In this document: positions 1 through 64,000 of the stretch, piece by piece
Layout of the letters: each line of letters starts with the position of its first letter
How positions within the stretch are numbered: position 1 is the first letter of the stretch
Source: Azonexus sp. R2A61
GTDB taxonomy: Bacteria; Pseudomonadota; Gammaproteobacteria; Burkholderiales; Rhodocyclaceae
DNA: 64,000 bases
Reading direction: 5' to 3'
NCBI RefSeq assembly: GCF_021401135.1
Contig: NZ_JACBFO010000001.1
Coordinates: 1 to 64,000, forward strand
Position numbers and translations under genes: made by a program
Notes under the pieces: model-generated
Databases searched by the model: none
Told to the model about the DNA's origin: nothing
Seen by the model: the letters and a program-made list of their open reading frames with translations, nothing else

Positions 1-619
1 GCTCCGGGGTCGGGATGTAGGAGTCCAGCGCGTCAGCCAGACGGAAGATCGCCGGCTCGCCGATTTCGGACTGATCGCCCTCCAGGGCCTTCAGTGCAGA
101 ACCGTGGATGATCGGGGTGTCGTCGCCCGGAAAGTCGTACTTGGACAGCAGCTCGCGCAGCTCCATTTCGACCAGTTCCAGCAGCTCGGCGTCGTCAACC
201 ATGTCGCACTTGTTCATGAACACCAGAACGTACGGCACGCCGACCTGACGCGCCAGCAGGATGTGCTCGCGGGTCTGCGGCATCGGGCCGTCAGCAGCGG
301 AACAGACCAGGATCGCGCCGTCCATCTGGGCAGCACCGGTAATCATGTTCTTCACGTAGTCAGCGTGGCCCGGGCAATCAACGTGGGCGTAGTGACGGTT
401 TGCAGTTTCGTATTCAACGTGAGCGGTATTGATGGTGATACCACGGGCCTTTTCTTCCGGCGCCGCATCGATTTCATCATACTTCTTCGCCGCACCACCG
501 AACTTCGCCGACAACACCGTCGTGATCGCCGCCGTCAGCGTCGTCTTGCCGTGGTCAACGTGACCAATCGTACCCACGTTCACGTGCGGCTTCGTACGCT
601 CGAATTTTTCCTTAGCCAT
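1..619 (-). CDS. tuf: Elongation factor Tu (partial, C-terminus beyond the left edge)
   Basis: The product delivers aminoacyl-tRNA to the ribosome as a GTP complex in the cytoplasm. The first 206 codons are present, read from an ATG at 619. The protein begins [20 protein letters not shown] and continues with VDHGKT, the G1 P-loop of translational GTPases. The last visible residues are LDSYIPTPE, which fall near residue 200 in EF-Tu, at the end of the G domain; domains II and III lie outside the window. The gene follows tRNA-Tyr, tRNA-Gly and tRNA-Thr on the same strand, the same order as the E. coli tufB operon (tyrU-glyT-thrT-tufB), so co-transcription is likely. A GAGGA ribosome binding site precedes the start. 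Confidence 0.97.
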
Positions 620-672
620 TCCAGTTCCTCAAATAATCAAATAAGCAAAAAATCCAGAAGCAAGCTAATCGG

Positions 673-747
<75 letters not shown>

Positions 748-777
748 CTACCTTAAAACTCCAGCCGTACCGCATCG

Positions 778-851
778 TGGAGCGGGTGAAGGGAATCGAA
801 CCCTCGTCTTAAGCTTGGAAGGCTTCAGCTCTACCATTGAGCTACACCCGC
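778..851 (-). tRNA. tRNA-Gly (TCC anticodon)
   Basis: Read on the minus strand it starts GCGGGTG and ends with the pairing CACCCGC, then T and CCA. The anticodon loop CTTCCAA gives anticodon TCC. The D-arm (TAGCTCAATGGTAGAGC) and T-arm (GGGTTCGATTCCC) are canonical. It is the middle tRNA of the tuf operon. Confidence 0.96.
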
Positions 852-891
852 TTAACCCCTGCCCGCAGCACTAGCCGCTACAGCATCAATC

Positions 892-976
<85 letters not shown>

Positions 977-989
977 GGGAGAAACCGGG

Positions 990-1018
990 ATTATCCTGAC
1001 CCCACGACCACCTGTCAA
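990..1018 (-). promoter_or_regulatory. Sigma-70 type promoter of the tRNA-tuf operon
   Basis: On the minus strand a perfect -35 TTGACA (1018-1013) is followed after exactly 17 bases by GATAAT (995-990). Transcription would start about 7 bases further on, just before the tRNA-Tyr 5' end at 976. The fit to consensus suits a strong stable-RNA promoter. Confidence 0.85.
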
Positions 1019-1032
1019 CACAGAAACAACAA

Positions 1033-1058
1033 AAAAGCCGACCTTTCGATCGGCTTTT
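1033..1058 (-). terminator. Rho-independent terminator of the cytochrome c gene
   Basis: AAAAGCCGA (1033-1041) pairs with TCGGCTTTT (1050-1058) around an 8-base loop. On the minus strand the stem is followed by a run of T residues. It lies 21 bases below the cytochrome stop codon and just upstream of the tRNA promoter, so it separates the two units. Confidence 0.85.
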
Positions 1059-1079
1059 CGGGCAACACAGAGAAACCTG

Positions 1080-1388
1080 TTACTTGAGCGAGAGAACCCA
1101 GGTGACCAGCTTCTTGGCTTCTTCGTCGGTAACGTTGTTCGGCGGCATCGGGATGGCACCCCAAACACCCTTGCCACCGGACTTGACCTTGGCTGCCAGC
1201 GTAGCCACGGCCCCCTTGTCACCCTTGTACTTGGCGGCAACTTCCTTGTAGGCCGGGCCGACCAGCTTCTTGTCGATAGCATGGCAGGACATGCAGTTCT
1301 TGGCCTTGGCCAGCGCTTCATCAGCGTGAGCCTGGCCGGCCATAACAACACCGGCGGCAGCCATCATGGCAACGTAAACAGCTTTCAT
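1080..1388 (-). CDS. Periplasmic c551/c552-type monohaem cytochrome c
   Basis: A 102-residue exported class I cytochrome, probably a soluble electron shuttle in the periplasm feeding terminal oxidases, nitrite reductase or a peroxidase. Residues 1-22 are a signal peptide ending QAHA. The haem site is CMSCH at 32-36, and the likely sixth ligand is Met81 in the IPMPPNN motif typical of c551/c8 proteins. The mature length of about 80 residues fits the family. It is monocistronic: a terminator follows and ilvD starts well upstream. The family is clear; the physiological partner cannot be told from the sequence. Confidence 0.92.
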
Positions 1389-1549
1389 AATCTCGCTCCG
1401 TTATTGGGTTGGTCGAAAATCAGCGTCGGATGATAAAGCCCTTTACCGGCACAGGCAAACCATTTGGACAGATCATCCGTACGGCATTCACCAAAAACAC
1501 CCAGGGCACGATGTCCTTAACGGCCCAAAGGGCTTTCGGTTGACCTGAC

Positions 1550-3406
1550 TCAGTCGCGACGACGAATTTGCGAAACGTCGCGCACCGCCCCCTTGTCGGC
1601 CGAAGTTGCCATCAGCGCATAGGCCTGCAGCGCGGCGGAAACCTGACGCTGCCGGTCCACCGGCTTCCAGGCAGCCTCGCCCTTGGCATTCATGTTGGCC
1701 CGACGAACCGCCAACTCCTCATCGGTTACCTTCAATTGAATCCGGCGATTCGGAATATCGATTTCGATCACGTCCCCCTCTTCGACCAGGCCGATCGCCC
1801 CGCCATCGGCCGCTTCTGGCGACGCATGACCGATCGACAAGCCCGAGGTACCGCCCGAGAAACGACCGTCGGTCAGCAGCGCGCACGCCTTGCCTAACCC
1901 CATCGACTTCAGATAGGAGGTGGGATACAGCATCTCCTGCATCCCCGGCCCCCCCTTCGGGCCTTCGTAACGGATCACCACCACGTCGCCGGCCACGATT
2001 TTCCCGCCAAGGATCGCGTCGACCGCAGCATCCTGACTTTCGAACACGCGCGCCCGCCCGGTAAAGGTCCAGATCGACTCATCCACCCCGGCCGTCTTGA
2101 CGATGCAACCATCCACCGCGATATTGCCGCGCAACACTGCCAGACCACCATCCTGCGAGTAGGCGTTGGCCCGGTTGCGGATACAGCCCTTGGTCCGGTC
2201 GAGATCCAGTTCGTGGAAACGGCGCTCCTGGGAGAAGGCAACCTGCGTCGGCACACCACCCGGCGCCGCCTTGTAGAATTCGTGCACCTTGACATCGTGC
2301 TCCCGGACCACGTCCCAACGATCGATCGCCTCGCCCAAAGTGCGCGCATGCACGGTTGGAACATCACGACGCAGCAGACCGGCCCGATCGAGCTCGCCAA
2401 GAATCCCCATGATCCCGCCGGCACGATGGACGTCTTCGATGTGATACTTGTCGGTCATCGGCGCCACCTTGCACAGACAGGGTACGGCACGCGAGATGCG
2501 GTCGATGTCGGCCATCGTGAAATCGACACCGGCCTCCTGAGCCGCCGCCAGGATGTGTAGGACGGTATTGGTCGAACCGCCCATCGCGACATCGAGGGTC
2601 ATCGCGTTTTCGAACGCCGCCTTGGTGGCGATCGAGCGCGGCAGGATCGAGGCGTCGTCCTGCTCGTAATAACGCTTGCACAACTCGACAGCCAGGCGAC
2701 CGGCGCGCAGGAACAATTGCTTGCGATCGGCGTGGGTGGCAACGACGGTGCCGTTGCCGGGCAGGCTGAGACCGAGCGCCTCGGTCAGGCAATTCATCGA
2801 GTTGGCGGTAAACATGCCCGAACACGAGCCGCAGGTCGGACAGGCGGAACGCTCGATTTCGTCGAGGTCGGCCTGTGACACACTGGCATCGGCCGCCTTG
2901 ACCATGGCATCGACCAGGTCGAGATGCACGACCTGGCCTTCGAGCTTCACCTTGCCGGCCTCCATCGGGCCACCGGAAACGAAGACGACCGGGATGTTCA
3001 GACGCATCGCGGCCATCAGCATCCCCGGGGTGATCTTGTCGCAATTGGAAATACAGACCATCGCGTCGGCGCAATGCGCATTGACCATGTACTCAACCGA
3101 ATCGGCGATCAGGTCGCGCGACGGCAGCGAATAAAGCATGCCGTTGTGCCCCATGGCAATGCCGTCATCGATGGCGATGGTGTTGAACTCCTTGGCAACA
3201 CCGCCGGCCGCCTCAATCTCGCGCGCGACCATCTGGCCGAGGTCTTTCAGGTGCACGTGACCGGGCACGAACTGCGTGAACGAATTGACCACCGCGATGA
3301 TCGGCTTGCCGAAGTCGCCATCTTTCATGCCGGTCGCGCGCCACAGGGAACGCGCGCCGGCCATATTGCGGCCATGGGTGGAAGTGCGGGAACGGTACTG
3401 GGGCAT
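1550..3406 (-). CDS. ilvD: Dihydroxy-acid dehydratase
   Basis: Catalyses the [Fe-S]-dependent dehydration of 2,3-dihydroxy-isovalerate and 2,3-dihydroxy-3-methylvalerate, the third step of valine/isoleucine synthesis. The 618 residues match the length of E. coli IlvD (616) and share its opening, [20 protein letters not shown]. Cluster-ligand regions are visible as [10 protein letters not shown] and [11 protein letters not shown] start at ATG 3406 because it matches the family N-terminus and has GGAGA in front; an in-frame ATG at 3445 would add 13 residues with no homology. The gene diverges from lgt. A TGCGGTCGAC element sits inside it at 2018-2027. Confidence 0.96.
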
Positions 3407-3502
3407 CTGACTCTCCGTGTCGTGGACCGCGTCAACCGCTGTCACAGGCAGGCAACGGCGCGCGAACTATAATCGACCAATTCTAGCCCAATCCCCAAGA
3501 CG

Positions 3503-4294
3503 ATGCTTCTCCACCCGCAGTTCGACCCGGTTGCCTTTTCGCTCGGCCCACTCGCCGTCCGCTGGTACGGCCTGATGTACCTTGTCGCCTTCCTCCAGTT
3601 CGTCCTGCTCGGCCGGTTACGCATCCGTCAGCGGAGCGGCCCGATGAGCAACGAGCAACTCGACGATCTGTTGTTCTACGGCGTGCTCGGCGTGATCATC
3701 GGCGGCCGGCTTGGGCAGGTGCTGTTCTACGAACCCGGGTATTACTTTGCCCATCCACTGGAAATCGTTGCCGTCTGGAAAGGCGGCATGAGTTTCCATG
3801 GCGGCTTTCTCGGCGTCCTGGTCGCCATGACGTTGTGGGCAAAAAAAGCTGGCCTGCGCTGGTTGACCGTGACCGACTTCATTGCCCCGCTGGTGCCGTT
3901 AGGCCTGGCCGCCGGACGTATCGGCAACTTCATCAACGGTGAACTATGGGGCCGCATCGCCGATCCGTCGCTCCCCTGGGCAATGATCTTTCCGCAATCC
4001 GGCACCAACGATCCGCGCCATCCGTCGCAGCTCTACCACGTCGGCCTTGAGGGACTGGCCCTTTTTGCCATCCTTTGGCTGTGGACCGCAAGACCACGAC
4101 CGACGGGGGCCGCATCCGGCGCATTTCTGATCGGCTACGGCTGCTTCCGCTTCATCACCGAATTCTTCCGCGAACCCGACCACGGCATCTTCGGCCAGTC
4201 CTACGCGGTCAGCATGGGCCAGTGGCTATCACTGCCGATGGTCCTCGCCGGCATCGCGCTTTTACTGCTGGCCTACCGGAGAAAATCCCTATAA
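3503..4294 (+). CDS. lgt: Prolipoprotein diacylglyceryl transferase
   Basis: Inner-membrane enzyme that transfers diacylglycerol from phosphatidylglycerol to the lipobox cysteine of prolipoproteins, the first lipoprotein maturation step. The 263-residue protein is polytopic and contains the family signature [14 protein letters not shown] and the later HPSQLYH motif. Length is usual for Lgt. A TATAAT at 3468-3473 lies 30 bases above the start, but I see no good -35 at the right distance. Several proteins in this window have lipoboxes and would be its substrates (11478-12005, 21533-22969, 32986-34314). Confidence 0.96.
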
Positions 4295-4334
4295 TTATGG
4301 ATTACCCATTTCATAAACCGACAGGAAATCCATC

Positions 4335-4808
4335 ATGACGCGTCCATTCAAGGTTCTCGGCATCCAGCAGATCGCCATCGGCGGCCCTTCCAAGGAAAAA
4401 CTCAAAACCCTGTGGGTCGACAAGCTGGGACTTGAAGTCACCGGCACCTTCGTGTCCGAACGCGAAAACGTCGACGAAGATATCTGCGCGATGGGCCAGG
4501 GTCCGTTCAAGGTCGAGGTCGACCTGATGCAGCCGCTCGACCCGGAAAAGAAGCCGGCCGTGCACGCGACCCCGTTGAACCACGTCGGACTCTGGATCGA
4601 TGACCTGCCGAAAGCCGTCGAATGGCTGACCGCCAACGGCGTCCGTTTCGCCCCCGGCGGCATCCGCAAGGGTGCGGCCGGCTTCGACATCTGCTTCCTG
4701 CACCCGAAGGGCAACGAGGAATTCCCGATTGGCGGCGAAGGCGTGCTCATCGAACTGGTACAAGCCCCCGCCGAAGTCGTCGACGCTTTCGCTAAACTGG
4801 CGGGATAA
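4335..4808 (+). CDS. VOC-superfamily protein (glyoxalase / methylmalonyl-CoA epimerase-like)
   Basis: A 157-residue vicinal-oxygen-chelate protein with two beta-alpha-beta-beta-beta modules (about 8-65 and 80-150). Metal-ligand positions can be guessed as His in [10 protein letters not shown] and Glu in VLIELVQ. The first position, usually His in epimerases (DHVGIAV), reads QQIAIGG, so Gln12 replaces it. Lactoylglutathione lyase, methylmalonyl-CoA epimerase and another VOC activity are all possible; substrate is unresolved. It follows lgt by 40 bases, and a TATAAT overlaps the lgt stop (4290-4295). The next gene starts 22 bases downstream. Confidence 0.75.
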
Positions 4809-4830
4809 ACCAATCACGAGGAGGTGCGCG

Positions 4831-5592
4831 ATGGCAGATTTTCCCGACAAGGATATCGAGGAAACCCGAGCTGCCCTCGCGCCGACACTGGACGCCATGG
4901 CGTCCATCCTGCCCTGGGTGGGCAAATCCCAGCCGGTACGCTTCTCTCCCGAGCTCAACAAACGCTGGCAAGCCGCTTGCACGACGCTCGCCGAGCGCTG
5001 GTCGGCACGCGCTAGCGACGGTCCGACCGCGATTCGCCCGGCGATCTTCGGGCTGTTTCCGATCGCCATCGAAAGCGGCGAAGCCGACTGTCTGCTGTTG
5101 TGCGAAACCCTGGCCACGGTTGCCGATCATCTCGAGCATAACCCGCCGGGTTCCCGCCTGGTCGCCGCACTGAGTGCGACCTGCGAGGCGCTCCTCGACG
5201 AGGGCGGACTGGAGAATCCCAAGCTGCTGATACGCGCCCGCCATTTCGCGCAACGGCTGAACGAGGCGCTCCAACCCTCGAGCAAACCCGGCGAACGCTC
5301 GGACGTTCTCGACCGGCTGTTCGTGCAGGATGCCGAGGAGCGCCTTGCCCACATGCGCGAAGCGCTGGACGTGTTGCCGCTGGACGTCGTCGCCCTGGAA
5401 CAGGAAAGTGTCGAACTGATGCAGCAGGCCGAACAGATCGACATGTGGGGCATCTATCATCTGGCACGTCAGCTGCACAATTTCGCGCTACAACTCAGCG
5501 ACGTCAGCGAAAGCGTCCAGGATCAGGCCGCGCTCGACATTGCCCGGCAACTGGATCTGATCGAACAGGCACTGGCTGCGGTCGACCGCTGA
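4831..5592 (+). CDS. Helical protein of unknown function
   Basis: I do not recognise this 253-residue cytoplasmic protein. It has no signal peptide or membrane segment and looks all-helical. The C-terminal half (about 165-250: AEERLAHMREALDVLPLDVV and following) resembles Hpt-like helical bundles, but the HxxKG phosphorylation motif is absent. Start ATG 4831 has a strong GAGGAGG site. It follows the VOC gene in a likely two-gene unit. The last codons read Ala-Val-Asp-Arg-stop and contain TGCGGTCGAC at 5577-5586. It converges on htpX. Confidence 0.7.
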   Translation: MADFPDKDIEETRAALAPTLDAMASILPWVGKSQPVRFSPELNKRWQAACTTLAERWSARASDGPTAIRPAIFGLFPIAIESGEADCLLLCETLATVADHLEHNPPGSRLVAALSATCEALLDEGGLENPKLLIRARHFAQRLNEALQPSSKPGERSDVLDRLFVQDAEERLAHMREALDVLPLDVVALEQESVELMQQAEQIDMWGIYHLARQLHNFALQLSDVSESVQDQAALDIARQLDLIEQALAAVDR

Positions 5593-5605
5593 AACCATGA
5601 AAAAA

Positions 5606-5621
5606 GGGGCCTTTCGGCCCC
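5606..5621 (-). terminator. Rho-independent terminator between convergent genes, mainly for htpX
   Basis: GGGGCC (5606-5611), loop TTTC, GGCCCC (5616-5621). On the minus strand the stem is followed by TTTTTT, so it terminates htpX, whose stop is 21 bases away. On the plus strand there is no T run. Confidence 0.8.
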
Positions 5622-5641
5622 CTTGCCCTATTACCGACGGA

Positions 5642-6520
5642 TCAGCGCCCGGCCAGCGCGGCAATCCGCTCTTCCAGCGGCGGGTGAGTCGAAAACAGGG
5701 CCATCAAGCCGCCCTTGCCGCCCGCGATGCCCGAAGCCGCCATATTCTGCGGTAGCGGTTCGGTATGCAGATTGCCCAAACGACGCAACGCGTTCTGCAT
5801 CGGCACCGCCGAGCCCATCAGTTGCGCAGCACCGGCATCGGCACGGAATTCGCGCTGCCGCGAGAACCAGGCGACGACCATGCTGGCCAGGATGCCGAAT
5901 ACCACTTCGCAGATCAGACTGGTCACCATGTAACCGATCCCCGGGCCGCTGCTCTCGGAATCATTGCGGCGCAGGAAGGAATCGACCAGATAGCCGACCA
6001 CGCGGGAGATGAAGATGACGAAGGTGTTGACCACGCCCTGGATCAGCGTCAGCGTCACCATGTCGCCGTTGGCGATATGCGCCACTTCATGCGCCAGCAC
6101 GGCCTCTGCCTCTTCGCGGGTCATGCTTTGCAGCAGACCGGTCGATACCGCAACCAGCGAGGCGTTTTTGGTAGCCCCAGTGGCAAAGGCATTCGGCTCG
6201 CCATCGTAGATCGCCACTTCCGGCATCGGCAGATTGGCTCGGCCGGCCAGCCTGGCCACGGTATCGACCAGCCACAATTCGGTGGAGGTCGCCGGATGCT
6301 CGATGACGCGGGCACCGGTACTCCACTTGGCCATCGTCTTCGACATCAGCAGGGAGATAAAGGCGCCCCCGAAACCAATGACTGCCGCAAACGCCAGCAG
6401 CATGCCGAGATTGAGGCCGTTGGCGGTAAGGAAGCGATTGACCCCGAGCAGGCTGGTCACCACGCTCAATACCAGCATGACCGCCAGGTTGGTCACGAGG
6501 AAAAGCACGATGCGTTTCAT
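5642..6520 (-). CDS. htpX: Membrane zinc protease HtpX
   Basis: Integral inner-membrane M48 metalloprotease that removes misfolded membrane proteins alongside FtsH. The 292-residue protein has two N-terminal membrane segments (about 4-25 and 38-60), the zinc motif HEVAH at 144-148, further hydrophobic segments at about 157-220, and a downstream Glu in the FRADAGAA region as third ligand. The start ATG 6520 matches the family opening [11 protein letters not shown]; a longer in-frame start at 6634 would add a non-homologous leader. Divergent from nhaR. Confidence 0.95.
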
Positions 6521-6626
6521 GTTGGACTCCGGATGCAAAATGAGACAAGGCTGAATATTACCGCATGGACCAACAGAAAAAACCGGAGCACAATTGAAAG
6601 ACCATTCGATTTTCTCGCATTGAAAC

Positions 6627-7520
6627 ATGCTCAACTATAAGCATCTTCACTATTTCTGGGTCGTTGCCAAGGAAGGCAGCATCACGCGTGCCGCAGAAAG
6701 GCTGGGCGTCGCCGTACAGACGATCAGCGGTCAACTGTCGCTGCTGGAAAAGCAGCTGGGCCGTGCGTTATTCAACGCCCAGGGCCGCGGCCTGGTGCTC
6801 AGCGAGGCCGGCCGGACCGCGCTCGGTTACGCCGACCAGATATTCCAGCTCGGCGAGTCGCTGGTCGAGGCGCTGGAACATGGCGATTCCGACAGCACGC
6901 TGCGCCTGCGCGCAGGAATTACCGACGGCATTCCGAAACTGCTCGCCTACCGACTGCTCAACCGGGTCACCGAACTGCCCGGCGACATCCGCCTGGTCTG
7001 CGACGAGGATGAATACGACGACCTGCTCGCCGACCTGGCGCTGCACCGTCTCGATGTCGTCCTGACCGACCGTGCCGCGCCGCTCGGCGGCAATCTGAAG
7101 GTCTTCAGCACCCGCCTTGGGGATTTTGCCACCGGGCTCTACGCCTGCCCGGCACTGGCCGAACGTTACCGCCCCGGTTTTCCGGGCAGCCTGACCGACG
7201 CACCGTTGCTACTGCCGACCCGGCATCATGCCCTGCGCGGGCGCATCGACCGCTGGCTGGAAGAACAGCGGCTGCATCCCAAGATCGTCGGCGAATTCGA
7301 GGACAGCGCACTGCTCACCACTTTTGGCCGTGGCGGCCTGGGCATTTTTCCGGCACCGCTGATCCTGGCCGAACAAATAGCCGCCCAGTACGATGCCGAA
7401 CTACTCGGTCCGATGGACGGCGTCAGCGAACAGATTCACGCCATTTCCAACGAACGGCGGATCCGCCATCCGGCGGTCGAACTGCTGTGCCGGGAGGCCG
7501 GCCGGACCCAGGGAGTATAA
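6627..7520 (+). CDS. nhaR: LysR-type regulator NhaR
   Basis: A 297-residue transcriptional regulator. In enterobacteria NhaR activates the Na+/H+ antiporter gene nhaA in response to sodium. The N-terminal helix-turn-helix (about 5-60, [20 protein letters not shown]) is characteristic of the NhaR branch; residues 90-290 form the LysR effector domain. No nhaA lies in this window, so its target here is not obvious. It diverges from htpX with 106 bases between them. Its stop codon overlaps a TATAAT (7516-7521) that may serve the next gene. Confidence 0.88.
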
Positions 7521-7555
7521 TTTCGGGCCCCAACGCTTTACCGAGTCCCGATACG

Positions 7556-8698
7556 ATGTCCTTCCGTCCCTTTGTTCTGGCGCTTGTCGCGCTGCTGTCC
7601 GCCGTTTCCGTCCCTGCCGTCGGCCAGACCCAGCCGGTCCCCCCGGCCCTGGCCGCCAAATCCTGGCTACTGCTGGAAATGAGTTCCGGCCAGACGTTGA
7701 CCGCAGAAAAACCCGACGAGCGCCTTGAACCGGCCTCGCTGACCAAGCTGATGACCGCCTACCTGACGTTCTCGGCATTGCACAAGAAGACGCTGAACCT
7801 CGACCAGCCGCTGCCGGTTTCCGAAAAGGCCTGGCGCACCGGCGGCTCGAAGATGTTCGTCAAGGTGGACACCCAGGTCCCGGTCGAAGAGCTGATCAAG
7901 GGCATGATCGTCCAGTCCGGCAACGACGCCTGTGTCGTGCTCGCCGAAGCGATCGCCGGCAGCGAGGAAAACTTCGCCCAACTGATGAACCGCGAAGCCC
8001 AGCGACTGGGCATGAGCGCCTCCAGTTTCCGCAACTCGACCGGCCTGCCCGATCCCGAGCACTACACCACCGCCCGCGACCTGGCGAAACTCGCCGCCGC
8101 GCTGATCCATGACTTCCCCGAGGAATACCGGAAGTATTACTCGATGAAGGAATACACCTACAACGGGATCACCCAGCCCAACCGCAACCGCCTGCTGTTC
8201 ATCGACCCGACGGTCGACGGCGTCAAGACCGGCCATACCGAAGCCGCCGGCTACTGCCTCATCTCGTCGGCCAAACGCGAGCAGCGCCGGCTGCTGTCGG
8301 TGGTGCTCGGCACGGCTTCCGATAGCGCACGCGCCAGCGAATCGCACAAACTGCTGAACTGGGGCTTCCTCAGCTTCGACTCGGTGATGATCCAGCCGGC
8401 CAGTCAGGCACTGGCCGACGTTCGCGTCTGGAAGGGCAGTCAATCGACCGCCAAGGCCGGCTTTGCCGACGACCTGGCGATCGCGCTGCCGAAAGGCTAT
8501 GCCGACAAGGTCAGCAAGGAATTTGTCGCCGAACCGCGGCTGATCGCACCGATCGAGGCCGGCCAGAAACTGGGTACGCTGAAGCTGGCAGTCGACGGCA
8601 AGCCGTTCGCCGAATACCCAGTCATCGCCCTTGAAAAAGTCGAACTCGGCAACATATTCGTCCGCATCCTCGACACCATTCGCCTGTGGTTCGCCTGA
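7556..8698 (+). CDS. dacC: D-alanyl-D-alanine carboxypeptidase (PBP5/6 family)
   Basis: Periplasmic S11 serine peptidase that removes the terminal D-Ala from peptidoglycan pentapeptides. The 380-residue precursor has a signal peptide (1-23, ending AVG), SLTK with catalytic Ser61 and Lys64, SGN at 121-123 and KTG at 224-226. A beta-rich C-terminal domain follows, ending in an amphipathic helix (IFVRILDTIRLWFA) that anchors such enzymes to the membrane. dat begins 7 bases after the stop. The symbol could equally be dacA; paralogues cannot be separated here. A TGCGGTCAAC variant element lies at 7696-7705. Confidence 0.94.
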   Translation: MSFRPFVLALVALLSAVSVPAVGQTQPVPPALAAKSWLLLEMSSGQTLTAEKPDERLEPASLTKLMTAYLTFSALHKKTLNLDQPLPVSEKAWRTGGSKMFVKVDTQVPVEELIKGMIVQSGNDACVVLAEAIAGSEENFAQLMNREAQRLGMSASSFRNSTGLPDPEHYTTARDLAKLAAALIHDFPEEYRKYYSMKEYTYNGITQPNRNRLLFIDPTVDGVKTGHTEAAGYCLISSAKREQRRLLSVVLGTASDSARASESHKLLNWGFLSFDSVMIQPASQALADVRVWKGSQSTAKAGFADDLAIALPKGYADKVSKEFVAEPRLIAPIEAGQKLGTLKLAVDGKPFAEYPVIALEKVELGNIFVRILDTIRLWFA

Positions 8699-8705
8699 TC
8701 CTGCC

Positions 8706-9581
8706 ATGACGCCCTACGTCGCCGACCCGGTCTATCTCAACGGCAGTTTCCTGCCGCTGGCGGAGGCCGGCGTGTCGCCGCTCGATCGCGGCTTCCTGTT
8801 CGGCGACGGCGTCTACGAAGTGATCCCGGTCTATTCGCGGCGTCCGTTCCGCATTGACGAACACCTCGGGCGCCTGCAGGCCACGCTCGACGGAGTCGCC
8901 TTGCCCAATCCGCTTGCGGTCGACGACTGGAAACGGGTGATTTCCCGGTTGATCGCAGCAGCGCCATGGGACGATCAGTCGATCTACCTGCAGATCACGC
9001 GCGGCGCGGACGACAAGCGCGATCAGCCCTTCCCGCTGGCCAGCATCCCACCCACGGTTTTTGGCTTCGCCGGCCCGCTGATCACGCCATCGGCCGAACA
9101 GCGGGCACGGGGCGTCGCCGCGATCAGCGTCGCCGACCAGCGCTGGGCGCGCTGCGACCTCAAGGTGATCTCGTTGCTGGCCAACGTCCTGGCCCGCCAA
9201 CAAGCGGTCGAGCAGGGTTGCGCCGAGGCATTGCTGATCCGCGACGGCTATCTGAAGGAAGGCGCAGCATCCAACATCTTCGTCGTTCGCGGCGGACTGC
9301 TGCTCGCGCCGCCGAAGACGCGACTGATGCTGCCGGGCATCACCTACGACCTGGTCATCGAGCTCGCCCATACCTACGGTCAACCGCTCGAAATCCGCGA
9401 AATTGCCGAAACGGAACTTCGCGCCGCCGACGAGGTCTGGATGACCTCGTCGACCAAGGAAGTGCTGGCGATCACCACGCTCGACGGCGAACCCGTCGGC
9501 GATGGCCGCCCCGGCCCGATCGGCGAACGGATGTGGCAGTGGTATCAGGATTTCAAGAACACGGTAATGCGCAAAGGCTGA
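8706..9581 (+). CDS. dat: D-amino acid aminotransferase (class IV, PLP)
   Basis: A fold-type IV PLP enzyme of 291 residues that interconverts D-alanine and D-glutamate via 2-oxo acids, supplying or recycling D-amino acids for the wall. The PLP lysine is in RCDLKVISLLANV and the phosphate-binding region is EGAASNIF. RGFLFGDGVYEVI matches Dat rather than IlvE, though branched-chain or aminodeoxychorismate lyase activity cannot be fully excluded. Position just after dacC (7-base gap) supports a wall-recycling role. TGCGGTCGAC lies at 8915-8924, read as Ala-Val-Asp. Confidence 0.9.
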   Translation: MTPYVADPVYLNGSFLPLAEAGVSPLDRGFLFGDGVYEVIPVYSRRPFRIDEHLGRLQATLDGVALPNPLAVDDWKRVISRLIAAAPWDDQSIYLQITRGADDKRDQPFPLASIPPTVFGFAGPLITPSAEQRARGVAAISVADQRWARCDLKVISLLANVLARQQAVEQGCAEALLIRDGYLKEGAASNIFVVRGGLLLAPPKTRLMLPGITYDLVIELAHTYGQPLEIREIAETELRAADEVWMTSSTKEVLAITTLDGEPVGDGRPGPIGERMWQWYQDFKNTVMRKG

Positions 9582-9582
9582 G

Positions 9583-9852
9583 ATGGCTTCGTACAAGGAC
9601 ACCCTCCTCGAATTTCCCTGCGACTTTCCCCTGAAGATCATGGGCAAGGCGCACGACGAACTCGCCCAGGCGGTACTCACCATCGTCACCCGGCACGCCC
9701 CCGATTTCGACGGCGCGACGATGGAAATGCGCGCCAGTTCCGGCGGCAACTACCTGAGCCTGACCTGCACCGTGGTCGCCACCTCGAAACCGCAGCTCGA
9801 CGCGCTGTACATGGAGCTGACGTCGCACCCGCTGGTCAAGGTCGTGCTCTGA
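9583..9852 (+). CDS. ybeD: DUF493/YbeD family protein
   Basis: An 89-residue ferredoxin-like alpha-beta protein of the YbeD family, with the usual opening [14 protein letters not shown]. The biochemical role is unknown; the family is nearly always linked to lipB and proposed to regulate lipoate metabolism. It starts 1 base after the dat stop and ends 1 base before lipB, so it is part of one operon. Confidence 0.92.
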
Positions 9853-9853
9853 G

Positions 9854-10471
9854 GTGAGCATCGTCGTCAAACGCCTGGGCCGCGTCGACTACGTGCCGAC
9901 CTTCCAGGCCATGCAGGATTTCACCGCGACGCGGACGGCCGAGACGCCGGACGAGTTGTGGATCGTCGAACATCCGCCGGTGTACACGCTCGGCCAGGCC
10001 GGCAAGCCGGAACACATCCTGCGCGACGTCGGCATCCCGCTGGTGCAGATCGACCGCGGCGGCCAGGTCACCTACCACGGCCCCGGCCAGGTGGTGATCT
10101 ACCTGCTGCTTGACCTGTCACGGCTGAAGATCAAGGTCCGCGAACTGGTCAGCGCGATCGAGCAGGCGGTCATCGACCTGCTCACCGCTCACGGCGTCGC
10201 CGCCGAACGCCGCGACGGCGCCCCCGGCGTCTATGTCGGCCCGGCCAAAGTGGCAGCGCTCGGCCTGCGCATCCGCAACGGCTGCTCCTACCACGGCGTC
10301 TCGCTGAATGTGGACATGGACCTGTCGCCGTTCGAAACGATCAACCCCTGCGGCTATCCCGGCCTGCAGGTCATCCAGACCAAAGACCTGGGCATTCCGC
10401 TCACCGCTCACGAGGCCGGCGAGCAACTCTCGCAGCAACTGCTGCAGCAACTGGACAAACACCATGGCTGA
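9854..10471 (+). CDS. lipB: Octanoyl-[acyl carrier protein] transferase LipB
   Basis: Transfers octanoate from ACP to the lipoyl domains of 2-oxoacid dehydrogenases and GcvH, the first step of lipoate synthesis. The 205-residue protein starts with GTG. It contains [12 protein letters not shown] and [16 protein letters not shown] with the catalytic Lys, and the nucleophilic Cys in NPCGYPGL. It ends inside lipA (8-base overlap), indicating translational coupling. Confidence 0.95.
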
Positions 10472-11417
10472 AACCAAGCAAAAAGGCGTCAAGCAAAAGG
10501 GCGAACTGAAGACTGCGCGCATCCCGATCAAAATCGTCCCGGTCGCCGAGCCGCTCAGGAAGCCCGATTGGATCCGCGTCAAGGCCGGCAATAGCGCCGG
10601 CCGCTTCGGCGAGATCAAGTCCATGCTGCGCGAGAAGAAGCTGCACACCGTCTGCGAGGAAGCCACCTGCCCCAACATCGGCGAATGCTTCGGCCGCGGC
10701 ACCGCCACCTTCATGATCCTCGGCGACATCTGCACGCGCCGCTGCCCGTTCTGCGACGTTGGCCACGGCCAGCCCTTGCCGCCCAACCCGGACGAGCCGC
10801 GCGAACTGGCCGAATCGGTCGCCGCGCTGAAGCTGCGTTATGTCGTGATTACCAGCGTCGACCGTGACGACCTGCGCGATGGCGGCGCCCAGCACTTCGT
10901 CGACGTGATCAGCAACGTCCGCCAGCTGTCGCCGACGACCACCGTCGAAACCCTGGTCCCCGACTTCCGCGGCCGCATGGACGTCGCCCTCGAGGTCCTC
11001 GGCGGCGCCCTGCCCGACGTGTTGAACCACAACATGGAAACCGTGCCGCGCCTCTACAAGCAGGCCCGTCCCGGTGCCGACTACAAGCACTCCCTGGAAT
11101 TCCTCAAGCAGTTCAAGGCGCGCTATCCAAACGTCTCGACCAAGTCCGGCCTGATGGTCGGTCTCGGCGAAACCGACGAGGAAATCCTCGAAGTCATGCG
11201 CGACCTGCGCGCCCACGACGTCGAGATGCTGACCATCGGCCAGTACCTGGCGCCGTCCGGCCACCACCTGCCGGTGACGCGCTACGTTCACCCGGACGTG
11301 TTCAAGATGTACGAAGAAGAAGCGAAAAAGATGGGATTCTCCGGCGCGGCCTGTGCGCCGATGGTGCGTTCGTCCTACTGGGCCGACCAGCAGGCGCACT
11401 CGGCCGGCGTTTCCTGA
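10464..11417 (+). CDS. lipA: Lipoyl synthase LipA (radical SAM)
   Basis: Inserts two sulfurs into protein-bound octanoyl groups. The 317-residue protein has the auxiliary 4Fe-4S ligands Cys64, Cys69 and Cys75 ([12 protein letters not shown]) and the radical-SAM CxxxCxxC at Cys90, Cys94 and Cys97. The C-terminal RSSYWADQQ carries the conserved RSSY serine. A Lys-rich N-terminal extension (about 35 residues) is common in betaproteobacteria. Start ATG 10464 overlaps the lipB end. A TGCGGTCAAC element and a terminator follow. Confidence 0.97.
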
Positions 11418-11421
11418 TTGC

Positions 11422-11431
11422 TGCGGTCAAC
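11422..11431 (+). repeat. TGCGGTCAAC interspersed element, 4 bases past lipA
   Basis: Variant copy of the TGCGGTCGAC element described in the findings, in the short gap between the lipA stop and its terminator. Confidence 0.6.
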
Positions 11432-11446
11432 CGCGCTGCGCACGAA

Positions 11447-11473
11447 AAAATCCCCGGCCTGACCGGGGATTTT
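11447..11473. terminator. Bidirectional terminator between lipA and a lipoprotein gene
   Basis: AAAATCCCCGG (11447-11457) pairs with CCGGGGATTTT (11463-11473) around a 5-base loop. The A run on one side and T run on the other let it serve both convergent genes. Confidence 0.88.
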
Positions 11474-11477
11474 CACA

Positions 11478-12005
11478 TCAACGAACACCCGGCGGCGGGG
11501 CCGGCGGTTTGCCGCTGGGCGGCGCCGGAATTTTCGCCTCGTCGGCGGACACCGGACGCGAATAGGTCATGTTGCCGGCCACCGGCACGCGATGACCCTT
11601 GGCATACATGCACTGGATATAGGCATTGTCATACTGGCGCTGCGTGCCGATGCCTGAACTGCGCGAGGCATCCGCACCGGCCGCCGTGCCGGCCAGCAGA
11701 CCGACACCGGCCCCCACCCCCGCACCCCGACTATCGCCACCGATCGCCGCCCCGGCCAGTGCGCCAACGGCAGTACCAACCGCAGCACTGGTCAGCGCCG
11801 ACTCCTGACGCGCCTGCGTCGCCGACTTGCCGCCGATCATCCGCATGGCATCGTCTCGGCACCACACATCGTCGGCACGAAAACTCTCGATGCTGCGGCC
11901 GGTACCCGGCAACACCATCACCGATGGCCCGGTAGGAATCGTCGTACAGGCACCCAGCAACAACAGCAGCGGCACGACGGCGAGTTTACGGGAAATGACG
12001 GGCAT
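11478..12005 (-). CDS. Glycine-zipper lipoprotein
   Basis: A 175-residue predicted outer-membrane or periplasmic lipoprotein. The signal peptide ends in the lipobox LLGAC with Cys20. Residues about 70-115 are Gly/Ala-rich with GxxxG repeats (AVGTAVGALAGAAIGG and similar), the glycine-zipper feature of SlyB/17-kDa type lipoproteins. The C-terminus is Pro-rich. Start ATG 12005 is chosen because it opens the signal peptide directly. It is 10 bases below the next envelope gene and probably co-transcribed with it. Function is unknown. Confidence 0.82.
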   Translation of the reverse strand: MPVISRKLAVVPLLLLLGACTTIPTGPSVMVLPGTGRSIESFRADDVWCRDDAMRMIGGKSATQARQESALTSAAVGTAVGALAGAAIGGDSRGAGVGAGVGLLAGTAAGADASRSSGIGTQRQYDNAYIQCMYAKGHRVPVAGNMTYSRPVSADEAKIPAPPSGKPPAPPPGVR

Positions 12006-12015
12006 GGCAGTCCTC

Positions 12016-12366
12016 TCACTGGGCGCGCGGCAGCACGCGCTGCCAGCCGCCCGGGCATTCCTTGACATTGGGGTAATAGGCCGAAGCCTCGGTACAGTAA
12101 TACCAGTAATCGCCGGCCGCCGGTTCGGCTGGCGCCACCGACTGCTCGATGTAAACGGGTGGCGGCGGCGGTGGCGTGACGATCACCGGGGTCGGCGGAT
12201 AGTAGTACCACGGCGGCGGATACCACCAGGGGCTATACACGACGGGCGCACCGATCACGACACCAACACCGACTCTGGCCCGGGGCGGATGTGCCCAGGC
12301 GCTGCCGGCCAGGCAGACGGCAATCACGGCGATGAGGAAACGGCTGATCTTCATTTTCAGGTTCAC
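12016..12366 (-). CDS. Small Pro/Tyr-rich secreted protein
   Basis: A 116-residue exported protein with a signal peptide ending GSAWA. A Pro/Tyr/Trp-rich low-complexity middle (PWWYPPPWYYYPPTP) is followed by a short C-terminal module, YWYYCTEASAYYPNVKECPG, with two Cys that could form a disulfide. This C-terminal module recurs in many proteobacterial surface proteins of unknown function. The start may be the Met at codon 5 (MKISRFL) rather than codon 1. Probably in an operon with the lipoprotein downstream. Confidence 0.75.
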   Translation of the reverse strand: MNLKMKISRFLIAVIAVCLAGSAWAHPPRARVGVGVVIGAPVVYSPWWYPPPWYYYPPTPVIVTPPPPPPVYIEQSVAPAEPAAGDYWYYCTEASAYYPNVKECPGGWQRVLPRAQ

Positions 12367-12438
12367 AGGCTTGTTGACCGAAAGATAGACCAGCCGTCGA
12401 CGCGTCGGCAGCGGAAAATTGCTACAGTTTGTAACGCC

Positions 12439-13734
12439 TTACAGCAGGTGCATCTGCCGTGCCGCGTCACGCAGGCCGCTACGGAAATCCGGATGGGCGA
12501 TGGCGATCAACGCAGCGCAACGCTGCTTGGCCGTCTTGCCGCGCAACTGGGCAACGCCGTATTCGGTGACCACATAGTTGATATCGTTCTTGCTGGTCGT
12601 CACGTGGGTCCCCGGCGACAGCGTCGGCACGATCCGCGAAATGGTGTCGTCCTTGGCGGTCGACGGCAGCACGATAAAGGATTTGCCACCGTTCGAGCGA
12701 TTCGCCGCACGCACGAAATCGGCCTGGCCGCCGGTACCGGAGTAGGGTTTGAAGCCGAGGCTCTCGGAGCCGCACTGACCGAGGAAATCGATCTGCATCG
12801 TTGCATTGATCGCGTGCAGGTTGTCATTGCGGCCGGCGATGTAGGGGTCGTTGGTGTAATCGACCGGATGCATCTCGAGCGCCAGGTTGCGGTTCATGAA
12901 GCGATACAGCTTGTTCGAGCCGAGCGCGAAGGTCGCCAGCATCTTGCCCGGGTGCAGGTTCTTGCGACGGTTGGTGATGACCCCGGCCTCGATCAGCGTC
13001 AGGATGCCGTCGCCGATCATTTCGGTATGGATGCCGAGATCGCGCTTGTCGGTCAGTTGCATGACCACCGCGTCAGGAATGCCGCCATAACCGATCTGCA
13101 GCGTCGCGCCGTCCGGGATCATCTCGGCAACGTACTTGCCGATCGCTTCCTGGACCGGGCCGATCTTCGGCAAGCCGACTTCCATGATCGCATCGTCGCT
13201 CTCGCACAAGGCGGTGACCTGCGACACATGCACATGACAGGCGCCGAAGGCGAACGGCACGTTGGGATTGACCTCGAGGACCACCGCCCGCGCCCGCTCG
13301 ATCGCCGCCATCGTGTAGTCGGCGGCCAGTGCCAGCGAGAAATAGCCGTGCTCGTCCATCGGCGAAGCCAATGCGAAGACGACATCGGACGGGGTCTGCG
13401 CGCGCCGGATCAGCGACGGCAGTTCAGAGAAGTAGGCCGGCACGAAATCGATCCAGCCTTCGCTGCCGCCCTGGCGTGTCGCACCGCTGAAAAAGTAGGC
13501 GGTATGCCGGACATGTTCGGCGGTTTCCGGATCGAAATACCCGTACTTGCGCACCGGCAGAATCTGCGACACCTGAACGTCGCGAAAATCGCGGCGGGCA
13601 TCGGACAAGGCACTCAGCAGGGCCGGCGGCTCACCGACGGCGGTCGGCACGACGATGGTGTCGCCATCGCGAACGACACGCACGGCATCGGCGGCGGACA
13701 GGCGTTTCTGCTGGTACTGGGCGGCAAACGACAT
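12439..13734 (-). CDS. Acetyl-CoA hydrolase/transferase family CoA-transferase
   Basis: A 431-residue class I CoA-transferase of the acetyl-CoA hydrolase/4-hydroxybutyrate CoA-transferase family. These move CoA between acetyl-CoA and an acid through a glutamyl-CoA intermediate. The likely catalytic Glu is in GIHTEMIGDG and the oxyanion/Gly-rich region is near GYGGIPDAV. Length fits the family. The acid substrate cannot be read from the sequence. Monocistronic. The 83-base upstream gap holds a 6-bp hairpin (13757-13772). Confidence 0.88.
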   Translation of the reverse strand: MSFAAQYQQKRLSAADAVRVVRDGDTIVVPTAVGEPPALLSALSDARRDFRDVQVSQILPVRKYGYFDPETAEHVRHTAYFFSGATRQGGSEGWIDFVPAYFSELPSLIRRAQTPSDVVFALASPMDEHGYFSLALAADYTMAAIERARAVVLEVNPNVPFAFGACHVHVSQVTALCESDDAIMEVGLPKIGPVQEAIGKYVAEMIPDGATLQIGYGGIPDAVVMQLTDKRDLGIHTEMIGDGILTLIEAGVITNRRKNLHPGKMLATFALGSNKLYRFMNRNLALEMHPVDYTNDPYIAGRNDNLHAINATMQIDFLGQCGSESLGFKPYSGTGGQADFVRAANRSNGGKSFIVLPSTAKDDTISRIVPTLSPGTHVTTSKNDINYVVTEYGVAQLRGKTAKQRCAALIAIAHPDFRSGLRDAARQMHLL

Positions 13735-13817
13735 GGGGTCTCCTCTGTTATTTATGTTCGTCGGGCGACGAATACTGACACGTACGTTAACAGCCTTTGC
13801 TGACCGGGATCAAGAAA

Positions 13818-14987
13818 TCATGCTTGTTGCATTGCAGCATTCGCCCCCTTGCGATTGCTGCCGGCCACCATACGTATCCCGAACAGTCGGCATTCGAGCG
13901 GCCCGTTGAACAACGGCGTCTTGCGCGCCGGCTTGAGCCCGACCAGTTTGGGCAGCCGCAGATCGGCGGTGAAGAAATGACAGTTCCAACCGGCCCAGCG
14001 CTGCTTCAGCGCGCTGCCGAGCTGCGGGTAGAAGGCGGCCAGTTCGTCCTGTTCGCCGATGCGCTCGCCGTAGGGCGGATTGGTCAGCAGCACGCCGGGG
14101 TCGCCGGCCGGCGGTTCGATTTCCAGCAGATCGCCGCGGTCGACCCGAACACAGTCGCCAAAACCGGCTTCCTGCAGGTTGCGGCGGGTGGCGCGGACGG
14201 CCTTGTCGTCGATGTCCCAGCCATGGATCGCCAGCGGCCCAGCCGGCTTGACACGGGCCTCGGCGGCTGCGCGGATCGATGCCCACAGCGGCGCGTCAAA
14301 GCGTTTCAGCAGTTCGAAGGCGAAGGCGCGATCCAGACCCGGCGCGCGATCCAGCGCCACCTGCACGGCTTCGAGCAGGAAGGTGCCGCTGCCGCACATC
14401 GGATCGACCAGCGGCTCGCCCGGCTGCCAGCCGGACAGCTTGAGGATGCCGGCCGCCAGGTTCTCCTTCAGCGGCGCGTCCACCGTGGCCTTGCGGAAAC
14501 CGCGCTGCCACAGCGGTTGACCCGAAGTATCGAGATACAGCGTGCATTGGTTCTCGGTCAGGAAAACGTGGACGCTGACGTCCGGATGGCGCGTATCGAT
14601 GTCCGGCCGCTCGCCGAGGTCTTCGCGGAAGCGGTCGCAGACGGCGTCCTTGACGCGCAGCGTGACGTAGTCGAGCGACTTGAGCGGGCACTTGATCGCC
14701 GTCGTCACCACGCGCATCGTCCGCGACACGGCGAAATGGTTGGGCCACAGCTGACGCACGGCCAACCGATAGATGTCGTCTTCCTTGGCGTAGGGCCCGG
14801 TGACGATGTGCCAGAGGATGCGCGTCGCCAGCCGGGATTCCAGGTTGGCGCGGTAGCACACCGCCCAGTCGCCGGAAAAATGCACGCCGCCATGGGTCGA
14901 CCGCAACTCTTCGGCGCCGACCGAGCGCAACTCCTCGATCAGTAGTTCTTCCAGCCCACGCGGGCAGATCGCGAAATATTTGTTCAT
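13818..14987 (-). CDS. rlmL: THUMP-domain 23S rRNA methyltransferase, RlmL-like
   Basis: A 389-residue protein matching the N-terminal half of E. coli RlmKL (YcbY), which methylates G2445 of 23S rRNA to m2G. A THUMP RNA-binding domain (about 45-155) precedes a class I SAM fold with DPMCGSGTFLLEA (motif I) and the catalytic LTNPPYGERI. The RlmK half found fused in enterobacteria is absent, as is normal outside that group. hemJ ends 1 base upstream of its start, suggesting one operon. TGCGGTCGAC occurs at 14896-14905. Confidence 0.9.
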   Translation of the reverse strand: MNKYFAICPRGLEELLIEELRSVGAEELRSTHGGVHFSGDWAVCYRANLESRLATRILWHIVTGPYAKEDDIYRLAVRQLWPNHFAVSRTMRVVTTAIKCPLKSLDYVTLRVKDAVCDRFREDLGERPDIDTRHPDVSVHVFLTENQCTLYLDTSGQPLWQRGFRKATVDAPLKENLAAGILKLSGWQPGEPLVDPMCGSGTFLLEAVQVALDRAPGLDRAFAFELLKRFDAPLWASIRAAAEARVKPAGPLAIHGWDIDDKAVRATRRNLQEAGFGDCVRVDRGDLLEIEPPAGDPGVLLTNPPYGERIGEQDELAAFYPQLGSALKQRWAGWNCHFFTADLRLPKLVGLKPARKTPLFNGPLECRLFGIRMVAGSNRKGANAAMQQA

Positions 14988-14988
14988 T

Positions 14989-15405
14989 TCAGAAGGGTTT
15001 CAGCACGACGAGGAAAAGCACGACCAGCAGCGCCACAACGGGAATTTCGTTGAACACGCGGAACCAGACGTGCGACTTGGTATTGCGCCCGTTTTCGAAG
15101 TCGCGCAGCAGTCGACCGCAATAACCGTGATAGGCGAACAGGCCGAGCACCAGCACGATCTTGGCATGCAGCCAGCCGCCCGAAAAACCGTAGCCTAGCC
15201 ACAACCACAGGCCGAAAGCCACTGCCAGCACGCCGAGCGGCGACATGAACTTGTACAGCTTGCGCGCCATCAGCAACAGACGATCGCGTTCGGCCAGGCT
15301 GTCCGGTGCGACCATCGCCAGGTTGACGTAGATGCGCGGCAGGTAAAACAGGCCGGCGAACCAGGAAATGACCATCCACAGATGCAGGGTTTTCACGACG
15401 AGCAT
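14989..15405 (-). CDS. hemJ: HemJ-like protoporphyrinogen oxidase (CopD/UPF0093 family)
   Basis: A 138-residue, four-helix inner-membrane protein. HemJ oxidises protoporphyrinogen IX to protoporphyrin IX late in haem synthesis. The opening VVKTLHLWMVISWFAGLFYL contains the conserved histidine (His8) and is followed by PRIYVN. Start ATG 15405 has AGGAGA upstream and overlaps the preceding epimerase gene by 13 bases, so translation is probably coupled. TGCGGTCGAC lies at 15111-15120. Confidence 0.85.
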   Translation of the reverse strand: MLVVKTLHLWMVISWFAGLFYLPRIYVNLAMVAPDSLAERDRLLLMARKLYKFMSPLGVLAVAFGLWLWLGYGFSGGWLHAKIVLVLGLFAYHGYCGRLLRDFENGRNTKSHVWFRVFNEIPVVALLVVLFLVVLKPF

Positions 15406-16304
15406 GCGTTTCTCCTGATGGCATCCGCCAGCCCGGCATCGACAGTCGGATAGGCAAGACGCAACTTTAGTTCTTGTTTGAGACGGCGATTGCCGATCCG
15501 CCGGGATTCTCGCATGAACGACAACTGTACCGGCGACAGCACACCGGCCAGTTCGCCCCGCGCCAGACGCGGCGGTCGCGGCAGGCCGAAGGCGTCGGCC
15601 ACCTTGTCGAAGTAATCGGCCATCTTCAGTTCGCCGTCGTCGACCACGTTGTACACGCGATTGGCGGCCCCGCGCCGCAGCGCGGCGAGACAGGCGGCCG
15701 CCAGATCGTCGGCGTGGATGTGGTTGCTGAACACATCGTCGCGGTCGACCAGCGCCGGCAGGCCTTTTTGCAGCCGCTCGACCGGCAGGCGCCCGGCGGC
15801 GTAAATGCCCGGCGCACGCAGGATGGAGACGGTCACGCCAGTGCGCCGCCCCCAGTCGCACAGCACGCGTTCGGCATCGACCCGGCGCGCGGCGCGCGGA
15901 TTACTCGCCGCCAGCCGCCGCGTTTCGTCGATCGCGGCCCCGGCACAATCGCCGTAAACCCCTGTCGTGCTTACGTAAACCAGGTGGCGTGGTAGACTTC
16001 CGCCCGATCTTTTGCTCGCACTCAATGCGGCCAGCAGGTGGCGTGTCCGGGTGTCGCGCAGGCCATCGGCGGGCGGTGGCGCCAGGTGCAGGACAAGGTC
16101 GGCCAGGCCGGCCAGGCGATGCAGGCTGCGGGGATCGTCGAGATCGGCGATCAGCGGCCGGGCACCGGCGTCGCGCCAGGCGGCGGCCTTCTCCGGATTA
16201 CGCAGCACGGCGTAAACCCGGGCGCGCGGCGCGACGGAGGAAGCGAGCAGACGCAGGATGCGGCGGGCAACGTCCCCGCTGCCGACAATCAGGATGTTTT
16301 GCAC
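15393..16304 (-). CDS. NAD(P)-dependent epimerase/SDR family protein (YeeZ-like)
   Basis: An extended short-chain dehydrogenase/reductase of about 303 residues. The Rossmann motif near the N-terminus is ILIVGSGDVARR; VYVSTTGVYGD carries the Ser and Tyr positions of the active site. The substrate is unknown. I prefer the GTG at 16304: the upstream ATG at 16328 would leave only 8 bases to the divergent start at 16337. It overlaps hemJ and forms a probable operon SDR-hemJ-rlmL. Confidence 0.82.
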   Translation of the reverse strand: MQNILIVGSGDVARRILRLLASSVAPRARVYAVLRNPEKAAAWRDAGARPLIADLDDPRSLHRLAGLADLVLHLAPPPADGLRDTRTRHLLAALSASKRSGGSLPRHLVYVSTTGVYGDCAGAAIDETRRLAASNPRAARRVDAERVLCDWGRRTGVTVSILRAPGIYAAGRLPVERLQKGLPALVDRDDVFSNHIHADDLAAACLAALRRGAANRVYNVVDDGELKMADYFDKVADAFGLPRPPRLARGELAGVLSPVQLSFMRESRRIGNRRLKQELKLRLAYPTVDAGLADAIRRNACSS

Positions 16305-16336
16305 GCCGGCATTGTAGCCGACGATCAAGGGGAACC

Positions 16337-17350
16337 ATGAGCTACCAAGTCACTGTCCAGCCGAGCGGCCGCCAGTTCGCGGCCGAGCCCGATGAAAGCC
16401 TGCTCGACGCCGCTTTGCGCCAGGGCCTGACCTTGCCGCACGGCTGCCGCGACGGCGCCTGCGGCGCCTGCAAAGGGCAGTTGCTGGCCGGCAGTGTCGA
16501 CATGGGCCGCATCGAATTCCAGGGCTTGAAGCCGGAAGAAAAGGCCGCCGGACTGATTCTCTACTGTTGCGCCAAGGCGACTTCCGATCTGATCGTCGAG
16601 TGCAAGCAGCTCGGCGTCGCCGGCGATTTCCCGGTCAAGACGCTGCCTGGCCGGATCGAAAAGTTCGAGCGGCTGGCGCCGGACGTGATCGAAATCCACC
16701 TGCGCCTGCCGGCCAGCGAGAAACTCGAATTCCGGGCCGGCCAGTACATCGACATCCTGCTCAAGGACGGCAAGCGGCGCAGCTTCTCGCTGGCCAATGC
16801 GCCGCGCGCCGACGGCATGCTCGAACTGCACATCCGCCACGTGCCGGGCGGCCTGTTCACCGAGCAGGTATTCACCACCATGAAGGCCCGCGACATCCTG
16901 CGTTTCGAAGGCCCGCACGGCGGCTTCTACCTGCGCGACGACAGCCGCAAACCGGTGATCCTGCTCGCCGGCGGCACCGGCTTTGCGCCGATCAAGGGCA
17001 TCGTCGAGCAGGCCATCGGCGAAGGCAACACGCGCGAATTCCACATCTACTGGGGCGCCCGCGCCCGGGCAGACCTGTATCAGGACGCCCTGCCCGCCGG
17101 CTGGGCCGCTGCGCATGCCAATCTGCACTACACGCCGGTACTCGCCGAACCGGCAGCCGCCGATGCGTGGGCCGGCCGCACCGGTTTCGTCCATCAGGCC
17201 GTGCTGGCCGATCACGCCGACCTCGCCGGCTTCCAGGTCTATGCCTGCGGTTCGCCCGGCATGATCGACGCGGCCAAGCGCGATTTCATCGCGCAAGGGC
17301 TGCCGGAAGAGGAATTCTTCGCCGACGCCTTCACCTTCTCGGCCAGCTGA
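16337..17350 (+). CDS. ascD: Ferredoxin-type flavin reductase (CDP-6-deoxy-3,4-glucoseen reductase family)
   Basis: A 337-residue NAD(P)H-dependent electron-transfer protein. An N-terminal plant-type 2Fe-2S domain (1-95) has CRDGACGACKG and a fourth Cys in LYCCAK. It is joined to an FAD domain (about 100-200, RRSFSLANAP) and an NAD domain (205-337, AGGTGFAPIKG). Betaproteobacterial members are commonly annotated CDP-6-deoxy-delta-3,4-glucoseen reductase, but no sugar-nucleotide genes are nearby, so a general oxygenase or reductase partner is equally likely. The LysE gene begins 1 base after its stop. Confidence 0.85.
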   Translation: MSYQVTVQPSGRQFAAEPDESLLDAALRQGLTLPHGCRDGACGACKGQLLAGSVDMGRIEFQGLKPEEKAAGLILYCCAKATSDLIVECKQLGVAGDFPVKTLPGRIEKFERLAPDVIEIHLRLPASEKLEFRAGQYIDILLKDGKRRSFSLANAPRADGMLELHIRHVPGGLFTEQVFTTMKARDILRFEGPHGGFYLRDDSRKPVILLAGGTGFAPIKGIVEQAIGEGNTREFHIYWGARARADLYQDALPAGWAAAHANLHYTPVLAEPAAADAWAGRTGFVHQAVLADHADLAGFQVYACGSPGMIDAAKRDFIAQGLPEEEFFADAFTFSAS

Positions 17351-17351
17351 C

Positions 17352-17966
17352 ATGTTCGGTGTCGCCGATTACGGCGCCTTCGTGCTCGCCGTGCTGATTT
17401 TCCTGGCGATTCCCGGCCCCGGCAACCTGGCGCTGCTGACCTCGACGGCCAAAGGCGGCGTGCGCGGCGGGCTGGCCGCCGCCTGCGGCGTCATCCTTGG
17501 CGATCAGGTACTGATGTGGCTGGCGGTGGCCGGCGTCGCCGCCATGCTGCGCGCCAATCCGGCGCTGTTTTCGGCGATGCAGTGGCTGGGCGCCGGGTAT
17601 CTGGCCTGGCTGGGCCTGCGCCTGCTGTTCGCCCGACCGGGCAGCGCACCGGCGGTCAACATCCGTCCCGGCCATTATTTGCGCCAGGCGATGCTGATCA
17701 CGCTGCTCAACCCGAAGGCGATCATGTTCTACATGGCCTTCTTCCCGCTTTTCGTCGATCCGGCGCAGCACCGCGGCCTGGCGACTTTCGCCTTCATGGC
17801 CGGGACGATCGCCTTGCTGACGCTGCTCTACTGCGTCACCGCCATTGCGCTGGCCCGCCGGCTGGCCGACCGCCTGCGCGCCAGCCCGGGGATTTCACGC
17901 GCGCTGGAAAAACTGGCCGGGCTGGTACTGGTCGGCTTCGGCATCCGGCTGTTCAGCGGACGCTGA
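17352..17966 (+). CDS. LysE/RhtB family amino-acid exporter
   Basis: A 204-residue inner-membrane protein with about six membrane segments and the family signature FLAIPGPGNLALLTSTAKGG near residue 20. Members export amino acids such as lysine, threonine or homoserine, driven by proton motive force; the substrate here is unknown. It follows the reductase with a 1-base gap. Confidence 0.9.
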   Translation: MFGVADYGAFVLAVLIFLAIPGPGNLALLTSTAKGGVRGGLAAACGVILGDQVLMWLAVAGVAAMLRANPALFSAMQWLGAGYLAWLGLRLLFARPGSAPAVNIRPGHYLRQAMLITLLNPKAIMFYMAFFPLFVDPAQHRGLATFAFMAGTIALLTLLYCVTAIALARRLADRLRASPGISRALEKLAGLVLVGFGIRLFSGR

Positions 17967-17998
17967 AACGGCGCGGTGGATTTTTCGCCGCCACCTCC

Positions 17999-18008
17999 GT
18001 CGACCGCA
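17999..18008 (-). repeat. TGCGGTCGAC interspersed element between lysE-like gene and livF
   Basis: Exact minus-orientation copy in the 53-base gap between two convergent genes. It is followed on the plus strand by GCAATGCGGCC, which partly re-pairs with the element. See findings. Confidence 0.7.
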
Positions 18009-18019
18009 GCAATGCGGCC

Positions 18020-18724
18020 TTATTCGCCGAGATAGGCGGCACGCACCTTCGGGTCGTGCAACAGCGCGGTCGACGCGCCGTTCAACGTGATTTCGCCGCT
18101 TTCCATGACGTAGGCGCGCTGGCTGGATTCGAGCGCCAGCCGGGCATTCTGCTCGATCAGCAGGACGGTCATGCCGGCGGCCGCGACCGCGCGGATCACC
18201 TCGAAAATCTTGTGCACCATGATCGGCGCCAGCCCCATCGACGGCTCGTCGAGCAGCAGCATTTTCGGCCGGCTCATCAGCGCGCGGCCGATCGCCAGCA
18301 TCTGCTGTTCGCCGCCGGACAGCGTGCCGGCCAGTTGGTCCTCGCGCTCGCGCAGACGCGGAAAATAGCCGTAGATGGTTTCCAGGTCCTTTTCGATGTC
18401 GACCGCATCATTGCGGATGAAGGCGCCGATCCGCAGGTTTTCGGCCACCGTCAGGCGCGGAAAGACGCCGCGCCCCTCCGGCACCAGCGCGATGCCCTTG
18501 CGGACGATGTCGTGCGGCGCGGCATGGACGATCTTTTCGCCGCGGAAATGCACGTCGCCGCCGGCGGCATCGACCAGCCGGGCAATCGCCTTCAGCGTGG
18601 TCGTCTTGCCGGCACCGTTGGCACCGATCAGCGCAACGGTTTCGCCCTCGTTGACGTGAAAGGTGATGCTGCGCACCGCCTGGATGCCGCCGTAGGCGAC
18701 GTGGAGTCCGGTCACTTCGAGCAT
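18020..18724 (-). CDS. livF: Branched-chain amino acid ABC transporter ATPase LivF
   Basis: One of two ATPases of the high-affinity leucine/isoleucine/valine importer. The 234-residue protein has Walker A GANGAGKTT, signature LSGGEQQ and Walker B LLLDEPSMGLAP followed by the Q/H-loop. Its ATG overlaps the livG stop codon (TGATG), showing tight coupling. TGCGGTCGAC at 18398-18407 is read Ala-Val-Asp in an otherwise variable stretch (RNDAVDIEK). Confidence 0.95.
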   Translation of the reverse strand: MLEVTGLHVAYGGIQAVRSITFHVNEGETVALIGANGAGKTTTLKAIARLVDAAGGDVHFRGEKIVHAAPHDIVRKGIALVPEGRGVFPRLTVAENLRIGAFIRNDAVDIEKDLETIYGYFPRLREREDQLAGTLSGGEQQMLAIGRALMSRPKMLLLDEPSMGLAPIMVHKIFEVIRAVAAAGMTVLLIEQNARLALESSQRAYVMESGEITLNGASTALLHDPKVRAAYLGE

Positions 18725-19485
18725 CAGCCCCCCAGATACGCTTCGATCACGCGTTGGTCTTTTTGCACGACGGCCGGTACATCCTCGATCACCAGCGCGC
18801 CGTAGTCGAGCACCGCAACGCGGTCGCACAGGCCCATCACCAGTTTGACGTCGTGTTCGATCAGCAGCACCGTCGTGCCGTCGCCGCGGATGCCTTCGAT
18901 CAGTTCGCGCAGCTCGCCGGTTTCGGTGGCGTTCATGCCGGCCGCCGGTTCGTCGAGGCACAGCAGCTGCGGCTCGGTGGCCAGCGCGCGGGCGATCTCC
19001 AGCCGGCGCTGATCGCCGTAGGACAGGTTCCTGGCCAGATCGTCGGCACGCTCGGCGATATCGACGTAATGCAGCAGTTCCATCGCCCGGCTGCGGATCG
19101 CCGCTTCCTCGGCTCGCGTCGCCGCGGTACGCAGCATGGCGCCGAAAACGCCGGCGCGGGTCCGCACATGGCGGCCGACCATGACGTTCTCCAGCGCCGT
19201 CATGTTGCCGAACAGGCGGATGTTCTGGAAGGTCCGGGCGATGCCGCGCGCGGCCGCCTGCTGCGGCGCATCGGCGAGCAGCGGCGCGCCGGCGAAGTCG
19301 AAGCCGCCGCCGTCCGGCACGTAGAGCCCGGTCATGCAGTTGAAGAAAGTGGTCTTGCCGGCGCCGTTCGGGCCGATCAAGCCGTAGATCTCGCCGCGCC
19401 GGATGCTCAGCGACACTTCGCGCAGCGCCTTGACGCCGCCGAAGTGCTTGGCCACGGCCCGTGCCTCGAGCAGCACTTCGCTCAT
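18724..19485 (-). CDS. livG: Branched-chain amino acid ABC transporter ATPase LivG
   Basis: Second ATPase of the importer, 253 residues. Walker A is GPNGAGKTTFFN, the signature reads LSYGDQRRLEIARA, and Walker B is LLCLDEPAAGMNATE, the Met-Asn version typical of LivG. Start ATG 19485 overlaps the livM stop (ATGA). A longer reading from 19527 would run into livM and is not used. Confidence 0.95.
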   Translation of the reverse strand: MSEVLLEARAVAKHFGGVKALREVSLSIRRGEIYGLIGPNGAGKTTFFNCMTGLYVPDGGGFDFAGAPLLADAPQQAAARGIARTFQNIRLFGNMTALENVMVGRHVRTRAGVFGAMLRTAATRAEEAAIRSRAMELLHYVDIAERADDLARNLSYGDQRRLEIARALATEPQLLCLDEPAAGMNATETGELRELIEGIRGDGTTVLLIEHDVKLVMGLCDRVAVLDYGALVIEDVPAVVQKDQRVIEAYLGG

Positions 19486-20540
19486 CGCGTCGCCTCCGCC
19501 GGGCGCCGGCTTTCCGGCGCCGGCCATAGCCCGTTCGGCTTGAAGCGCATGACCAGCACTAGGGCCAGGCCGAAGATCAGCATGCGCAGGCTTTCCGGAT
19601 CAACCAGCGTCTTGCCGAACAGCGCCATCTGCACCGGCGTCACGCTGTAACGCAGCACTTCGGGCAACACCGACAGCAGGATCGCGCCGAGGATGACGCC
19701 GGGGATGTGCCCCATGCCGCCGAGCACGACCATCGCCAGCACCATGATCGATTCGATCAGCGAAAAGGACTCCGGCGACACGAAGCCCTGCATCGCCGCG
19801 AAGACGCCGCCGGCGATGCCGCCGAACGAGGCGCCCATGGCGAAGGCGAGCAGCTTGATGTTGCGCGTGTTGATGCCGACCGCCTTGGCCGCCACCTCGT
19901 CCTCGCGAATCGCCTGCCAGGCGCGGCCGATGCGCGAATGCTGCAGGCGCAGGTTGATGACGACGACCAGGATGGCGAGCGCCACCAGCAGGAAGTAATA
20001 CTTGTGCGCGCCGGTCAGCGTCAGCCCGAGGAACGGCGTGCTGCCGGCAAACTTCAGCCCGGCGATGCTCACCGGATCGATCAGCGTGATGCCTTGCGGC
20101 CCGTTGGTGATGTTGATCGGCGCGTTGAGGTTGTTCATGAAGATGCGCACGATTTCGCCAAAGCCGAGCGTGACGATGGCCAGATAGTCGCCGCGCAGCT
20201 TCAGCGTCGGCGAACCGAGCAGCACGCCGAACAGGCAGGCGACCAGTGCGCCGATCGGCAGGATCGCCCAGACCGGCCAGTGCAGCCCGAAGTGAGGACT
20301 CGCCAGCAGCGCCCAGGTATAGGCGCCGACCGCATAGAAGGCGATGTAGCCCAGATCGAGCAGGCCGGCAAAACCGACGACGATGTTCAGACCGAGCGCC
20401 AGGAAGATGTAGAGAATCGCGAAATTGACGATGCGGATCCACGCCTGCCCACCCATGCCGGCGACGAAGGGCAGCGCAATCAGCGCCACGGCGATCAGCG
20501 CGAGGCCTGCGGTCGACCGCGGGGAAAGCCAGTTTTTCAT
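19482..20540 (-). CDS. livM: Branched-chain amino acid ABC transporter permease LivM
   Basis: Inner-membrane permease of 352 residues with 8-10 hydrophobic segments and the EAA-type loop GRAWQAIREDEVAAKAVGIN that contacts the ATPases. It overlaps livH upstream by 4 bases and livG downstream by 4 bases. TGCGGTCGAC at 20508-20517 falls in the N-terminal codons (PRSTAGL). Confidence 0.95.
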   Translation of the reverse strand: MKNWLSPRSTAGLALIAVALIALPFVAGMGGQAWIRIVNFAILYIFLALGLNIVVGFAGLLDLGYIAFYAVGAYTWALLASPHFGLHWPVWAILPIGALVACLFGVLLGSPTLKLRGDYLAIVTLGFGEIVRIFMNNLNAPINITNGPQGITLIDPVSIAGLKFAGSTPFLGLTLTGAHKYYFLLVALAILVVVINLRLQHSRIGRAWQAIREDEVAAKAVGINTRNIKLLAFAMGASFGGIAGGVFAAMQGFVSPESFSLIESIMVLAMVVLGGMGHIPGVILGAILLSVLPEVLRYSVTPVQMALFGKTLVDPESLRMLIFGLALVLVMRFKPNGLWPAPESRRPAEATR

Positions 20541-21460
20541 GCGCGGTCTCCGGCTTTCTCGCCGAACAGGCCGGAAGGTTTAAACATCAATACGCCGATC
20601 AGCACGACGAAGGCGAAGATGTCCTGGTAATGGCTGCCGAGGAAACCGCCGGTCAGATCGCCGATGTAACCGGCGCCGAGCGCTTCGATGATGCCGAGCA
20701 GCACGCCGCCGAGCATCGCCCCGGCAAGGTTGCCGATGCCGCCGAGCACGGCAGCGGTGAAGGCCTTCAGGCCGAGCATGAAGCCCATCTGGTAATGGGC
20801 GATCTCGTAGTAACTGCCGACCATCACGCCGGCCAGCGCGCCCAGCGCCGAACCGATCACGAAGGCCGCGGCGATCACCCGGTTGGCGTTGATTCCCATC
20901 AAGCTGGCGACGGCAGGATTCTGCGCGGTCGCCCGCATGGCCATGCCGAGTTTGGTGCGGTAGATCAGCAACAGCAGGCCGCCCATCGTTGCCGCCGAAA
21001 TCGCCACGATGGCCACCTGCACCAGCGTGAAATGCGTGCCGGCCAGTTCGAAACTGACTTTCGGCAGCAGCGGCGGGAAGGTCAGGTAGTTGCGTCCCCA
21101 GAGGATCATCGCCAGGTTCTGCAGCACGATCGACATGCCGATCGCGGTGATCAGCGGCGTCAGCCGCGGCGCGCCACGCAAGGGCCGATACGCCACGCGC
21201 TCAAGGCTCCAGCCCAGCCCCATGCAGACCAGCACGGCAACCACCAGGCCGCACAGCCCAGCCAGGCCGGCCGGCATGCCGGCGCCGATCAGCAGGCCGA
21301 CAACGGTGATGCTGACCAGTGTGCCGATCATCACCACTTCGCCGTGCGCAAAATTGATCAGCCCCATGATCCCGTAGACCATCGTGTAGCCGAGTGCGAC
21401 CAACGCGTAGATGCTGCCCTGGACGAGTCCGTTGATGATCTGCTGCAGGAAAATATCCAT
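20537..21460 (-). CDS. livH: Branched-chain amino acid ABC transporter permease LivH
   Basis: Permease partner of LivM, 307 residues. It opens MDIFLQQIINGLVQGSIYAL and includes the LivH motif GLINFAHGEVVMIGT and the cytoplasmic loop GMAMRATAQNPAVASLMGIN. I start at ATG 21460, matching the family; a frame-open leader to 21496 contains the interspersed element and is probably untranslated. It is the first permease after the receptor gene, with an attenuator-like hairpin between them. Confidence 0.94.
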   Translation of the reverse strand: MDIFLQQIINGLVQGSIYALVALGYTMVYGIMGLINFAHGEVVMIGTLVSITVVGLLIGAGMPAGLAGLCGLVVAVLVCMGLGWSLERVAYRPLRGAPRLTPLITAIGMSIVLQNLAMILWGRNYLTFPPLLPKVSFELAGTHFTLVQVAIVAISAATMGGLLLLIYRTKLGMAMRATAQNPAVASLMGINANRVIAAAFVIGSALGALAGVMVGSYYEIAHYQMGFMLGLKAFTAAVLGGIGNLAGAMLGGVLLGIIEALGAGYIGDLTGGFLGSHYQDIFAFVVLIGVLMFKPSGLFGEKAGDRA

Positions 21461-21469
21461 GTTTTTTCC

Positions 21470-21479
21470 GTCGACCGCA
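21470..21479 (-). repeat. TGCGGTCGAC interspersed element in the livH leader
   Basis: On the minus strand the element is followed directly by GGAAAAAAC and the livH ATG, so it lies 9 bases above the start and abuts the ribosome binding site. Confidence 0.7.
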
Positions 21480-21488
21480 GCACACGAA

Positions 21489-21510
21489 AACGGCACCTTG
21501 CGGTGCCGTT
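21489..21510 (-). terminator. Terminator or attenuator between the receptor gene and livHMGF
   Basis: AACGGCACC (21489-21497) and GGTGCCGTT (21502-21510) form a perfect 9-bp stem with loop TTGC on the plus strand. On the minus strand the stem is followed by TTTTCG, a weak T tract. Partial termination here would give more receptor than permease, a common arrangement in such operons. Confidence 0.75.
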
Positions 21511-21532
21511 CCGGGGCGGCGATCCAAGCGCC

Positions 21533-22969
21533 TTACTTCTTCTCGACTGCTGCCTTCGCCTTGTCGGCGGTTTCCTTGACGGCCTCGGCGCCTGCCTTGA
21601 CCGCTTCGGAACCGGCCTTGACCGCTTCGGAACCGGCCTTGACCGCCTCGCCGGCGGCCGCCTTGGCGGCATCCTTGACCTCGTGACCGGCCGCGACGGC
21701 CGCACCGGCCACCGACTTGGCCGCTTCCTTGACTTCGCCGGCCGCCGCCTTCACTTCGTCGGCCACGGCGAGCTTGGCCGTTTCAAGCGGCGCACCGCCC
21801 AGCGTCTCGACATAGGACAGCGTGCCGCCCTGGTACTGGTAGATCGAAATCGCGCCGCCCTTGAGATCGCCGAACTCGTCGAACTGGATTCTGGCGGTCA
21901 CGCCGTCCAGATCGGTCTTGCCGATTTCGGGCAGATACTTGGCCGGCTCGACCGAACCGGCGCGCTTCATCGCATCGGCGATGACCATCACCGCGTCGTA
22001 AACGTAAGGCGCATAAAGCTGGATTTCGGCGTTGAACTTGCCGTTGTACTTCTGCTTGAATGCCGGCCCCTTGGCCAGCTTTTCCAGCGGCATGCCCGGC
22101 AGCGAGCAATACTGGCCTTCGCTGGCGGCGCCGCCGAGCTTGGTGAATTCCGGCGTGCACACGCCATCGCCACCGAGGAACTTCGCCTTGATGCCGAGTT
22201 CGCCCATCTGCTTGACCATCGGTCCGCCCTGGGCGTCCATGCCGCCGTAGAAAACGAGGTCCGGCTTCTTCGACTTGATCTTGGTCAGGATGGCCTTGAA
22301 ATCGGTCGCCTTGTCGTTGGTGTACTCGTTGGCGACAACCTTGATGCCATTCGCCTCGGCGGCCTTGCGGAACTCGTCGGCCAGCCCCTGGCCGTAGGCC
22401 GTACGGTCATCGACGATGGCCACTGCCTTGACCCCTTCCTTGGCGGCGAATTCGCCGAGAATCTTGCCCTGCTGGACGTCGTTGGCCATCACGCGGAAAG
22501 CCGTGTTGAACCCCTGCTGGGTGTATTTCGGATTGGTCGCCGACCCCGAAACCTGAGGGATGCCGGCGTCAAAATACAGCTTGGAAGCCGGGATCGTGGT
22601 GCCCGAATTGAGGTGGCCGACAACGCCGTTCACCTTCGCATCGACCAGCTTCTGGGCAACGATGGTGCCCTGCTTCGGATCGGCCTGATCGTCTTCGGCC
22701 AGCAGTTCGAACTTGACCTTGGCGCCGTCGATTTCGAGCCCCTGGGCATTGAGTTCCTCGATCGCCAGCACGGCGCCGTTCTCGTTGTCCTTGCCGAGAT
22801 GGGCCTGCGGGCCGGTCATCGGTGCGACATGACCAAGCTTGACGACGACTTCCGGCTTGGCAGCCGGTGCGGCAGGGGCCGCGACAGGCGGGGCTTCCTT
22901 CTCGCCGCAGGCGGCAAGCGTGAAGGCGGCGGCGACGGACAGGGCGACAACGGACAGCTTGGCGTGCAT
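21533..22969 (-). CDS. braC: Branched-chain amino acid-binding lipoprotein with an Ala/Lys-rich repetitive tail
   Basis: Periplasmic receptor of the Liv system, 478 residues. The signal peptide ends LAAC (Cys21), so it is a lipoprotein rather than a free periplasmic protein. Residues about 35-395 form the type I periplasmic-binding fold (VKLGHVAPMTGPQAHLGKDN, LNSGTTIPASKLYFDAGIPQ). Residues 396-478 are extra: an 83-residue helix-forming Ala/Lys/Glu/Val tail with the 7-residue repeat VKAGSEA, resembling LEA- or apolipoprotein-like amphipathic helices. LivJ/BraC proteins normally end near residue 370-390. The start ATG 22969 is fixed by the signal peptide. Confidence 0.92.
   Translation of the reverse strand: MHAKLSVVALSVAAAFTLAACGEKEAPPVAAPAAPAAKPEVVVKLGHVAPMTGPQAHLGKDNENGAVLAIEELNAQGLEIDGAKVKFELLAEDDQADPKQGTIVAQKLVDAKVNGVVGHLNSGTTIPASKLYFDAGIPQVSGSATNPKYTQQGFNTAFRVMANDVQQGKILGEFAAKEGVKAVAIVDDRTAYGQGLADEFRKAAEANGIKVVANEYTNDKATDFKAILTKIKSKKPDLVFYGGMDAQGGPMVKQMGELGIKAKFLGGDGVCTPEFTKLGGAASEGQYCSLPGMPLEKLAKGPAFKQKYNGKFNAEIQLYAPYVYDAVMVIADAMKRAGSVEPAKYLPEIGKTDLDGVTARIQFDEFGDLKGGAISIYQYQGGTLSYVETLGGAPLETAKLAVADEVKAAAGEVKEAAKSVAGAAVAAGHEVKDAAKAAAGEAVKAGSEAVKAGSEAVKAGAEAVKETADKAKAAVEKK
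21594..21656 (-). repeat. 21-bp tandem repeat encoding VKAGSEA
   Basis: Two exact copies (21594-21614 and 21615-21635) of a 21-bp unit, followed by a third diverged copy, inside the tail of the binding protein. The unit keeps frame and encodes seven residues. Confidence 0.85.
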
Positions 22970-23104
22970 CGGGTTTCTCCTGTGAAGGTTCGGGGTGCAG
23001 GGCAAGCCCCGATTCTGCGCATGCATCCGGCACACGTCAATCGTCGTCTGGCGCCCGGAAGCCGGCCCGGCCCCGCCGGCGCCGGAATTCCTGCGCAATC
23101 CGCG

Positions 23105-23114
23105 GTCGACCGCA
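23105..23114 (-). repeat. TGCGGTCGAC interspersed element between braC and a methyltransferase gene
   Basis: Exact copy in the 205-base divergent gap. Its neighbours extend it to the palindrome GCGGTCGACCGC (23102-23113). It lies 61-70 bases above the methyltransferase start. Confidence 0.7.
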
Positions 23115-23174
23115 GACAACGCGAAAATTTGCAATGCGGAATAAGCCCACAGAGCTTGGTGGCATAATCCCGTC

Positions 23175-23924
23175 ATGTCCGCGACCCCGATCCGGCAGCT
23201 TGCCCTGCAGGGCGCCGCCGTCATTCTCGTTCTCTCCCTTGCCTGGCCCTACTACGGCTGGCAGGCACAGGCCATGCCCTGGCTGCAGACCAGCCTGACC
23301 ATCGGCGCCGTGGCGCTGGCGATAGCCACGCTGAGCCGTCAGCCCTGGTGGTGGCGCCTGATTCACGGCGGCTTCATGCCGCTGGTCTGGGCGACCCAGC
23401 AACTGGCGATCGATCCCGGCTGGTTCCTGCTCGGCTTCATCCTGCTGCTGCTCGTCTATCGCGGTGCGCTGTCGGGACAGGTGCCGCTCTACCTGTCGAA
23501 CCCGCAGACCGTAGACGCGCTCGACCGACTGATCGAAACGCAGGAAGCCGGCAGTTTCCTCGACCTGGGTGCCGGCTTGGGCAGCACACTGGTACCGTTG
23601 GCCGACCGGTGGCCGGAACGCCGCTTCACCGGGGTCGAAAACGCCCCGCTGACCTGGCTCGGCGGGCGGCTGCTGAGCCTCGGCCGGCCCAACCTCGACT
23701 GGCGTTGGGGCGACCTGTGGCAAACCTCGCTGACCGGACACGACATCGTCTATGCCTTCCTGTCACCGGCGCCCATGGCCCGGCTATGGGAAAAGGCACA
23801 ACGGGAAATGCCGCCGGGCAGCCTGTTCGTCAGCAACAGTTTCCGCGTACCCGACATCGAACCGAGTTTCGTCATCGACGTGCCCTGCCAACCGCCACGT
23901 CCGCTCTACTGTTATCGGACCTGA
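23175..23924 (+). CDS. Membrane-anchored class I SAM-dependent methyltransferase
   Basis: A 249-residue protein. Residues 1-100 hold three or four hydrophobic segments (LALQGAAVILVLSLAW; FLLGFILLLLVY). A cytoplasmic Rossmann methyltransferase domain follows with motif I FLDLGAGLGSTLVPLAD and the acidic residue in FTGVENAPL. The substrate is unknown. Similar membrane-N-terminal methyltransferases are widespread in betaproteobacteria. The sensor kinase begins 6 bases after the stop, suggesting co-transcription. Confidence 0.75.
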   Translation: MSATPIRQLALQGAAVILVLSLAWPYYGWQAQAMPWLQTSLTIGAVALAIATLSRQPWWWRLIHGGFMPLVWATQQLAIDPGWFLLGFILLLLVYRGALSGQVPLYLSNPQTVDALDRLIETQEAGSFLDLGAGLGSTLVPLADRWPERRFTGVENAPLTWLGGRLLSLGRPNLDWRWGDLWQTSLTGHDIVYAFLSPAPMARLWEKAQREMPPGSLFVSNSFRVPDIEPSFVIDVPCQPPRPLYCYRT

Positions 23925-23930
23925 GCGGCA

Positions 23931-25973
23931 ATGCGCCATCGCCGGCCGGAAACCCTCGCGCTGATCGTCGCCCTGTCCAGCACGCTCGCCGTGCTCACGG
24001 TGTTCCTGATCGATCTCGCATTATCGCGGCAACGCGATCTGCAACTGGGCGAAAAACGGCTTCAGCAGTTCACCGTGATGCTGGCCGAACACACGGCCCG
24101 CGCCTTCGAGGCGGTCGACGTGCTGGTCAGGGAGATCGCCACCGACCTGTCTACCAACCGGACCAACTGGCCACGCTGGGAACCCGCCCTCGGCTGGGAC
24201 TACATCGCCCAGCGCCACTCGCGGGCGATGCCGCAGATGCGCGACCTGATCGTCTTCGACCGGATCGGCGAGCAGCGTTTCATTTCCACCTATTTTCCGC
24301 CGCCACGCATCAACATCGCACAGTACCCGTTCTTCCGGGAACTCGCCGGCGGCAAGCCGTCGATCACTTACGGTCCCTACATCGGCCCGAATTCCGGTCG
24401 CTACACCTACGGCATCGCCCACCGGATCGAGGATGGCGAGCGGCAGTTCGCGGGGATCGCCTTTGCCGCAATCGAGACCGGCTACATGCAGGATTTCTGC
24501 TGGGCCAACCGGCTGGCCGACGAATTCGACGCCATGCTGACCAACGTCAGCGGCAGCATCATCGCCTCCTGCCGGCCGGCCGACCTGAGCCAGCAATCGA
24601 CCATTCTCGGCCGACCGGTCGGCGAGGTGCTGTTCGGCAGCGCAGCGACCGAAATCCAGTTGCCGGAAACCGGCTTGCTGCGCCTGCACGACAAGCTGGT
24701 CTCGGTATCGCCCGTGCCGGGTTTTCCCGACCTCCGCCTGATCGCTGCCATGCCCCAGAACACTGTCCTGAGCAACTGGTGGAGCCGCCTGAAGGAACTG
24801 GGCACGCTCGGCATCCTGCTCAGCGCGGTGTTGCTCACCGGCGGCGTGCTGGTTCGGCGACAGGTGCGCGAGCTGGCCGAAGTCACCGATGCGCTGGCCC
24901 ATTCCCATGACCGCCTTGAAGCCAAGGTCCAGGAAGCAACGGCCGAACTCGCCGAACAGAAGGAATCGGCGGAACTGGCCAACGCAGCGAAAAGCCGCTT
25001 CCTGGCGGCAGCCAGCCACGACTTGCGCCAGCCGATGCATGCGCTGGCCCTGTTTTCGACCGACCTGCGCCGCCGCGCCGGCGTCGGCAACCTCGACGAC
25101 CTGCCGCGCCTGGCCGAACAGATCGCGGTGTCTACCGGTCTGCTCGGCGAGATGCTCGACGCGCTGCTCGACATCTCGCGGCTGGACATCAACGGGATCA
25201 AGGCGGATATCCACCCCTTCCCGCTGGCCAATCTTTATGAACGCCTGGAGGCCGCTTTCCGGCGTTCGGCTGCCGACCGCAACATCAACCTGCGCTTTCA
25301 TCCGACCCGCCACATCTTGCGCAGCGACCCGATGCTGCTCGAACGCATGCTGGGCAACCTGATCGCCAATGCAATCCGCTACACGCCACCGGGCGGCCGC
25401 GTGATCGTCGGAGCCCGCCGACACGGCAGACAGGTTCGGCTGGAGGTCCGCGACAGCGGTATCGGCATCGCCCGCGAGCATCAGGCATCGATCTTCGCGG
25501 AGTTCTACCAGGTCTCGAACAGCGCCCGGGAGCAAGGTAGCGGCCTCGGCCTCGGGCTATCCATCGTCGATCGCCTGGCACGTGCGCTGTCGGTCGAAAT
25601 CCTGCTCAAATCGCGCATCGGTGAAGGAACGACGTTCGGTCTGGTGGTCCCGCAAGCCGAACGGGACGCAATCGTCCGTCCGTCGACTGTCGGCCGCGTC
25701 CACCTGATCGGCGACACCCCGGAACTGGCCACCTGCCGGCCATTGCTGGAAGGCTGGAATTACGAGGTAAGCAGCGGCGGCATCGAATCCGCCCAGCGTC
25801 TGCGCGGCGACACGGTGATCATCTGCGACGCCGGGCACATCCCCGACCTGGCACCGGCAATGCGGCTGATCGTTCTGGTGGCAGGCGAGGCGCCGCTTCT
25901 ACCGCCCAGGGCGCAGGCTCTGTCACTACCGGTCAAACCGGCACGACTGCGCGCCCTGTTGCGGGCAGGCTGA
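23931..25973 (+). CDS. Sensor histidine kinase with a degenerate C-terminal receiver-like domain
   Basis: A 680-residue inner-membrane kinase. Membrane helix 1 is at about 9-31, a periplasmic double-Cache (PDC) sensor at 35-285 (YPFFRELAGGKPSITYGPYI), and helix 2 at 291-308. A coiled coil leads to HisKA with ASHDLRQPMHAL (His363) and an HATPase domain (N-box NAIRYTPPGG, G1 DSGIGIA, G2 GSGLGLGLS). Residues 588-678 look like a receiver that keeps Asp633 and Lys669 but has only one of the acidic pair (Asp595). It converges on a NarL-type regulator with abutting stop codons and is probably its partner. Confidence 0.88.
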   Translation: MRHRRPETLALIVALSSTLAVLTVFLIDLALSRQRDLQLGEKRLQQFTVMLAEHTARAFEAVDVLVREIATDLSTNRTNWPRWEPALGWDYIAQRHSRAMPQMRDLIVFDRIGEQRFISTYFPPPRINIAQYPFFRELAGGKPSITYGPYIGPNSGRYTYGIAHRIEDGERQFAGIAFAAIETGYMQDFCWANRLADEFDAMLTNVSGSIIASCRPADLSQQSTILGRPVGEVLFGSAATEIQLPETGLLRLHDKLVSVSPVPGFPDLRLIAAMPQNTVLSNWWSRLKELGTLGILLSAVLLTGGVLVRRQVRELAEVTDALAHSHDRLEAKVQEATAELAEQKESAELANAAKSRFLAAASHDLRQPMHALALFSTDLRRRAGVGNLDDLPRLAEQIAVSTGLLGEMLDALLDISRLDINGIKADIHPFPLANLYERLEAAFRRSAADRNINLRFHPTRHILRSDPMLLERMLGNLIANAIRYTPPGGRVIVGARRHGRQVRLEVRDSGIGIAREHQASIFAEFYQVSNSAREQGSGLGLGLSIVDRLARALSVEILLKSRIGEGTTFGLVVPQAERDAIVRPSTVGRVHLIGDTPELATCRPLLEGWNYEVSSGGIESAQRLRGDTVIICDAGHIPDLAPAMRLIVLVAGEAPLLPPRAQALSLPVKPARLRALLRAG

Positions 25974-26636
25974 TCAGAAGACGTTGCCGAAATCCAGGCC
26001 GTAGCGGGCGGCAGCGACCAGCGCCTGGGTCCGGCTGTTGACCCCGAGCGCCTTGAACACCGCCGTTGCATGGATCTTGACGGTACCTTCCGACAGCTCG
26101 AGTTGCTCGGCGATATCGCGATTGGACAGGCCGCGCACCATCAGACACAGCACCTGCGCCTGGCGCTCGGTCAGGCCGATCTCCTCCGGCCGAACGCTGA
26201 CCTGCGACGGTGGCACCGGCGGCGCATCGTCGAGGCGGGCGATCGGCTGTCCACAGGGGCGATAAATGCTGCCGGCCAGGACGTCGCGGACCGCCGACAG
26301 CAGGCCTTCGCCGGACAGCGCCTTGGGAATGAAACCCGAAGCGCCGAGATTGAGTACCCGGTTGACCGTCGGCGTATCGTCGAAAGCCGACACGACGGCG
26401 ACCGGCATTGCCGGATAGCGGCGACGCAGGATGTCCAGCCCGGCGAATCCGTCGATGCCGGGCAGCGCCAGATCGAGCAGCACCAGGTCGAAATCGCCAT
26501 CGTTGTCGAGTATGGTCAATGCCGATTCGAAATCGGCGCTCTCGAAGACCTCGGTCTCCTCTTCCAGTTGAGCCAACAGACGGACCAGCCCCTCCCTGAC
26601 CAGCGCGTGGTCCTCGACCACCAGCAACTTGAGCAT
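25974..26636 (-). CDS. NarL/LuxR-family response regulator
   Basis: A 220-residue two-component regulator. The receiver has the phosphoacceptor Asp55 (LVLLDLALPG), Asp9 in VVEDH, and Lys in the FIPKALS motif. After a Pro-rich linker the LuxR-type helix-turn-helix reads GLTERQAQVLCLMVRGLSNR and VKIHATAVFKALGVNSRTQA. Start ATG 26636 is preferred over 26654 because GGGGAA lies in front of it. The cognate kinase is most likely the facing gene at 23931-25973; the targets are not evident. Confidence 0.9.
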   Translation of the reverse strand: MLKLLVVEDHALVREGLVRLLAQLEEETEVFESADFESALTILDNDGDFDLVLLDLALPGIDGFAGLDILRRRYPAMPVAVVSAFDDTPTVNRVLNLGASGFIPKALSGEGLLSAVRDVLAGSIYRPCGQPIARLDDAPPVPPSQVSVRPEEIGLTERQAQVLCLMVRGLSNRDIAEQLELSEGTVKIHATAVFKALGVNSRTQALVAAARYGLDFGNVF

Positions 26637-26730
26637 GAAATTCCCCTTTGTCATTGCGGGCGCTAATTTATCATTTCGCCCGGGGAATGTGGTTTAAGAT
26701 GGAATCATCCTGATCAGGAGGGAGAGAGAC

Positions 26731-27204
26731 ATGAGCAACGAACAAATCAACGATCCGCTCAACTTCATGCGCAACCTGTGGGGCAACATGGGGTTCTCGC
26801 TCCCCGGCATGGTTGCCCCGACCTTCGATATCGACGAACTGGACAAGCGCATCAAGGACATGAAGGCCGTCGAAGGCTGGCTGCGCATGAATCTGTCGAT
26901 GCTGCAGATGACCATCCAGGGACTCGAAATGCAGCGCACGACGGTCAGCACGGTACAGGCCATGGGCCAGATGGCGAGCGACGCGGCGCGCAAGTTCGGC
27001 GAAACAGCCAGCGACGAAGCACCGCCGGCCGCCGCGGATGCCGGCCAAAGCCTCTCCGAGGCCGCGCTATGGCCGTGGCAGATGATGCAACAGATGCGCG
27101 AACATCTGCAGGAAAGCGCCGAAGCCGCCGCCCGGGCGGTCAGCCAGGACAGCGCCCCGGCGCCGGAAAAGCCCAAGACCCGGCGGTCGACCGCAAAGAA
27201 GTGA
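26731..27204 (+). CDS. phaM: PhaM-like polyhydroxyalkanoate granule-associated protein
   Basis: A 157-residue protein matching PhaM, which activates PHA synthase and tethers granules to the nucleoid in Cupriavidus. The conserved core is FDIDELDKRIKDMKAVEGWL followed by MNLSMLQMTIQGLEMQRTTV (about 33-75). The C-terminus is Lys/Arg-rich (KPKTRRSTAKK), in keeping with DNA binding. Its presence implies polyhydroxybutyrate storage, though phaC is not in this window. TGCGGTCGAC is embedded in the last codons (27186-27195, antisense, Ser-Thr-Ala). Confidence 0.87.
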   Translation: MSNEQINDPLNFMRNLWGNMGFSLPGMVAPTFDIDELDKRIKDMKAVEGWLRMNLSMLQMTIQGLEMQRTTVSTVQAMGQMASDAARKFGETASDEAPPAAADAGQSLSEAALWPWQMMQQMREHLQESAEAAARAVSQDSAPAPEKPKTRRSTAKK

Positions 27205-28104
27205 TCAGTGGGCGGCCAGCCAGGCTGCCCACATCGGCAAACTGAGCATCGACCCCAGCGTCGTTGCCGAAATCAGCCAGGCGACGCTCTTCCCGTCGCC
27301 CCCCATGCGCATCGCCAGAATGTAGGCCGACGATGCCGTCGGCAAGGCCGCGAACAGCACGATGATCTGGAAATTGAGCCCTTCCAGGCCGAGCGCACGG
27401 CCGATGAAGATCGCGGCCAGCGGCAGGGCCGCCAGTTTGACGGCAAGCAGCCAGCCGGAAAAGAAACCGACGCCGCGCGTACCGTCGAGGCGCAGTGCGG
27501 CACCGACGGCAATCAGGCCGAGGGCGATCGAGGCATCGGCCAGTCGGCCGAGAAAGGCCTGCAAGGGCACCGGTGGCACGAAGCCGGCAAGGTTCAGCAC
27601 GAAACCGGTCGCCGTTCCCCAGATCAACGGGTTGCGGGCGATCTCCCGCCACAGACCGGACTGCCCATGACGCGCCAGCATCCACACCGAGACCAGGTTG
27701 GCCAGCGGCACGGCGGCACCGACCATCAGCCCCATGGTGGCGATGCCCGGCGAGCCGAACAGCATGCCGGCCACGGCCAGCGCGATGTAGGAATTGAACC
27801 GGTAGGCGCACTGGAACATCGAGGCATAGGTCAGCGCCGGCATTTTCAGGAACAGTTTCGGCAGCAGACCGAGCAGCATGCCGACGCCCATCGTCGCAAA
27901 ACCGGTGGCAAGCAGCGGCAACGCCGCCGCCAGATCGAGCCGGGTACGCACGATGGCGTTGATCAGCAGCGCCGGGAACAGGATGAAGTAGACCAGTTTC
28001 TCGACGCCGGACCAGAAATGGTCGCCCAGATGCATCCAGCGACGGATGGCGGCGCCGACCAGGATCAGCGCGAAATCGGGCAGCAGTAACAGGGCGGTTT
28101 GCAT
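27205..28104 (-). CDS. AEC family (auxin efflux carrier-like) permease
   Basis: A 299-residue inner-membrane protein with about ten membrane segments in two five-helix halves. The first half contains FILFPALLINAIVRT and the second the conserved ALGLIAVGAALRL. Bacterial AEC members carry malonate, malate or similar organic acids; the substrate is unassigned. It converges on phaM with directly abutting stop codons (TGATCA). Confidence 0.85.
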   Translation of the reverse strand: MQTALLLLPDFALILVGAAIRRWMHLGDHFWSGVEKLVYFILFPALLINAIVRTRLDLAAALPLLATGFATMGVGMLLGLLPKLFLKMPALTYASMFQCAYRFNSYIALAVAGMLFGSPGIATMGLMVGAAVPLANLVSVWMLARHGQSGLWREIARNPLIWGTATGFVLNLAGFVPPVPLQAFLGRLADASIALGLIAVGAALRLDGTRGVGFFSGWLLAVKLAALPLAAIFIGRALGLEGLNFQIIVLFAALPTASSAYILAMRMGGDGKSVAWLISATTLGSMLSLPMWAAWLAAH

Positions 28105-28121
28105 CGCTGCATTCTAAGGTT

Positions 28122-28131
28122 TGCGGTCGAC
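28122..28131 (+). repeat. TGCGGTCGAC interspersed element between AEC gene and nfeD
   Basis: Exact copy in the 84-base divergent gap, followed by GGCGAGAAAT. Downstream ACCGC at 28149-28153 gives it a weak partial complement. Confidence 0.7.
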
Positions 28132-28188
28132 GGCGAGAAATCCGTAAAAACCGCAAATCGCCTATACTCGGCGGATCAGGAGGAAATC

Positions 28189-28632
28189 ATGCATCCCGAA
28201 TGGTGGCACTGGATCGTCGGCGGCATCGCGCTGACGCTCGCCGAACTGGCCGTACCGGCCTTCTACATCATCTGGTTCGGACTGGGCGCGCTGCTCGTCG
28301 GATTGTTGTTGCTTTTTGCCCCGGCGCTGTCGTTGACCGCACAAATGGGGCTGTGGATCGTCGCTTCGCTGGCCATGGTCGCGCTGTGGTTTCGCGTGTT
28401 CAAGGCCAGCTTCCAGAAGACCCGCAGCGGCACTGCCGATGGCGAGGCGATCGGCGAAATCGGGCTGACGGTCGGCGCCATTGCCCCGTTCGCCAAGGGC
28501 AAGGTGCGCTTTCAGCGCCCGCTGCTCGGCGCCGAGGAATGGACCTGTCTGGCCGATCAGGAAATCGCCGCCGGCGAACGGGTACGCGTGACTGCCGTCG
28601 AAGGCAGTTTCCTCAAGGTCGAGAAAAACTAA
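28189..28632 (+). CDS. nfeD: NfeD-family membrane protein
   Basis: A 147-residue protein with two or three N-terminal membrane helices and a C-terminal OB-fold (about 80-147: GEIGLTVGAIAPFAKGKVRF). Short NfeD proteins (YbbK/QmcA partners) act with the neighbouring SPFH protein in membrane microdomains. AGGAGGAAATC precedes the ATG; a TATACT lies at 28163-28168. qmcA starts 17 bases downstream. Confidence 0.9.
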   Translation: MHPEWWHWIVGGIALTLAELAVPAFYIIWFGLGALLVGLLLLFAPALSLTAQMGLWIVASLAMVALWFRVFKASFQKTRSGTADGEAIGEIGLTVGAIAPFAKGKVRFQRPLLGAEEWTCLADQEIAAGERVRVTAVEGSFLKVEKN

Positions 28633-28649
28633 TCGTTCAGGAGAACAGC

Positions 28650-29501
28650 ATGGAAGCAGGATTCGTCGTTGCCGTCGCACTACTCGTCTTCGTCGGCGTC
28701 ACCATCGCCAAGGGCGTGCGCATCGTGCCGCAGGGCGAGGAATGGATCGTCGAGCGCCTCGGCAAATACCACGGCACGCTGAAGCCCGGTCTCAACATCG
28801 TCATTCCCTACATCGACCGCGTCGCCTACCAGCTGGTCACCAAGGACATCATCCTCGACGTCCAGGAACAGGAAGTCATCACCCGCGACAACGCGGTGAT
28901 CCTGACCAACGCCATCGCCTTCGTCAAGGTCACCGACCCGGTCAAGGCAGTGTACGGCGTGACCGACTTCGCCGAGGCGATCCGCAACCTGATCATGACC
29001 ACACTGCGCTCGATCGTCGGCGAAATGGAACTCGACGAGGCACTGTCGTCGCGCGACAAGATCAAGGCCCGACTGCGCGAGAGCATTTCCGACGAAGCCA
29101 TCGACTGGGGCCTCACCGTCAAGTCGGTGGAAATCCAGGACATCAAGCCGTCGCAATCGATGCAGAAGGCGATGGAAATGCAGGCGGCCGCCGAACGCGA
29201 ACGCAAGGCGGCCGTGACCAAGGCCGAAGGCGCCAAGCAATCGGCCATTCTGGAAGCCGAAGCCCGTCTCGAATCGGCCCGCCGCGACGCCGACGCCCAG
29301 GTCATGCTGGCCGAAGCCTCGGCCGAGGCGATCCGCCGGGTGACCAGTGCGATCGGCGAGCACAGCGCACCGATGGCCTACCTGCTCGGCGAAAAATACA
29401 TTGGCGCGATGGAACGACTGGGCGAGAAGGACAACGCCAAGCTCGTCGTGCTGCCGGCCGACCTGCAGGAAGCCGTCAAGGGGCTGTTCGGCAAGCGCTG
29501 A
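28650..29501 (+). CDS. qmcA: SPFH/band-7 (stomatin-like) membrane protein QmcA
   Basis: A 283-residue protein with an N-terminal membrane helix (1-22), then an SPFH domain beginning IVPQGEEWIVERLGKYHGTL and a coiled-coil region rich in Ala/Glu (about 180-250). Stomatin-like proteins oligomerise in the inner membrane and modulate proteases such as FtsH. It is translationally linked with nfeD, the classic pair. This is the first of three SPFH-domain genes in the window. Confidence 0.93.
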   Translation: MEAGFVVAVALLVFVGVTIAKGVRIVPQGEEWIVERLGKYHGTLKPGLNIVIPYIDRVAYQLVTKDIILDVQEQEVITRDNAVILTNAIAFVKVTDPVKAVYGVTDFAEAIRNLIMTTLRSIVGEMELDEALSSRDKIKARLRESISDEAIDWGLTVKSVEIQDIKPSQSMQKAMEMQAAAERERKAAVTKAEGAKQSAILEAEARLESARRDADAQVMLAEASAEAIRRVTSAIGEHSAPMAYLLGEKYIGAMERLGEKDNAKLVVLPADLQEAVKGLFGKR

Positions 29502-29661
29502 TCCCATCTCGCCAGAGGCCGCGCGTCAGTGGAAAACCCGCGACGACGCGGCCTGGCGGCGCGACTGCCCCGCGCCCTCCGCGTTAACAATCTATTACTT
29601 TCGATATAACCCCATTATTGGTAGGATTTTGCCCTCTCGACCAGGCGCAACTTCCTCCGAC

Positions 29662-30663
29662 ATGCCCTCCCAAAAACAACTGCTGGACGTCATCAGCATC
29701 CAGACCGACATCGTCAAACTCGGCCTCGATCTCGGCGAAGTGATGTCGCAGGTCGTCGAGCGCACATTGGCGCTGATCGGCGCCGACGGCGTCGCCATCG
29801 AACTGGCCGAAGGCGACGACATGGTCTACCGGGCCGTCTCCGGGATCGCCAACCCGCACCTCGGCCTGCGCCTGAAGCGCGCCAGCAGCCTCTCCGGTCG
29901 CTGTGTGGCCGTTGGCGAAAGCATCCGCTGCGACGACGCCGAGGACGATGCGCGCGTCGACCGCGATGCCTGCCGGCAGGTCGGCCTGCGCTCGATGATC
30001 GTCATTCCGCTGCGTTACCGCGACCATACCGTGGGCGTGCTCAAGGCGATGTCCGCCGAACCGGCCAAATTCGGCCAGGGCGACGAGCGGCTGCTCGGAT
30101 TGCTGTCCGAACTGATCGGCGCGGCCATGCACTTTGCCACCCGACTCGGCCGGGACGACCTGTTCCACCGGGCCACCCACGACGCCTTGACCGGGCTGGC
30201 CAATCGCTCGCTGTTCATCGACCGGCTACGCAACATCATGGCCCGCCTGACGCGCGAACAAGCCCGAGCCGGCGTCCTGATGATCGACATGGACGGTCTG
30301 AAGCAGATCAACGACGGTCTGGGCCACCGCACCGGCGATGCCGTGCTCTGCGAGTTCGCCCGACGGCTGGCACGCTCGGCGCGCGGCACCGACACCGTGG
30401 CCCGCTTCGGCGGCGACGAATTCGCCATCCTGCTGAATCCGGTCGATGCCTTGCCGCACAGCCTGGAGGCTGCGGTCCACCGCCTGCACAGCGAAATTTC
30501 CCTGCCCTTCGTCTTCGAGGGCCAGAGCTTGCCGCTGCGCGCCAGCATCGGCAGCGCCTGCTTTCCGGAAGAAAGCGATGACGTCGACGCCCTGCTCGAA
30601 CTGGCCGATCAGCGCATGTACGCGATGAAAAGTACCCGTCACCGGGAACGGGCGGCGAGCTAG
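29662..30663 (+). CDS. GAF-GGDEF diguanylate cyclase
   Basis: A 333-residue soluble enzyme that makes c-di-GMP from two GTP. A GAF sensor occupies about 15-160. The GGDEF domain follows (170-330) with active-site RFGGDEFAIL at 248-257 and an intact inhibitory I-site RGTD at 241-244, five residues upstream. No membrane segment. An AT-rich stretch upstream (TTAACA at 29584, TATAAC at 29605, spacing 15) may be its promoter. It abuts the convergent hypothetical gene without any gap. Confidence 0.92.
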   Translation: MPSQKQLLDVISIQTDIVKLGLDLGEVMSQVVERTLALIGADGVAIELAEGDDMVYRAVSGIANPHLGLRLKRASSLSGRCVAVGESIRCDDAEDDARVDRDACRQVGLRSMIVIPLRYRDHTVGVLKAMSAEPAKFGQGDERLLGLLSELIGAAMHFATRLGRDDLFHRATHDALTGLANRSLFIDRLRNIMARLTREQARAGVLMIDMDGLKQINDGLGHRTGDAVLCEFARRLARSARGTDTVARFGGDEFAILLNPVDALPHSLEAAVHRLHSEISLPFVFEGQSLPLRASIGSACFPEESDDVDALLELADQRMYAMKSTRHRERAAS

Positions 30664-31245
30664 TCAGTCACCATCGCGTTCGTCGTACTGCCGGCGCAAG
30701 CGCTCCAGCCCCTGCTGAAACGCTTCGGCATCGCCGTAATCGAAGAACTTCGGATAGTGCTCATGCGCCGCGCGGATGCGTCGGGCATGCTTGATCGGGC
30801 ACCAGTACTGCTCGGTCCGCGCCGCAACCTCGCGGGCATAGGCAGCGACACCGTTGCCGTAGGAACAGTAGAAGCAGTTGAACTTCTCGATCAGGTTCAG
30901 ATACGGCAGGTCGCCACGGTCGAAGACCAGATAGTCGGCCCGCCGCACCTTGGGAATCCGGTAAATCGGGAAGCAGATCGCCTGATATGCGGTGACGAAC
31001 AGGTCCATCAGCAGGAAGGGAACCCAGCCGGCATAAATCACCGGCGCGGTGAGCACGACCAGCAGCCGCGAGCGAGCCAGGAAGCGCAGCAGACCGGTCT
31101 TGTAGCGGCGCTGCTGGCGGGCGAACTCACCGGCCAGCTCGGCCTTGCGCCGCGCCCATTCATCCCGGGCACGGCGGTATTCCTCGTCCAGCTCGTTTTG
31201 CAGCGTCTCGATGCGGGCCAGCAGTTCGTCGATCTTCGACATCAT
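30664..31245 (-). CDS. Hypothetical protein with coiled coil, membrane region and Cys/His cluster
   Basis: I do not recognise a named family. Of 193 residues, 1-50 form a charged coiled coil (DELLARIETLQNELDEEYRR). Residues about 58-95 are hydrophobic, probably a membrane hairpin. The C-terminal part contains FNCFYCSYGNG and EQYWCPIKHARR, where three Cys and one His could bind a metal. The start may be either of two adjacent Met codons. It converges on the diguanylate cyclase. Confidence 0.68.
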   Translation of the reverse strand: MMSKIDELLARIETLQNELDEEYRRARDEWARRKAELAGEFARQQRRYKTGLLRFLARSRLLVVLTAPVIYAGWVPFLLMDLFVTAYQAICFPIYRIPKVRRADYLVFDRGDLPYLNLIEKFNCFYCSYGNGVAAYAREVAARTEQYWCPIKHARRIRAAHEHYPKFFDYGDAEAFQQGLERLRRQYDERDGD

Positions 31246-31298
31246 GGCGATCCTCCCTGCCCCGGATCATGCCCGAGCCGCCCGTCGGGAATCAACGC

Positions 31299-31811
31299 TC
31301 AGCGGGAGCAGGCACCCAGCAGGTCGGCCTCGAGATCGATTTCCATCCCCTTCTCCAGCTTGCGCTCGAGGAAGTTGCCACGCCACAGACGCCCCGCGTT
31401 CTCGGCCTTGCGCTCATACGGGGTTTCCCAGTCCTCGACGCGGATGCGCACCATGCCGATCTGCTCGTCGCGCTCGGCCACGCCGGGCGAAACGCAGGGC
31501 GAGGCCTGGACGTGGCGGATGAATTCGGCACGGTCATACTGCAACAGGCTCTTGCCGGGAACGACCGGGCACTGTCCGAGACGGCGCGTGGACACATTGC
31601 TGCTCACCACCGTGCCCTGCAGGAAAAATATCGGTTCGGTAGCAATCCAGCCGGCGCCGCCTTCCTGATAGCGCACGCAGGTACCGGTCGTGAGCAGTTC
31701 CGGCTGCTTGAACAACAGGCGCGCCGATGGGCGCAGGGCGGGTTCGGCAGCCAGGGCCGACAGGGAAAACAGCGCTGACGCAGCAAGAATGAGGAGGCGC
31801 ATCGCAATCAT
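31299..31811 (-). CDS. Hypothetical secreted protein
   Basis: A protein of 167-170 residues with a signal peptide (LLILAASALFSLSALAAEPA), so periplasmic or secreted. No membrane helix follows. Four mature Cys (TGTCVRY, GQCPVV, ASPCVS, GACSR) suggest two disulfides. No family is recognised. The start could be ATG 31811 or ATG 31802. It lies 81 bases below the Cca-like gene and may be read with it. Confidence 0.65.
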   Translation of the reverse strand: MIAMRLLILAASALFSLSALAAEPALRPSARLLFKQPELLTTGTCVRYQEGGAGWIATEPIFFLQGTVVSSNVSTRRLGQCPVVPGKSLLQYDRAEFIRHVQASPCVSPGVAERDEQIGMVRIRVEDWETPYERKAENAGRLWRGNFLERKLEKGMEIDLEADLLGACSR

Positions 31812-31892
31812 CCGGTTCGTTAAACCCGCCTATCATCGGCGAGCTTGGCCCGAATCGGCAAGCCCCTGCCCCGGGAAAATCGGCGGCCCGAC

Positions 31893-32789
31893 TCAGTCGA
31901 CCGCATCCGCCCAGCGCTCGGAACGCAGGGCGGCGGCCACCGCCACCGCACGCGCTTCGCGGCGGGTAACCGCGGCATCGGCGTGGTTGTCCTGTCCGCT
32001 CTCGGCGCATGTCGTCGCGGCCAAGGCCAGACAGGCCATGCGGGCGCGCTCCAGCAGCCAGAACTTGGCATAAACACGGTCGGCGTTGCCGGGATAAGCG
32101 CGGTAATCGCTGGTACACAGCACCAGCAACTGGCGATAGCGTGCCTCGCAGCCGAAGGCATCGACCCGCTCCAGCAAGGCGACGATCGACGCAGCGCGCA
32201 TCGGTGCCGCACGATGCACCCGTTCCAGTTCCATGGCGGTCAGCATCGCCAGTTCGCGGATTTCCGGCGACAGGCGAAAGCGGCGGACAATCGCCTCGAT
32301 GCGCGGCAGACAGCGTTCGACATGCTGGTAATGCGCCGGCAGGTGCTGCGGCGGCGAATCGGCCTTGCCCAGGTTGTAGAGCAGACCGGCCACCCGTACC
32401 GCCAGCGGCGCACCCTGCGCGGCGAGCAGGTCGAGGACCCGACACTGGTGCTCGCCGATATCGATCATCTCGTTGTCCGGCGCGATCTGCGCCTGGCCGA
32501 ACAAGGCGTCGACTTCCGGCAGCAGGCGGGCCAGCGCACCACAAGCCCGCAGGATTTCGAACATCGCGGACGGCTTTTCTCCCATCAAGCCCGCCGCCAG
32601 TTGCGGCCAGCCGTCGGCCGGGATGAAGTCGCCCAGCACGCCGGCATCGACCTGCAGACGCATCGCCTGCCGGGTATCGTCGTCCAGCCCGCTGCCGTCG
32701 CGGGCGGCACCGGCGGCCAGCGCCAGCAGGGTCAGCGCAGGACTGGACATCAACGGCGCCAGGCCGCTTCGGGAAAGGTCAAAACTCAT
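31893..32789 (-). CDS. Protein derived from the C-terminal part of tRNA nucleotidyltransferase, with a degenerate HD motif
   Basis: A 298-residue protein. Residues about 75-260 resemble the linker and HD region of bacterial CCA-adding enzymes (FEILRACGALARLLPEVDAL, then EHQCRVLDLL). The N-terminal nucleotidyltransferase domain is missing. Where Cca reads HDLGK, this reads LLYNLGKADSPP: His-Asp is replaced by Tyr138-Asn139, so phosphohydrolase activity is unlikely. His114, His153 and His156 remain. An RNA-binding or regulatory role is possible. The last codons are Ala-Val-Asp-stop, formed by TGCGGTCGAC at 31896-31905. Confidence 0.7.
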   Translation of the reverse strand: MSFDLSRSGLAPLMSSPALTLLALAAGAARDGSGLDDDTRQAMRLQVDAGVLGDFIPADGWPQLAAGLMGEKPSAMFEILRACGALARLLPEVDALFGQAQIAPDNEMIDIGEHQCRVLDLLAAQGAPLAVRVAGLLYNLGKADSPPQHLPAHYQHVERCLPRIEAIVRRFRLSPEIRELAMLTAMELERVHRAAPMRAASIVALLERVDAFGCEARYRQLLVLCTSDYRAYPGNADRVYAKFWLLERARMACLALAATTCAESGQDNHADAAVTRREARAVAVAAALRSERWADAVD

Positions 32790-32947
32790 GTCGCCCCCAG
32801 GAAGGATCGGGTCTGTCGGATAGGCGACATCGGTCGCGGTCGGCCATGCCACAAGGCGGGCCGGCCATGGATCAACGACGCCGCCAAGGCATCCCGGCGG
32901 CTCAGCAAAAAACAGACCCGTTCGCAGCCAGATCCGGCTGGCCACGG

Positions 32948-32982
32948 ATTTCTGCGGTCAACGCCGGGTTGACCGCAGAAAT
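32948..32982. terminator. Perfect 15-bp inverted repeat built from two TGCGGTCAAC elements
   Basis: ATTTCTGCGGTCAAC (32948-32962), loop GCCGG, GTTGACCGCAGAAAT (32968-32982). It starts 3 bases below the M48 peptidase stop codon and is the only terminator candidate for that gene. The stem ends in AAAT/ATTT rather than a long T run. Confidence 0.8.
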
Positions 32983-32985
32983 CGC

Positions 32986-34314
32986 TTACTTGACGTAGCC
33001 CCAGCCGCGCAGCCGGCTGTAGGAATACTCCGCCGCCTTGCCCTGGCGGTTGTTGCGCAGGTAAGCGGCATATTGCTGGGCGGCTTCCTGACGTTTGCCC
33101 ATGCCTTCGAGCGATACGCCCTTGAGGAAGGTCACACCGGCATCGCCGGGCAACAGCCGGTCGTAGCTGTCCAGGCTGGCGTAAGCGGTACCCGGATCCT
33201 TGAGCCCCAGTGCCAGCACGCCGGCCAGCTTGTGCGCCTGGGCTTCCTGCGGATAGATTTTTTTGGCCGATTCGGCATAACCCAGCGCCTGCCGCCCCTT
33301 GCCTTGCGCGTCCAGGCACTGCGCCATCAGCAAATTGGCCGCATAGTCGCGCGGCGTCTTGTTCAGTGCGCTCTTGAACTGTTCCTCGGCCTTGGGATAC
33401 TGCTTGGCCGCCATCGCCACCTCGCCGTTCTGGCAGGCGGCGATCGTCGGCTTGATGCGGCGCAGGCTGGCGGTGCTGTCCATGAAACGCTCGCGCCCGG
33501 CGTCGCGCGCATTGCTCGCCGCATACTTTTCCTGCGCCAGACGCTGCGCGGTATCGCGCCGCTCGCGACTCATCGGGTGCGTCGAAAACATGGTTTGCAG
33601 CATGCTGGGCGATTCCTTCTGCTGATCCACCAGCAACTGCTGCAGACCAACCATGCCGCTGGCCGGGTAACCCGCCCGCACCATGTACTCCTGCCCCAAC
33701 GCATCGGCCTCGCGCTCGTTGTCGCGCGAATAACTCGAGAGCAGCGCACTGGCGCCGAGCTGGCTGCCGATCGACACCAGTCCGCCCCACTCGGTGGCCG
33801 AAGCGACGATACTGGCACCGGCCACCGCCACCTGGGCGACCATCGCCTGTCCCTGGCGCTGCGCCGCATGCCGCGCGTTGACGTGACCCAGTTCGTGGCC
33901 AAGCAGCCCGGCCAGTTCGGCTTCGTTCTGCAGATCGACCATGATGCCGCGGGTGACGCCCATCGCCCCGCCCGGGAAGGTGTAGGCATTGACGTAGTTG
34001 GCATTGAGCACGCGGTACGAATACGGCATCTGCGGCCGATGGACGGTGCCATCCAGGCGCTGACCGACGGAGGCCAGGTAGCGGTTCACGGCATCGTCCT
34101 GGATCGGCCCGAGGTCCTGGGAAAACTGTTGCGGCGCGACTTTCTGGTCGACGCGCTTTTCCTCTTCCTCGCTCATGCCGACCAGGATCGAACCGCTGCC
34201 GACCGGCGATGCCGCGCAACCGCTCAGTGTCGCTGCGCCGAACAGCCAGAGCACATCGCGCCGACTGAGCCGGTTTCGTTCGAGATGATCGGCCAGGGTA
34301 TCAAGGTAGTTCAT
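32986..34314 (-). CDS. M48 family zinc metalloprotease with TPR repeats (BepA-like), predicted Tat lipoprotein
   Basis: A 442-residue exported protease. The N-terminus has LSRRDVLWLFG (Arg18-Arg19), a twin-arginine pattern, and a lipobox LSGC (Cys33). The peptidase domain has HELGH at 140-144 and the third ligand in NEREADALGQEYM. C-terminal TPR-like repeats (about 290-430) follow. BepA/YfgC-type proteins act in outer-membrane protein and LPS-assembly quality control. A 15-bp inverted repeat directly follows the gene. Confidence 0.88.
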   Translation of the reverse strand: MNYLDTLADHLERNRLSRRDVLWLFGAATLSGCAASPVGSGSILVGMSEEEEKRVDQKVAPQQFSQDLGPIQDDAVNRYLASVGQRLDGTVHRPQMPYSYRVLNANYVNAYTFPGGAMGVTRGIMVDLQNEAELAGLLGHELGHVNARHAAQRQGQAMVAQVAVAGASIVASATEWGGLVSIGSQLGASALLSSYSRDNEREADALGQEYMVRAGYPASGMVGLQQLLVDQQKESPSMLQTMFSTHPMSRERRDTAQRLAQEKYAASNARDAGRERFMDSTASLRRIKPTIAACQNGEVAMAAKQYPKAEEQFKSALNKTPRDYAANLLMAQCLDAQGKGRQALGYAESAKKIYPQEAQAHKLAGVLALGLKDPGTAYASLDSYDRLLPGDAGVTFLKGVSLEGMGKRQEAAQQYAAYLRNNRQGKAAEYSYSRLRGWGYVK

Positions 34315-34474
34315 TCGGGCTCCTTTCCGATTTAGATATATTTGCCAAATTTTGTTTTTTTACTAAAATACCATCTACATTAAGACTGGCTTAATTTTAT
34401 TGGCAAACAATACCTATACTGGGATCATCATTTGCCATAAAACTTTCATCGCAGAAGAACGGAGAGGAGAGACC

Positions 34475-36088
34475 ATGAACATCGCCAAACGCCTGCTGTT
34501 GCTGATCGCCATCGCGATCGCCGGCCTGATCGTCATAGCCGCCGTCGCCGCAACCCAGATGGCGAGGATTCAGGAAGGCGTCGTCAACACCAACGAAAAC
34601 TCGATCCCCAGCATCCTGAAGCTGGAAGAAGCCAGCCGCAGCTTTCTCCGTCTACGCACCCGGGTACTGAATCATATTCTGACCACGGACCCAGCCAAAA
34701 TGCGCGAGCACGAACAACAACTCGCCAACTATCGGGCCGCCATCCAGACTGCGCTCGATGACTACAAGGCGCTGCTCAGCGACGACGAGGATCGCCGGAT
34801 GCTCGACGCTGATCAGCAAGGATTGAATGCCTATTATGCGGAAATGGAGCGAGTGATCGCCCTGTCGGCGGGCAACCGCAAGGACGAAGCTCGCGAGCTG
34901 ATCATCGGCCCGATCATCAAGCAGGCCGAAAGTCTTGCCAAACAATTCGAAGCTCACATCAAGCTCAACAGCGATGCCGCCGCCAAAAATGCGGCCGACG
35001 CCCAGGCTACTTACCACAGTGCCCGCATCCAGATGCTGATCGTCGCCCTCGCCGTCGGTGCCGTGGCCGCCGTGCTGGGCTTGCTCACCTTCCGCCATGT
35101 CGCCGGCTCCCTGAACGCGATGACCAACGAGTTCACCCGCATCGAACGGAATCTCGACTTCACCACGCGCATCCCGGTCGACGGCAACGACGAAGTGGCA
35201 ACCGCCAGCCAGGCCTTCAACCGCCTGCTCGACCGACTCCAGGGCAGCCTGCGCGAAGTGGCCGACAAGGCGCATGCCGTCACCGAATCGGCCGGTCGGG
35301 TGTCCACCGCCTCGGAACAAATGTCGATTGCCTCGTCGCACCAGAGCGAATCGGCCTCGAGCATGGCCGCCACCATGGAAGAAATGACGGTCAGCATCAA
35401 TCACGTGGCCGACCGCGCCGGTGAAGCCGACGAGTTGTCACGCAGCTCCGGCCGCATGGCTCAGGAGGGCACGATGGTGATCGGCGAAGCGGTCAGCGGC
35501 ATCGACAGCATCGCCACCACGGTACGCGAGGCTGCCGCCCAGATTTCCCGCCTCGAGCAAAACAGCGAACGGGTGAACTCGGTGGTTTCGGTCATCAAGG
35601 ACGTTGCCGATCAGACCAATCTGCTGGCGCTCAACGCCGCCATTGAAGCAGCCCGCGCCGGCGAGCAGGGACGGGGTTTCGCGGTGGTCGCCGACGAAGT
35701 CCGCAAGCTGGCCGAACGCACCACGCAATCGACGCAGGAAATCGCCGCCACCATCAGCGAAATGCAGAACGGTGCCCAGAGTGCAGTTGCATCGATCCAG
35801 GCCATGGTCACCCGGGTCGAGCACGGCGTGTCGCTGGCGCAACGTGCCAACGCCTCGATCATCGATATCGGCAACAGCTCGGAACAGGCGGTCGAGATGG
35901 TCGGCGACATTTCCGAGGCCATCCGGGAGCAAAGCGCAGCCAGCACCACGCTGGCCCAGGAGGTCGAAAAGATCGCCCAGATGTCGGAAGAGAACAGTGC
36001 TGCCGCGCATTCGACCTCGGCCAATGCCGACGAACTGGCCAAACTGGCCAATGCGATGCAGCAGGTTGTTGCCCAGTACCGCATCTGA
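34475..36088 (+). CDS. Methyl-accepting chemotaxis protein with 4-helix-bundle sensor
   Basis: A 537-residue chemoreceptor. Membrane helix 1 is at 7-28, a periplasmic four-helix-bundle (4HB_MCP) sensor at 30-185, helix 2 at about 188-210, then HAMP and a long signalling coiled coil. The hairpin tip reads [33 protein letters not shown] with the usual Glu/Arg contacts for CheA/CheW. It stands alone, away from the che operon. ATG 34475 is preceded by GGAGAGGAGA; the AT-rich 160 bases upstream probably hold the promoter, but I cannot place it. Confidence 0.93.
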
Positions 36089-36097
36089 GCGACGCGC

Positions 36098-36122
36098 CGG
36101 GGCAGGATGAAAGCCTGCCCCG
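36098..36122. terminator. GC-rich hairpin between two convergent genes
   Basis: CGGGGCAGG (36098-36106) and CCTGCCCCG (36114-36122) form a 9-bp stem with a 7-base loop. There is no T run on either strand, so termination is plausible but not classical. Confidence 0.55.
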
Positions 36123-36129
36123 ACCGTCA

Positions 36130-38925
36130 TCACGCTGGCCCGGAATAACGGTCCAGCCAGGCAGACAACACCGCATATAGCCGATCGGGATCGACCGGTT
36201 TGCCGATGTGGTCGTTCATGCCGGCCTGCATGCAGGCTTCCCGGTCCTCGTCGAAAGCACTGGCCGTCATCGCCAAAATCGGCACCTCGCGGCCGCCCGG
36301 CTGGGCGCGGATGGCACGGGTTGCCTCGATGCCGCCCAGCTCCGGCATCTGCAGGTCCATGACGATCGCCGCATAGCCGCCCCCGGAAAAGCGTTCGACG
36401 GCCAGCCGACCGTTCTCCACCGCATCGACCTCCAATCCTGCCAGTGCCAGCAGTTCGCCGGCGACTTCGCGGTTGATCGGATCGTCCTCGACGAGCAGGA
36501 TGCGACGCCCGCCATGACGGGCCGCGATACGCTGCTCGATCGGTTCATCCGTGCCCGTCACCGAAGGCAGAACGACCTCGGGCACCTGCGTCAGGGTCAG
36601 CGTCATCCAGAAACAACTGCCTTCGCCCGAGCGGCTGCTGACACCGACTTCGCCCCCCATCAAGCGCGCCAGATGGCGATTGATCGCCAGCCCGAGACCG
36701 GTTCCGCCATACTTGCGCGTGGTCGAATCGTCGGCCTGGACGAAGGCCTCGAACAAGTGCCGCTGCTGCGCCGGCGTCATGCCGATGCCGGTATCGGCCA
36801 CCTCGATGCGCAGGCTGACCGACTGACCTTCCCGCCCTTGCAGCAAAAGCTTGACGTCGATACTGCCGCGTTCCGAAAACTTGATCGCGTTACCGACGTA
36901 GTTGAGCAGCGCCTGCTCGATGCGCACCGGGTCGCCCCACAGCAGGTCGGGCACGTCATCCGCCACCTGCGCCTGCAATGAAAGCCCCTTGCCCTGGGCC
37001 CGCTCGCCCAGCATGTCAAGTACCTTGCCAACGATCCCGCGGCAGGAAAAGACCTGTTCGTCGAGCGTCAGGCGCCCGGCTTCGATTTTCGACAGATCCA
37101 GGATGTCATTGATGACGGCAAGCAGGTGCTGCGCCGAATCGGCCACTTTATCCAGGCGCTCGCTGATCTTGGGGTCGACCGCGTCCCGCCGCAATAAATG
37201 CGTGAAGCCGATGATGGCGTTCATCGGCGTACGGATTTCGTGACTCATGTTGGCCAGGAACGAACTCTTCGCCCGGCTGGCCGCTTCGGCCGCCTCTTTG
37301 GCGTCGGCCAGCTCGGCGGTTCTCGAAGCGACCAGTGCTTCGAGATCGCTGCGATAACCGGCCAGTTCGGCTTCGACCTGTTTGCGCTCGGTGATGTCGG
37401 TCGAAATGCCGCACAGCGCATAGACCGTCCCCTGCGCGTCGCGCAACGGAATCTTGATCGACAGATAGGCACGGGTGACACTGCCGTCGGCCAGGGTATT
37501 CACCTCCTCCTCGACCACGCGTTCGCCCTGCTCGATCACCCGGCGATCATTGCCGCGCAGCACTTCGACACTGCCGGAATCGAAGAAGGCCGCATCGGTC
37601 TGCCCGACGATGTCCTCCCGTGATCGCTGGAAGAGCTGGCAAACCCGCTCGTTGGCATAAAGATACGCGTAGTCCCGCCCCTTGATGAAAATGCAGGCTT
37701 CAACGCTGTCGAGGATGCTGTTCAGCTTGTCCTCGCTTTGCTTCAACGCCTGCTGCTGGGCCTGCTGACCCGCGTGGTAGCGCAGGATCAGGCGGCGCAT
37801 CCAGCGCGAGAAGAGCCAGGAAGCCGCCACCCCGAACGCCAGGGCCCCGAGCAACGCGGCAGACAAGCCGCCGATGCCTTCGAAACCGATCCGGAAATGC
37901 CGTTCCAGCGCTTCGCCCACCACGGTCAGCAGATCGTCGTCATAGGCCGTCACGATCAGGGTCCATCCCCAGGGCTGGATTTTCCTGACCATCGCCGTCT
38001 TCGCCACGACGGCATCGCTCTTCGGATGCTGCCACCGATAGGACAGGAACACCCCGCGATCGTCGGCCGCAGCCAGCAGGCGGCGGACCGTCTCGCGTGC
38101 ATCCTCGGGCAAGCGGTCGATCGGCAGGCGCTCGAATTCCGGGCGGGACGGCGACAACAGCAAGGTATCGTTGCCATCGACCACGGCGACATAACCGCTC
38201 TTGCCGAAATGCAGCGTCCGCAGTCGCTCGAGCGCTTCGGACTGCATTCTGGCCTCCCAGTGCTGCAGATAATCGCCACTGCCGATCAACCAGTCGTAAG
38301 GGGCAAAGTGGCGAACATAGGCCAGCTTGTCGGCCATTGCCTTGTCCTCCCCCGGCAAATACCAGCGATAGCGGGAAAAGCCTTCGCCGACCGGCTGACG
38401 GGCGGCGTCGATCAGACCGCGCATGATCCGGTGACCGGTATCGTCCTGATTGTCCGGTTTAAGCTGACCTTCAAGCTCGGGACTGGTCGGCAACAGGACG
38501 AAGCGGCCCTGCATGTCGTCGATGAAGTAGTAACCGCGACCGTCGAAGAAACGCAAGGCGCGCAAGGTCTCGACGATCAGACGTCGCACTTCCGCCGGCG
38601 ACTTGCGCGCGGATTCGCTGGCATGCAGGCTGCTCGCGATCTGGTGGGCCACATCGACCTGGGCCATCAGGCTTTGCCGGAGCACCGCCTCGGTACGTTG
38701 CCGGGTGAATTCCAGATAATCCACCACGCTGTCCATCTCGGCCCGCAGCCGATCCTGCACCTGCTCCTTGGCCAGTTGCTCGATGCGCAACAGCGAAGCC
38801 CGTTCCTCACGCACATGCTGCCAGGAGAAGAAGAGTCCGAGGGCCAGGGTCAGCAGAAAGACAATGACCAGCGTACCGATCAGGTGGATTCGTGGAACGG
38901 TTTTTTCGTCGGCGACAAGCGGCAC
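36130..38925 (-). CDS. Hybrid sensor histidine kinase: Cache-PAS-HisKA-HATPase-REC
   Basis: A 931-residue membrane kinase. Helix 1 at 13-33, a periplasmic sensor with two Cache modules (about 60-340: [38 protein letters not shown]), helix 2 at 350-372, PAS with PAC (400-515), and HisKA with [10 protein letters not shown] (His562). The HATPase has NAIKFS, DTGIGM and GTGLGLA. The receiver (806-925) has Asp857 in VMDLQMP and Lys909. A partner Hpt protein or regulator is not next to it. The adjacent icmF is on the same strand upstream but separated by a terminator, so any functional link is uncertain. Confidence 0.93.
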
Positions 38926-38935
38926 TGCAGATGAC

Positions 38936-39012
38936 CCGGAAACAGGAAATGACCAAGGGGCAGAAAACTATCACGAAAGTCATAGTCACACCGGTCAATT
39001 TCCTGTTTCCGG
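38936..39012. repeat. Inverted repeat with 19-base arms upstream of the hybrid kinase
   Basis: CCGGAAACAGGAAATGACC (38936-38954) and GGTCAATTTCCTGTTTCCGG (38993-39012) are complementary except for one extra T, separated by 38 bases. It lies between the icmF terminator and the kinase start codon. Confidence 0.8.
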
Positions 39013-39022
39013 ACAAAAAAAC

Positions 39023-39042
39023 GGCGGGGTCATGGCCCCGCC
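39023..39042 (-). terminator. Rho-independent terminator of icmF
   Basis: GGCGGGG and CCCCGCC pair around TCATGG. On the minus strand the stem is followed by GTTTTTTT. It lies 27 bases below the icmF stop codon. Confidence 0.9.
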
Positions 39043-39069
39043 TTTATCTGCCTCCACCCGTCTGGGTTC

Positions 39070-42000
39070 TTACATGCTGCGCCGGTACTGGCCGCCAACG
39101 TCGTAAAGCGCCGAGCTGATCTGGCCGAGCGAACAGTGGCGAACCGCTTCGACCAGTACCGCGAAGACATTGCCATCCTCGATCACGGCCTGCTTCAGTT
39201 TGTCGAGCATGATTGGCGCGGTCGACGCGTTCCTGGCGTGAAAATCGCGCAGGCGGGCGATCTGCGACTGCTTTTCCTCGTCGGTCGAACGGGCCAGCTC
39301 GATTTCCTGCTGCGCCATGCCCTTCGGGTTGAGGAAGGTATTGACGCCGATGATCGGGTAGGAGCCGTCGTGCTTCTTGTGCTCGTAGTACATCGACTCT
39401 TCCTGGATCTTGCCGCGCTGGTAGCCGGTTTCCATGGCGCCGAGCACGCCGCCGCGCGAGGCGATGGCTTCGAATTCCTTCAACACGGCCTCCTCGACCA
39501 GGTCGGTCAGCTCGTCGATGACGAAGGCGCCCTGGTTCGGGTTTTCGTTCTTCGACACGCCCCATTCGCGGTTGATGATCAGCTGGATGGCCATGGCGCG
39601 GCGCACCGACTCTTCCGTCGGCGTCGTGATCGCCTCGTCGTAGGCATTGGTGTGCAGCGAGTTGCAGTTGTCGTAGATGGCGATCAGCGCCTGCAGCGTC
39701 GTGCGGATATCGTTGAAGTCCATTTCCTGCGCGTGCAGCGAACGGCCGGAAGTCTGAATATGGTATTTCAGCTTCTGGCTGCGTTCGTTGGCGCCGTACT
39801 TGTTCTTCATCGCCACCGCCCAGATGCGACGGGCGACGCGGCCGATCACCGAATATTCCGGGTCCATGCCGTTGGAGAAGAAGAAGCTCAGGTTGGGCGC
39901 GAAATCATCGATGTGCATGCCGCGCGCCAGGTAGCTTTCAACGTAGGTGAAGCCGTTCGAGAGCGTGAAGGCCAGCTGGCTGATCGGGTTGGCGCCGGCT
40001 TCGGCGATGTGATAGCCGGAGATCGACACCGAGTAGAAGTTCTGCACCTGGTTATGGACGAAGAATTCCTGGATGTCGCCCATCATCTTCAGCGCGAATT
40101 CGGTCGAGAAGATGCAGGTGTTCTGGCCCTGGTCTTCCTTGAGGATGTCGGCCTGGACGGTGCCGCGCACGGTCTTGAGCACCCATTCGCGGATCTTCTC
40201 GGCTTCGTCCTCGGTCGGCTGACGGCCATTCTCTTTTTCAAACTTGGCCAGCTGCTGGTCGATGGCAGTGTTGAAGAAGCAGGCCAGGATGATCGGTGCC
40301 GGGCCGTTGATCGTCATCGACACCGAGGTCGTCGGGCAGACCAGGTCGAAGCCGTCGTAGAGCACCTTCATGTCGTCGAGGGTGGCGATCGACACACCGG
40401 AGTTGCCGATCTTGCCGTAGATGTCCGGACGCTCGTCGGGGTCGCAGCCGTACAGCGTCACCGAGTCGAAGGCGGTCGACAGCCGGTGCGCCGGCATGCC
40501 TTCGGAGACCTTCTTGAAGCGGCGGTTGGTGCGGAAGGCGTCGCCTTCGCCGGCGAACATCCGGGTCGGGTCCTCGCCCTCGCGCTTGAAGGCGAAGACG
40601 CCGGCGGTATAGGGGAAGGAACCGGGGACGTTCTCCTTCATCAGGAAGCGCAGGATCTCGCCGTCGTCGGTGTACTTGGGCAGGATGACCTTGCGGATCT
40701 TAGTGCCGGACAGCGATTCGGAGGTCAGCTTGGTGCGGATTTCCTTGTCGCGGATCTTGACCACGTATTCGTCGCCGCTATAGGCCTCAACGGTCTGCGG
40801 CCACATGTCGAGCAGCTTCTTCGCCTTGCCGTCCTGCTGGCTGTCCTTGAGCGCCTGCAGTTCGGAGAATTCGACGGTCGACTTGTCGCAGGCGGCAAAA
40901 ATGCCCTGGGCGATGCGCAGCGACTGGCGCTCGCGGGCGATCGTCACCTGCTCGTCGACATGCTTGTGGTAGCCGCGCACCGCGTCGGCGATCTCGGCCA
41001 GATAACGGACGCGGGCGGTCGGCACGATGGCGCGGCTGGCCGACGACTGGCGGACGCTGACCAAAGGCAGCGCACCCGGCTTCAGCTGCAGGCCCTTGTC
41101 GGTCAGCGCCGGAACCAGCGCCTGGTAGAGCGCGGTGACGCCATCGTCGTTGAAGCGCGCGGCCATGGTGCCGAACACCGGCATTTCCTCGGTCGGCGTC
41201 GTGAAGGCTTCGCGGTTGCGCTGGTACTGCTTGCGCACGTCGCGCAGCGCATCCTCGGCGCCCTTGCGGTCGAACTTGTTGATCGCCACGAAGTCGGCGA
41301 AGTCGAGCATGTCGATCTTCTCGAGTTGCGAGGCAGCGCCGAACTCCGGCGTCATCACGTACAGCGACAGATCGACGAAGGGCACGATGGCGGCGTTGCC
41401 CTGACCGATGCCGGAAGTTTCGACGACGACCAGGTCGAAGCCGGCCAGCTTGCAGGCGGCGATGACCTCGGGCAGCGCCACGGAAATTTCGCTACCGGTA
41501 TCGCGGGTGGCCAGCGAGCGCATGAAGATGGCCGGATGCTCGATGGCGTTCATGCGGATGCGGTCGCCGAGCAATGCGCCGCCAGTGCGCTTGCGCGACG
41601 GGTCGATGGAGACGATGCCGATGTTCACGCTGTCGCCCTGGTCGAGGCGGAAGCGGCGGACCAGTTCGTCGGTCAGCGAGGACTTGCCGGCGCCGCCGGT
41701 GCCGGTGATGCCGAGCACCGGCGTGCTCAGTTCGGCGGCGGCCTTGAGCAGCGGCTCCTTGAGTTGCGGCGCCGAGCCGTTTTCGAGCAGCGTGATGACC
41801 CGCGCCAGCAGGCGGCGGTCACCGGCGCGCAGGCCGGCCAGCACCTGCTCGGCGCCCGGCACGCCCTGCTCGGCGACATCGTAGTCGGATTGTTCGACGA
41901 CTTCGTTGATCATCCCCTGCAGACCCATCTGCACGCCGTCTTCCGGCGCGTAGATGCGGGTCACGCCGTAGGCGTGCAGTTCCTTGATCTCGGCCGGCAC

Positions 42001-42333
42001 GATGACGCCGCCACCGCCGCCGAAGACCTTGATGTGCTCGCCGCCGTTGGCCTTGAGCAGGTCGATCATGTACTTGAAGAACTCGACGTGACCGCCCTGG
42101 TAGCTGGTGATGCAGATGCCCTGCGCGTCTTCCTGCAGCGCGGCATTGACGATCTCCTGCACCGAGCGGTTGTGGCCGAGGTGGATGACTTCGGAACCGG
42201 TCGACTGCAGGATGCGGCGCATGATGTTGATCGATGCGTCATGGCCGTCGAAGAGCGAGGCGGCAGTGACGAAACGGACCTTGTTCTTCGGCTTGTAGGG
42301 AACGAGTTTCTTGGCGACGGAAAGATCGGTCAT
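39070..42333 (-). CDS. icmF: Fused isobutyryl-CoA mutase / G-protein chaperone IcmF
   Basis: A 1087-residue adenosylcobalamin enzyme that interconverts isobutyryl-CoA and n-butyryl-CoA (some also pivalyl-/isovaleryl-CoA). Domains: N-terminal B12-binding with the cobalt-ligating His31 (SLFDGHDAS), a MeaB/MeaI-type GTPase with P-loop GTGGAGKS at 211-218, and a C-terminal mutase TIM barrel. Phe in [22 protein letters not shown] marks isobutyryl- rather than methylmalonyl-CoA mutases. ATG 42333 matches the family start (MTDLSVAKK); an earlier ATG at 42390 adds 19 residues. The AraC-type regulator gene diverges 142 bases away. Confidence 0.94.
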
Positions 42334-42475
42334 GACATCGGCCTCGCTGGAAATGACGGGAAGGCGCTCATGGTAGGCCGCTTTCGCCACCCGGCCATTG
42401 TCGTGACTGACGACAATCGTGCAAATTCCGCCAAGGTGCTAAGCTATCACGGTCGACACCCCGGAAAGCCCAAAA

Positions 42476-43543
42476 ATGCTGCAACGCAACAACCTGAAAG
42501 CGACACAGCGCACGCAAGCCACTGTTGCAATGGGTTTTGTCACCGGCATGCTGGCCGGCGTCGCCCGCCGGAAAATCGATGTACACCCGCTGCTCGCTGC
42601 CAACGGCATCGATATTGCAGACACCGCCAGCCGGATTCCGGTGGCCAGCTATGCCGCCCTGTACAACCTGCTCAACCGCGAACTCGACGACGAGGGTTTC
42701 GCGCTGTTTGCCCAGCCGATGCGCGTCGGCAGTTTCGAGTTCCTCTGCCGCGGCTGCCTCAGCGCACCGACGCTGGCCGAGGCGCTGCAACGGGCCAGCC
42801 GCTTCCTGCGCCTGGTCCTGCCCGACTTGGCGGTGAGCGTCCGCCGCAGCCGCGGCAACGCCGAACTGGCGATCGCCGAAACCCGGCGCCTCGCCGAGCA
42901 GCCCGACGACCCCGGCCGGGTGTTCGCCTTCGAATGGCTGCTGCGCCTGCTGCACGGCCTCGCCTGCTGGCTGGCCGGGCGCGGCCTGGCCCTCGACAGC
43001 GTCATCTTTCCCTACCGCAAGCCGGCGCATTTCGCCGACTACGCGCTGATCTTCACCGAGGATTCGCGTTTCGCACCGACCGTGCCCGGCGGCACCGGCA
43101 CGCTGGTCGCCGCCTTCAACGCCAACCTGCTCGACCTGCCGGTGCGCCGCGACGAGGCCGCGCTGAGCACCTTCCTCGACGGCGCGCCGGGCAAGATCAC
43201 CACGCTCTACCGGCGCGACCGCGAGATGGTCACCCGCGTCCGCGACCTGTTGCGGGCGGCATTACCGCATCCGCTGACGCTGGAAGATGTTGCCGGGAAG
43301 CTGCATCTCTCTGCCCGCACACTGCACCGGCGCCTTGAAGACGAGGGCTCCAGTTTCCGCGCGATCAAGGATGCATTGCGTCGGGACATGGCATTGGCCC
43401 AGCTGGACAAAACCGGCGACAGCATCGCACGGGTTGCCAACGATCTCGGTTATGCCGATACCTCTGCCTTTTACCGGGCGTTCATCGAGTGGACCGGGCT
43501 GTCGCCGGCGGCTTACCGGAAAAAACACGTTCCCCAAGCCTGA
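42476..43543 (+). CDS. AraC family transcriptional regulator (OruR-like)
   Basis: A 355-residue regulator with an N-terminal arabinose-binding-like domain of the OruR/ArgR type (about 25-215) and a C-terminal AraC double helix-turn-helix (265-350: LTLEDVAGKLHLSARTLHRRL and DLGYADTSAFYRAFIEWTGL). Divergence from icmF suggests it controls short-chain or branched acyl-CoA metabolism; the ligand is unknown. The exact start is uncertain, since Met19 would also fit. Confidence 0.85.
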   Translation: MLQRNNLKATQRTQATVAMGFVTGMLAGVARRKIDVHPLLAANGIDIADTASRIPVASYAALYNLLNRELDDEGFALFAQPMRVGSFEFLCRGCLSAPTLAEALQRASRFLRLVLPDLAVSVRRSRGNAELAIAETRRLAEQPDDPGRVFAFEWLLRLLHGLACWLAGRGLALDSVIFPYRKPAHFADYALIFTEDSRFAPTVPGGTGTLVAAFNANLLDLPVRRDEAALSTFLDGAPGKITTLYRRDREMVTRVRDLLRAALPHPLTLEDVAGKLHLSARTLHRRLEDEGSSFRAIKDALRRDMALAQLDKTGDSIARVANDLGYADTSAFYRAFIEWTGLSPAAYRKKHVPQA

Positions 43544-43555
43544 ATCAGCAACAGC

Positions 43556-44989
43556 TTACCGGACTGATACGGTCGACGCCTTCCACAGCGGACTTTGCCA
43601 GCGGTAGAAGGGCGTCAGGCTGCCCGGTTTGTCGGCCTGCTTGTCGGTGACCAGCGTCTTCAGGCTGACCGTTTCGAAGGTGGTGCGGTAGCGGTCGCCG
43701 TTGCGCACTTCGCGCGCCGCCAGCATCTGCTGGCCGCCCGGCACCCAGCCGGCGAATTCGACGTAGCCGAGGTTGGGGTTGTCGAAAGCCGGCGGCACCA
43801 CATCGACCGTCCAGCCGTCGGCGCCCTTGCGGAACACCCACATCTCGCGCCAGGTATCGAGCGGCTGCACGGCCAGCGCCAGCGCATCGGCCTGCGGCGC
43901 CACGGCGGCCGAGGCCGGCCAGACGATGCCCCAGGTGCAGCGGGTGAGCAGCGGCTTCTTCTCGTCGTGCGTCGCATCGACCAGATGCACGCAGCTTTCA
44001 CCCGGCTGGCCGGCGGTGACTTTCACACCGAGGCCGGCGGCGACCTTGGTCGGCGCCTGCGGTATCCCCGGCTCGGCGGCCCAGCGCGAAGCGCCGACAC
44101 GGATGGCGGCGTCGCTATACACGGCAGCGTCGGTTTCCATCAGCTCGCTCTGGTTGATCGCCGCCAGTTCGTCGATGGCGCGGGCGGCGGCATCGCGGGC
44201 GGCGTTAGCGCCCACTTCGGGACGGCGGGCGCGCTGGTAGGCGAGGCTGGACCAGACGCCGGCCTTGCGCAGGTGCAGGCGGTTCTTCAGCACTTCCGGC
44301 AACTTGCCCAGCGCCACGCGCTCCAGCACTTCGGCACGCCAGTTGTCGTAGACGAAGCGTTCCGGCGGCGTCAGTGTCGGCGGCACGCATTCGTGGCGGG
44401 TCAGCGACAGCGCCGCCAGCGCCTTCTGGATGTCGGTCGACGGCAGCGCGAGGACGCGGCGCTGGGCGTCGCCGTTGCTGCACAACTGCACCTGGCCGTC
44501 GCGCTCGTAGCTGACCAGGTTCATGCCATAGGCGGCGGCGACTTCCAGATGCGCCGCCAGCGTTTCGCCGGCCTTGCCGCTACGGCCGGCGGTGGCACGG
44601 CGGGCCAGGCGGTCGCTCATGTTGCCGAGCGCGTCGAACACCTCGCCGTCGATGCTGCCGGCCGGCGCAGCGCGCAGGTAGGCGGCGGCATAACTGATGC
44701 CCAGCGCCTCCGATCCCGGCGTGTCCTTGAGGAAGCGCACGACCGACAGCAACTCCGGCGCGTCTTCGGCCTTCAGCGACTGCACGCGCACCTGGCTGGC
44801 CTTGATGTAGCCGGCGCGTTCGCGGCGGTGGTCATAAACTTGCAGGAAATCGCCTTTCTCGCCGCGGATTTCCAGGCTGTCGCCCTGCCAGAGCACGGCC
44901 TGCTGGGCGGCTGAATCCTTCGGCGCGGCGCGCAGTGCCGACTGGTCCTGGGTGACGATGGCGATGACGGTGAGAGCGATGGCGAGCAT
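43556..44989 (-). CDS. Exported protein with an N-terminal SH3-like segment
   Basis: A 477-residue protein of unknown function. The N-terminus MLAIALTVIAIVTQDQSALR is a signal or anchor. Residues about 18-70 resemble a bacterial SH3 domain (ALRAAPKDSA, WQGDSLEIRGEKGDFLQVYD, YIKASQVRV). The rest has no family I recognise and contains a few Cys (QLCSNGD, HECVPP, SCVHLV, TRCTWG). It starts 2 bases after the SPFH gene ends, so they form an operon. Confidence 0.75.
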   Translation of the reverse strand: MLAIALTVIAIVTQDQSALRAAPKDSAAQQAVLWQGDSLEIRGEKGDFLQVYDHRRERAGYIKASQVRVQSLKAEDAPELLSVVRFLKDTPGSEALGISYAAAYLRAAPAGSIDGEVFDALGNMSDRLARRATAGRSGKAGETLAAHLEVAAAYGMNLVSYERDGQVQLCSNGDAQRRVLALPSTDIQKALAALSLTRHECVPPTLTPPERFVYDNWRAEVLERVALGKLPEVLKNRLHLRKAGVWSSLAYQRARRPEVGANAARDAAARAIDELAAINQSELMETDAAVYSDAAIRVGASRWAAEPGIPQAPTKVAAGLGVKVTAGQPGESCVHLVDATHDEKKPLLTRCTWGIVWPASAAVAPQADALALAVQPLDTWREMWVFRKGADGWTVDVVPPAFDNPNLGYVEFAGWVPGGQQMLAAREVRNGDRYRTTFETVSLKTLVTDKQADKPGSLTPFYRWQSPLWKASTVSVR

Positions 44990-44991
44990 GA

Positions 44992-46269
44992 TTATTGACC
45001 TTCCTGCGGAGCTTGTTCGTAACCCATGTCCTGCGGCTGCGCAGCCGGCTTGCCGAGCAGGGTGTTGCCGATGAAGCTGCCATCGGCCGGCGGCGGCGCG
45101 ATGATCACGGAAATCTTGTCGGACAGCTTGTCGGCCATGGTCTTCTGGATGAGCAGCGGGTTCTTCTGGATGAGGGCGCCGTCACGCGCCAGTTGTTCGC
45201 TGGCGATCTTGCCCAGACGCTCCTGGCGGTAGGCTTCGGCGTCGGCCAGCTTGCGCCGCGATTCGGCTTCGCCCTGCGCCTCGATCTGGCGGGCCTGCGA
45301 ATTGGCTTCGGCAGCCTTGATGCGGGAAATTTTCTCGGCCTCGGCTTCCAGGCCGCGCTGCTCGATCTGCTTCTGCTTGAACGGCAGGATGTGCTTCATC
45401 GCCTCGGCCTGCGCCTTGGCGGCGATGATCTGCTCCTGACCGGCAGCTTCGGCGGCCCTTTCACGGCGCACCTTGTCGGCTTCTGCTTCCAGGTCGGTCT
45501 GCTTGACCTGCTTTTCCTTCAGCTCCAGCGTATAGCGCATCTTCTCGCTGGCCAGTTCCTCGGCGAGCAAGCGATCCATGCCGCTGCGGTACTCGGCCGG
45601 CAGTTCAACCTTGCCGATCATCACCGCCTGCAGCTTGATGCCATCCTTGCCGAGCATTTCGCTCAGCTCGCCCTCGACGGTTTCCTTGATCTCCTGACGC
45701 TTGGTCGAGAAGATTTCGCGCACCGTGTAGCGCGCCAGTGTCTTGTAGAGCACGCCCTGCGCCGCCGGCTCGACCACCTGGCCGGCGATGTCGTCCGGCA
45801 GGTTGCGGGCGACGGCCGCCAGGCGGGCCGGATCGAGCGCATAACGGATGGTGACATCGACACCGATGGACAGGCCTTCCACCGTCTGGAACGGCGCTTC
45901 GCCCTCGGCGCTGGCGCCTTCGCTCGGACGATAGATCTGGTCGCGCAGCGAGAAGCGACGCATTTCATGCAGGCCGGGAATGACCAGCACGGCGCCCTCG
46001 CGCACCTCGGTGGCGTCGCCGGTCAGCTGGTTGATACGCACGCCGGCTTCGCCGCGCGTCACGCTCTGCATCGGCGGATTCTTGGTCAGCGCATAGCCGC
46101 CGATGGCGGCGATGGACAGCGCGATGATGCCGACGCGGGCCCGATAGACGCCGCGGCCCAGTTGCCCGGCGGCTTGTGCGCCGTGACCGGCCAGATTGCC
46201 GGCGGAACTGCCGGCCTTGCCCACCGAACTGCGCAGTTTGCCGAGCATTTCCAGAAAACGTTCTTTCAT
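44992..46269 (-). CDS. SPFH-domain (prohibitin/HflK-like) membrane protein
   Basis: A 425-residue protein. A hydrophilic N-terminus with a Gly/Ala stretch precedes one membrane helix (about 47-64, VGIIALSIAAIGGYAL). The SPFH domain follows (70-240: EGAVLVIPGLHEMRRFSLRD), then an Ala/Glu/Lys coiled coil (240-370). Prohibitin-like proteins form ring scaffolds in the inner membrane. ATG 46269 has GAGGAAC upstream. It diverges from the RHH-PspA-YqiJ-YqiK operon and pairs with the SH3-like gene. Confidence 0.87.
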   Translation of the reverse strand: MKERFLEMLGKLRSSVGKAGSSAGNLAGHGAQAAGQLGRGVYRARVGIIALSIAAIGGYALTKNPPMQSVTRGEAGVRINQLTGDATEVREGAVLVIPGLHEMRRFSLRDQIYRPSEGASAEGEAPFQTVEGLSIGVDVTIRYALDPARLAAVARNLPDDIAGQVVEPAAQGVLYKTLARYTVREIFSTKRQEIKETVEGELSEMLGKDGIKLQAVMIGKVELPAEYRSGMDRLLAEELASEKMRYTLELKEKQVKQTDLEAEADKVRRERAAEAAGQEQIIAAKAQAEAMKHILPFKQKQIEQRGLEAEAEKISRIKAAEANSQARQIEAQGEAESRRKLADAEAYRQERLGKIASEQLARDGALIQKNPLLIQKTMADKLSDKISVIIAPPPADGSFIGNTLLGKPAAQPQDMGYEQAPQEGQ

Positions 46270-46489
46270 GATGTTCCTCCTCAAGAGCGATCTTCACGCC
46301 GGGGAAGACTCCCCTTTGCCGGCAGCGTGAAGATCGTTGTCGCTACCGGCCTTGCATGGAACGCATCTTCCGGCGACATGACAGGAGGAAGCCATGCCGC
46401 CGCGGGGCGACTTCGGTATGACAAGGGAAGCCATGCCGACGGCGTGTGAGGAAATGTTCACGAGCGACGACGGCGGGAAATGAAAATCC

Positions 46490-46499
46490 TGCGGTCGAC
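46490..46499 (+). repeat. TGCGGTCGAC interspersed element in the divergent region
   Basis: Exact copy, 50 bases upstream of the -35 box of the RHH-PspA operon. Confidence 0.7.
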
Positions 46500-46548
46500 C
46501 TTCTGTTTTTCCTGAAATTGACTTCGGTTTGCCCACGGCATTAGTCCG

Positions 46549-46577
46549 TTGACATAACAAAACAACCCGCCTAGCAT
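46549..46577 (+). promoter_or_regulatory. Sigma-70 type promoter of the RHH-pspA-yqiJ-yqiK operon
   Basis: A perfect -35 TTGACA (46549-46554), 17-base spacer and -10 TAGCAT (46572-46577). The start point would fall near 46584, inside the inverted repeat 46580-46605. Confidence 0.75.
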
Positions 46578-46579
46578 TT

Positions 46580-46605
46580 GTACGCAATCGCATACGATTG
46601 CTTAC
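46580..46605. promoter_or_regulatory. Inverted-repeat operator candidate over the transcription start
   Basis: GTACGCAATCG and CGATTGCTTAC (10 of 11 complementary) are separated by CATA. Its position over the start point and 20 bases above an RHH-like gene fits autorepression. Confidence 0.65.
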
Positions 46606-46624
46606 AGCATTCAGGAGGACAGCC

Positions 46625-47134
46625 ATGGCACAGATGCAGAGCCTGTCGATCCGTATTCCGGACGAAGATTTCCAGTGGCTGCTGGCGCAGCCGGACAGCA
46701 GCGCCCGCACCCCCAGCGAAAAGCTGCGCGCCCTGCTGCAACGGGCGCGTGAAGAGCAGGCCGGACAACAGGACCCGGAGCTGTGCGCGCAATGGATGCG
46801 GCAACTGGTGCAGGCTTTCGGCGACGACATGGCCAGCATCGAGCGCAAGCGGCAGCAGCATTCCGATCTGCTCGCCGCCGTCATCGAGCATGTGCCCGGC
46901 ATCATGGCCCTGCTCGTCGCCGGGCGACCGGCGCAGGACGACAACGCGGCAGCCAGTTGCGAAGCCCTCATCGCCCTGCGCTGTTTCCGTTTCATCAGCG
47001 CCCTGCTCAAGGGCGGCATCACCTCGACCCCGGCCACCTATGGCGACGGGGTCTATGAAAAGCACCTGCCGGACATCATCGAACTGGCACAGATCATTTC
47101 AACCAGAAAAGGGAAGGAAACGAACCATGGCTGA
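46625..47134 (+). CDS. RHH-like putative regulator heading the PspA/flotillin operon
   Basis: A 169-residue protein not clearly belonging to a named family. The N-terminus MQSLSIRIPDEDFQWLLAQP followed by RTPSEKLRALLQRAREEQ resembles a ribbon-helix-helix DNA-binding unit: a basic/hydrophobic strand, then two helices. Residues 60-160 are helical, possibly a dimerisation or sensing domain. ATG 46625 has CAGGAGGACAG upstream; an ATG at 46598 would lie within the operator and is less likely. It overlaps the next gene by 8 bases. A repressor role is my inference. Confidence 0.72.
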   Translation: MAQMQSLSIRIPDEDFQWLLAQPDSSARTPSEKLRALLQRAREEQAGQQDPELCAQWMRQLVQAFGDDMASIERKRQQHSDLLAAVIEHVPGIMALLVAGRPAQDDNAAASCEALIALRCFRFISALLKGGITSTPATYGDGVYEKHLPDIIELAQIISTRKGKETNHG

Positions 47135-47801
47135 AACCGTTGCTTCGCGCGTTGCGCGCATCATCGTCGGCGGCACCCACGCGCTACTCGACAAGGCCGA
47201 AAACCTCGCCCCGGAAGCGGTGATGACCCAGGCCATCCGGGAAATCGATCAGGTCGCCGACGAAGTCCGTGCCGACCTCGGCAAATGCGAGGCGGCCAAG
47301 CACCTGGTCCTGTCCCGCGTCGCCCGCCTCAACGCCGAGCACGAGACGCTGGCCGAGCAGGTCGATTTCGCCCTCGGCGAAAACCGCGACGATCTGGCCG
47401 GCGCGGCCATCGCCCGCCAGGCCGACATCGAGGACCTGCTGCCGGTACTGCAAAAATCGCTCGACGAACAGAACGAACAGGCGCGCGAGTACGAAAGCTA
47501 CCTGGTCGCCCTGCAAGCCAAAAAGCGCGAACTGGCGCAGACCCTGCTCGACTTTCAGCGCACGCAGGAAAACAGCACCGCCAATCCTGGCAGCAGCCCG
47601 TCGGGCAGCCGGCAAAGCCGCATCGACGAGGCGGAAGCCAGCTTCGCCCGGGTCATTGCCCGGCAGACCGGCGCCGGCGGCCTGGTCGGCGACAGCGCCG
47701 GGGAAACCGCCAAGCTGCGCGAACTGGCGGAGATGCAGCGCAACAACCGCATCGCCGAACGCCTGGCCGCATTGAAGGCTAACCGCAGCCAAAACAACTG
47801 A
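47127..47801 (+). CDS. PspA/IM30-family phage shock protein homologue
   Basis: A 224-residue, highly helical protein. The stretch VGGTHALLDKAENLAPEAVM, IREIDQVADEVRADLGKCEA and the long coiled coil to residue 150 match PspA/IM30, an ESCRT-III-like protein that coats and repairs the inner membrane. A Ser/Gly-rich linker at about 150-163 is followed by a final helix pair. No pspF, pspB or pspC is nearby. It overlaps the RHH-like gene and is followed by yqiJ after 10 bases. Confidence 0.85.
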   Translation: MAETVASRVARIIVGGTHALLDKAENLAPEAVMTQAIREIDQVADEVRADLGKCEAAKHLVLSRVARLNAEHETLAEQVDFALGENRDDLAGAAIARQADIEDLLPVLQKSLDEQNEQAREYESYLVALQAKKRELAQTLLDFQRTQENSTANPGSSPSGSRQSRIDEAEASFARVIARQTGAGGLVGDSAGETAKLRELAEMQRNNRIAERLAALKANRSQNN

Positions 47802-47811
47802 GGCGACGACG

Positions 47812-48447
47812 GTGGAACTCTTTCTCGCCCCGGAATCCTGGCCCTTCGCCGTCGCCGTGGTGATCATGCTGGCCATCGCCGTCATCGAGGGCGCCGGACT
47901 CGTTGCCGGCGTCAGCTTCTCGGCCTGGCTGGACCATCACCTGCCCGAATTGCCGGTGCACGTCGATGGCATTTCGGAAAGCTGGCTGGGCTGGTTGCAC
48001 GTCGGCAGGGTACCCCTGCTCGTGCTGCTGACCCTGTTCCTGACTGCTTTCGCCGTCATCGGCCTGGCCTGCAACGGCATCGTTCATCGTTTTCTCGGCT
48101 TCTACCCGACGCCACTGCTCAGCGCGCCGCTGGCCTTCCTCGGCGCCTTGCCTGTGGTGCGCCTGAGCGCGCTGGCCATCGCCCGCATCGTGCCCGGCGA
48201 TGAAACCAGCGCGGTGCCGCTGTCCAGCCTGATCGGGCGCATTGCCGTGGTGGTCAACGGCACCGCCCGCGCCGGCTATCCGGCGCAGGCACGTACCCGC
48301 AACGAAGCCGGGCAGACCTTTTACGTACATGTCGAACCGGACAGTGCCGGCAGCGAGTTCGCCGCCGGCGACGCCGTCCTCCTCGTCAGCCAGATCTCCG
48401 GCGCCCGTTTTCACGCCATTCCCAATCCGCGTCCCGACTTGCTCTAA
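47812..48447 (+). CDS. yqiJ: YqiJ-family (DUF1449, OB-fold) inner-membrane protein
   Basis: A 211-residue protein starting at GTG 47812. Three membrane helices (about 10-32, 65-88, 98-122) precede a C-terminal OB-fold domain (140-205: SLIGRIAVVVNGTARAGYPA). This is the NfeD-type partner of the flotillin YqiK in E. coli, and here too yqiK follows (26-base gap). Confidence 0.9.
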   Translation: MELFLAPESWPFAVAVVIMLAIAVIEGAGLVAGVSFSAWLDHHLPELPVHVDGISESWLGWLHVGRVPLLVLLTLFLTAFAVIGLACNGIVHRFLGFYPTPLLSAPLAFLGALPVVRLSALAIARIVPGDETSAVPLSSLIGRIAVVVNGTARAGYPAQARTRNEAGQTFYVHVEPDSAGSEFAAGDAVLLVSQISGARFHAIPNPRPDLL

Positions 48448-48473
48448 CCATCCTCAGGGAGAACCACAACATC

Positions 48474-50129
48474 ATGGAACAACTGTTCGACATCGGCCTG
48501 CTGGCCGGCATTGCGCTGATCGGCCTGTTTGTCATCGGCCTGATCTTTTCCCGCCTGTACCGGCGCTCGTCGAAGGAACTGGCCTTCGTGCGCACCGGCC
48601 TCGGCGGCCAGAAGGTGGTGATGGACGGCGGCGCCATCGTGCTGCCGGTCTTCCATGAATGCGTGAACATCAACATGAACACGCTCAAGCTGGAGGTGTC
48701 GCGCGCCGGCGCCGACAGCCTGATCACCCTCGACCGCCTGCGCGTCGATGCCGTCGCCGCCTTCTTCGTGCGCGTCATTCCCAGCGTCGAGGGCGTCGCC
48801 AACGCGGCGCAGACCCTCGGCCAGCGCACCATGCACCCGGATTCGCTGAAGGAACTGGTCGAAGACAAGTTCGTCGATGCCCTGCGCGCGGCGGCAGTGT
48901 CGATGAGCATGCACCAGTTGCTCGACAAGCGCGCCGACTTCATCCAGGCGGTGCAGAACGCCGTCTCGGAAGACCTGCTGAAGAACGGCCTGGAACTGGA
49001 GTCGGTCAGCCTGACCCGCCTCGACCAGACGCCGATCAGCTTCTTCAACGCGCAGAACGCCTTCGATGCCGAAGGCCTGACCAAGCTGACGCAGCAGACG
49101 CAACAGCGCGCCAGGGAGCGTAATGAAATCGAGCAGGACACCGCCGTGGCCATCGCCCAGAAGAATTTCGAGGCGACCCAGCTCAAGCTGACCATCGAGA
49201 AGGACCAGACCTTCGCCACCCTGCAGCAGCAGCAGGAAGTGGCCACCCGCCAGGCGCAGCAGACCGCCGAGGTGGCGAGCATCACCGCCCAGCGCGAACG
49301 CGAGGCGCAGCAGGCCAAGATCGACGCCGAACGGCAGGTGCAGGAAGCCGAGGTGGAAAAGAACCGCGCCATCCGCCAGCGCCAGATCGAGGCCGACCGC
49401 GAGGTGCAGGTAGCCAAGATCGACCAGGAAAAGCGCACCACCCTGGCTGACCAGGACAAGCTGATCTCCATCGCCGAGAAATCCAAGGCGCAGTCCGAGG
49501 CCGAGAAGCAGGCCAACGAGGCCCGCGCCCTCGCCGCCCGTGCCGAGGAACAGGTGAAGACCGCACGCGAAGTGGCCGTTGCCGAGCGCGAGAAGCAGAT
49601 CGCCCTAGTCGAGGCCGAACGCGAGGCACAGCAGCAGGCCATCGGCGTCCGTGTTTCGGCCGAGGCAGAAAAGGATGCCGCCGAAAACCAGGCGCAAGCC
49701 ATCAAGATCAAGGCCGAAGCGCAGCAGGTGCAATACCAGGTGGACGCCAGCGGGATCGAATTGCGCAACGCCGCCCTGAACACCCTCGCTGCCGAGCAGA
49801 TCGCCATGCAGATCAAGATGAAGCTGCTCGACGTGCTGCCCGGCATCATCGAAGCCTCGGTCAAGCCGATGGAGAAGATCGACGGCATCAAGATCGTCCA
49901 GGTCGACGGCCTCAACCGCGGCGGCAGCGGCGCTGCCGGCGGCACGGGCGCGGCGGTCGGCGGCAACCTCGCCGAACAGGCGGTGGCTGCGGCGCTCACC
50001 TACCGCGCCCAGCAGCCCATCCTCGACGCCGTCCTCGGCGAAATCGGCATGAAGGGCGGCGACCTCAACAGCCTGGTCGAGGTCGTCCGCCAGGAAATGG
50101 CCCCGCAGTCGGATCCCCCTGCCATTTGA
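48474..50129 (+). CDS. yqiK: Flotillin-like protein YqiK
   Basis: A 551-residue flotillin. One N-terminal membrane helix (8-27), the SPFH domain (35-200: AFVRTGLGGQKVVMDGGAIV), a very long Glu/Ala/Gln coiled coil (200-430), and a C-terminal segment with a Gly-rich patch (GGSGAAGGTGAAVGG). Flotillins organise functional membrane microdomains. It is the last gene of the RHH-PspA-YqiJ-YqiK operon; a hairpin built from interspersed elements follows. Confidence 0.93.
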   Translation: MEQLFDIGLLAGIALIGLFVIGLIFSRLYRRSSKELAFVRTGLGGQKVVMDGGAIVLPVFHECVNINMNTLKLEVSRAGADSLITLDRLRVDAVAAFFVRVIPSVEGVANAAQTLGQRTMHPDSLKELVEDKFVDALRAAAVSMSMHQLLDKRADFIQAVQNAVSEDLLKNGLELESVSLTRLDQTPISFFNAQNAFDAEGLTKLTQQTQQRARERNEIEQDTAVAIAQKNFEATQLKLTIEKDQTFATLQQQQEVATRQAQQTAEVASITAQREREAQQAKIDAERQVQEAEVEKNRAIRQRQIEADREVQVAKIDQEKRTTLADQDKLISIAEKSKAQSEAEKQANEARALAARAEEQVKTAREVAVAEREKQIALVEAEREAQQQAIGVRVSAEAEKDAAENQAQAIKIKAEAQQVQYQVDASGIELRNAALNTLAAEQIAMQIKMKLLDVLPGIIEASVKPMEKIDGIKIVQVDGLNRGGSGAAGGTGAAVGGNLAEQAVAAALTYRAQQPILDAVLGEIGMKGGDLNSLVEVVRQEMAPQSDPPAI

Positions 50130-50147
50130 CTCCAGTTGCCGACGCCC

Positions 50148-50189
50148 TGCGGTCGACGGAAAAATCTGACATTTTTCCCGTCGACCGCA
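50148..50189. terminator. Terminator-like hairpin built from two inverted TGCGGTCGAC elements
   Basis: TGCGGTCGAC-GG-AAAAAT (50148-50165) pairs with ATTTTT-CCC-GTCGACCGCA (50171-50189) through 18 bp with a single unpaired C, loop CTGAC. It begins 18 bases after the yqiK stop. The A/T tracts form the upper stem. Confidence 0.8.
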
Positions 50190-50315
50190 AGATTTCCCGC
50201 GACCAGCGGAAATTGCCGCATCGCCTCTCGGCTGCGTGAGTAAACACTCACGCCCGGCGTCATGCAGTCCACCGCAAAACCGGCGATACTGCGCGCCTCA
50301 GCCAGGGAGCATGCC

Positions 50316-51017
50316 ATGATCAAGGTCGCCGTCATCGAGGACGACATCCCCACCAGCACACAGTTGAAGGACTGGATACTCGCCGCCCGCCCGGATGTGG
50401 TGGTCGAGCAGTGGTTCAACCGCGACGACGCGGAGGCGGCCATCGCCCGCGAGGATTACGCGCTGGTGACGCTGGATATCGAACTCGGGCGCGAACGCCA
50501 TGCCGGAGTGGCGGTCATCAACGCCATCAACAAGACCGGGCGCGGCACGCCGGTGCTGGTCGTCTCGGCCATGCCGGCGGCGATCTACCGCAGCATCATG
50601 AAGGCGCTGGACGCCTGGGATTACCTGCAAAAGACCACTTTCGAGGAAGCCGATTTCATCGAGACCTTCCTGGAAATCCTGCGCGCCTCGCGCGACCGCG
50701 CGGCCCCCGTGGCGGAGACGACAGCGCCGGACGAGCTGGCTCTCGACCCGCTGCGCCAGAGCACGCCGCTGTGGCGCGGCCAGCGCGTGAACCTGCCGCT
50801 CACCGCCCAGCGCATCCTGGCCACGCTGTACCAGCGGCGCGGCGAGGTGGTGTCCTACGACGAACTGTTTGCGGTGGTGAAGAGCGGCCGCAACCGCGAC
50901 AACATCCGCAAGCACATCAGCACCATCCGCGAGGCTTTCCGCGAGTTGGACGAGCGCTTCGACCGCATCGAGAACGTGCCGATGCGCGGCTTCCGCTGGT
51001 CGGAAGGAAGTCGATAA
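50316..51017 (+). CDS. Response regulator with winged-helix output domain
   Basis: A 233-residue two-component regulator. The receiver has acidic Glu8/Asp9/Asp10 (VIEDD), phosphoacceptor Asp54 (LVTLDIELG) and Lys in DYLQKTTFE. The C-terminal part (160-230) resembles an OmpR-type winged helix (LPLTAQRILATLYQRRGEVV; HISTIREAFRELDERF; PMRGFRW) but is diverged. Start ATG 50316 is set by the receiver opening. The kinase gene begins 47 bases downstream; regulation of the preceding membrane module is possible but unproven. Confidence 0.87.
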   Translation: MIKVAVIEDDIPTSTQLKDWILAARPDVVVEQWFNRDDAEAAIAREDYALVTLDIELGRERHAGVAVINAINKTGRGTPVLVVSAMPAAIYRSIMKALDAWDYLQKTTFEEADFIETFLEILRASRDRAAPVAETTAPDELALDPLRQSTPLWRGQRVNLPLTAQRILATLYQRRGEVVSYDELFAVVKSGRNRDNIRKHISTIREAFRELDERFDRIENVPMRGFRWSEGSR

Positions 51018-51064
51018 CGGATGGCCTTTTTCCTCACTCGCGCCTGCGCTCGCGTTGCCCAGCC

Positions 51065-53149
51065 ATGAATCGCCCGCTCGCCTGGCTGGCATCCTTCCGG
51101 CTGCGCATCCTGCTGCGCACCTCCTTCCTCTTCCTCGCCGTGGTCGTGCTGATGATGACGGTCACCGTCCTGCAAGAGGAAAAACAGCGCAGCAACGACA
51201 ATTACCGTAGTGGTCTGCTCAAAACCAAGGAACAGATCGTCGCCCGGCTGCTTCATCCGGCAGGCCAGCTGGCCTTGCTCAATCCGCGCTGGGACGCCGC
51301 CTCGGCGGCGGAGGGCCGACCGTTGCTGCTGCCCTTCTCGGCAATCGATTTCGACGACCAGAACAAGGCCAGAAACGCCATCGAAATGGCCAACTGCCTG
51401 ACCCAGTTTCCCGATCATGGCAGCCTGTGCATTGCCATCGGCAACAATCCCTGGGCGGGCGGTTATCTCTATATCGCCGGCACTTTCGCCAGTGGCCCGC
51501 TGAGTGCTCATCGGATTGGCGACGAGTTTCTCGATGGCGCGCACCGCCTGCGCGTCGAAGTCAGTCTGGGAGAGCTGCGCTGGCATTGGATCGCCCCGTT
51601 CGAAACGCTCGTTGGCAACGCGACCGGCGCCGGCGAAGGCATCCGGGGCCGGTTTACCGGCTATCGCGAACTGACCGGCCGCGATTACACCGGCGCCCGC
51701 CCGCTGCGCGAATTCCGTGGCTGGATCTGGCAAAACGGCCAATGCCTGGAAAAGGCTGCGGTCGACAGCGAAAATTGTCGGAAAAAGTCGTTCTTTTCGC
51801 TGCGCCTGCCAGTCGAAACGCTGCGCACGGCGATCCTGGGCAGCCGCCAGCCGGTCTGGCCGCCACGCGATCTCGATCAATACAAGGTCCGCATCGAACT
51901 TCTGCCGCCCGGCGACGGCGCTGCAATCTTTTCGAATGCGCATCCGGGCAGCCAGCCTTCGTTTGCGCTCGACGCGCTTGCCGGGCTACTCGCGGCCGGC
52001 GAAACGCTGAGCATCCAGCGCATCGATAACGGCCAGGAAACACCGGTCGCCCAGTTGCTCGGTCGCGCTGACGACGAAGCCCCCTCGTCGCCGCTGCTTG
52101 CCCGACTGATCCGCCATCTGCCGGTCGACTCGCTGGATACCCCGCTGGTCGAACTGACGGATGAAATCGCCACGCCACTCGGCAACTACCGCCTGCAACT
52201 CAACGGCGACGCGCGCAGCGTAAACCAGCGCCTGGCCGCAGTCGCCACCCGACTGTCGTGGTTCATCGGGGCGATGCTCGGAGCCATCGCAGTCGCCTGG
52301 CTGGTCATCGAAACCGGCCTGATCCGGCGGATTGCCCGATTGACCCGCCGGACCCGCGGCCTGTCGCAGTCGGTACACACCGACGGCGGACTGGAACGCT
52401 ACGAACTGGCCGACCTGCGCGGCCGTGACGAACTCGGCCTGCTGGCCGGCGGTCTCGACGAACTATTGCACCGGGTACGCGAAGATGCCGACCGCGAGCA
52501 CATCCGGGCTGCGCAGGAGAAGGACATGTGGCACGCGGTCGGTCACGAAATCGTCTCGCCGCTGCAGAGCCTGCTCGCCCTGCACGGTAACGCCGACGAC
52601 CCGAGCCATCGTTACATCAGCCGGATGCAGCAAGCAATCCGCGTGCTTTATGGCAGTGCCAGCCCGAGCGAAGCGTTTGCCGGCAGCCAGTTGGACAGTG
52701 CTGCGGTCGACCTGGCGATTTTTCTGAAAACCGTCGCCGAACATGCCGGAATTGCCGATGTACGGTGCGTCGGCATCGACGCGCCGCTTTTCGTGCGCGC
52801 CGATGAATTTGCACTGGAAGACGTTTTTTCCCACCTGTTGCGCAATGCCGAACGTTACCGTCCGGCCGATACGCCAATCACCTTGAGCCTCTCCGCCGAT
52901 GAGCGTCTGGCCCATGTCGCCGTGGCCAATCGCGGGCCGCGCATTGCCGACGACAGGCTCGAACAAATCTTCGAATACGGCGTTTCGGACCAGCCGGAAT
53001 CCGCGGCGGAGGGCAACCGCGGCCAGGGCTTGTTCGTCGCCCGGACCTACATGGCCAAAATGAGCGGCACCATCGTCGCCCGCAATACCGACGATGGCGT
53101 TGTTTTCCTGCTCACGCTGCCCCGTGCCGAATCGCCCTCGGCGCGCTGA
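51065..53149 (+). CDS. Sensor histidine kinase with a large periplasmic domain
   Basis: A 694-residue kinase. Helix 1 at 15-36, a roughly 360-residue periplasmic domain I do not recognise (37-397, Cys at 111, 122, 227, 238), and helix 2 at 398-420. HAMP-like sequence follows, then HisKA with HAVGHEIVSPLQSL (His494) and a C-terminal HATPase (LRNAERYRP, GNRGQGLFVART). Paired with the response regulator upstream. Two TGCGGTCGAC elements fall in it (51757-51766 and 52702-52711), both read Ala-Val-Asp. Confidence 0.88.
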   Translation: MNRPLAWLASFRLRILLRTSFLFLAVVVLMMTVTVLQEEKQRSNDNYRSGLLKTKEQIVARLLHPAGQLALLNPRWDAASAAEGRPLLLPFSAIDFDDQNKARNAIEMANCLTQFPDHGSLCIAIGNNPWAGGYLYIAGTFASGPLSAHRIGDEFLDGAHRLRVEVSLGELRWHWIAPFETLVGNATGAGEGIRGRFTGYRELTGRDYTGARPLREFRGWIWQNGQCLEKAAVDSENCRKKSFFSLRLPVETLRTAILGSRQPVWPPRDLDQYKVRIELLPPGDGAAIFSNAHPGSQPSFALDALAGLLAAGETLSIQRIDNGQETPVAQLLGRADDEAPSSPLLARLIRHLPVDSLDTPLVELTDEIATPLGNYRLQLNGDARSVNQRLAAVATRLSWFIGAMLGAIAVAWLVIETGLIRRIARLTRRTRGLSQSVHTDGGLERYELADLRGRDELGLLAGGLDELLHRVREDADREHIRAAQEKDMWHAVGHEIVSPLQSLLALHGNADDPSHRYISRMQQAIRVLYGSASPSEAFAGSQLDSAAVDLAIFLKTVAEHAGIADVRCVGIDAPLFVRADEFALEDVFSHLLRNAERYRPADTPITLSLSADERLAHVAVANRGPRIADDRLEQIFEYGVSDQPESAAEGNRGQGLFVARTYMAKMSGTIVARNTDDGVVFLLTLPRAESPSAR

Positions 53150-53158
53150 GCGGCAAAC

Positions 53159-54802
53159 TCAGCGACGGATTTCCAGCAGACTGTCGTCCCAGGCCGGATG
53201 CTTGTCATAGCCGAGCAGGCCGGCAACGGTCGCCGCAATGTTCGACAGGCCGGCGGTTTCGCGCTGCTTCAGCCCTAGCCGGCCGTCGCTCGCGTTGTCG
53301 TAGAGGATCAACGGCACCGGATTCAAGGTATGCGCCGTCTTCGCCTTGAACGAGCCGTCGGCGTTCTGCGCCGGCTGCTTGGTCTTTTTGTCGAGTTCGA
53401 ACATCTCGTCGGCATTGCCGTGGTCGGCGGTGATCAACGCCACCCCGCCCGCCGCGTCGACCGCCTTGAGCAGACGACCGAGCGACAGGTCGACTGCCTC
53501 GATGGCGATGCGCGCCGCGTCGAAGTTGCCGGTGTGGCCGACCATGTCGCCGTTGGCGAAGTTGCAGCGCAGCACCCGGTACTGGCCGGACTGGATCGCC
53601 GCGATCATCGCATCGGCGATTTCGGCCGCCTTCATCCACGGCCGCTGCTCGAAAGGCACGACGTCGCTCGGCACCTCGGCATAGGTCTCGCCGTCGAATT
53701 TGCCGGAACGGTTGCCGTTCCAGAAGTAGGTCACGTGACCGAACTTCTGCGTTTCGGAACAGGCGAACTGCGTGATCCCGGCCTTGCTGAACCATTCGCC
53801 GGACGTGTCCTTGATCGCCGGCGGCGCCACCAGGAAGCGCTTCGGCAACTGCAGGTCGCCGTCGTACTGGAGCATGCCGGCGTAGGTCACCTGCGGGTAA
53901 CGGACGCGGTCGAACTTGTCGAAATCGGCCTCGACGAAGGCGCGGGTGATCTCGATCGCGCGGTCGCCGCGGAAGTTGAAGAAAACCACCGAATCGCCGT
54001 CCTCGATCGTGCCGATCGGCTTGCCGGCATCGGCAATGACAAACTCCGGCAGGTCCTGGTCGATGGTCCCGGGATTTTGCTCGCGCAGGCCGTTGACCGC
54101 AGCAGTCGCATTCGCAAACTGGCGGCCTTCGCCGAGCACGTGCGTGCGCCAGCCTTTCTCGACCATCGCCCAGTTGGCGTCGTAGCGGTCCATGGTGATG
54201 TACTGGCGACCGCCGCCGGAAGCGATGCGGGCGTCGAAGCCGGCGTCGCTGATGCCGGCGAGGAAGGCCTCGAAAGGCACGACGTAGTCGAGGGCGCTGG
54301 TTTCCGGCACGTCGCGGCCGTCGAGCAAGGCATGGATGCGCACCGTCCGCACGCCATCAGCCTTGGCCCGCTCGACCATCGCCCTGAGATGGTCGATGTG
54401 GCTATGTACGTTGCCGTCCGAGAACAGGCCGATGAAATGCACGACGCCGCGCCCGGCCTTGGCGCCGGCGACGATCTCCCGCCACGCCTGACCGTTCCAG
54501 ATGGCGCCTTCGGCAATCGCATTGGCGACCAGTGCGGCCCCCTGCGCATAGACCTGGCCGGCGCCGATCGCATTGTGGCCGACCTCGGAATTGCCCATGT
54601 CGTCATCGGACGGCATGCCGACCGCGGTCCCGTGGGCACGCAAGCGGATATTCGGGTAGCTGGCAAACAGGCGATCCAGCGTCGGCTTCCTAGCCGCCGC
54701 GATGGCGCTGCCGACATCGGTCTTCGGCAATCCGTAACCATCCATCACGATCACCACGACAGGGCCGGCGACACCCGGGAAATCCGTTTTCTTTTGCAGC
54801 AT
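53159..54802 (-). CDS. gpmI: 2,3-Bisphosphoglycerate-independent phosphoglycerate mutase
   Basis: A two-manganese glycolytic/gluconeogenic enzyme, 547 residues, interconverting 3- and 2-phosphoglycerate. VVVIVMDGYG at the N-terminus, the catalytic Ser in DDDMGNSEVGHNAIGAG, and metal ligands in GDMVGHTGNF and ITADHGNADEM are all present. ATG 54802 follows CAGGAAAGAAC; the upstream ATG 54841 is less likely. It converges on the sensor kinase with a 9-base gap. Confidence 0.96.
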   Translation of the reverse strand: MLQKKTDFPGVAGPVVVIVMDGYGLPKTDVGSAIAAARKPTLDRLFASYPNIRLRAHGTAVGMPSDDDMGNSEVGHNAIGAGQVYAQGAALVANAIAEGAIWNGQAWREIVAGAKAGRGVVHFIGLFSDGNVHSHIDHLRAMVERAKADGVRTVRIHALLDGRDVPETSALDYVVPFEAFLAGISDAGFDARIASGGGRQYITMDRYDANWAMVEKGWRTHVLGEGRQFANATAAVNGLREQNPGTIDQDLPEFVIADAGKPIGTIEDGDSVVFFNFRGDRAIEITRAFVEADFDKFDRVRYPQVTYAGMLQYDGDLQLPKRFLVAPPAIKDTSGEWFSKAGITQFACSETQKFGHVTYFWNGNRSGKFDGETYAEVPSDVVPFEQRPWMKAAEIADAMIAAIQSGQYRVLRCNFANGDMVGHTGNFDAARIAIEAVDLSLGRLLKAVDAAGGVALITADHGNADEMFELDKKTKQPAQNADGSFKAKTAHTLNPVPLILYDNASDGRLGLKQRETAGLSNIAATVAGLLGYDKHPAWDDSLLEIRR

Positions 54803-55130
54803 GTTCTTTCCTGAGAAAAGGCCGATATCGATCATCGACACCGGGCAACTTCGCGCCCCGGCGGGGGCAAAAAATGCAATTTTAGCGCGTCGACCGCAAG
54901 CCGGAGGAACTCGCCGATGGCATCAGCGATCGATGTGCATGAGCAGCGCCGCTGGTCGACAAGAAATTTGCAATCAGTTATGCCATGATGAACAAAAGCC
55001 ATCCGGCATAACAACGCAGCCCCGACCAAAAACCTGACACTTTTGCCAGTTCAGGCCGCCAATCAACTTTTTTGCAATGTTTGTAATATAGTTTCGGGAC
55101 TAAATCACAAATCCCCAGCGAACAGCCATC
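54803..55130. other. 328-base divergent region between gpmI and the chemotaxis operon
   Basis: It holds one TGCGGTCGAC element (54889-54898) near gpmI, and an AT-rich stretch (about 55068-55110, TTTTTTGCAATGTTTGTAAT region) that should include the che promoter. I could not fit a consensus -35/-10 pair with normal spacing. No open frame is called. Confidence 0.5.
54889..54898 (-). repeat. TGCGGTCGAC interspersed element upstream of gpmI
   Basis: Exact minus-orientation copy about 87 bases above the gpmI start codon, followed on that strand by GCGCTAAAATTGC. Confidence 0.7.
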
Positions 55131-55496
55131 ATGAAAACCATCTTCCTGGTCGACGATTCGGCCACCATCCTGCTCAGCATCTCCAATATTCTGGCCAAAG
55201 CGGGTTATGCCACCGAAAAGGCAAGCAATGCGGAAGAAGCGCTCCGCAAGTTTCAGGCGGGCGTCAAGGTCGATCTGCTGATCACCGACCTGAACATGCC
55301 GGGCATGAACGGCATCGAGTTGATCAAGGAAGTCCGGAAGCTGCCGGCATACAAATTCATTCCCATTCTGTTCCTGACCACCGAATCCCAGCAATCGCGA
55401 AAAGTCGAAGCCAAGGCAGCCGGCGCCTCCGGCTGGATCGTCAAGCCAGCCACGGCGGACGACCTGCTGAACACGATCAAGCTGGTCCTGCGCTAA
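55131..55496 (+). CDS. CheY-like single-domain response regulator
   Basis: A 121-residue stand-alone receiver: Asp8/Asp9 (FLVDDSA), phosphoacceptor Asp53 (LLITDLNMPG), Thr in LFLTTES and Lys in GWIVKPAT. It resembles the CheY proteins that open type F-like chemotaxis clusters and probably binds the flagellar motor or acts as a phosphate sink. It is the first gene of the che operon and is followed after 15 bases by a receptor-like gene. Confidence 0.92.
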   Translation: MKTIFLVDDSATILLSISNILAKAGYATEKASNAEEALRKFQAGVKVDLLITDLNMPGMNGIELIKEVRKLPAYKFIPILFLTTESQQSRKVEAKAAGASGWIVKPATADDLLNTIKLVLR

Positions 55497-55511
55497 TTCC
55501 CCGGAGTGCCT

Positions 55512-56789
55512 ATGACCCCTGCCCAGATGTTGCGACGAACGACCCTGGTCACCGCTACGGTCGCCGTAGTGGCCTTCACGGTCGTCTATCTGCTGAACGA
55601 CTGGTTCCACGACAGCCTGCTGAGGCAGCTCGGTGTGCCGCAACCGCTGGGCGACGCGATTGGAACCGTACTGATCATCTTCCTGGCCTACCTCGGGCAA
55701 CGTACCGCTTCGCTGGCCTTCTTCAAAGACATCATGTACGGCATGACGACGCAGCAGGCCCTGGTCGCTTCGCAGGTCAGCAACGTTGAAAACATCGGCG
55801 AGGAAGTCGCCGGAGAACTCGTTCAGGTCAGGCACTTCAACACGGTCCTGAGCAACCAGCTGCATTCGGTGATTTCGACGACCGAAAAGGCCGCCTACGA
55901 CATCACCGAACGCCTGCTGGCAATCGATGCCGTGGTCAACCGGCTGGACAGCTTCGTTTCCCGCATCGCCGAGGATGCCACCGCGATCGTCGCCAGTTCG
56001 GAGCACGACATCGCCGGCAACCGCGAACTGATCGCCAGGATGGACGACTACATCCGGCGGCGGATCGATGAGGCCAGCCAGGACCAGAGCCGCATCGAAC
56101 AGGTCGTCAAGCAGGCCCAGGATCTGGGCAGCCTGGTCCAGCTGATCCGCGACATTTCCGCGCAGACCAACCTGCTGGCGCTGAATGCCGCCATCGAGGC
56201 GGCACGTGCCGGCGAGGCAGGCCGTGGATTCGCCGTGGTTGCCGACGAGGTGCGCAAACTGTCCGGCGAGACCGACACTGCGGTCAACAAGATCAACGAC
56301 GGCATCAACCGGGTCGCCAGCTCGATCCGCCAGCAGTTCCAGGACAAACTGGACGTCAGCAACGTCGAGGCCGAGCGCGCTGCACTGGTGGCATTTTCCG
56401 ATCAGCTGACGCGCCTCGGTCAGGGCTACCAGACGCTGCTCGAACACGACACCCGCGTCATCGCCACCGCTCGCGACTCGAGCGCCGAACTGACCCGGAT
56501 GTTCATGGATATCCAGGCCAGCATTCAGTTCCAGGACATTACCCGCCAGCAGATCGAGCAGGTGATCGCCGCCCTGAGCAAACTGAACGCGCACGCCGAG
56601 CTGCTCGCCGAACGCATCAAGTCCTCGGAACAGGCAGATTTCCGCTTCACGCCGCTGGCCGAGCATCTGGAACAGATGTTCAGCAGCTACGTCATGGACA
56701 CCCAGCGCAGCGACCACCAGAAGGCCTCCCAGCCCGGCAACCGCACGACGGCAAGCACCGCGCCGCGCAGCAACATCGAACTTTTCTGA
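55512..56789 (+). CDS. Receptor-like methyl-accepting protein without a periplasmic sensor
   Basis: A 425-residue protein with two closely spaced hydrophobic segments (about 13-28 and 44-63) and practically no periplasmic domain, so it probably senses inside the cell. The signalling region contains [39 protein letters not shown], with an unusual LSGETD in place of LAERT. It ends in a flexible tail, SNIELF, shared with CheD of the same operon. ATG 55512 is preferred over GTG 55506 because CCGGAG lies before it. Confidence 0.82.
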
Positions 56790-56799
56790 CGACCGCGAC

Positions 56800-57099
56800 A
56801 TGGCAGGCCGACTCTCCATCACCGAGAACATGACCATCTATCAGGCGCTGGCCCAGAAGCAGCAACTGATCGATGCCTTAAGCCAATTTCCCGGACTTGA
56901 ACTCGACCTCTCCCAGGTCGGCGAAATCGACACGGCCGGCCTGCAATTGCTGATCCTGGCCAAACGTGAAGCAAGCCGGCTGGGCAAAGCCCTGCAGATC
57001 GTCGCCCACAGTCCGGCGGTTCGCGAAACCATGGATTTCTGCAACCTCGCCAGCCAGTTCGGCGACCCGGTCGTCATCACGGCACACGAGCAGGGCTGA
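56800..57099 (+). CDS. STAS-domain protein (anti-sigma factor antagonist-like)
   Basis: A 99-residue STAS domain protein: FPGLELDLSQVGEIDTAGLQLLILAKREA. The usual phosphorylatable serine of SpoIIAA (DSSG) is replaced by DTAG, so Thr would be the only candidate acceptor. STAS genes before cheA are common in beta- and gammaproteobacterial che clusters; their role is not established. It ends 2 bases before cheA. Confidence 0.87.
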   Translation: MAGRLSITENMTIYQALAQKQQLIDALSQFPGLELDLSQVGEIDTAGLQLLILAKREASRLGKALQIVAHSPAVRETMDFCNLASQFGDPVVITAHEQG

Positions 57100-57101
57100 T
57101 C

Positions 57102-59291
57102 ATGGATGAACTGACCAGCGTCTTCATCCAGGAAGGCAGGGAGCAATTGCAGGCGCTGGAAAGCGGCTTGCTCCAGCTCGAACAGAACCCGGAAGATCAC
57201 GACAACATCAACGGCATCTTCCGCGCTGCGCATACGATCAAGGGCGCCTCGGGCGTCATCGAGTGCCACTTCATCGAAAGCTTCATGCACAAGGTCGAGA
57301 ATGTGCTCGACCGGCTGCGCAACGCAGAAATCGGGGTTTCGGCCGAGTTGACCGGCGTATTGCTGCGTGCCTGCGACCATCTCGCGCAGTTGATGGATGT
57401 TCTCGAGAGTGGCGCAACGGAACCGGAGCCGTTCGTGCTCGCGGCCGGCGAGCGCCTGATCGGCGAACTGGCAGCCTATCTGCCGACCGCGCCGACCGGC
57501 ATCGTCGAAGCCGAATCCGAGGTCGAAGCCTCCGGCGGCGGCGTGGTGAACACCGATAGCTGGCACATTTCCGTCCGTTTCGGCCCGCACATGCTGCGCG
57601 GCGGCATGGATCCGCTGTCCTTCATCCGTTTCCTGGGCTCGCTCGGCGAGATCGTCGCCATCGAAACGCTGGCCGACGGCATGCCCGATGCCGCAGAGAT
57701 GGATCCCGAAGCCTGTTACCTCGGCTTCGAAATCCGGCTGCAGACGCGTGCCGGCAAGGCGGATATCGAACGCGTCTTCGATTTCTGCAGCGACGACTGC
57801 GATCTGCGCATCCTGCCGCCGAACAGCAAGTTCGCCGAATACGTCAAACTGATTCGCGAACTACCCGAGGACGACATGCGCCTCGGCGAAATCCTGGTCC
57901 GCTGCGGCGCCATCACCGAAGCCGAACTGGAAGCAGGACTGAAGCTGCAACATGCGCCCGCCCCGGACGCTTCGCTGCCCAGCCTGGGCGATCCGCCGAA
58001 ACCGCTGGGAGAAATCCTGGTCGAAAACAAGGTGATCCAGAAGGAAGTCATCGACGCGGCAGTCACCAAGCAGACCCAGGTCAACGAGAAGAAGGCCGTC
58101 GAGGCGCGCCTGATCCGCGTTCAGGCCGACAAGCTGGACCAGCTGATCGACCTGGTCGGCGAACTGGTCATCGCCGGCGCCTCGACCAACCTGCTGGCGC
58201 AGCGCAGCGGCCAGGGGGAACTGGTCGAATCGACCTCGATCCTGTCGCGGCTGGTCGAGGACATCCGCGACTCGGCGCTGCAACTGCGCATGGTGCAGAT
58301 CGGCGAAACCTTCAACCGCTTCAACCGTGTAGTCCGCGACGTCTCGCGCGAGCTGGGCAAGGAAATCGATCTGCAGATATCCGGTGGCGAGACCGAACTC
58401 GACAAATCGGTCGTCGAAAAAATCGGCGACCCGCTGATGCACCTCGTCCGCAATTCGATCGACCACGGCATCGAAGCCGGCGATCTCCGCGAATCGCGCG
58501 GCAAGCCACGCCGCGGCACGGTGGTGCTGAACGCCTTCCACGACTCGGGTAGCATCGTCATCGAAGTCGGCGACGACGGCGGCGGCCTGCCGCGCGACAA
58601 GATCCTGCACAAGGCGATCGACAAGGGACTGGTGCCTGCCGGCCAGAATCTCAGCGACCAGGAAATCATCAACCTGATCTGGGAACCCGGCTTCTCGACG
58701 GCCGAGCAAGTCACCAATCTTTCGGGGCGCGGCGTCGGCATGGATGTCGTCCGCAAGAACATCCAGAACCTGCGCGGCAACTGCGACGTCAGCAGCGAGG
58801 AGGGCAAGGGAACGACCTTCACCATCCGCCTGCCGCTGACCCTGGCGATCATCGACGGATTTCTGGTCAGTGTCGGCAAGTCCTCCTACGTCATTCCGCT
58901 CGACATGGTCATCGAATGCATCGAACTGCGCGAAGGGGGCGCCGACCGCGACTACCTGAACCTGCGCGGCGAAGTCCTGCCCTTCGTTCGGCTGCGCGAC
59001 ATGTTCGACATTGCCGGTCGGCGGCCGGCACGGGAAAACGTCGTCGTCGTCCAGTACGCAGGCCAGAAGGCCGGCATCGTCGTCGATCAGTTGATGGGCG
59101 AGTTCCAGACCGTGATCAAACCGCTGTCGAGCATTTTCCGGCACCTGCGCGGCATCGGCGGCTCGACCATCCTGGGCAGCGGCGAAGTCGCGCTGATCCT
59201 CGACGTTCCCACACTGATCCAGCGCAACATCGCCAGCGGAAACCAGCTACAGCAAGCCCGACGCCTCCAGCTCGGCAACACCAGTTTATGA
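57102..59291 (+). CDS. cheA: Chemotaxis histidine kinase CheA with a MshEN-like insert
   Basis: A 729-residue cytoplasmic kinase that phosphorylates CheY and CheB. The Hpt domain has His44 in [11 protein letters not shown]. Residues about 153-240 form a sensor-like alpha-beta domain ([20 protein letters not shown]) seen in related CheAs. Residues 260-283 and 301-324 are two copies of an RLGEILVxxGxI...Q motif resembling the MshEN/T2SSE-N domain. Dimerisation ([17 protein letters not shown]), HATPase ([25 protein letters not shown]) and a CheW-like domain complete it. Confidence 0.95.
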
Positions 59292-59322
59292 ATCCACGCA
59301 TCGCCTCAAAGGGGAATCCCAC

Positions 59323-61518
59323 ATGCTCAAGAACCTGAAAATCGGCAGCAAGATCGGCGCAGGTTTCGCCATCGCGATCCTGTTCCTGGTCGCCATCTCG
59401 GTGATCAGCCTTTCCCGTCTGCAGCAACTCAACGACGGCATCGACACGCTGGTCAATGTCCGTTTCCCGGGAACGGTCCAGGCCAACAGCATCATCGAAA
59501 ACCTGAACATCGCGGCACGAGCCACCCGCAACATGCTGCTCGATCCCAGCGAGGCAACCGTCAAGGCCGAAACGGAACGGATCACCGGCCCCGACGGCGC
59601 GTCGGCCAAAATCACCAAGGCCATGGACTATCTCGACAAGGCGCTCGATGAACCCAAAGCGCGCGAGCTGTTCAGCACGATGGCACAAAGCCGGGTCGAA
59701 TACCGGACGCACCTGCTGCGCTTCTTCGAGCTGGCCAAGGCCGGCAAACGCGACGAAGCCTCCCAACTGCTGTTCGGCGACATGCGCCGGACGCAGAACA
59801 CTTACATGGAAGCGATCGCCAAGCTGATCGCGCACGAAACGGAACAGGTCAACGCCCAAGGCAGACAGGCACAAGAAACCGTCGCTGCAGCGCGGACCCA
59901 GATCATTGCGCTGGGCATCATCGCCACGCTGCTGGCGACCCTGATCGGCTTCATCGTGACGCGGGCGATCACCCGCCCGGTGTCCGAAGTGGTCGATGCG
60001 GCCGGCAAAATGGCGGTCGGTGATTTCAAGTTCTCGCTGCAGTCGGATGCCCGGGACGAAGTCGGCCAGGTGGTCCGCGCCGTGGCCGCCGTCCAGTCCG
60101 CCGTTCAGGCGATGATCGTCGACGCCGACACCCTGGCCAAGGCGGCCGTCGACGGCAAATTGTCGACGCGTGCCGATGCCGAACGTCACCAGGGCGATTT
60201 CCGCAAGATCGTCGAAGGCGTCAACGCAACGCTCGATGCCGTCATCGGACCGCTCAACGTTGCCGCCAACTACGTCGACCGCATTGCCCAGGGCGACATC
60301 CCGTCACGGATCACCGATACCTACAACGGTGATTTCAACGCCATCAAGAACAACCTCAATACCTGCATCGACGCGGTCAACAAGCTGGTCGCCGATGCCA
60401 ACGCCCTGTCTGCCGCCGCCGTCGCCGGCAAACTCGACACCCGGGCCGACGCCACCCAGCACCAGGGCGATTTCCGCAAGATCGTCGAAGGCGTCAACGC
60501 CACCCTCGACGCCGTCGTGTCGCCGATCCAGGACGTGCAGCGCGTCATGGGCGCGATGGAGCAGGGCGACATGACCCAAACCATCACCCAGGCCTACAAC
60601 GGCGATTTCGACGTCCTCAAGCTGGCGATCAACAACACCATCGCCAAGCTTTCCGACACCGTCGGCCAGATCATCATCGCCGCCGACGCGCTGTCCAATG
60701 CGTCGGCCCAGGTCTCCGCCACCGCCCAGTCGCTGAGCCAGGCCTCGTCGGAACAGGCCGCCTCGGTCGAGGAAACCACCGCCAGTCTCGAACAGATGAC
60801 CGCTTCGGTCAGCCAGAACACCGAGAACGCCAAGGTCACCGACAACATGGCCACCAAGGCCGCCAAGGAAGCCGGCGAAGGCGGCGAGGCGGTCGGCAAG
60901 ACGGTCGACGCGATGAAGTCCATCGCCGACAAGATCGGCATCATCGACGACATCGCCTACCAGACCAACCTGCTGGCGCTGAATGCCGCCATCGAAGCGG
61001 CCCGTGCCGGCGAACACGGCAAGGGCTTCGCCGTCGTCGCCGCCGAGGTCCGCAAGCTGGCCGAGCGCTCCCAGGTGGCCGCCCAGGAAATCGGCGAACT
61101 TGCCGACTCCTCGGTCAAGGCCGCCGAACGTGCCGGCCACCTGCTCGAGGAAATGGTCCCGTCGATCCAGAAGACCTCCGACCTGGTCCAGGAAATCGCC
61201 TCCGCCTCGGAAGAGCAATCGACCGGCGTGTCGCAGATCAACAATGCCATGGGGCAACTGAACAAGGCCACCCAGCAGAACGCTTCGGCGTCGGAAGAGC
61301 TGGCTGCCACGGCCGAGGAACTCGGCGGACAGGCGCATCAACTGCAGCAACTGATGGGCTTTTTCTCGGTCGAAACGACGTCGACCGCAGCAGTCCCGCA
61401 CTTCGCCCAGGCACCGGCCCGGAACGCACCGGCACGCAGCCAGCCCGCCCCGCGCCCCGCCGCCTATGCACGGTCGACCGCTTCGCTGCTCGACGAATCC
61501 GACTTCGAGAAATTCTGA
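59323..61518 (+). CDS. Methyl-accepting chemotaxis protein with duplicated linker modules
   Basis: A 731-residue chemoreceptor. Helix 1 at 9-30, a four-helix-bundle periplasmic sensor (about 31-190), helix 2 at 195-214, HAMP, then repeated HAMP-like modules: [17 protein letters not shown] occurs twice, 91 residues apart, and YNGDF also recurs. The signalling tip is [38 protein letters not shown]. After the coiled coil comes a Pro/Ala-rich flexible tail ending DESDFEKF, possibly a tether for CheR or CheB. It is encoded within the che operon. Confidence 0.94.
60187..60500 (+). repeat. 41-bp exact direct repeat inside the chemoreceptor gene
   Basis: The identical 41 bases at 60187-60227 and 60460-60500 encode [14 protein letters not shown] in both HAMP-like modules. 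The flanking module sequence is more diverged, so recent duplication or gene conversion is likely. Confidence 0.85.
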
Positions 61519-61537
61519 CCGACCGGAGCCGATCACC

Positions 61538-62098
61538 ATGGGACAAGTCGAAGCAGCCCGCAAAGCGCCGGCCGCCGTCGCGGGCGGCGATGCACCGCAG
61601 CAGTACCTGACCTTCCTGCTCGGCGGCGAGATGTTTGCCGTCGCCATCCTCAACGTCAAGGAAATCATCGAGTTCGGGACGCTCACCGAAATTCCGATGA
61701 TGCCGCCCTTCATCCGCGGCGTCATCAACCTGCGCGGTGCGGTCGTACCGGTCATCGACCTGTCCTGTCGCTTCGGCGGCAAGGCTACCGAAGTCGCCCG
61801 GCGGACCTGCATCGTCATCGTCGAACTTGAACAGGACGGCACGCACCACGACATCGGCGTGATGGTCGACGCCGTCTCCGAGGTCCTCGAGATTGCCGCT
61901 GCCGACATCGAGCCGGCCCCGGCTTTCGGCGCCCGCATCCGCACCGATTTCATTTCCGGCATGGGCAAGGTGGGCGGCAAGTTCGTCATCATCCTCGATG
62001 TCGTCCGCGTCCTGTCCATCGAGGAAATCGCCCTTCTCTCCCAAGTCGCCGACACCCCGGAGCCTTCGTTCGCCGATCAACCGCCCGGCGATGCCTGA
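61538..62098 (+). CDS. cheW: Chemotaxis coupling protein CheW
   Basis: A 186-residue scaffold linking receptors to CheA. The CheW fold starts at QYLTFLLGGEMFAVAILNVK and includes EIPMMPPFIRGVINLRGAVVPVIDLS with the conserved NLRG receptor-contact segment. The N-terminal 20 residues are an Ala-rich extension. Its stop overlaps cheD by 8 bases. Confidence 0.96.
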   Translation: MGQVEAARKAPAAVAGGDAPQQYLTFLLGGEMFAVAILNVKEIIEFGTLTEIPMMPPFIRGVINLRGAVVPVIDLSCRFGGKATEVARRTCIVIVELEQDGTHHDIGVMVDAVSEVLEIAAADIEPAPAFGARIRTDFISGMGKVGGKFVIILDVVRVLSIEEIALLSQVADTPEPSFADQPPGDA

Positions 62099-62693
62099 CT
62101 ATGCGACCCTCCCGGCCCGGGAGATCGAGCGTCTGGCTTTCAGCATCGGCCCCGGCGAATGGTCGGTGCAGAGCGAGCGGCCGATCTCGACGCTGCTGGG
62201 TTCGTGCATCTCGCTCTGCCTGTACGACGCTGCCCTGCCGCTGGCCGGCATGAATCATTTCATGCTGCCGCAGATGAAGCAGAGCCCCCATGCCGACGAA
62301 GACATCCTGCTGGCCGGCGATGCCTGCATGGAAGCCCTGCTCAACGCGATGTTGCAGCGGGGCGGTGCCAAACACCGGATGCGCGCCAAGATCTTCGGTG
62401 GCGGGGCAGTCATCGATGCCGGCGGCAGCGGCATGCTGACGGTCGGCGCGCGCAACACCGATTTCGCCAAGGAATGGCTGGCCCGCGAGCAGATTCCGCT
62501 GATCGCCGCCGATTGCCTCGGCCCATGGTCGCGCAAGGTGCTGTTCGTCCCGGCGACCGGCGACGCCTACTGCAAGCGGGTCACCGCCAGCCTGGTCAAC
62601 CGCGAGTTCCTGGAGCGCGAGATGCGAGCCTACCAGGCGGCCCAGCGCGCGCAGCCGAACACTGTCGGCGATAGAAAGATCGAACTTTTCTGA
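62091..62693 (+). CDS. cheD: Chemoreceptor glutamine deamidase CheD
   Basis: A 200-residue enzyme that converts receptor Gln to Glu. The catalytic Cys is in STLLGSCISLCLYD, His in LAGMNHFMLP and Thr in the GGAV...MLTVGARN region. It ends with an extended tail, GDRKIELF, absent from short CheDs and nearly identical to the end of the receptor-like protein at 55512. ATG overlaps cheW, and its stop overlaps the cheR start (TGATG). Confidence 0.95.
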   Translation: MPDYATLPAREIERLAFSIGPGEWSVQSERPISTLLGSCISLCLYDAALPLAGMNHFMLPQMKQSPHADEDILLAGDACMEALLNAMLQRGGAKHRMRAKIFGGGAVIDAGGSGMLTVGARNTDFAKEWLAREQIPLIAADCLGPWSRKVLFVPATGDAYCKRVTASLVNREFLEREMRAYQAAQRAQPNTVGDRKIELF

Positions 62694-63502
62694 TGAACCA
62701 GTCCGCGATTACCGACCAGGAATTCAGCATGTTCCAGCGGCTGATCCACAAGATCGCCGGCATCAGCCTATCCGACGCCAAGAAAGTCCTGCTCGTCGGC
62801 CGTCTGCAGAAGCGCCTGCGGGTGCACGGTCTGGAAAACTTTTCCCAGTATTACCGGATGCTCGCCGGCGGACAGCATCCGCAAGAACTGCAGACGATGG
62901 TCGACCTGCTGACCACCAACGAGACCTATTTCTTCCGCGAAGCGCAGCACTTCCGCTTCCTGTGCGACGAAATCCTGCCGCAGCATCGGCGTACCGGCCG
63001 CTTCCGCGTCTGGAGCGCGGCCAGCTCCAGCGGCGAAGAAGCCTACACGCTGGCCATGCTGCTCGCCGAACATCTGCCCGGCGTTCCCTGGGAAATCGTC
63101 GGCTCCGACATTTCGACCCAGGTGCTCGACAAGGCCAGGGCCGGCCACTATCCGCTCGAACGCATCGACGGCATCCCGCCTGAATTCCTGCGCAAGTACT
63201 GCCTGAAAGGGGTGCGGGCGCAGACCGGCACCTTCCTGGTCCAGCAGTCGTTGCGCGAGCGGGTCGCCTTCCGCCAGATCAACCTGACCTTGCCGGTCGC
63301 CGACGACATCGGGCAATTCGAAGTCATCTTCCTGCGCAACGTGATGATCTATTTCGATATCGACACCAAGCGCAAGGTGGTCGAAAATCTGTTACCGAAG
63401 CTGTTGCCGGGCGGTCACTTCATCATCGGCCATTCGGAAACATTGAACGGCATCGCTTCGGGACTGCGGCAGGTCAGGCCGACCATCTATCGCAAAGACT
63501 GA
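62693..63502 (+). CDS. cheR: Chemotaxis protein methyltransferase CheR
   Basis: Methylates receptor glutamates with SAM for adaptation. The 269-residue protein has the N-terminal helical domain (1-75) and the SAM domain with TTNETYFFREAQHF, VWSAASSSGEEAYTLAML and FLRNVMIYFD. Its ATG overlaps the cheD stop codon. No TPR extension. Confidence 0.96.
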   Translation: MNQSAITDQEFSMFQRLIHKIAGISLSDAKKVLLVGRLQKRLRVHGLENFSQYYRMLAGGQHPQELQTMVDLLTTNETYFFREAQHFRFLCDEILPQHRRTGRFRVWSAASSSGEEAYTLAMLLAEHLPGVPWEIVGSDISTQVLDKARAGHYPLERIDGIPPEFLRKYCLKGVRAQTGTFLVQQSLRERVAFRQINLTLPVADDIGQFEVIFLRNVMIYFDIDTKRKVVENLLPKLLPGGHFIIGHSETLNGIASGLRQVRPTIYRKD

Positions 63503-63507
63503 ACATC

Positions 63508-64000
63508 ATGGCAATACCCGGGAAAATCAAGGTCATGATCGTCGACGACTCGGCGCTGGTCCGCCAGGTCATCAGCCAGCGCCTCGCCCGCGAACCGGAC
63601 ATCGAGGTGATCGCCACGGCAGCCGACCCGCTGTTCGCCATCGACAAGCTGCGCCAGGCCTGGCCGGACGTGTTGATCGTGGACATCGAGATGCCGCGTG
63701 TCGATGGCATCTCCTTCCTGCGCAAGATCATGACCGAACGTCCGACACCGGTGATCATCTGCTCCTCGCTCGCCGAGAGCGGCGCCCAGGTCACTTTCGA
63801 CGCGCTATCGGCCGGTGCGGTAACGATCATCAACAAACCCAAGGCCGGTCTGAAGTCATTTCTCGAAGACGCGTCGACCGACATCGTGCAGGCCGTACGT
63901 AGCGCGGCCAAGGCCAACCTGCGCGCGCTGCCGCGCGGCACTGCTGCGGTCAACGCCGGCCCGCGGGTAAAAATGCCAAACGACGTCCCGCCCGCAGCGA
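63508..64000 (+). CDS. cheB: Chemotaxis methylesterase CheB (partial, C-terminus beyond the right edge)
   Basis: The first 164 codons are present. The receiver domain shows VMIVDDSALVRQVISQRLAR, phosphoacceptor Asp59 (LIVDIEMPRVDG) and Lys in IINKPKAG. The window ends in the linker, so the esterase domain is unseen. It closes a cheW-cheD-cheR-cheB order. A TGCGGTCAAC variant lies at 63945-63954. Confidence 0.94.
   Translation, partial: MAIPGKIKVMIVDDSALVRQVISQRLAREPDIEVIATAADPLFAIDKLRQAWPDVLIVDIEMPRVDGISFLRKIMTERPTPVIICSSLAESGAQVTFDALSAGAVTIINKPKAGLKSFLEDASTDIVQAVRSAAKANLRALPRGTAAVNAGPRVKMPNDVPPAA

Follow-up and report, generated by a model that had tools for sequence, protein, structure and literature searches.

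A ten-base repeat with a helically spaced A/T tract in Azonexus and Dechloromonas as a probable DNA uptake sequence

The systems closest to the repeat described here are the DUS of the Neisseriaceae, likewise a betaproteobacterial lineage, whose receptor is the minor pilin ComP, and the USS of the Pasteurellaceae, whose receptor, ComN (PpdA), is itself only predicted. According to PMC1626085 and PMC12616744, Pasteurellaceae USS fall into subclade-specific types (Hin AAGTGCGGT, Apl ACAAGCGGT), number hundreds to thousands of copies, many of them coding, and join a short strict core to downstream A/T-rich segments at about helical-turn spacing; the DUS is described there as continuous and without flanking motifs. 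PMC3630211 presents the DUS (GCCGTCTGAA) as a 10-base core with very many copies and dialects. Here, we analyze a 10-base element, TGCGGTCGAC, scattered through a 64-kb stretch of Azonexus sp. R2A61 DNA (hereafter, the window), which shares traits with both systems and which we consider likely to be a signal for DNA uptake in natural transformation; an uptake sequence was one of the two readings that the original prediction offered. Nearly all of the sequence tests that we ran support this reading: The element is in genome-wide excess and favors neither strand, its consensus is sharp and includes an A/T tract at helical spacing, related species differ in dialect, most compared sites changed by substitution in place, and the element is rare in a prophage and in a low-GC island.

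The original prediction listed 21 exact copies of TGCGGTCGAC and 8 of a variant, TGCGGTCAAC, in the window and estimated by hand that well under one exact copy would be expected in 64 kb. Every coordinate proved correct, and dinucleotide shuffles expect 0.37 exact and 0.22 variant copies. The excess extends beyond the window: The 3.73-Mb genome holds 1256 exact copies (647 + 609 by strand) versus 12 of the reversed word (5 + 7), and 1785 copies of core plus tract versus 7. Codon usage can be rejected as the source of the count, because the coding DNA of 464 kb of the contig contained 129 copies of TGCGGTCGAC, while 50 shuffles of synonymous codons within genes gave a mean of 9.3 and a maximum of 15 (for TGCGGTCAAC, 38 versus 1.6). 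Words with one mismatch were not equally frequent between genes either, with 34 exact copies versus 15 for the 30 one-mismatch words in the intergenic DNA of the 464 kb. Uptake sequences generally have more perfect than singly mismatched copies. Throughout the 464 kb, coding and intergenic DNA together, this was not so, as the 30 words amounted to 252 copies, 90 of which belonged to two tolerated variants, versus 164 exact ones; summed over tract-bearing copies only, we counted 115 perfect versus 82 singly mismatched.

The element extends well beyond these 10 bases. Its full core pattern, YRCGGTCRAC, consists of a strict inner core, CGGTCRAC, preceded on the 5′ side by two variable bases (TG in R2A61, CA in other species), and an A/T tract lies at +26 to +29, about two helical turns downstream. 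We observed this tract at 115 of the 164 exact copies in the 464 kb (70%) versus a background of 2.0%, as well as at 32 of 46 copies of TGCGGTCAAC, 23 of 44 of CGCGGTCGAC, and 11 of 15 of CACGGTCGAC, whereas shuffled control words had it at only 13 of 867 sites. The tract profile in R2A61 is strong at +26 to +30 and weaker at +17/18, and 10 bases was the strongest among the long periods tried for the A/T content around the core. The element thus displays the two downstream A/T-rich segments at about helical-turn spacing that characterize Pasteurellaceae USS, with the difference that its main tract stands at +26 to +29 and that R2A61 shows only a weak first segment. A strong first segment plus a further one was found in two relatives, G161 (17 copies) and G196 (26 copies). 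With a tract in 70% of exact copies, the element is not a continuous motif of at most ~13 bases without flanking segments, as the DUS is, and its core also differs.

The first reading of the sequence had missed the tract, which in the window accompanies 19 of the 21 exact copies and 4 of the 8 copies of the variant. Exact copies on the forward strand lie at 5577–5586 (tract 5602–5605), 8915–8924 (8940–8943), 20508–20517 (20533–20536; overlapped by a reverse CGCGGTCGAC at 20512), 28122–28131 (28147–28150; intergenic), 46490–46499 (46515–46518; intergenic), 51757–51766 (51782–51785), and 52702–52711 (52727–52730). Those on the reverse strand occupy 2018–2027 (1999–2002), 14896–14905 (14877–14880), 15111–15120 (15092–15095), 17999–18008 (17980–17983; intergenic), 21470–21479 (21451–21454; intergenic), 23105–23114 (23086–23089; intergenic), 27186–27195 (27167–27170), 31896–31905 (31877–31880), 54889–54898 (54870–54873; intergenic), and 61380–61389 (61361–61364), together with 18398–18407, which lacks a full WWWW tract, and 60274–60283, which has none. 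Two further exact copies form an inverted pair, 50148–50157 (+; tract 50173–50176) and 50180–50189 (−; 50161–50164). Among the copies of TGCGGTCAAC, those at 7696–7705 (−; 7677–7680), 11422–11431 (+, intergenic; 11447–11450), 28332–28341 (−; 28313–28316), and 63945–63954 (+; 63970–63973) carry the tract, and those at 54092–54101 (−), 56279–56288 (+), and, as the two arms of a hairpin, 32953–32962 (+) and 32968–32977 (−) are without it. Related cores, all with a tract, were found on the forward strand for CGCGGTCGAC (14135–14144, 15740–15749, 18065–18074, 39217–39226, and 23101–23110, the last overlapping the opposite-strand exact copy at 23105), TGCGGTCCAC (30471–30480), TACGGTCAAC (9375–9384), GGCGGTCAAC (17651–17660), GACGGTCGAC (40873–40882), and the other dialect, CACGGTCGAC (42448–42457). 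On the reverse strand they comprise CACGGTCAAC (3862–3871), TGCGGTCCAC (4081–4090), CACGGTCGAC again (10857–10866), TTCGGTCAAC (12373–12382), and CCCGGTCCAC (43489–43498) and GCCGGTCAAC (57347–57356), either of which may be due to chance.

A recurrence in related Rhodocyclales holds for the genus Azonexus/Dechloromonas and not across the family: Core plus tract reached 553 to 1785 copies in 18 of the 22 sampled Azonexus/Dechloromonas genomes and at most 27 in each of 373 genomes from 67 other Rhodocyclaceae genera. When loci from 15 element-rich relatives were pooled, they displayed the same core and tract. Within the genus, we distinguish two dialects, TGCGGTCGAC and CACGGTCGAC, which differ at positions 1 and 2; TG versus CA counts were 865 versus 110 in R2A61, 29 versus 613 in G147, and 27 versus 648 in G201, although the two search patterns allow different gaps and the counts are not strictly comparable. 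The CA-dialect species G147 and G156 are placed apart in a weak tree that does not include G201. Uptake sequences typically have clade-specific dialects; here, species differ in TG versus CA. The TGCGGT that the original prediction saw as shared with the Haemophilus USS is not essential, because the sister dialect begins CACGGTC. Unlike the Pasteurellaceae core NNNGCGGT, the core here is CGGTCRAC with its variable bases at the 5′ end; the pattern YRCGGTCRAC does not match the USS core ANNNGCGGT, and the CA dialect is entirely without GCGGT. The host differs as well, being a high-GC betaproteobacterium in which presence varies within one genus.

These patterns bear on an unlikely alternative, namely that the element is a genome-wide site of a chromosome-organizing (nucleoid-associated) protein, with the tract as a bend site and a role in compaction or domains instead of uptake. 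Its occurrence in both orientations over coding and intergenic DNA would fit, and a bipartite core with a helically phased tract would suit a wrapping protein. Against this, copy numbers range from ~1800 to background within one genus, the dialects differ at two core bases, and the consensus is sharper than such proteins usually show. Element-free DNA also speaks against such a protein, since a prophage contains 0 tract-bearing copies versus ~6 expected from the overall density. This prophage and a low-GC polysaccharide island, where tract-bearing copies are nearly absent, are among the three longest element-free stretches. Less in keeping with the uptake reading, the second longest contains the pil operon itself, which is no obvious mobile element, and another two stretches, each 8 to 10 kb long, have ordinary GC.

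A second alternative, which we regard as improbable, is an orientation-independent word linked to modification or repair and kept by a DNA methylase or mismatch repair. Its model would be HIP1 of the cyanobacteria, a highly iterated short word in coding and intergenic DNA that resembles the element in its iteration and differs from it as a pure palindrome without an A/T tract. The core does contain GTCGAC, and the 464 kb hold 14 perfect 14-bp palindromes, TGCGGTCGACCGCA. However, the core variants CAAC, CTAC, and CCAC are tolerated with the tract retained, and a palindrome is therefore not required. We know of no role in HIP1-like modification or repair systems for a tract 15 bases away.

The placement of copies makes a third alternative, transcription terminators or another RNA-level element, very unlikely. 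The predicted inverted pairs at gene ends stand insofar as each of the two pairs in the window lies after a predicted gene (48474–50129 on the forward strand for the pair at 50148, and 32986–34314 on the reverse strand for that at 32953) and both fold into strong hairpins (z of −5.0 to −7.5 over three folds); in the 464 kb, 8 of 10 pairs spaced 10 to 59 bp are convergent. Pairs within 100 bp are also in excess (50 versus 22.8 expected), but this excess arises from overlapping palindromic copies with cores 4 bases apart, which make up 31 of the 50 and are not hairpin arms, and the remaining 19 non-overlapping pairs in the 464 kb display no excess over chance. Most copies are single and coding (129 of 164 exact), in both gene orientations (90/86), and these single coding copies refute terminators as a general explanation. 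As claimed, 8 exact and 3 variant copies of the window are intergenic, in what by our own gene calls is 6.2% of its length; by admittedly crude calls over the 464 kb, 34 of the 164 exact copies lie outside genes, in 6.4% of the DNA. Enrichment between genes together with presence in coding DNA in both orientations is what uptake sequences exhibit.

Comparison of relatives similarly leaves little room for a dispersed mobile or REP-like repeat, an explanation that we consider highly improbable. In G161 and G196, the element spans nearly 40 bases and varies very little, and when five pairs of relatives were aligned, 5 of the 15 lost sites fell in gaps, as a mobile repeat might; the other 10, however, are gap-free over the 10-mer with one to three substitutions, and these copies therefore arose or decayed in place. 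The aligned rows showed no target-site duplications or empty sites. Where both relatives carry the element, the inner core is preserved, for which protein constraint may be a partial cause. A replication- or recombination-polarity motif such as Chi or KOPS, frequent short words that are read by DNA-translocating enzymes and strand-biased along the replichore, matches the short and very frequent core but is practically excluded by the near-equal orientation already noted in the original prediction (118 versus 111 copies on the two strands and 90 versus 86 relative to gene direction, 647/609 genome-wide, and 107 of 196 forward in the sum over 14 successive stretches with negative GC skew), with the strong replichore bias that it requires absent from the 464 kb.

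Returning to uptake, we found the expected machinery in R2A61: ComEC, a ComEA-like HHH_3 match, PilM, N, O, and P, the secretin (PilQ), and pilins. Competence genes are also present in element-poor genomes. A minor pilin of R2A61 matches PF16732 ComP_DUS (79 bits; cut-off, 27.3), and the best solved match over its globular part is PilE 4noa. Minor pilins of this family occur alike in element-rich (R2A61, G160, and G158) and element-poor (G170 and G159) genomes, and an operon of minor pilins next to ispH likewise fails to follow the element among the genomes compared. Neither the ComP-family minor pilins nor the ispH-adjacent operon, compared across element-rich and element-poor genomes, yielded a receptor candidate that tracks the element.

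We propose that a putative DNA receptor on the surface of the type IV pilus/competence apparatus binds the core, and that the A/T tract would ease bending or melting of the helix at the pore, such that DNA with the element would enter more often. Imported element-bearing DNA would recombine into the chromosome, and over many generations biased uptake would install the element wherever the genome tolerates it; a shift in receptor preference could yield a new dialect, and a loss of the bias would let copies decay. The literature that we searched contained no transformation or uptake data and no report of an uptake-sequence lineage in Azonexus/Dechloromonas. We think it fairly likely that these environmental bacteria have a third, independently evolved uptake-signal lineage that converged on the Pasteurellaceae plan of a strict core with A/T tracts about one helical turn apart and has been caught mid-change, as congeneric species use different dialects or lack the element almost completely.

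Uptake sequences have so far been treated as peculiar to two bacterial families. If the proposal is true, finding such a lineage for the third time, now among high-GC betaproteobacteria, would mean that the trait evolves repeatedly, that A/T tracts answer a physical need when DNA is threaded through the pilus secretin, and that gain and loss of uptake specificity are frequent. Since dialect and even presence of the element vary between species of the same genus, the receptor can be sought by comparative genetics, and such contrasts could test how uptake specificity starts, switches, and is lost. The element could also become a practical tag for transforming environmental Azonexus/Dechloromonas bacteria.

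The 10-base word is in strong excess in Azonexus sp. R2A61. Every copy that the original prediction placed in the window, 21 exact and 8 variant, was recovered at its predicted coordinate, and across the whole genome (3.73 Mb in 13 contigs) the exact word occurred 647 times on the forward and 609 times on the reverse strand; read backwards, it occurred 5 and 7 times. In a scan of 10-mers in R2A61, the top-ranked one reached a z score of 61.7 and the second, TGCGGTCAAC (46 copies), a z score of 31.6. Codon usage does not account for the excess, as 129 copies lay in the coding sequence of a 464-kb stretch of this contig vs a mean of 9.3 after synonymous codons were shuffled within genes. The excess extended to intergenic DNA, as had been claimed for the window, where 11 of the 29 copies fell in 6.2% of the sequence. 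Over the 464-kb stretch, which includes the window, 34 of 164 exact copies were intergenic, in 6.4% of the DNA (crude gene calls, corrected), compared with 15 intergenic copies of all 30 one-mismatch words summed, which strengthens the argument for a consensus outside genes.

Alignment of the 164 exact copies revealed that the element is more than a 10-mer: From a background of 37%, the A/T content rose to 80 to 96% at positions +26 to +29, and lesser peaks stood at +17/18, −3/−4, and −12/−13. Among the long periods tried, 10 bases was the strongest (amplitude 0.101), with the codon period of 3 nearly equal (0.090). A full A/T tract (WWWW) at +26 to +29 followed 115 of the 164 exact copies, 32 of 46 copies of TGCGGTCAAC, 23 of 44 of CGCGGTCGAC, 8 of 10 of TACGGTCGAC, and 11 of 15 of CACGGTCGAC, while it followed 13 of 867 copies of shuffled words and no copy of any one-mismatch word altered at positions 4 to 7, 9, or 10. 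Judged by the presence or absence of the tract, the allowed core is YRCGGTCNAC, where position 8 is usually G or A; an exception at position 3 is TGGGGTCGAC, with a tract in four of five copies. Copies that overlap in opposite directions form the palindrome TGCGGTCGACCGCA, found at 14 sites in the 464 kb, 8 of them with a tract on both sides.

Sites that combine the inner core with the tract (CGGTCRAC-N15-WWWW) showed no orientation bias, in agreement with the original prediction: 118 and 111 lay on the two strands, and 90 and 86 had the two orientations relative to the containing gene. Across 14 consecutive stretches with negative GC skew, 107 of 196 such sites were forward (summed by hand). 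This balance argues against a Chi- or KOPS-like polarity. The proposed inverted pairs at gene ends held up only in part. Two pairs in the window (50148/50180 and 32953/32968) do lie downstream of predicted genes and give strong hairpin folds, but the excess of close pairs, 50 within 100 bp vs 22.8 expected in the 464 kb, consists mostly of palindromic overlaps with cores 4 bases apart (31 of 50), which weakens the argument; the remaining 19 showed no excess over chance. Pairs 10 to 59 bp apart were convergent in 8 of 10 cases.

The element is confined to one genus among those sampled. Across 395 genomes of the family, CGGTCRAC-N15-WWWW occurred 553 to 1785 times in 18 of 22 sampled members of the genus, with controls at 5 to 31; the low members were G154 (105), G112 (98), G181 (40), and G170 (19, not exceeding its own control of 22). 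None of 373 genomes from 67 other genera exceeded 27 copies. Elsewhere in the family, among 146 genomes outside the genus, the exact word alone reached at most 70 copies and was often somewhat commoner than the reversed control. NCBI taxonomy places Azonexus in the Azonexaceae, Rhodocyclales, Betaproteobacteria. A similar picture emerged around comEC, for which the best 80 of 349 relatives were taken as loci of named genomes, the nearest being Azonexus and Dechloromonas records at 55 to 61% identity: The first 16 loci held 39 sites (8 of 16 with any; control, 0), and the following 64 held 6 sites in 1.1 Mb vs 4 control matches. Dechloromonas sp. Dech2017, one of the named genomes, had 6 sites in 22 kb.

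Genus members differ in dialect. The exact word with a tract was counted 865 times in R2A61, at least 100 times in 26 of 76 genus genomes, and down to 0 in others (controls, 0 to 4), in counts inflated by a variable gap with overlapping lengths that may count one site repeatedly. CACGGTCGAC with a tract occurred 648 times in G201, 613 in G147, 353 in G156, 173 in G205, 110 in R2A61, and fewer than 100 times in the other 71; the exact word with a tract occurred 29 times in G147 and 27 in G201, both rich in the CA form, with a different gap allowed than for CACGGTCGAC. Samples of 100 kb showed CACGGTCRAC in use in G147 and YGCGGTCRAC in G155. Two relatives, G161 and G196, carried a longer form, roughly TTGC-YACGGTCAAC-CGGAAAAA-CGGCC-AAAATTGAAAT (17 and 26 copies in 100 kb each), with strong A/T tracts at +14 to +19, +25 to +30, and +32 to +35, of which +26 to +29 were the positions used for selection. 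At nearly 40 bases and with three A/T tracts, this form (loci L297 to L301 and L312 to L316, respectively) is the longest and most uniform. In pooled 20-kb loci of 15 relatives rich in the element, the tract followed 25 of 34 copies of the exact word and 19 of 23 copies of TGCGGTCAAC. No single word dominated 10-mer scans of 100 kb each in the poor genomes G150, G170, and G157 (z < 12).

We compared orthologous 20-kb loci in five pairs of relatives (counts by hand, overlapping cores counted twice) and observed change in place at most of the sites compared. In three pairs with both partners rich (94 to 96% identity), the inner core was kept at 21 of 22 tract-bearing sites. Over 33 sites, 2 of 264 inner-core bases had changed, vs ~13 expected at mean divergence, and 8 of 66 bases at positions 1 and 2; this retention may partly reflect protein constraint. 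In two rich/poor pairs (82 to 86% identity), 2 of 17 sites were intact in the poor partner, with ~4 expected by divergence alone. For the five comparisons, G153 counted as rich, at 0.50 sites per kb, and the poor species included G151 (2 sites in 19 kb) and G159 (0 sites in 19 kb), all three being “?” in our overall classes. Ten of the 15 lost sites were gap-free over the 10-mer with one to three substitutions, and hence arose or decayed in place; five fell in gaps. The overall classes (34 rich, 21 poor, 6 “?”) combine three mixed counts and are arbitrary near their limits. An IspH/ArgD tree was built from 61 of the 76 genus genomes, 16 of these 61 being represented by IspH alone. Rich species clustered on it, with 13 changes where shuffling gave 20.2 (one shuffle in 500 reached so low a value), on a weakly resolved topology with 28 of 58 inner branches open. 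G179 and G204 sat on a very long branch, their IspH being 65 and 71% identical to that of R2A61 (most genus members, 78 to 84%).

The three longest stretches without a tract-bearing site in the 464 kb measured 20.6 kb (53% GC), 15.1 kb (55%), and 14.3 kb (60%), with a maximum of ~11 kb expected; two further gaps of 8 to 10 kb had ordinary GC. The first is an island with sugar-nucleotide genes (two recognized by protein tests, the rest by eye) and has 1 site vs ~10 expected from overall density. The second includes aroB-aroK-pilQ-pilP-pilO-pilN-pilM (L032:9830-16560; contig 5, ~93830-100560; aroK by eye), at 50% GC in a 63% GC genome and free of tract-bearing elements. The third corresponds to a prophage encoding portal, terminase, head, and endolysin proteins (L035:2239-14826; contig 5, ~146239-158826), where CGGTCRAC occurred seven times and with the tract 0 times vs ~6 expected from overall density. 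Scarcity in the prophage and the sugar island agrees with the prediction of biased uptake for recently acquired DNA, although the stretches were chosen for lacking the element and the pil operon is not obviously acquired. A mobile element at 32 to 46 kb of the window was rejected: Of ten window proteins scanned, seven came from this part, six belonging to ordinary families and one giving a sub-threshold match. One protein encoded at 39070-42390 (minus strand) combines B12-binding, MeaB GTPase, and methylmalonyl-CoA mutase domains, resembling a fused isobutyryl-CoA mutase.

comEC, which the original prediction had proposed to look for, turned up in all 15 genomes examined, whether rich or poor, in G162 and G157 as pieces. 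In the rich G160, ComEC matched in two places (C10:856383-856889 and C17:32473-32772) with one in-frame TAG, either an assembly break or two genes. HHH_3 matches occurred in 20 of 20 genomes, one in a long frame and a second in each, which we read as ComEA-like; PF11773 (ComGE) had no match in 15. R2A61 has PilM, PilN, PilO, PilP, and a secretin interpreted as PilQ; its N_methyl pilin-like matches number 11. Its minor pilin on contig 6 (827703-828101) matched PF16732, the ComP DUS-receptor family, at 79 bits (cutoff, 27.3), as did PilE-like proteins of the poor G170 and G159, and the best solved match of its globular part was PilE (4noa). The fimT-pilV-pilW-pilX-pilY1-pilE operon beside ispH is not the explanation of the element, as its types are mosaic and the sisters G152 and G153, equal in element density over 19 kb, differ in type; the search for this pilin family and the operon covered loci from 61 of the 76 genus genomes, some cut short or without a pilin operon. 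Across ispH loci of 60 relatives (L237 to L296), both the order and the sequence of the minor pilin operon are highly mosaic.

Full-text literature on the 10-mer, on uptake sequences in Rhodocyclales, Rhodocyclaceae, Dechloromonas, Azonexus, or Betaproteobacteria, and on natural transformation and competence in Dechloromonas showed no report of the element; subscription papers lay mostly outside this search, which is no proof of novelty. The element shares with the USS, as described in PMC1626085, a plan of a core plus two A/T segments at roughly helical spacing. PMC12616744 gives the same plan, with the USS receptor still unknown and ComN predicted. By analogy with Pasteurellaceae and Neisseriaceae, a pilus-associated receptor may prefer the element, the A/T tracts would ease bending or melting of the DNA at the pore, and biased uptake together with recombination would accumulate the element in these genomes.
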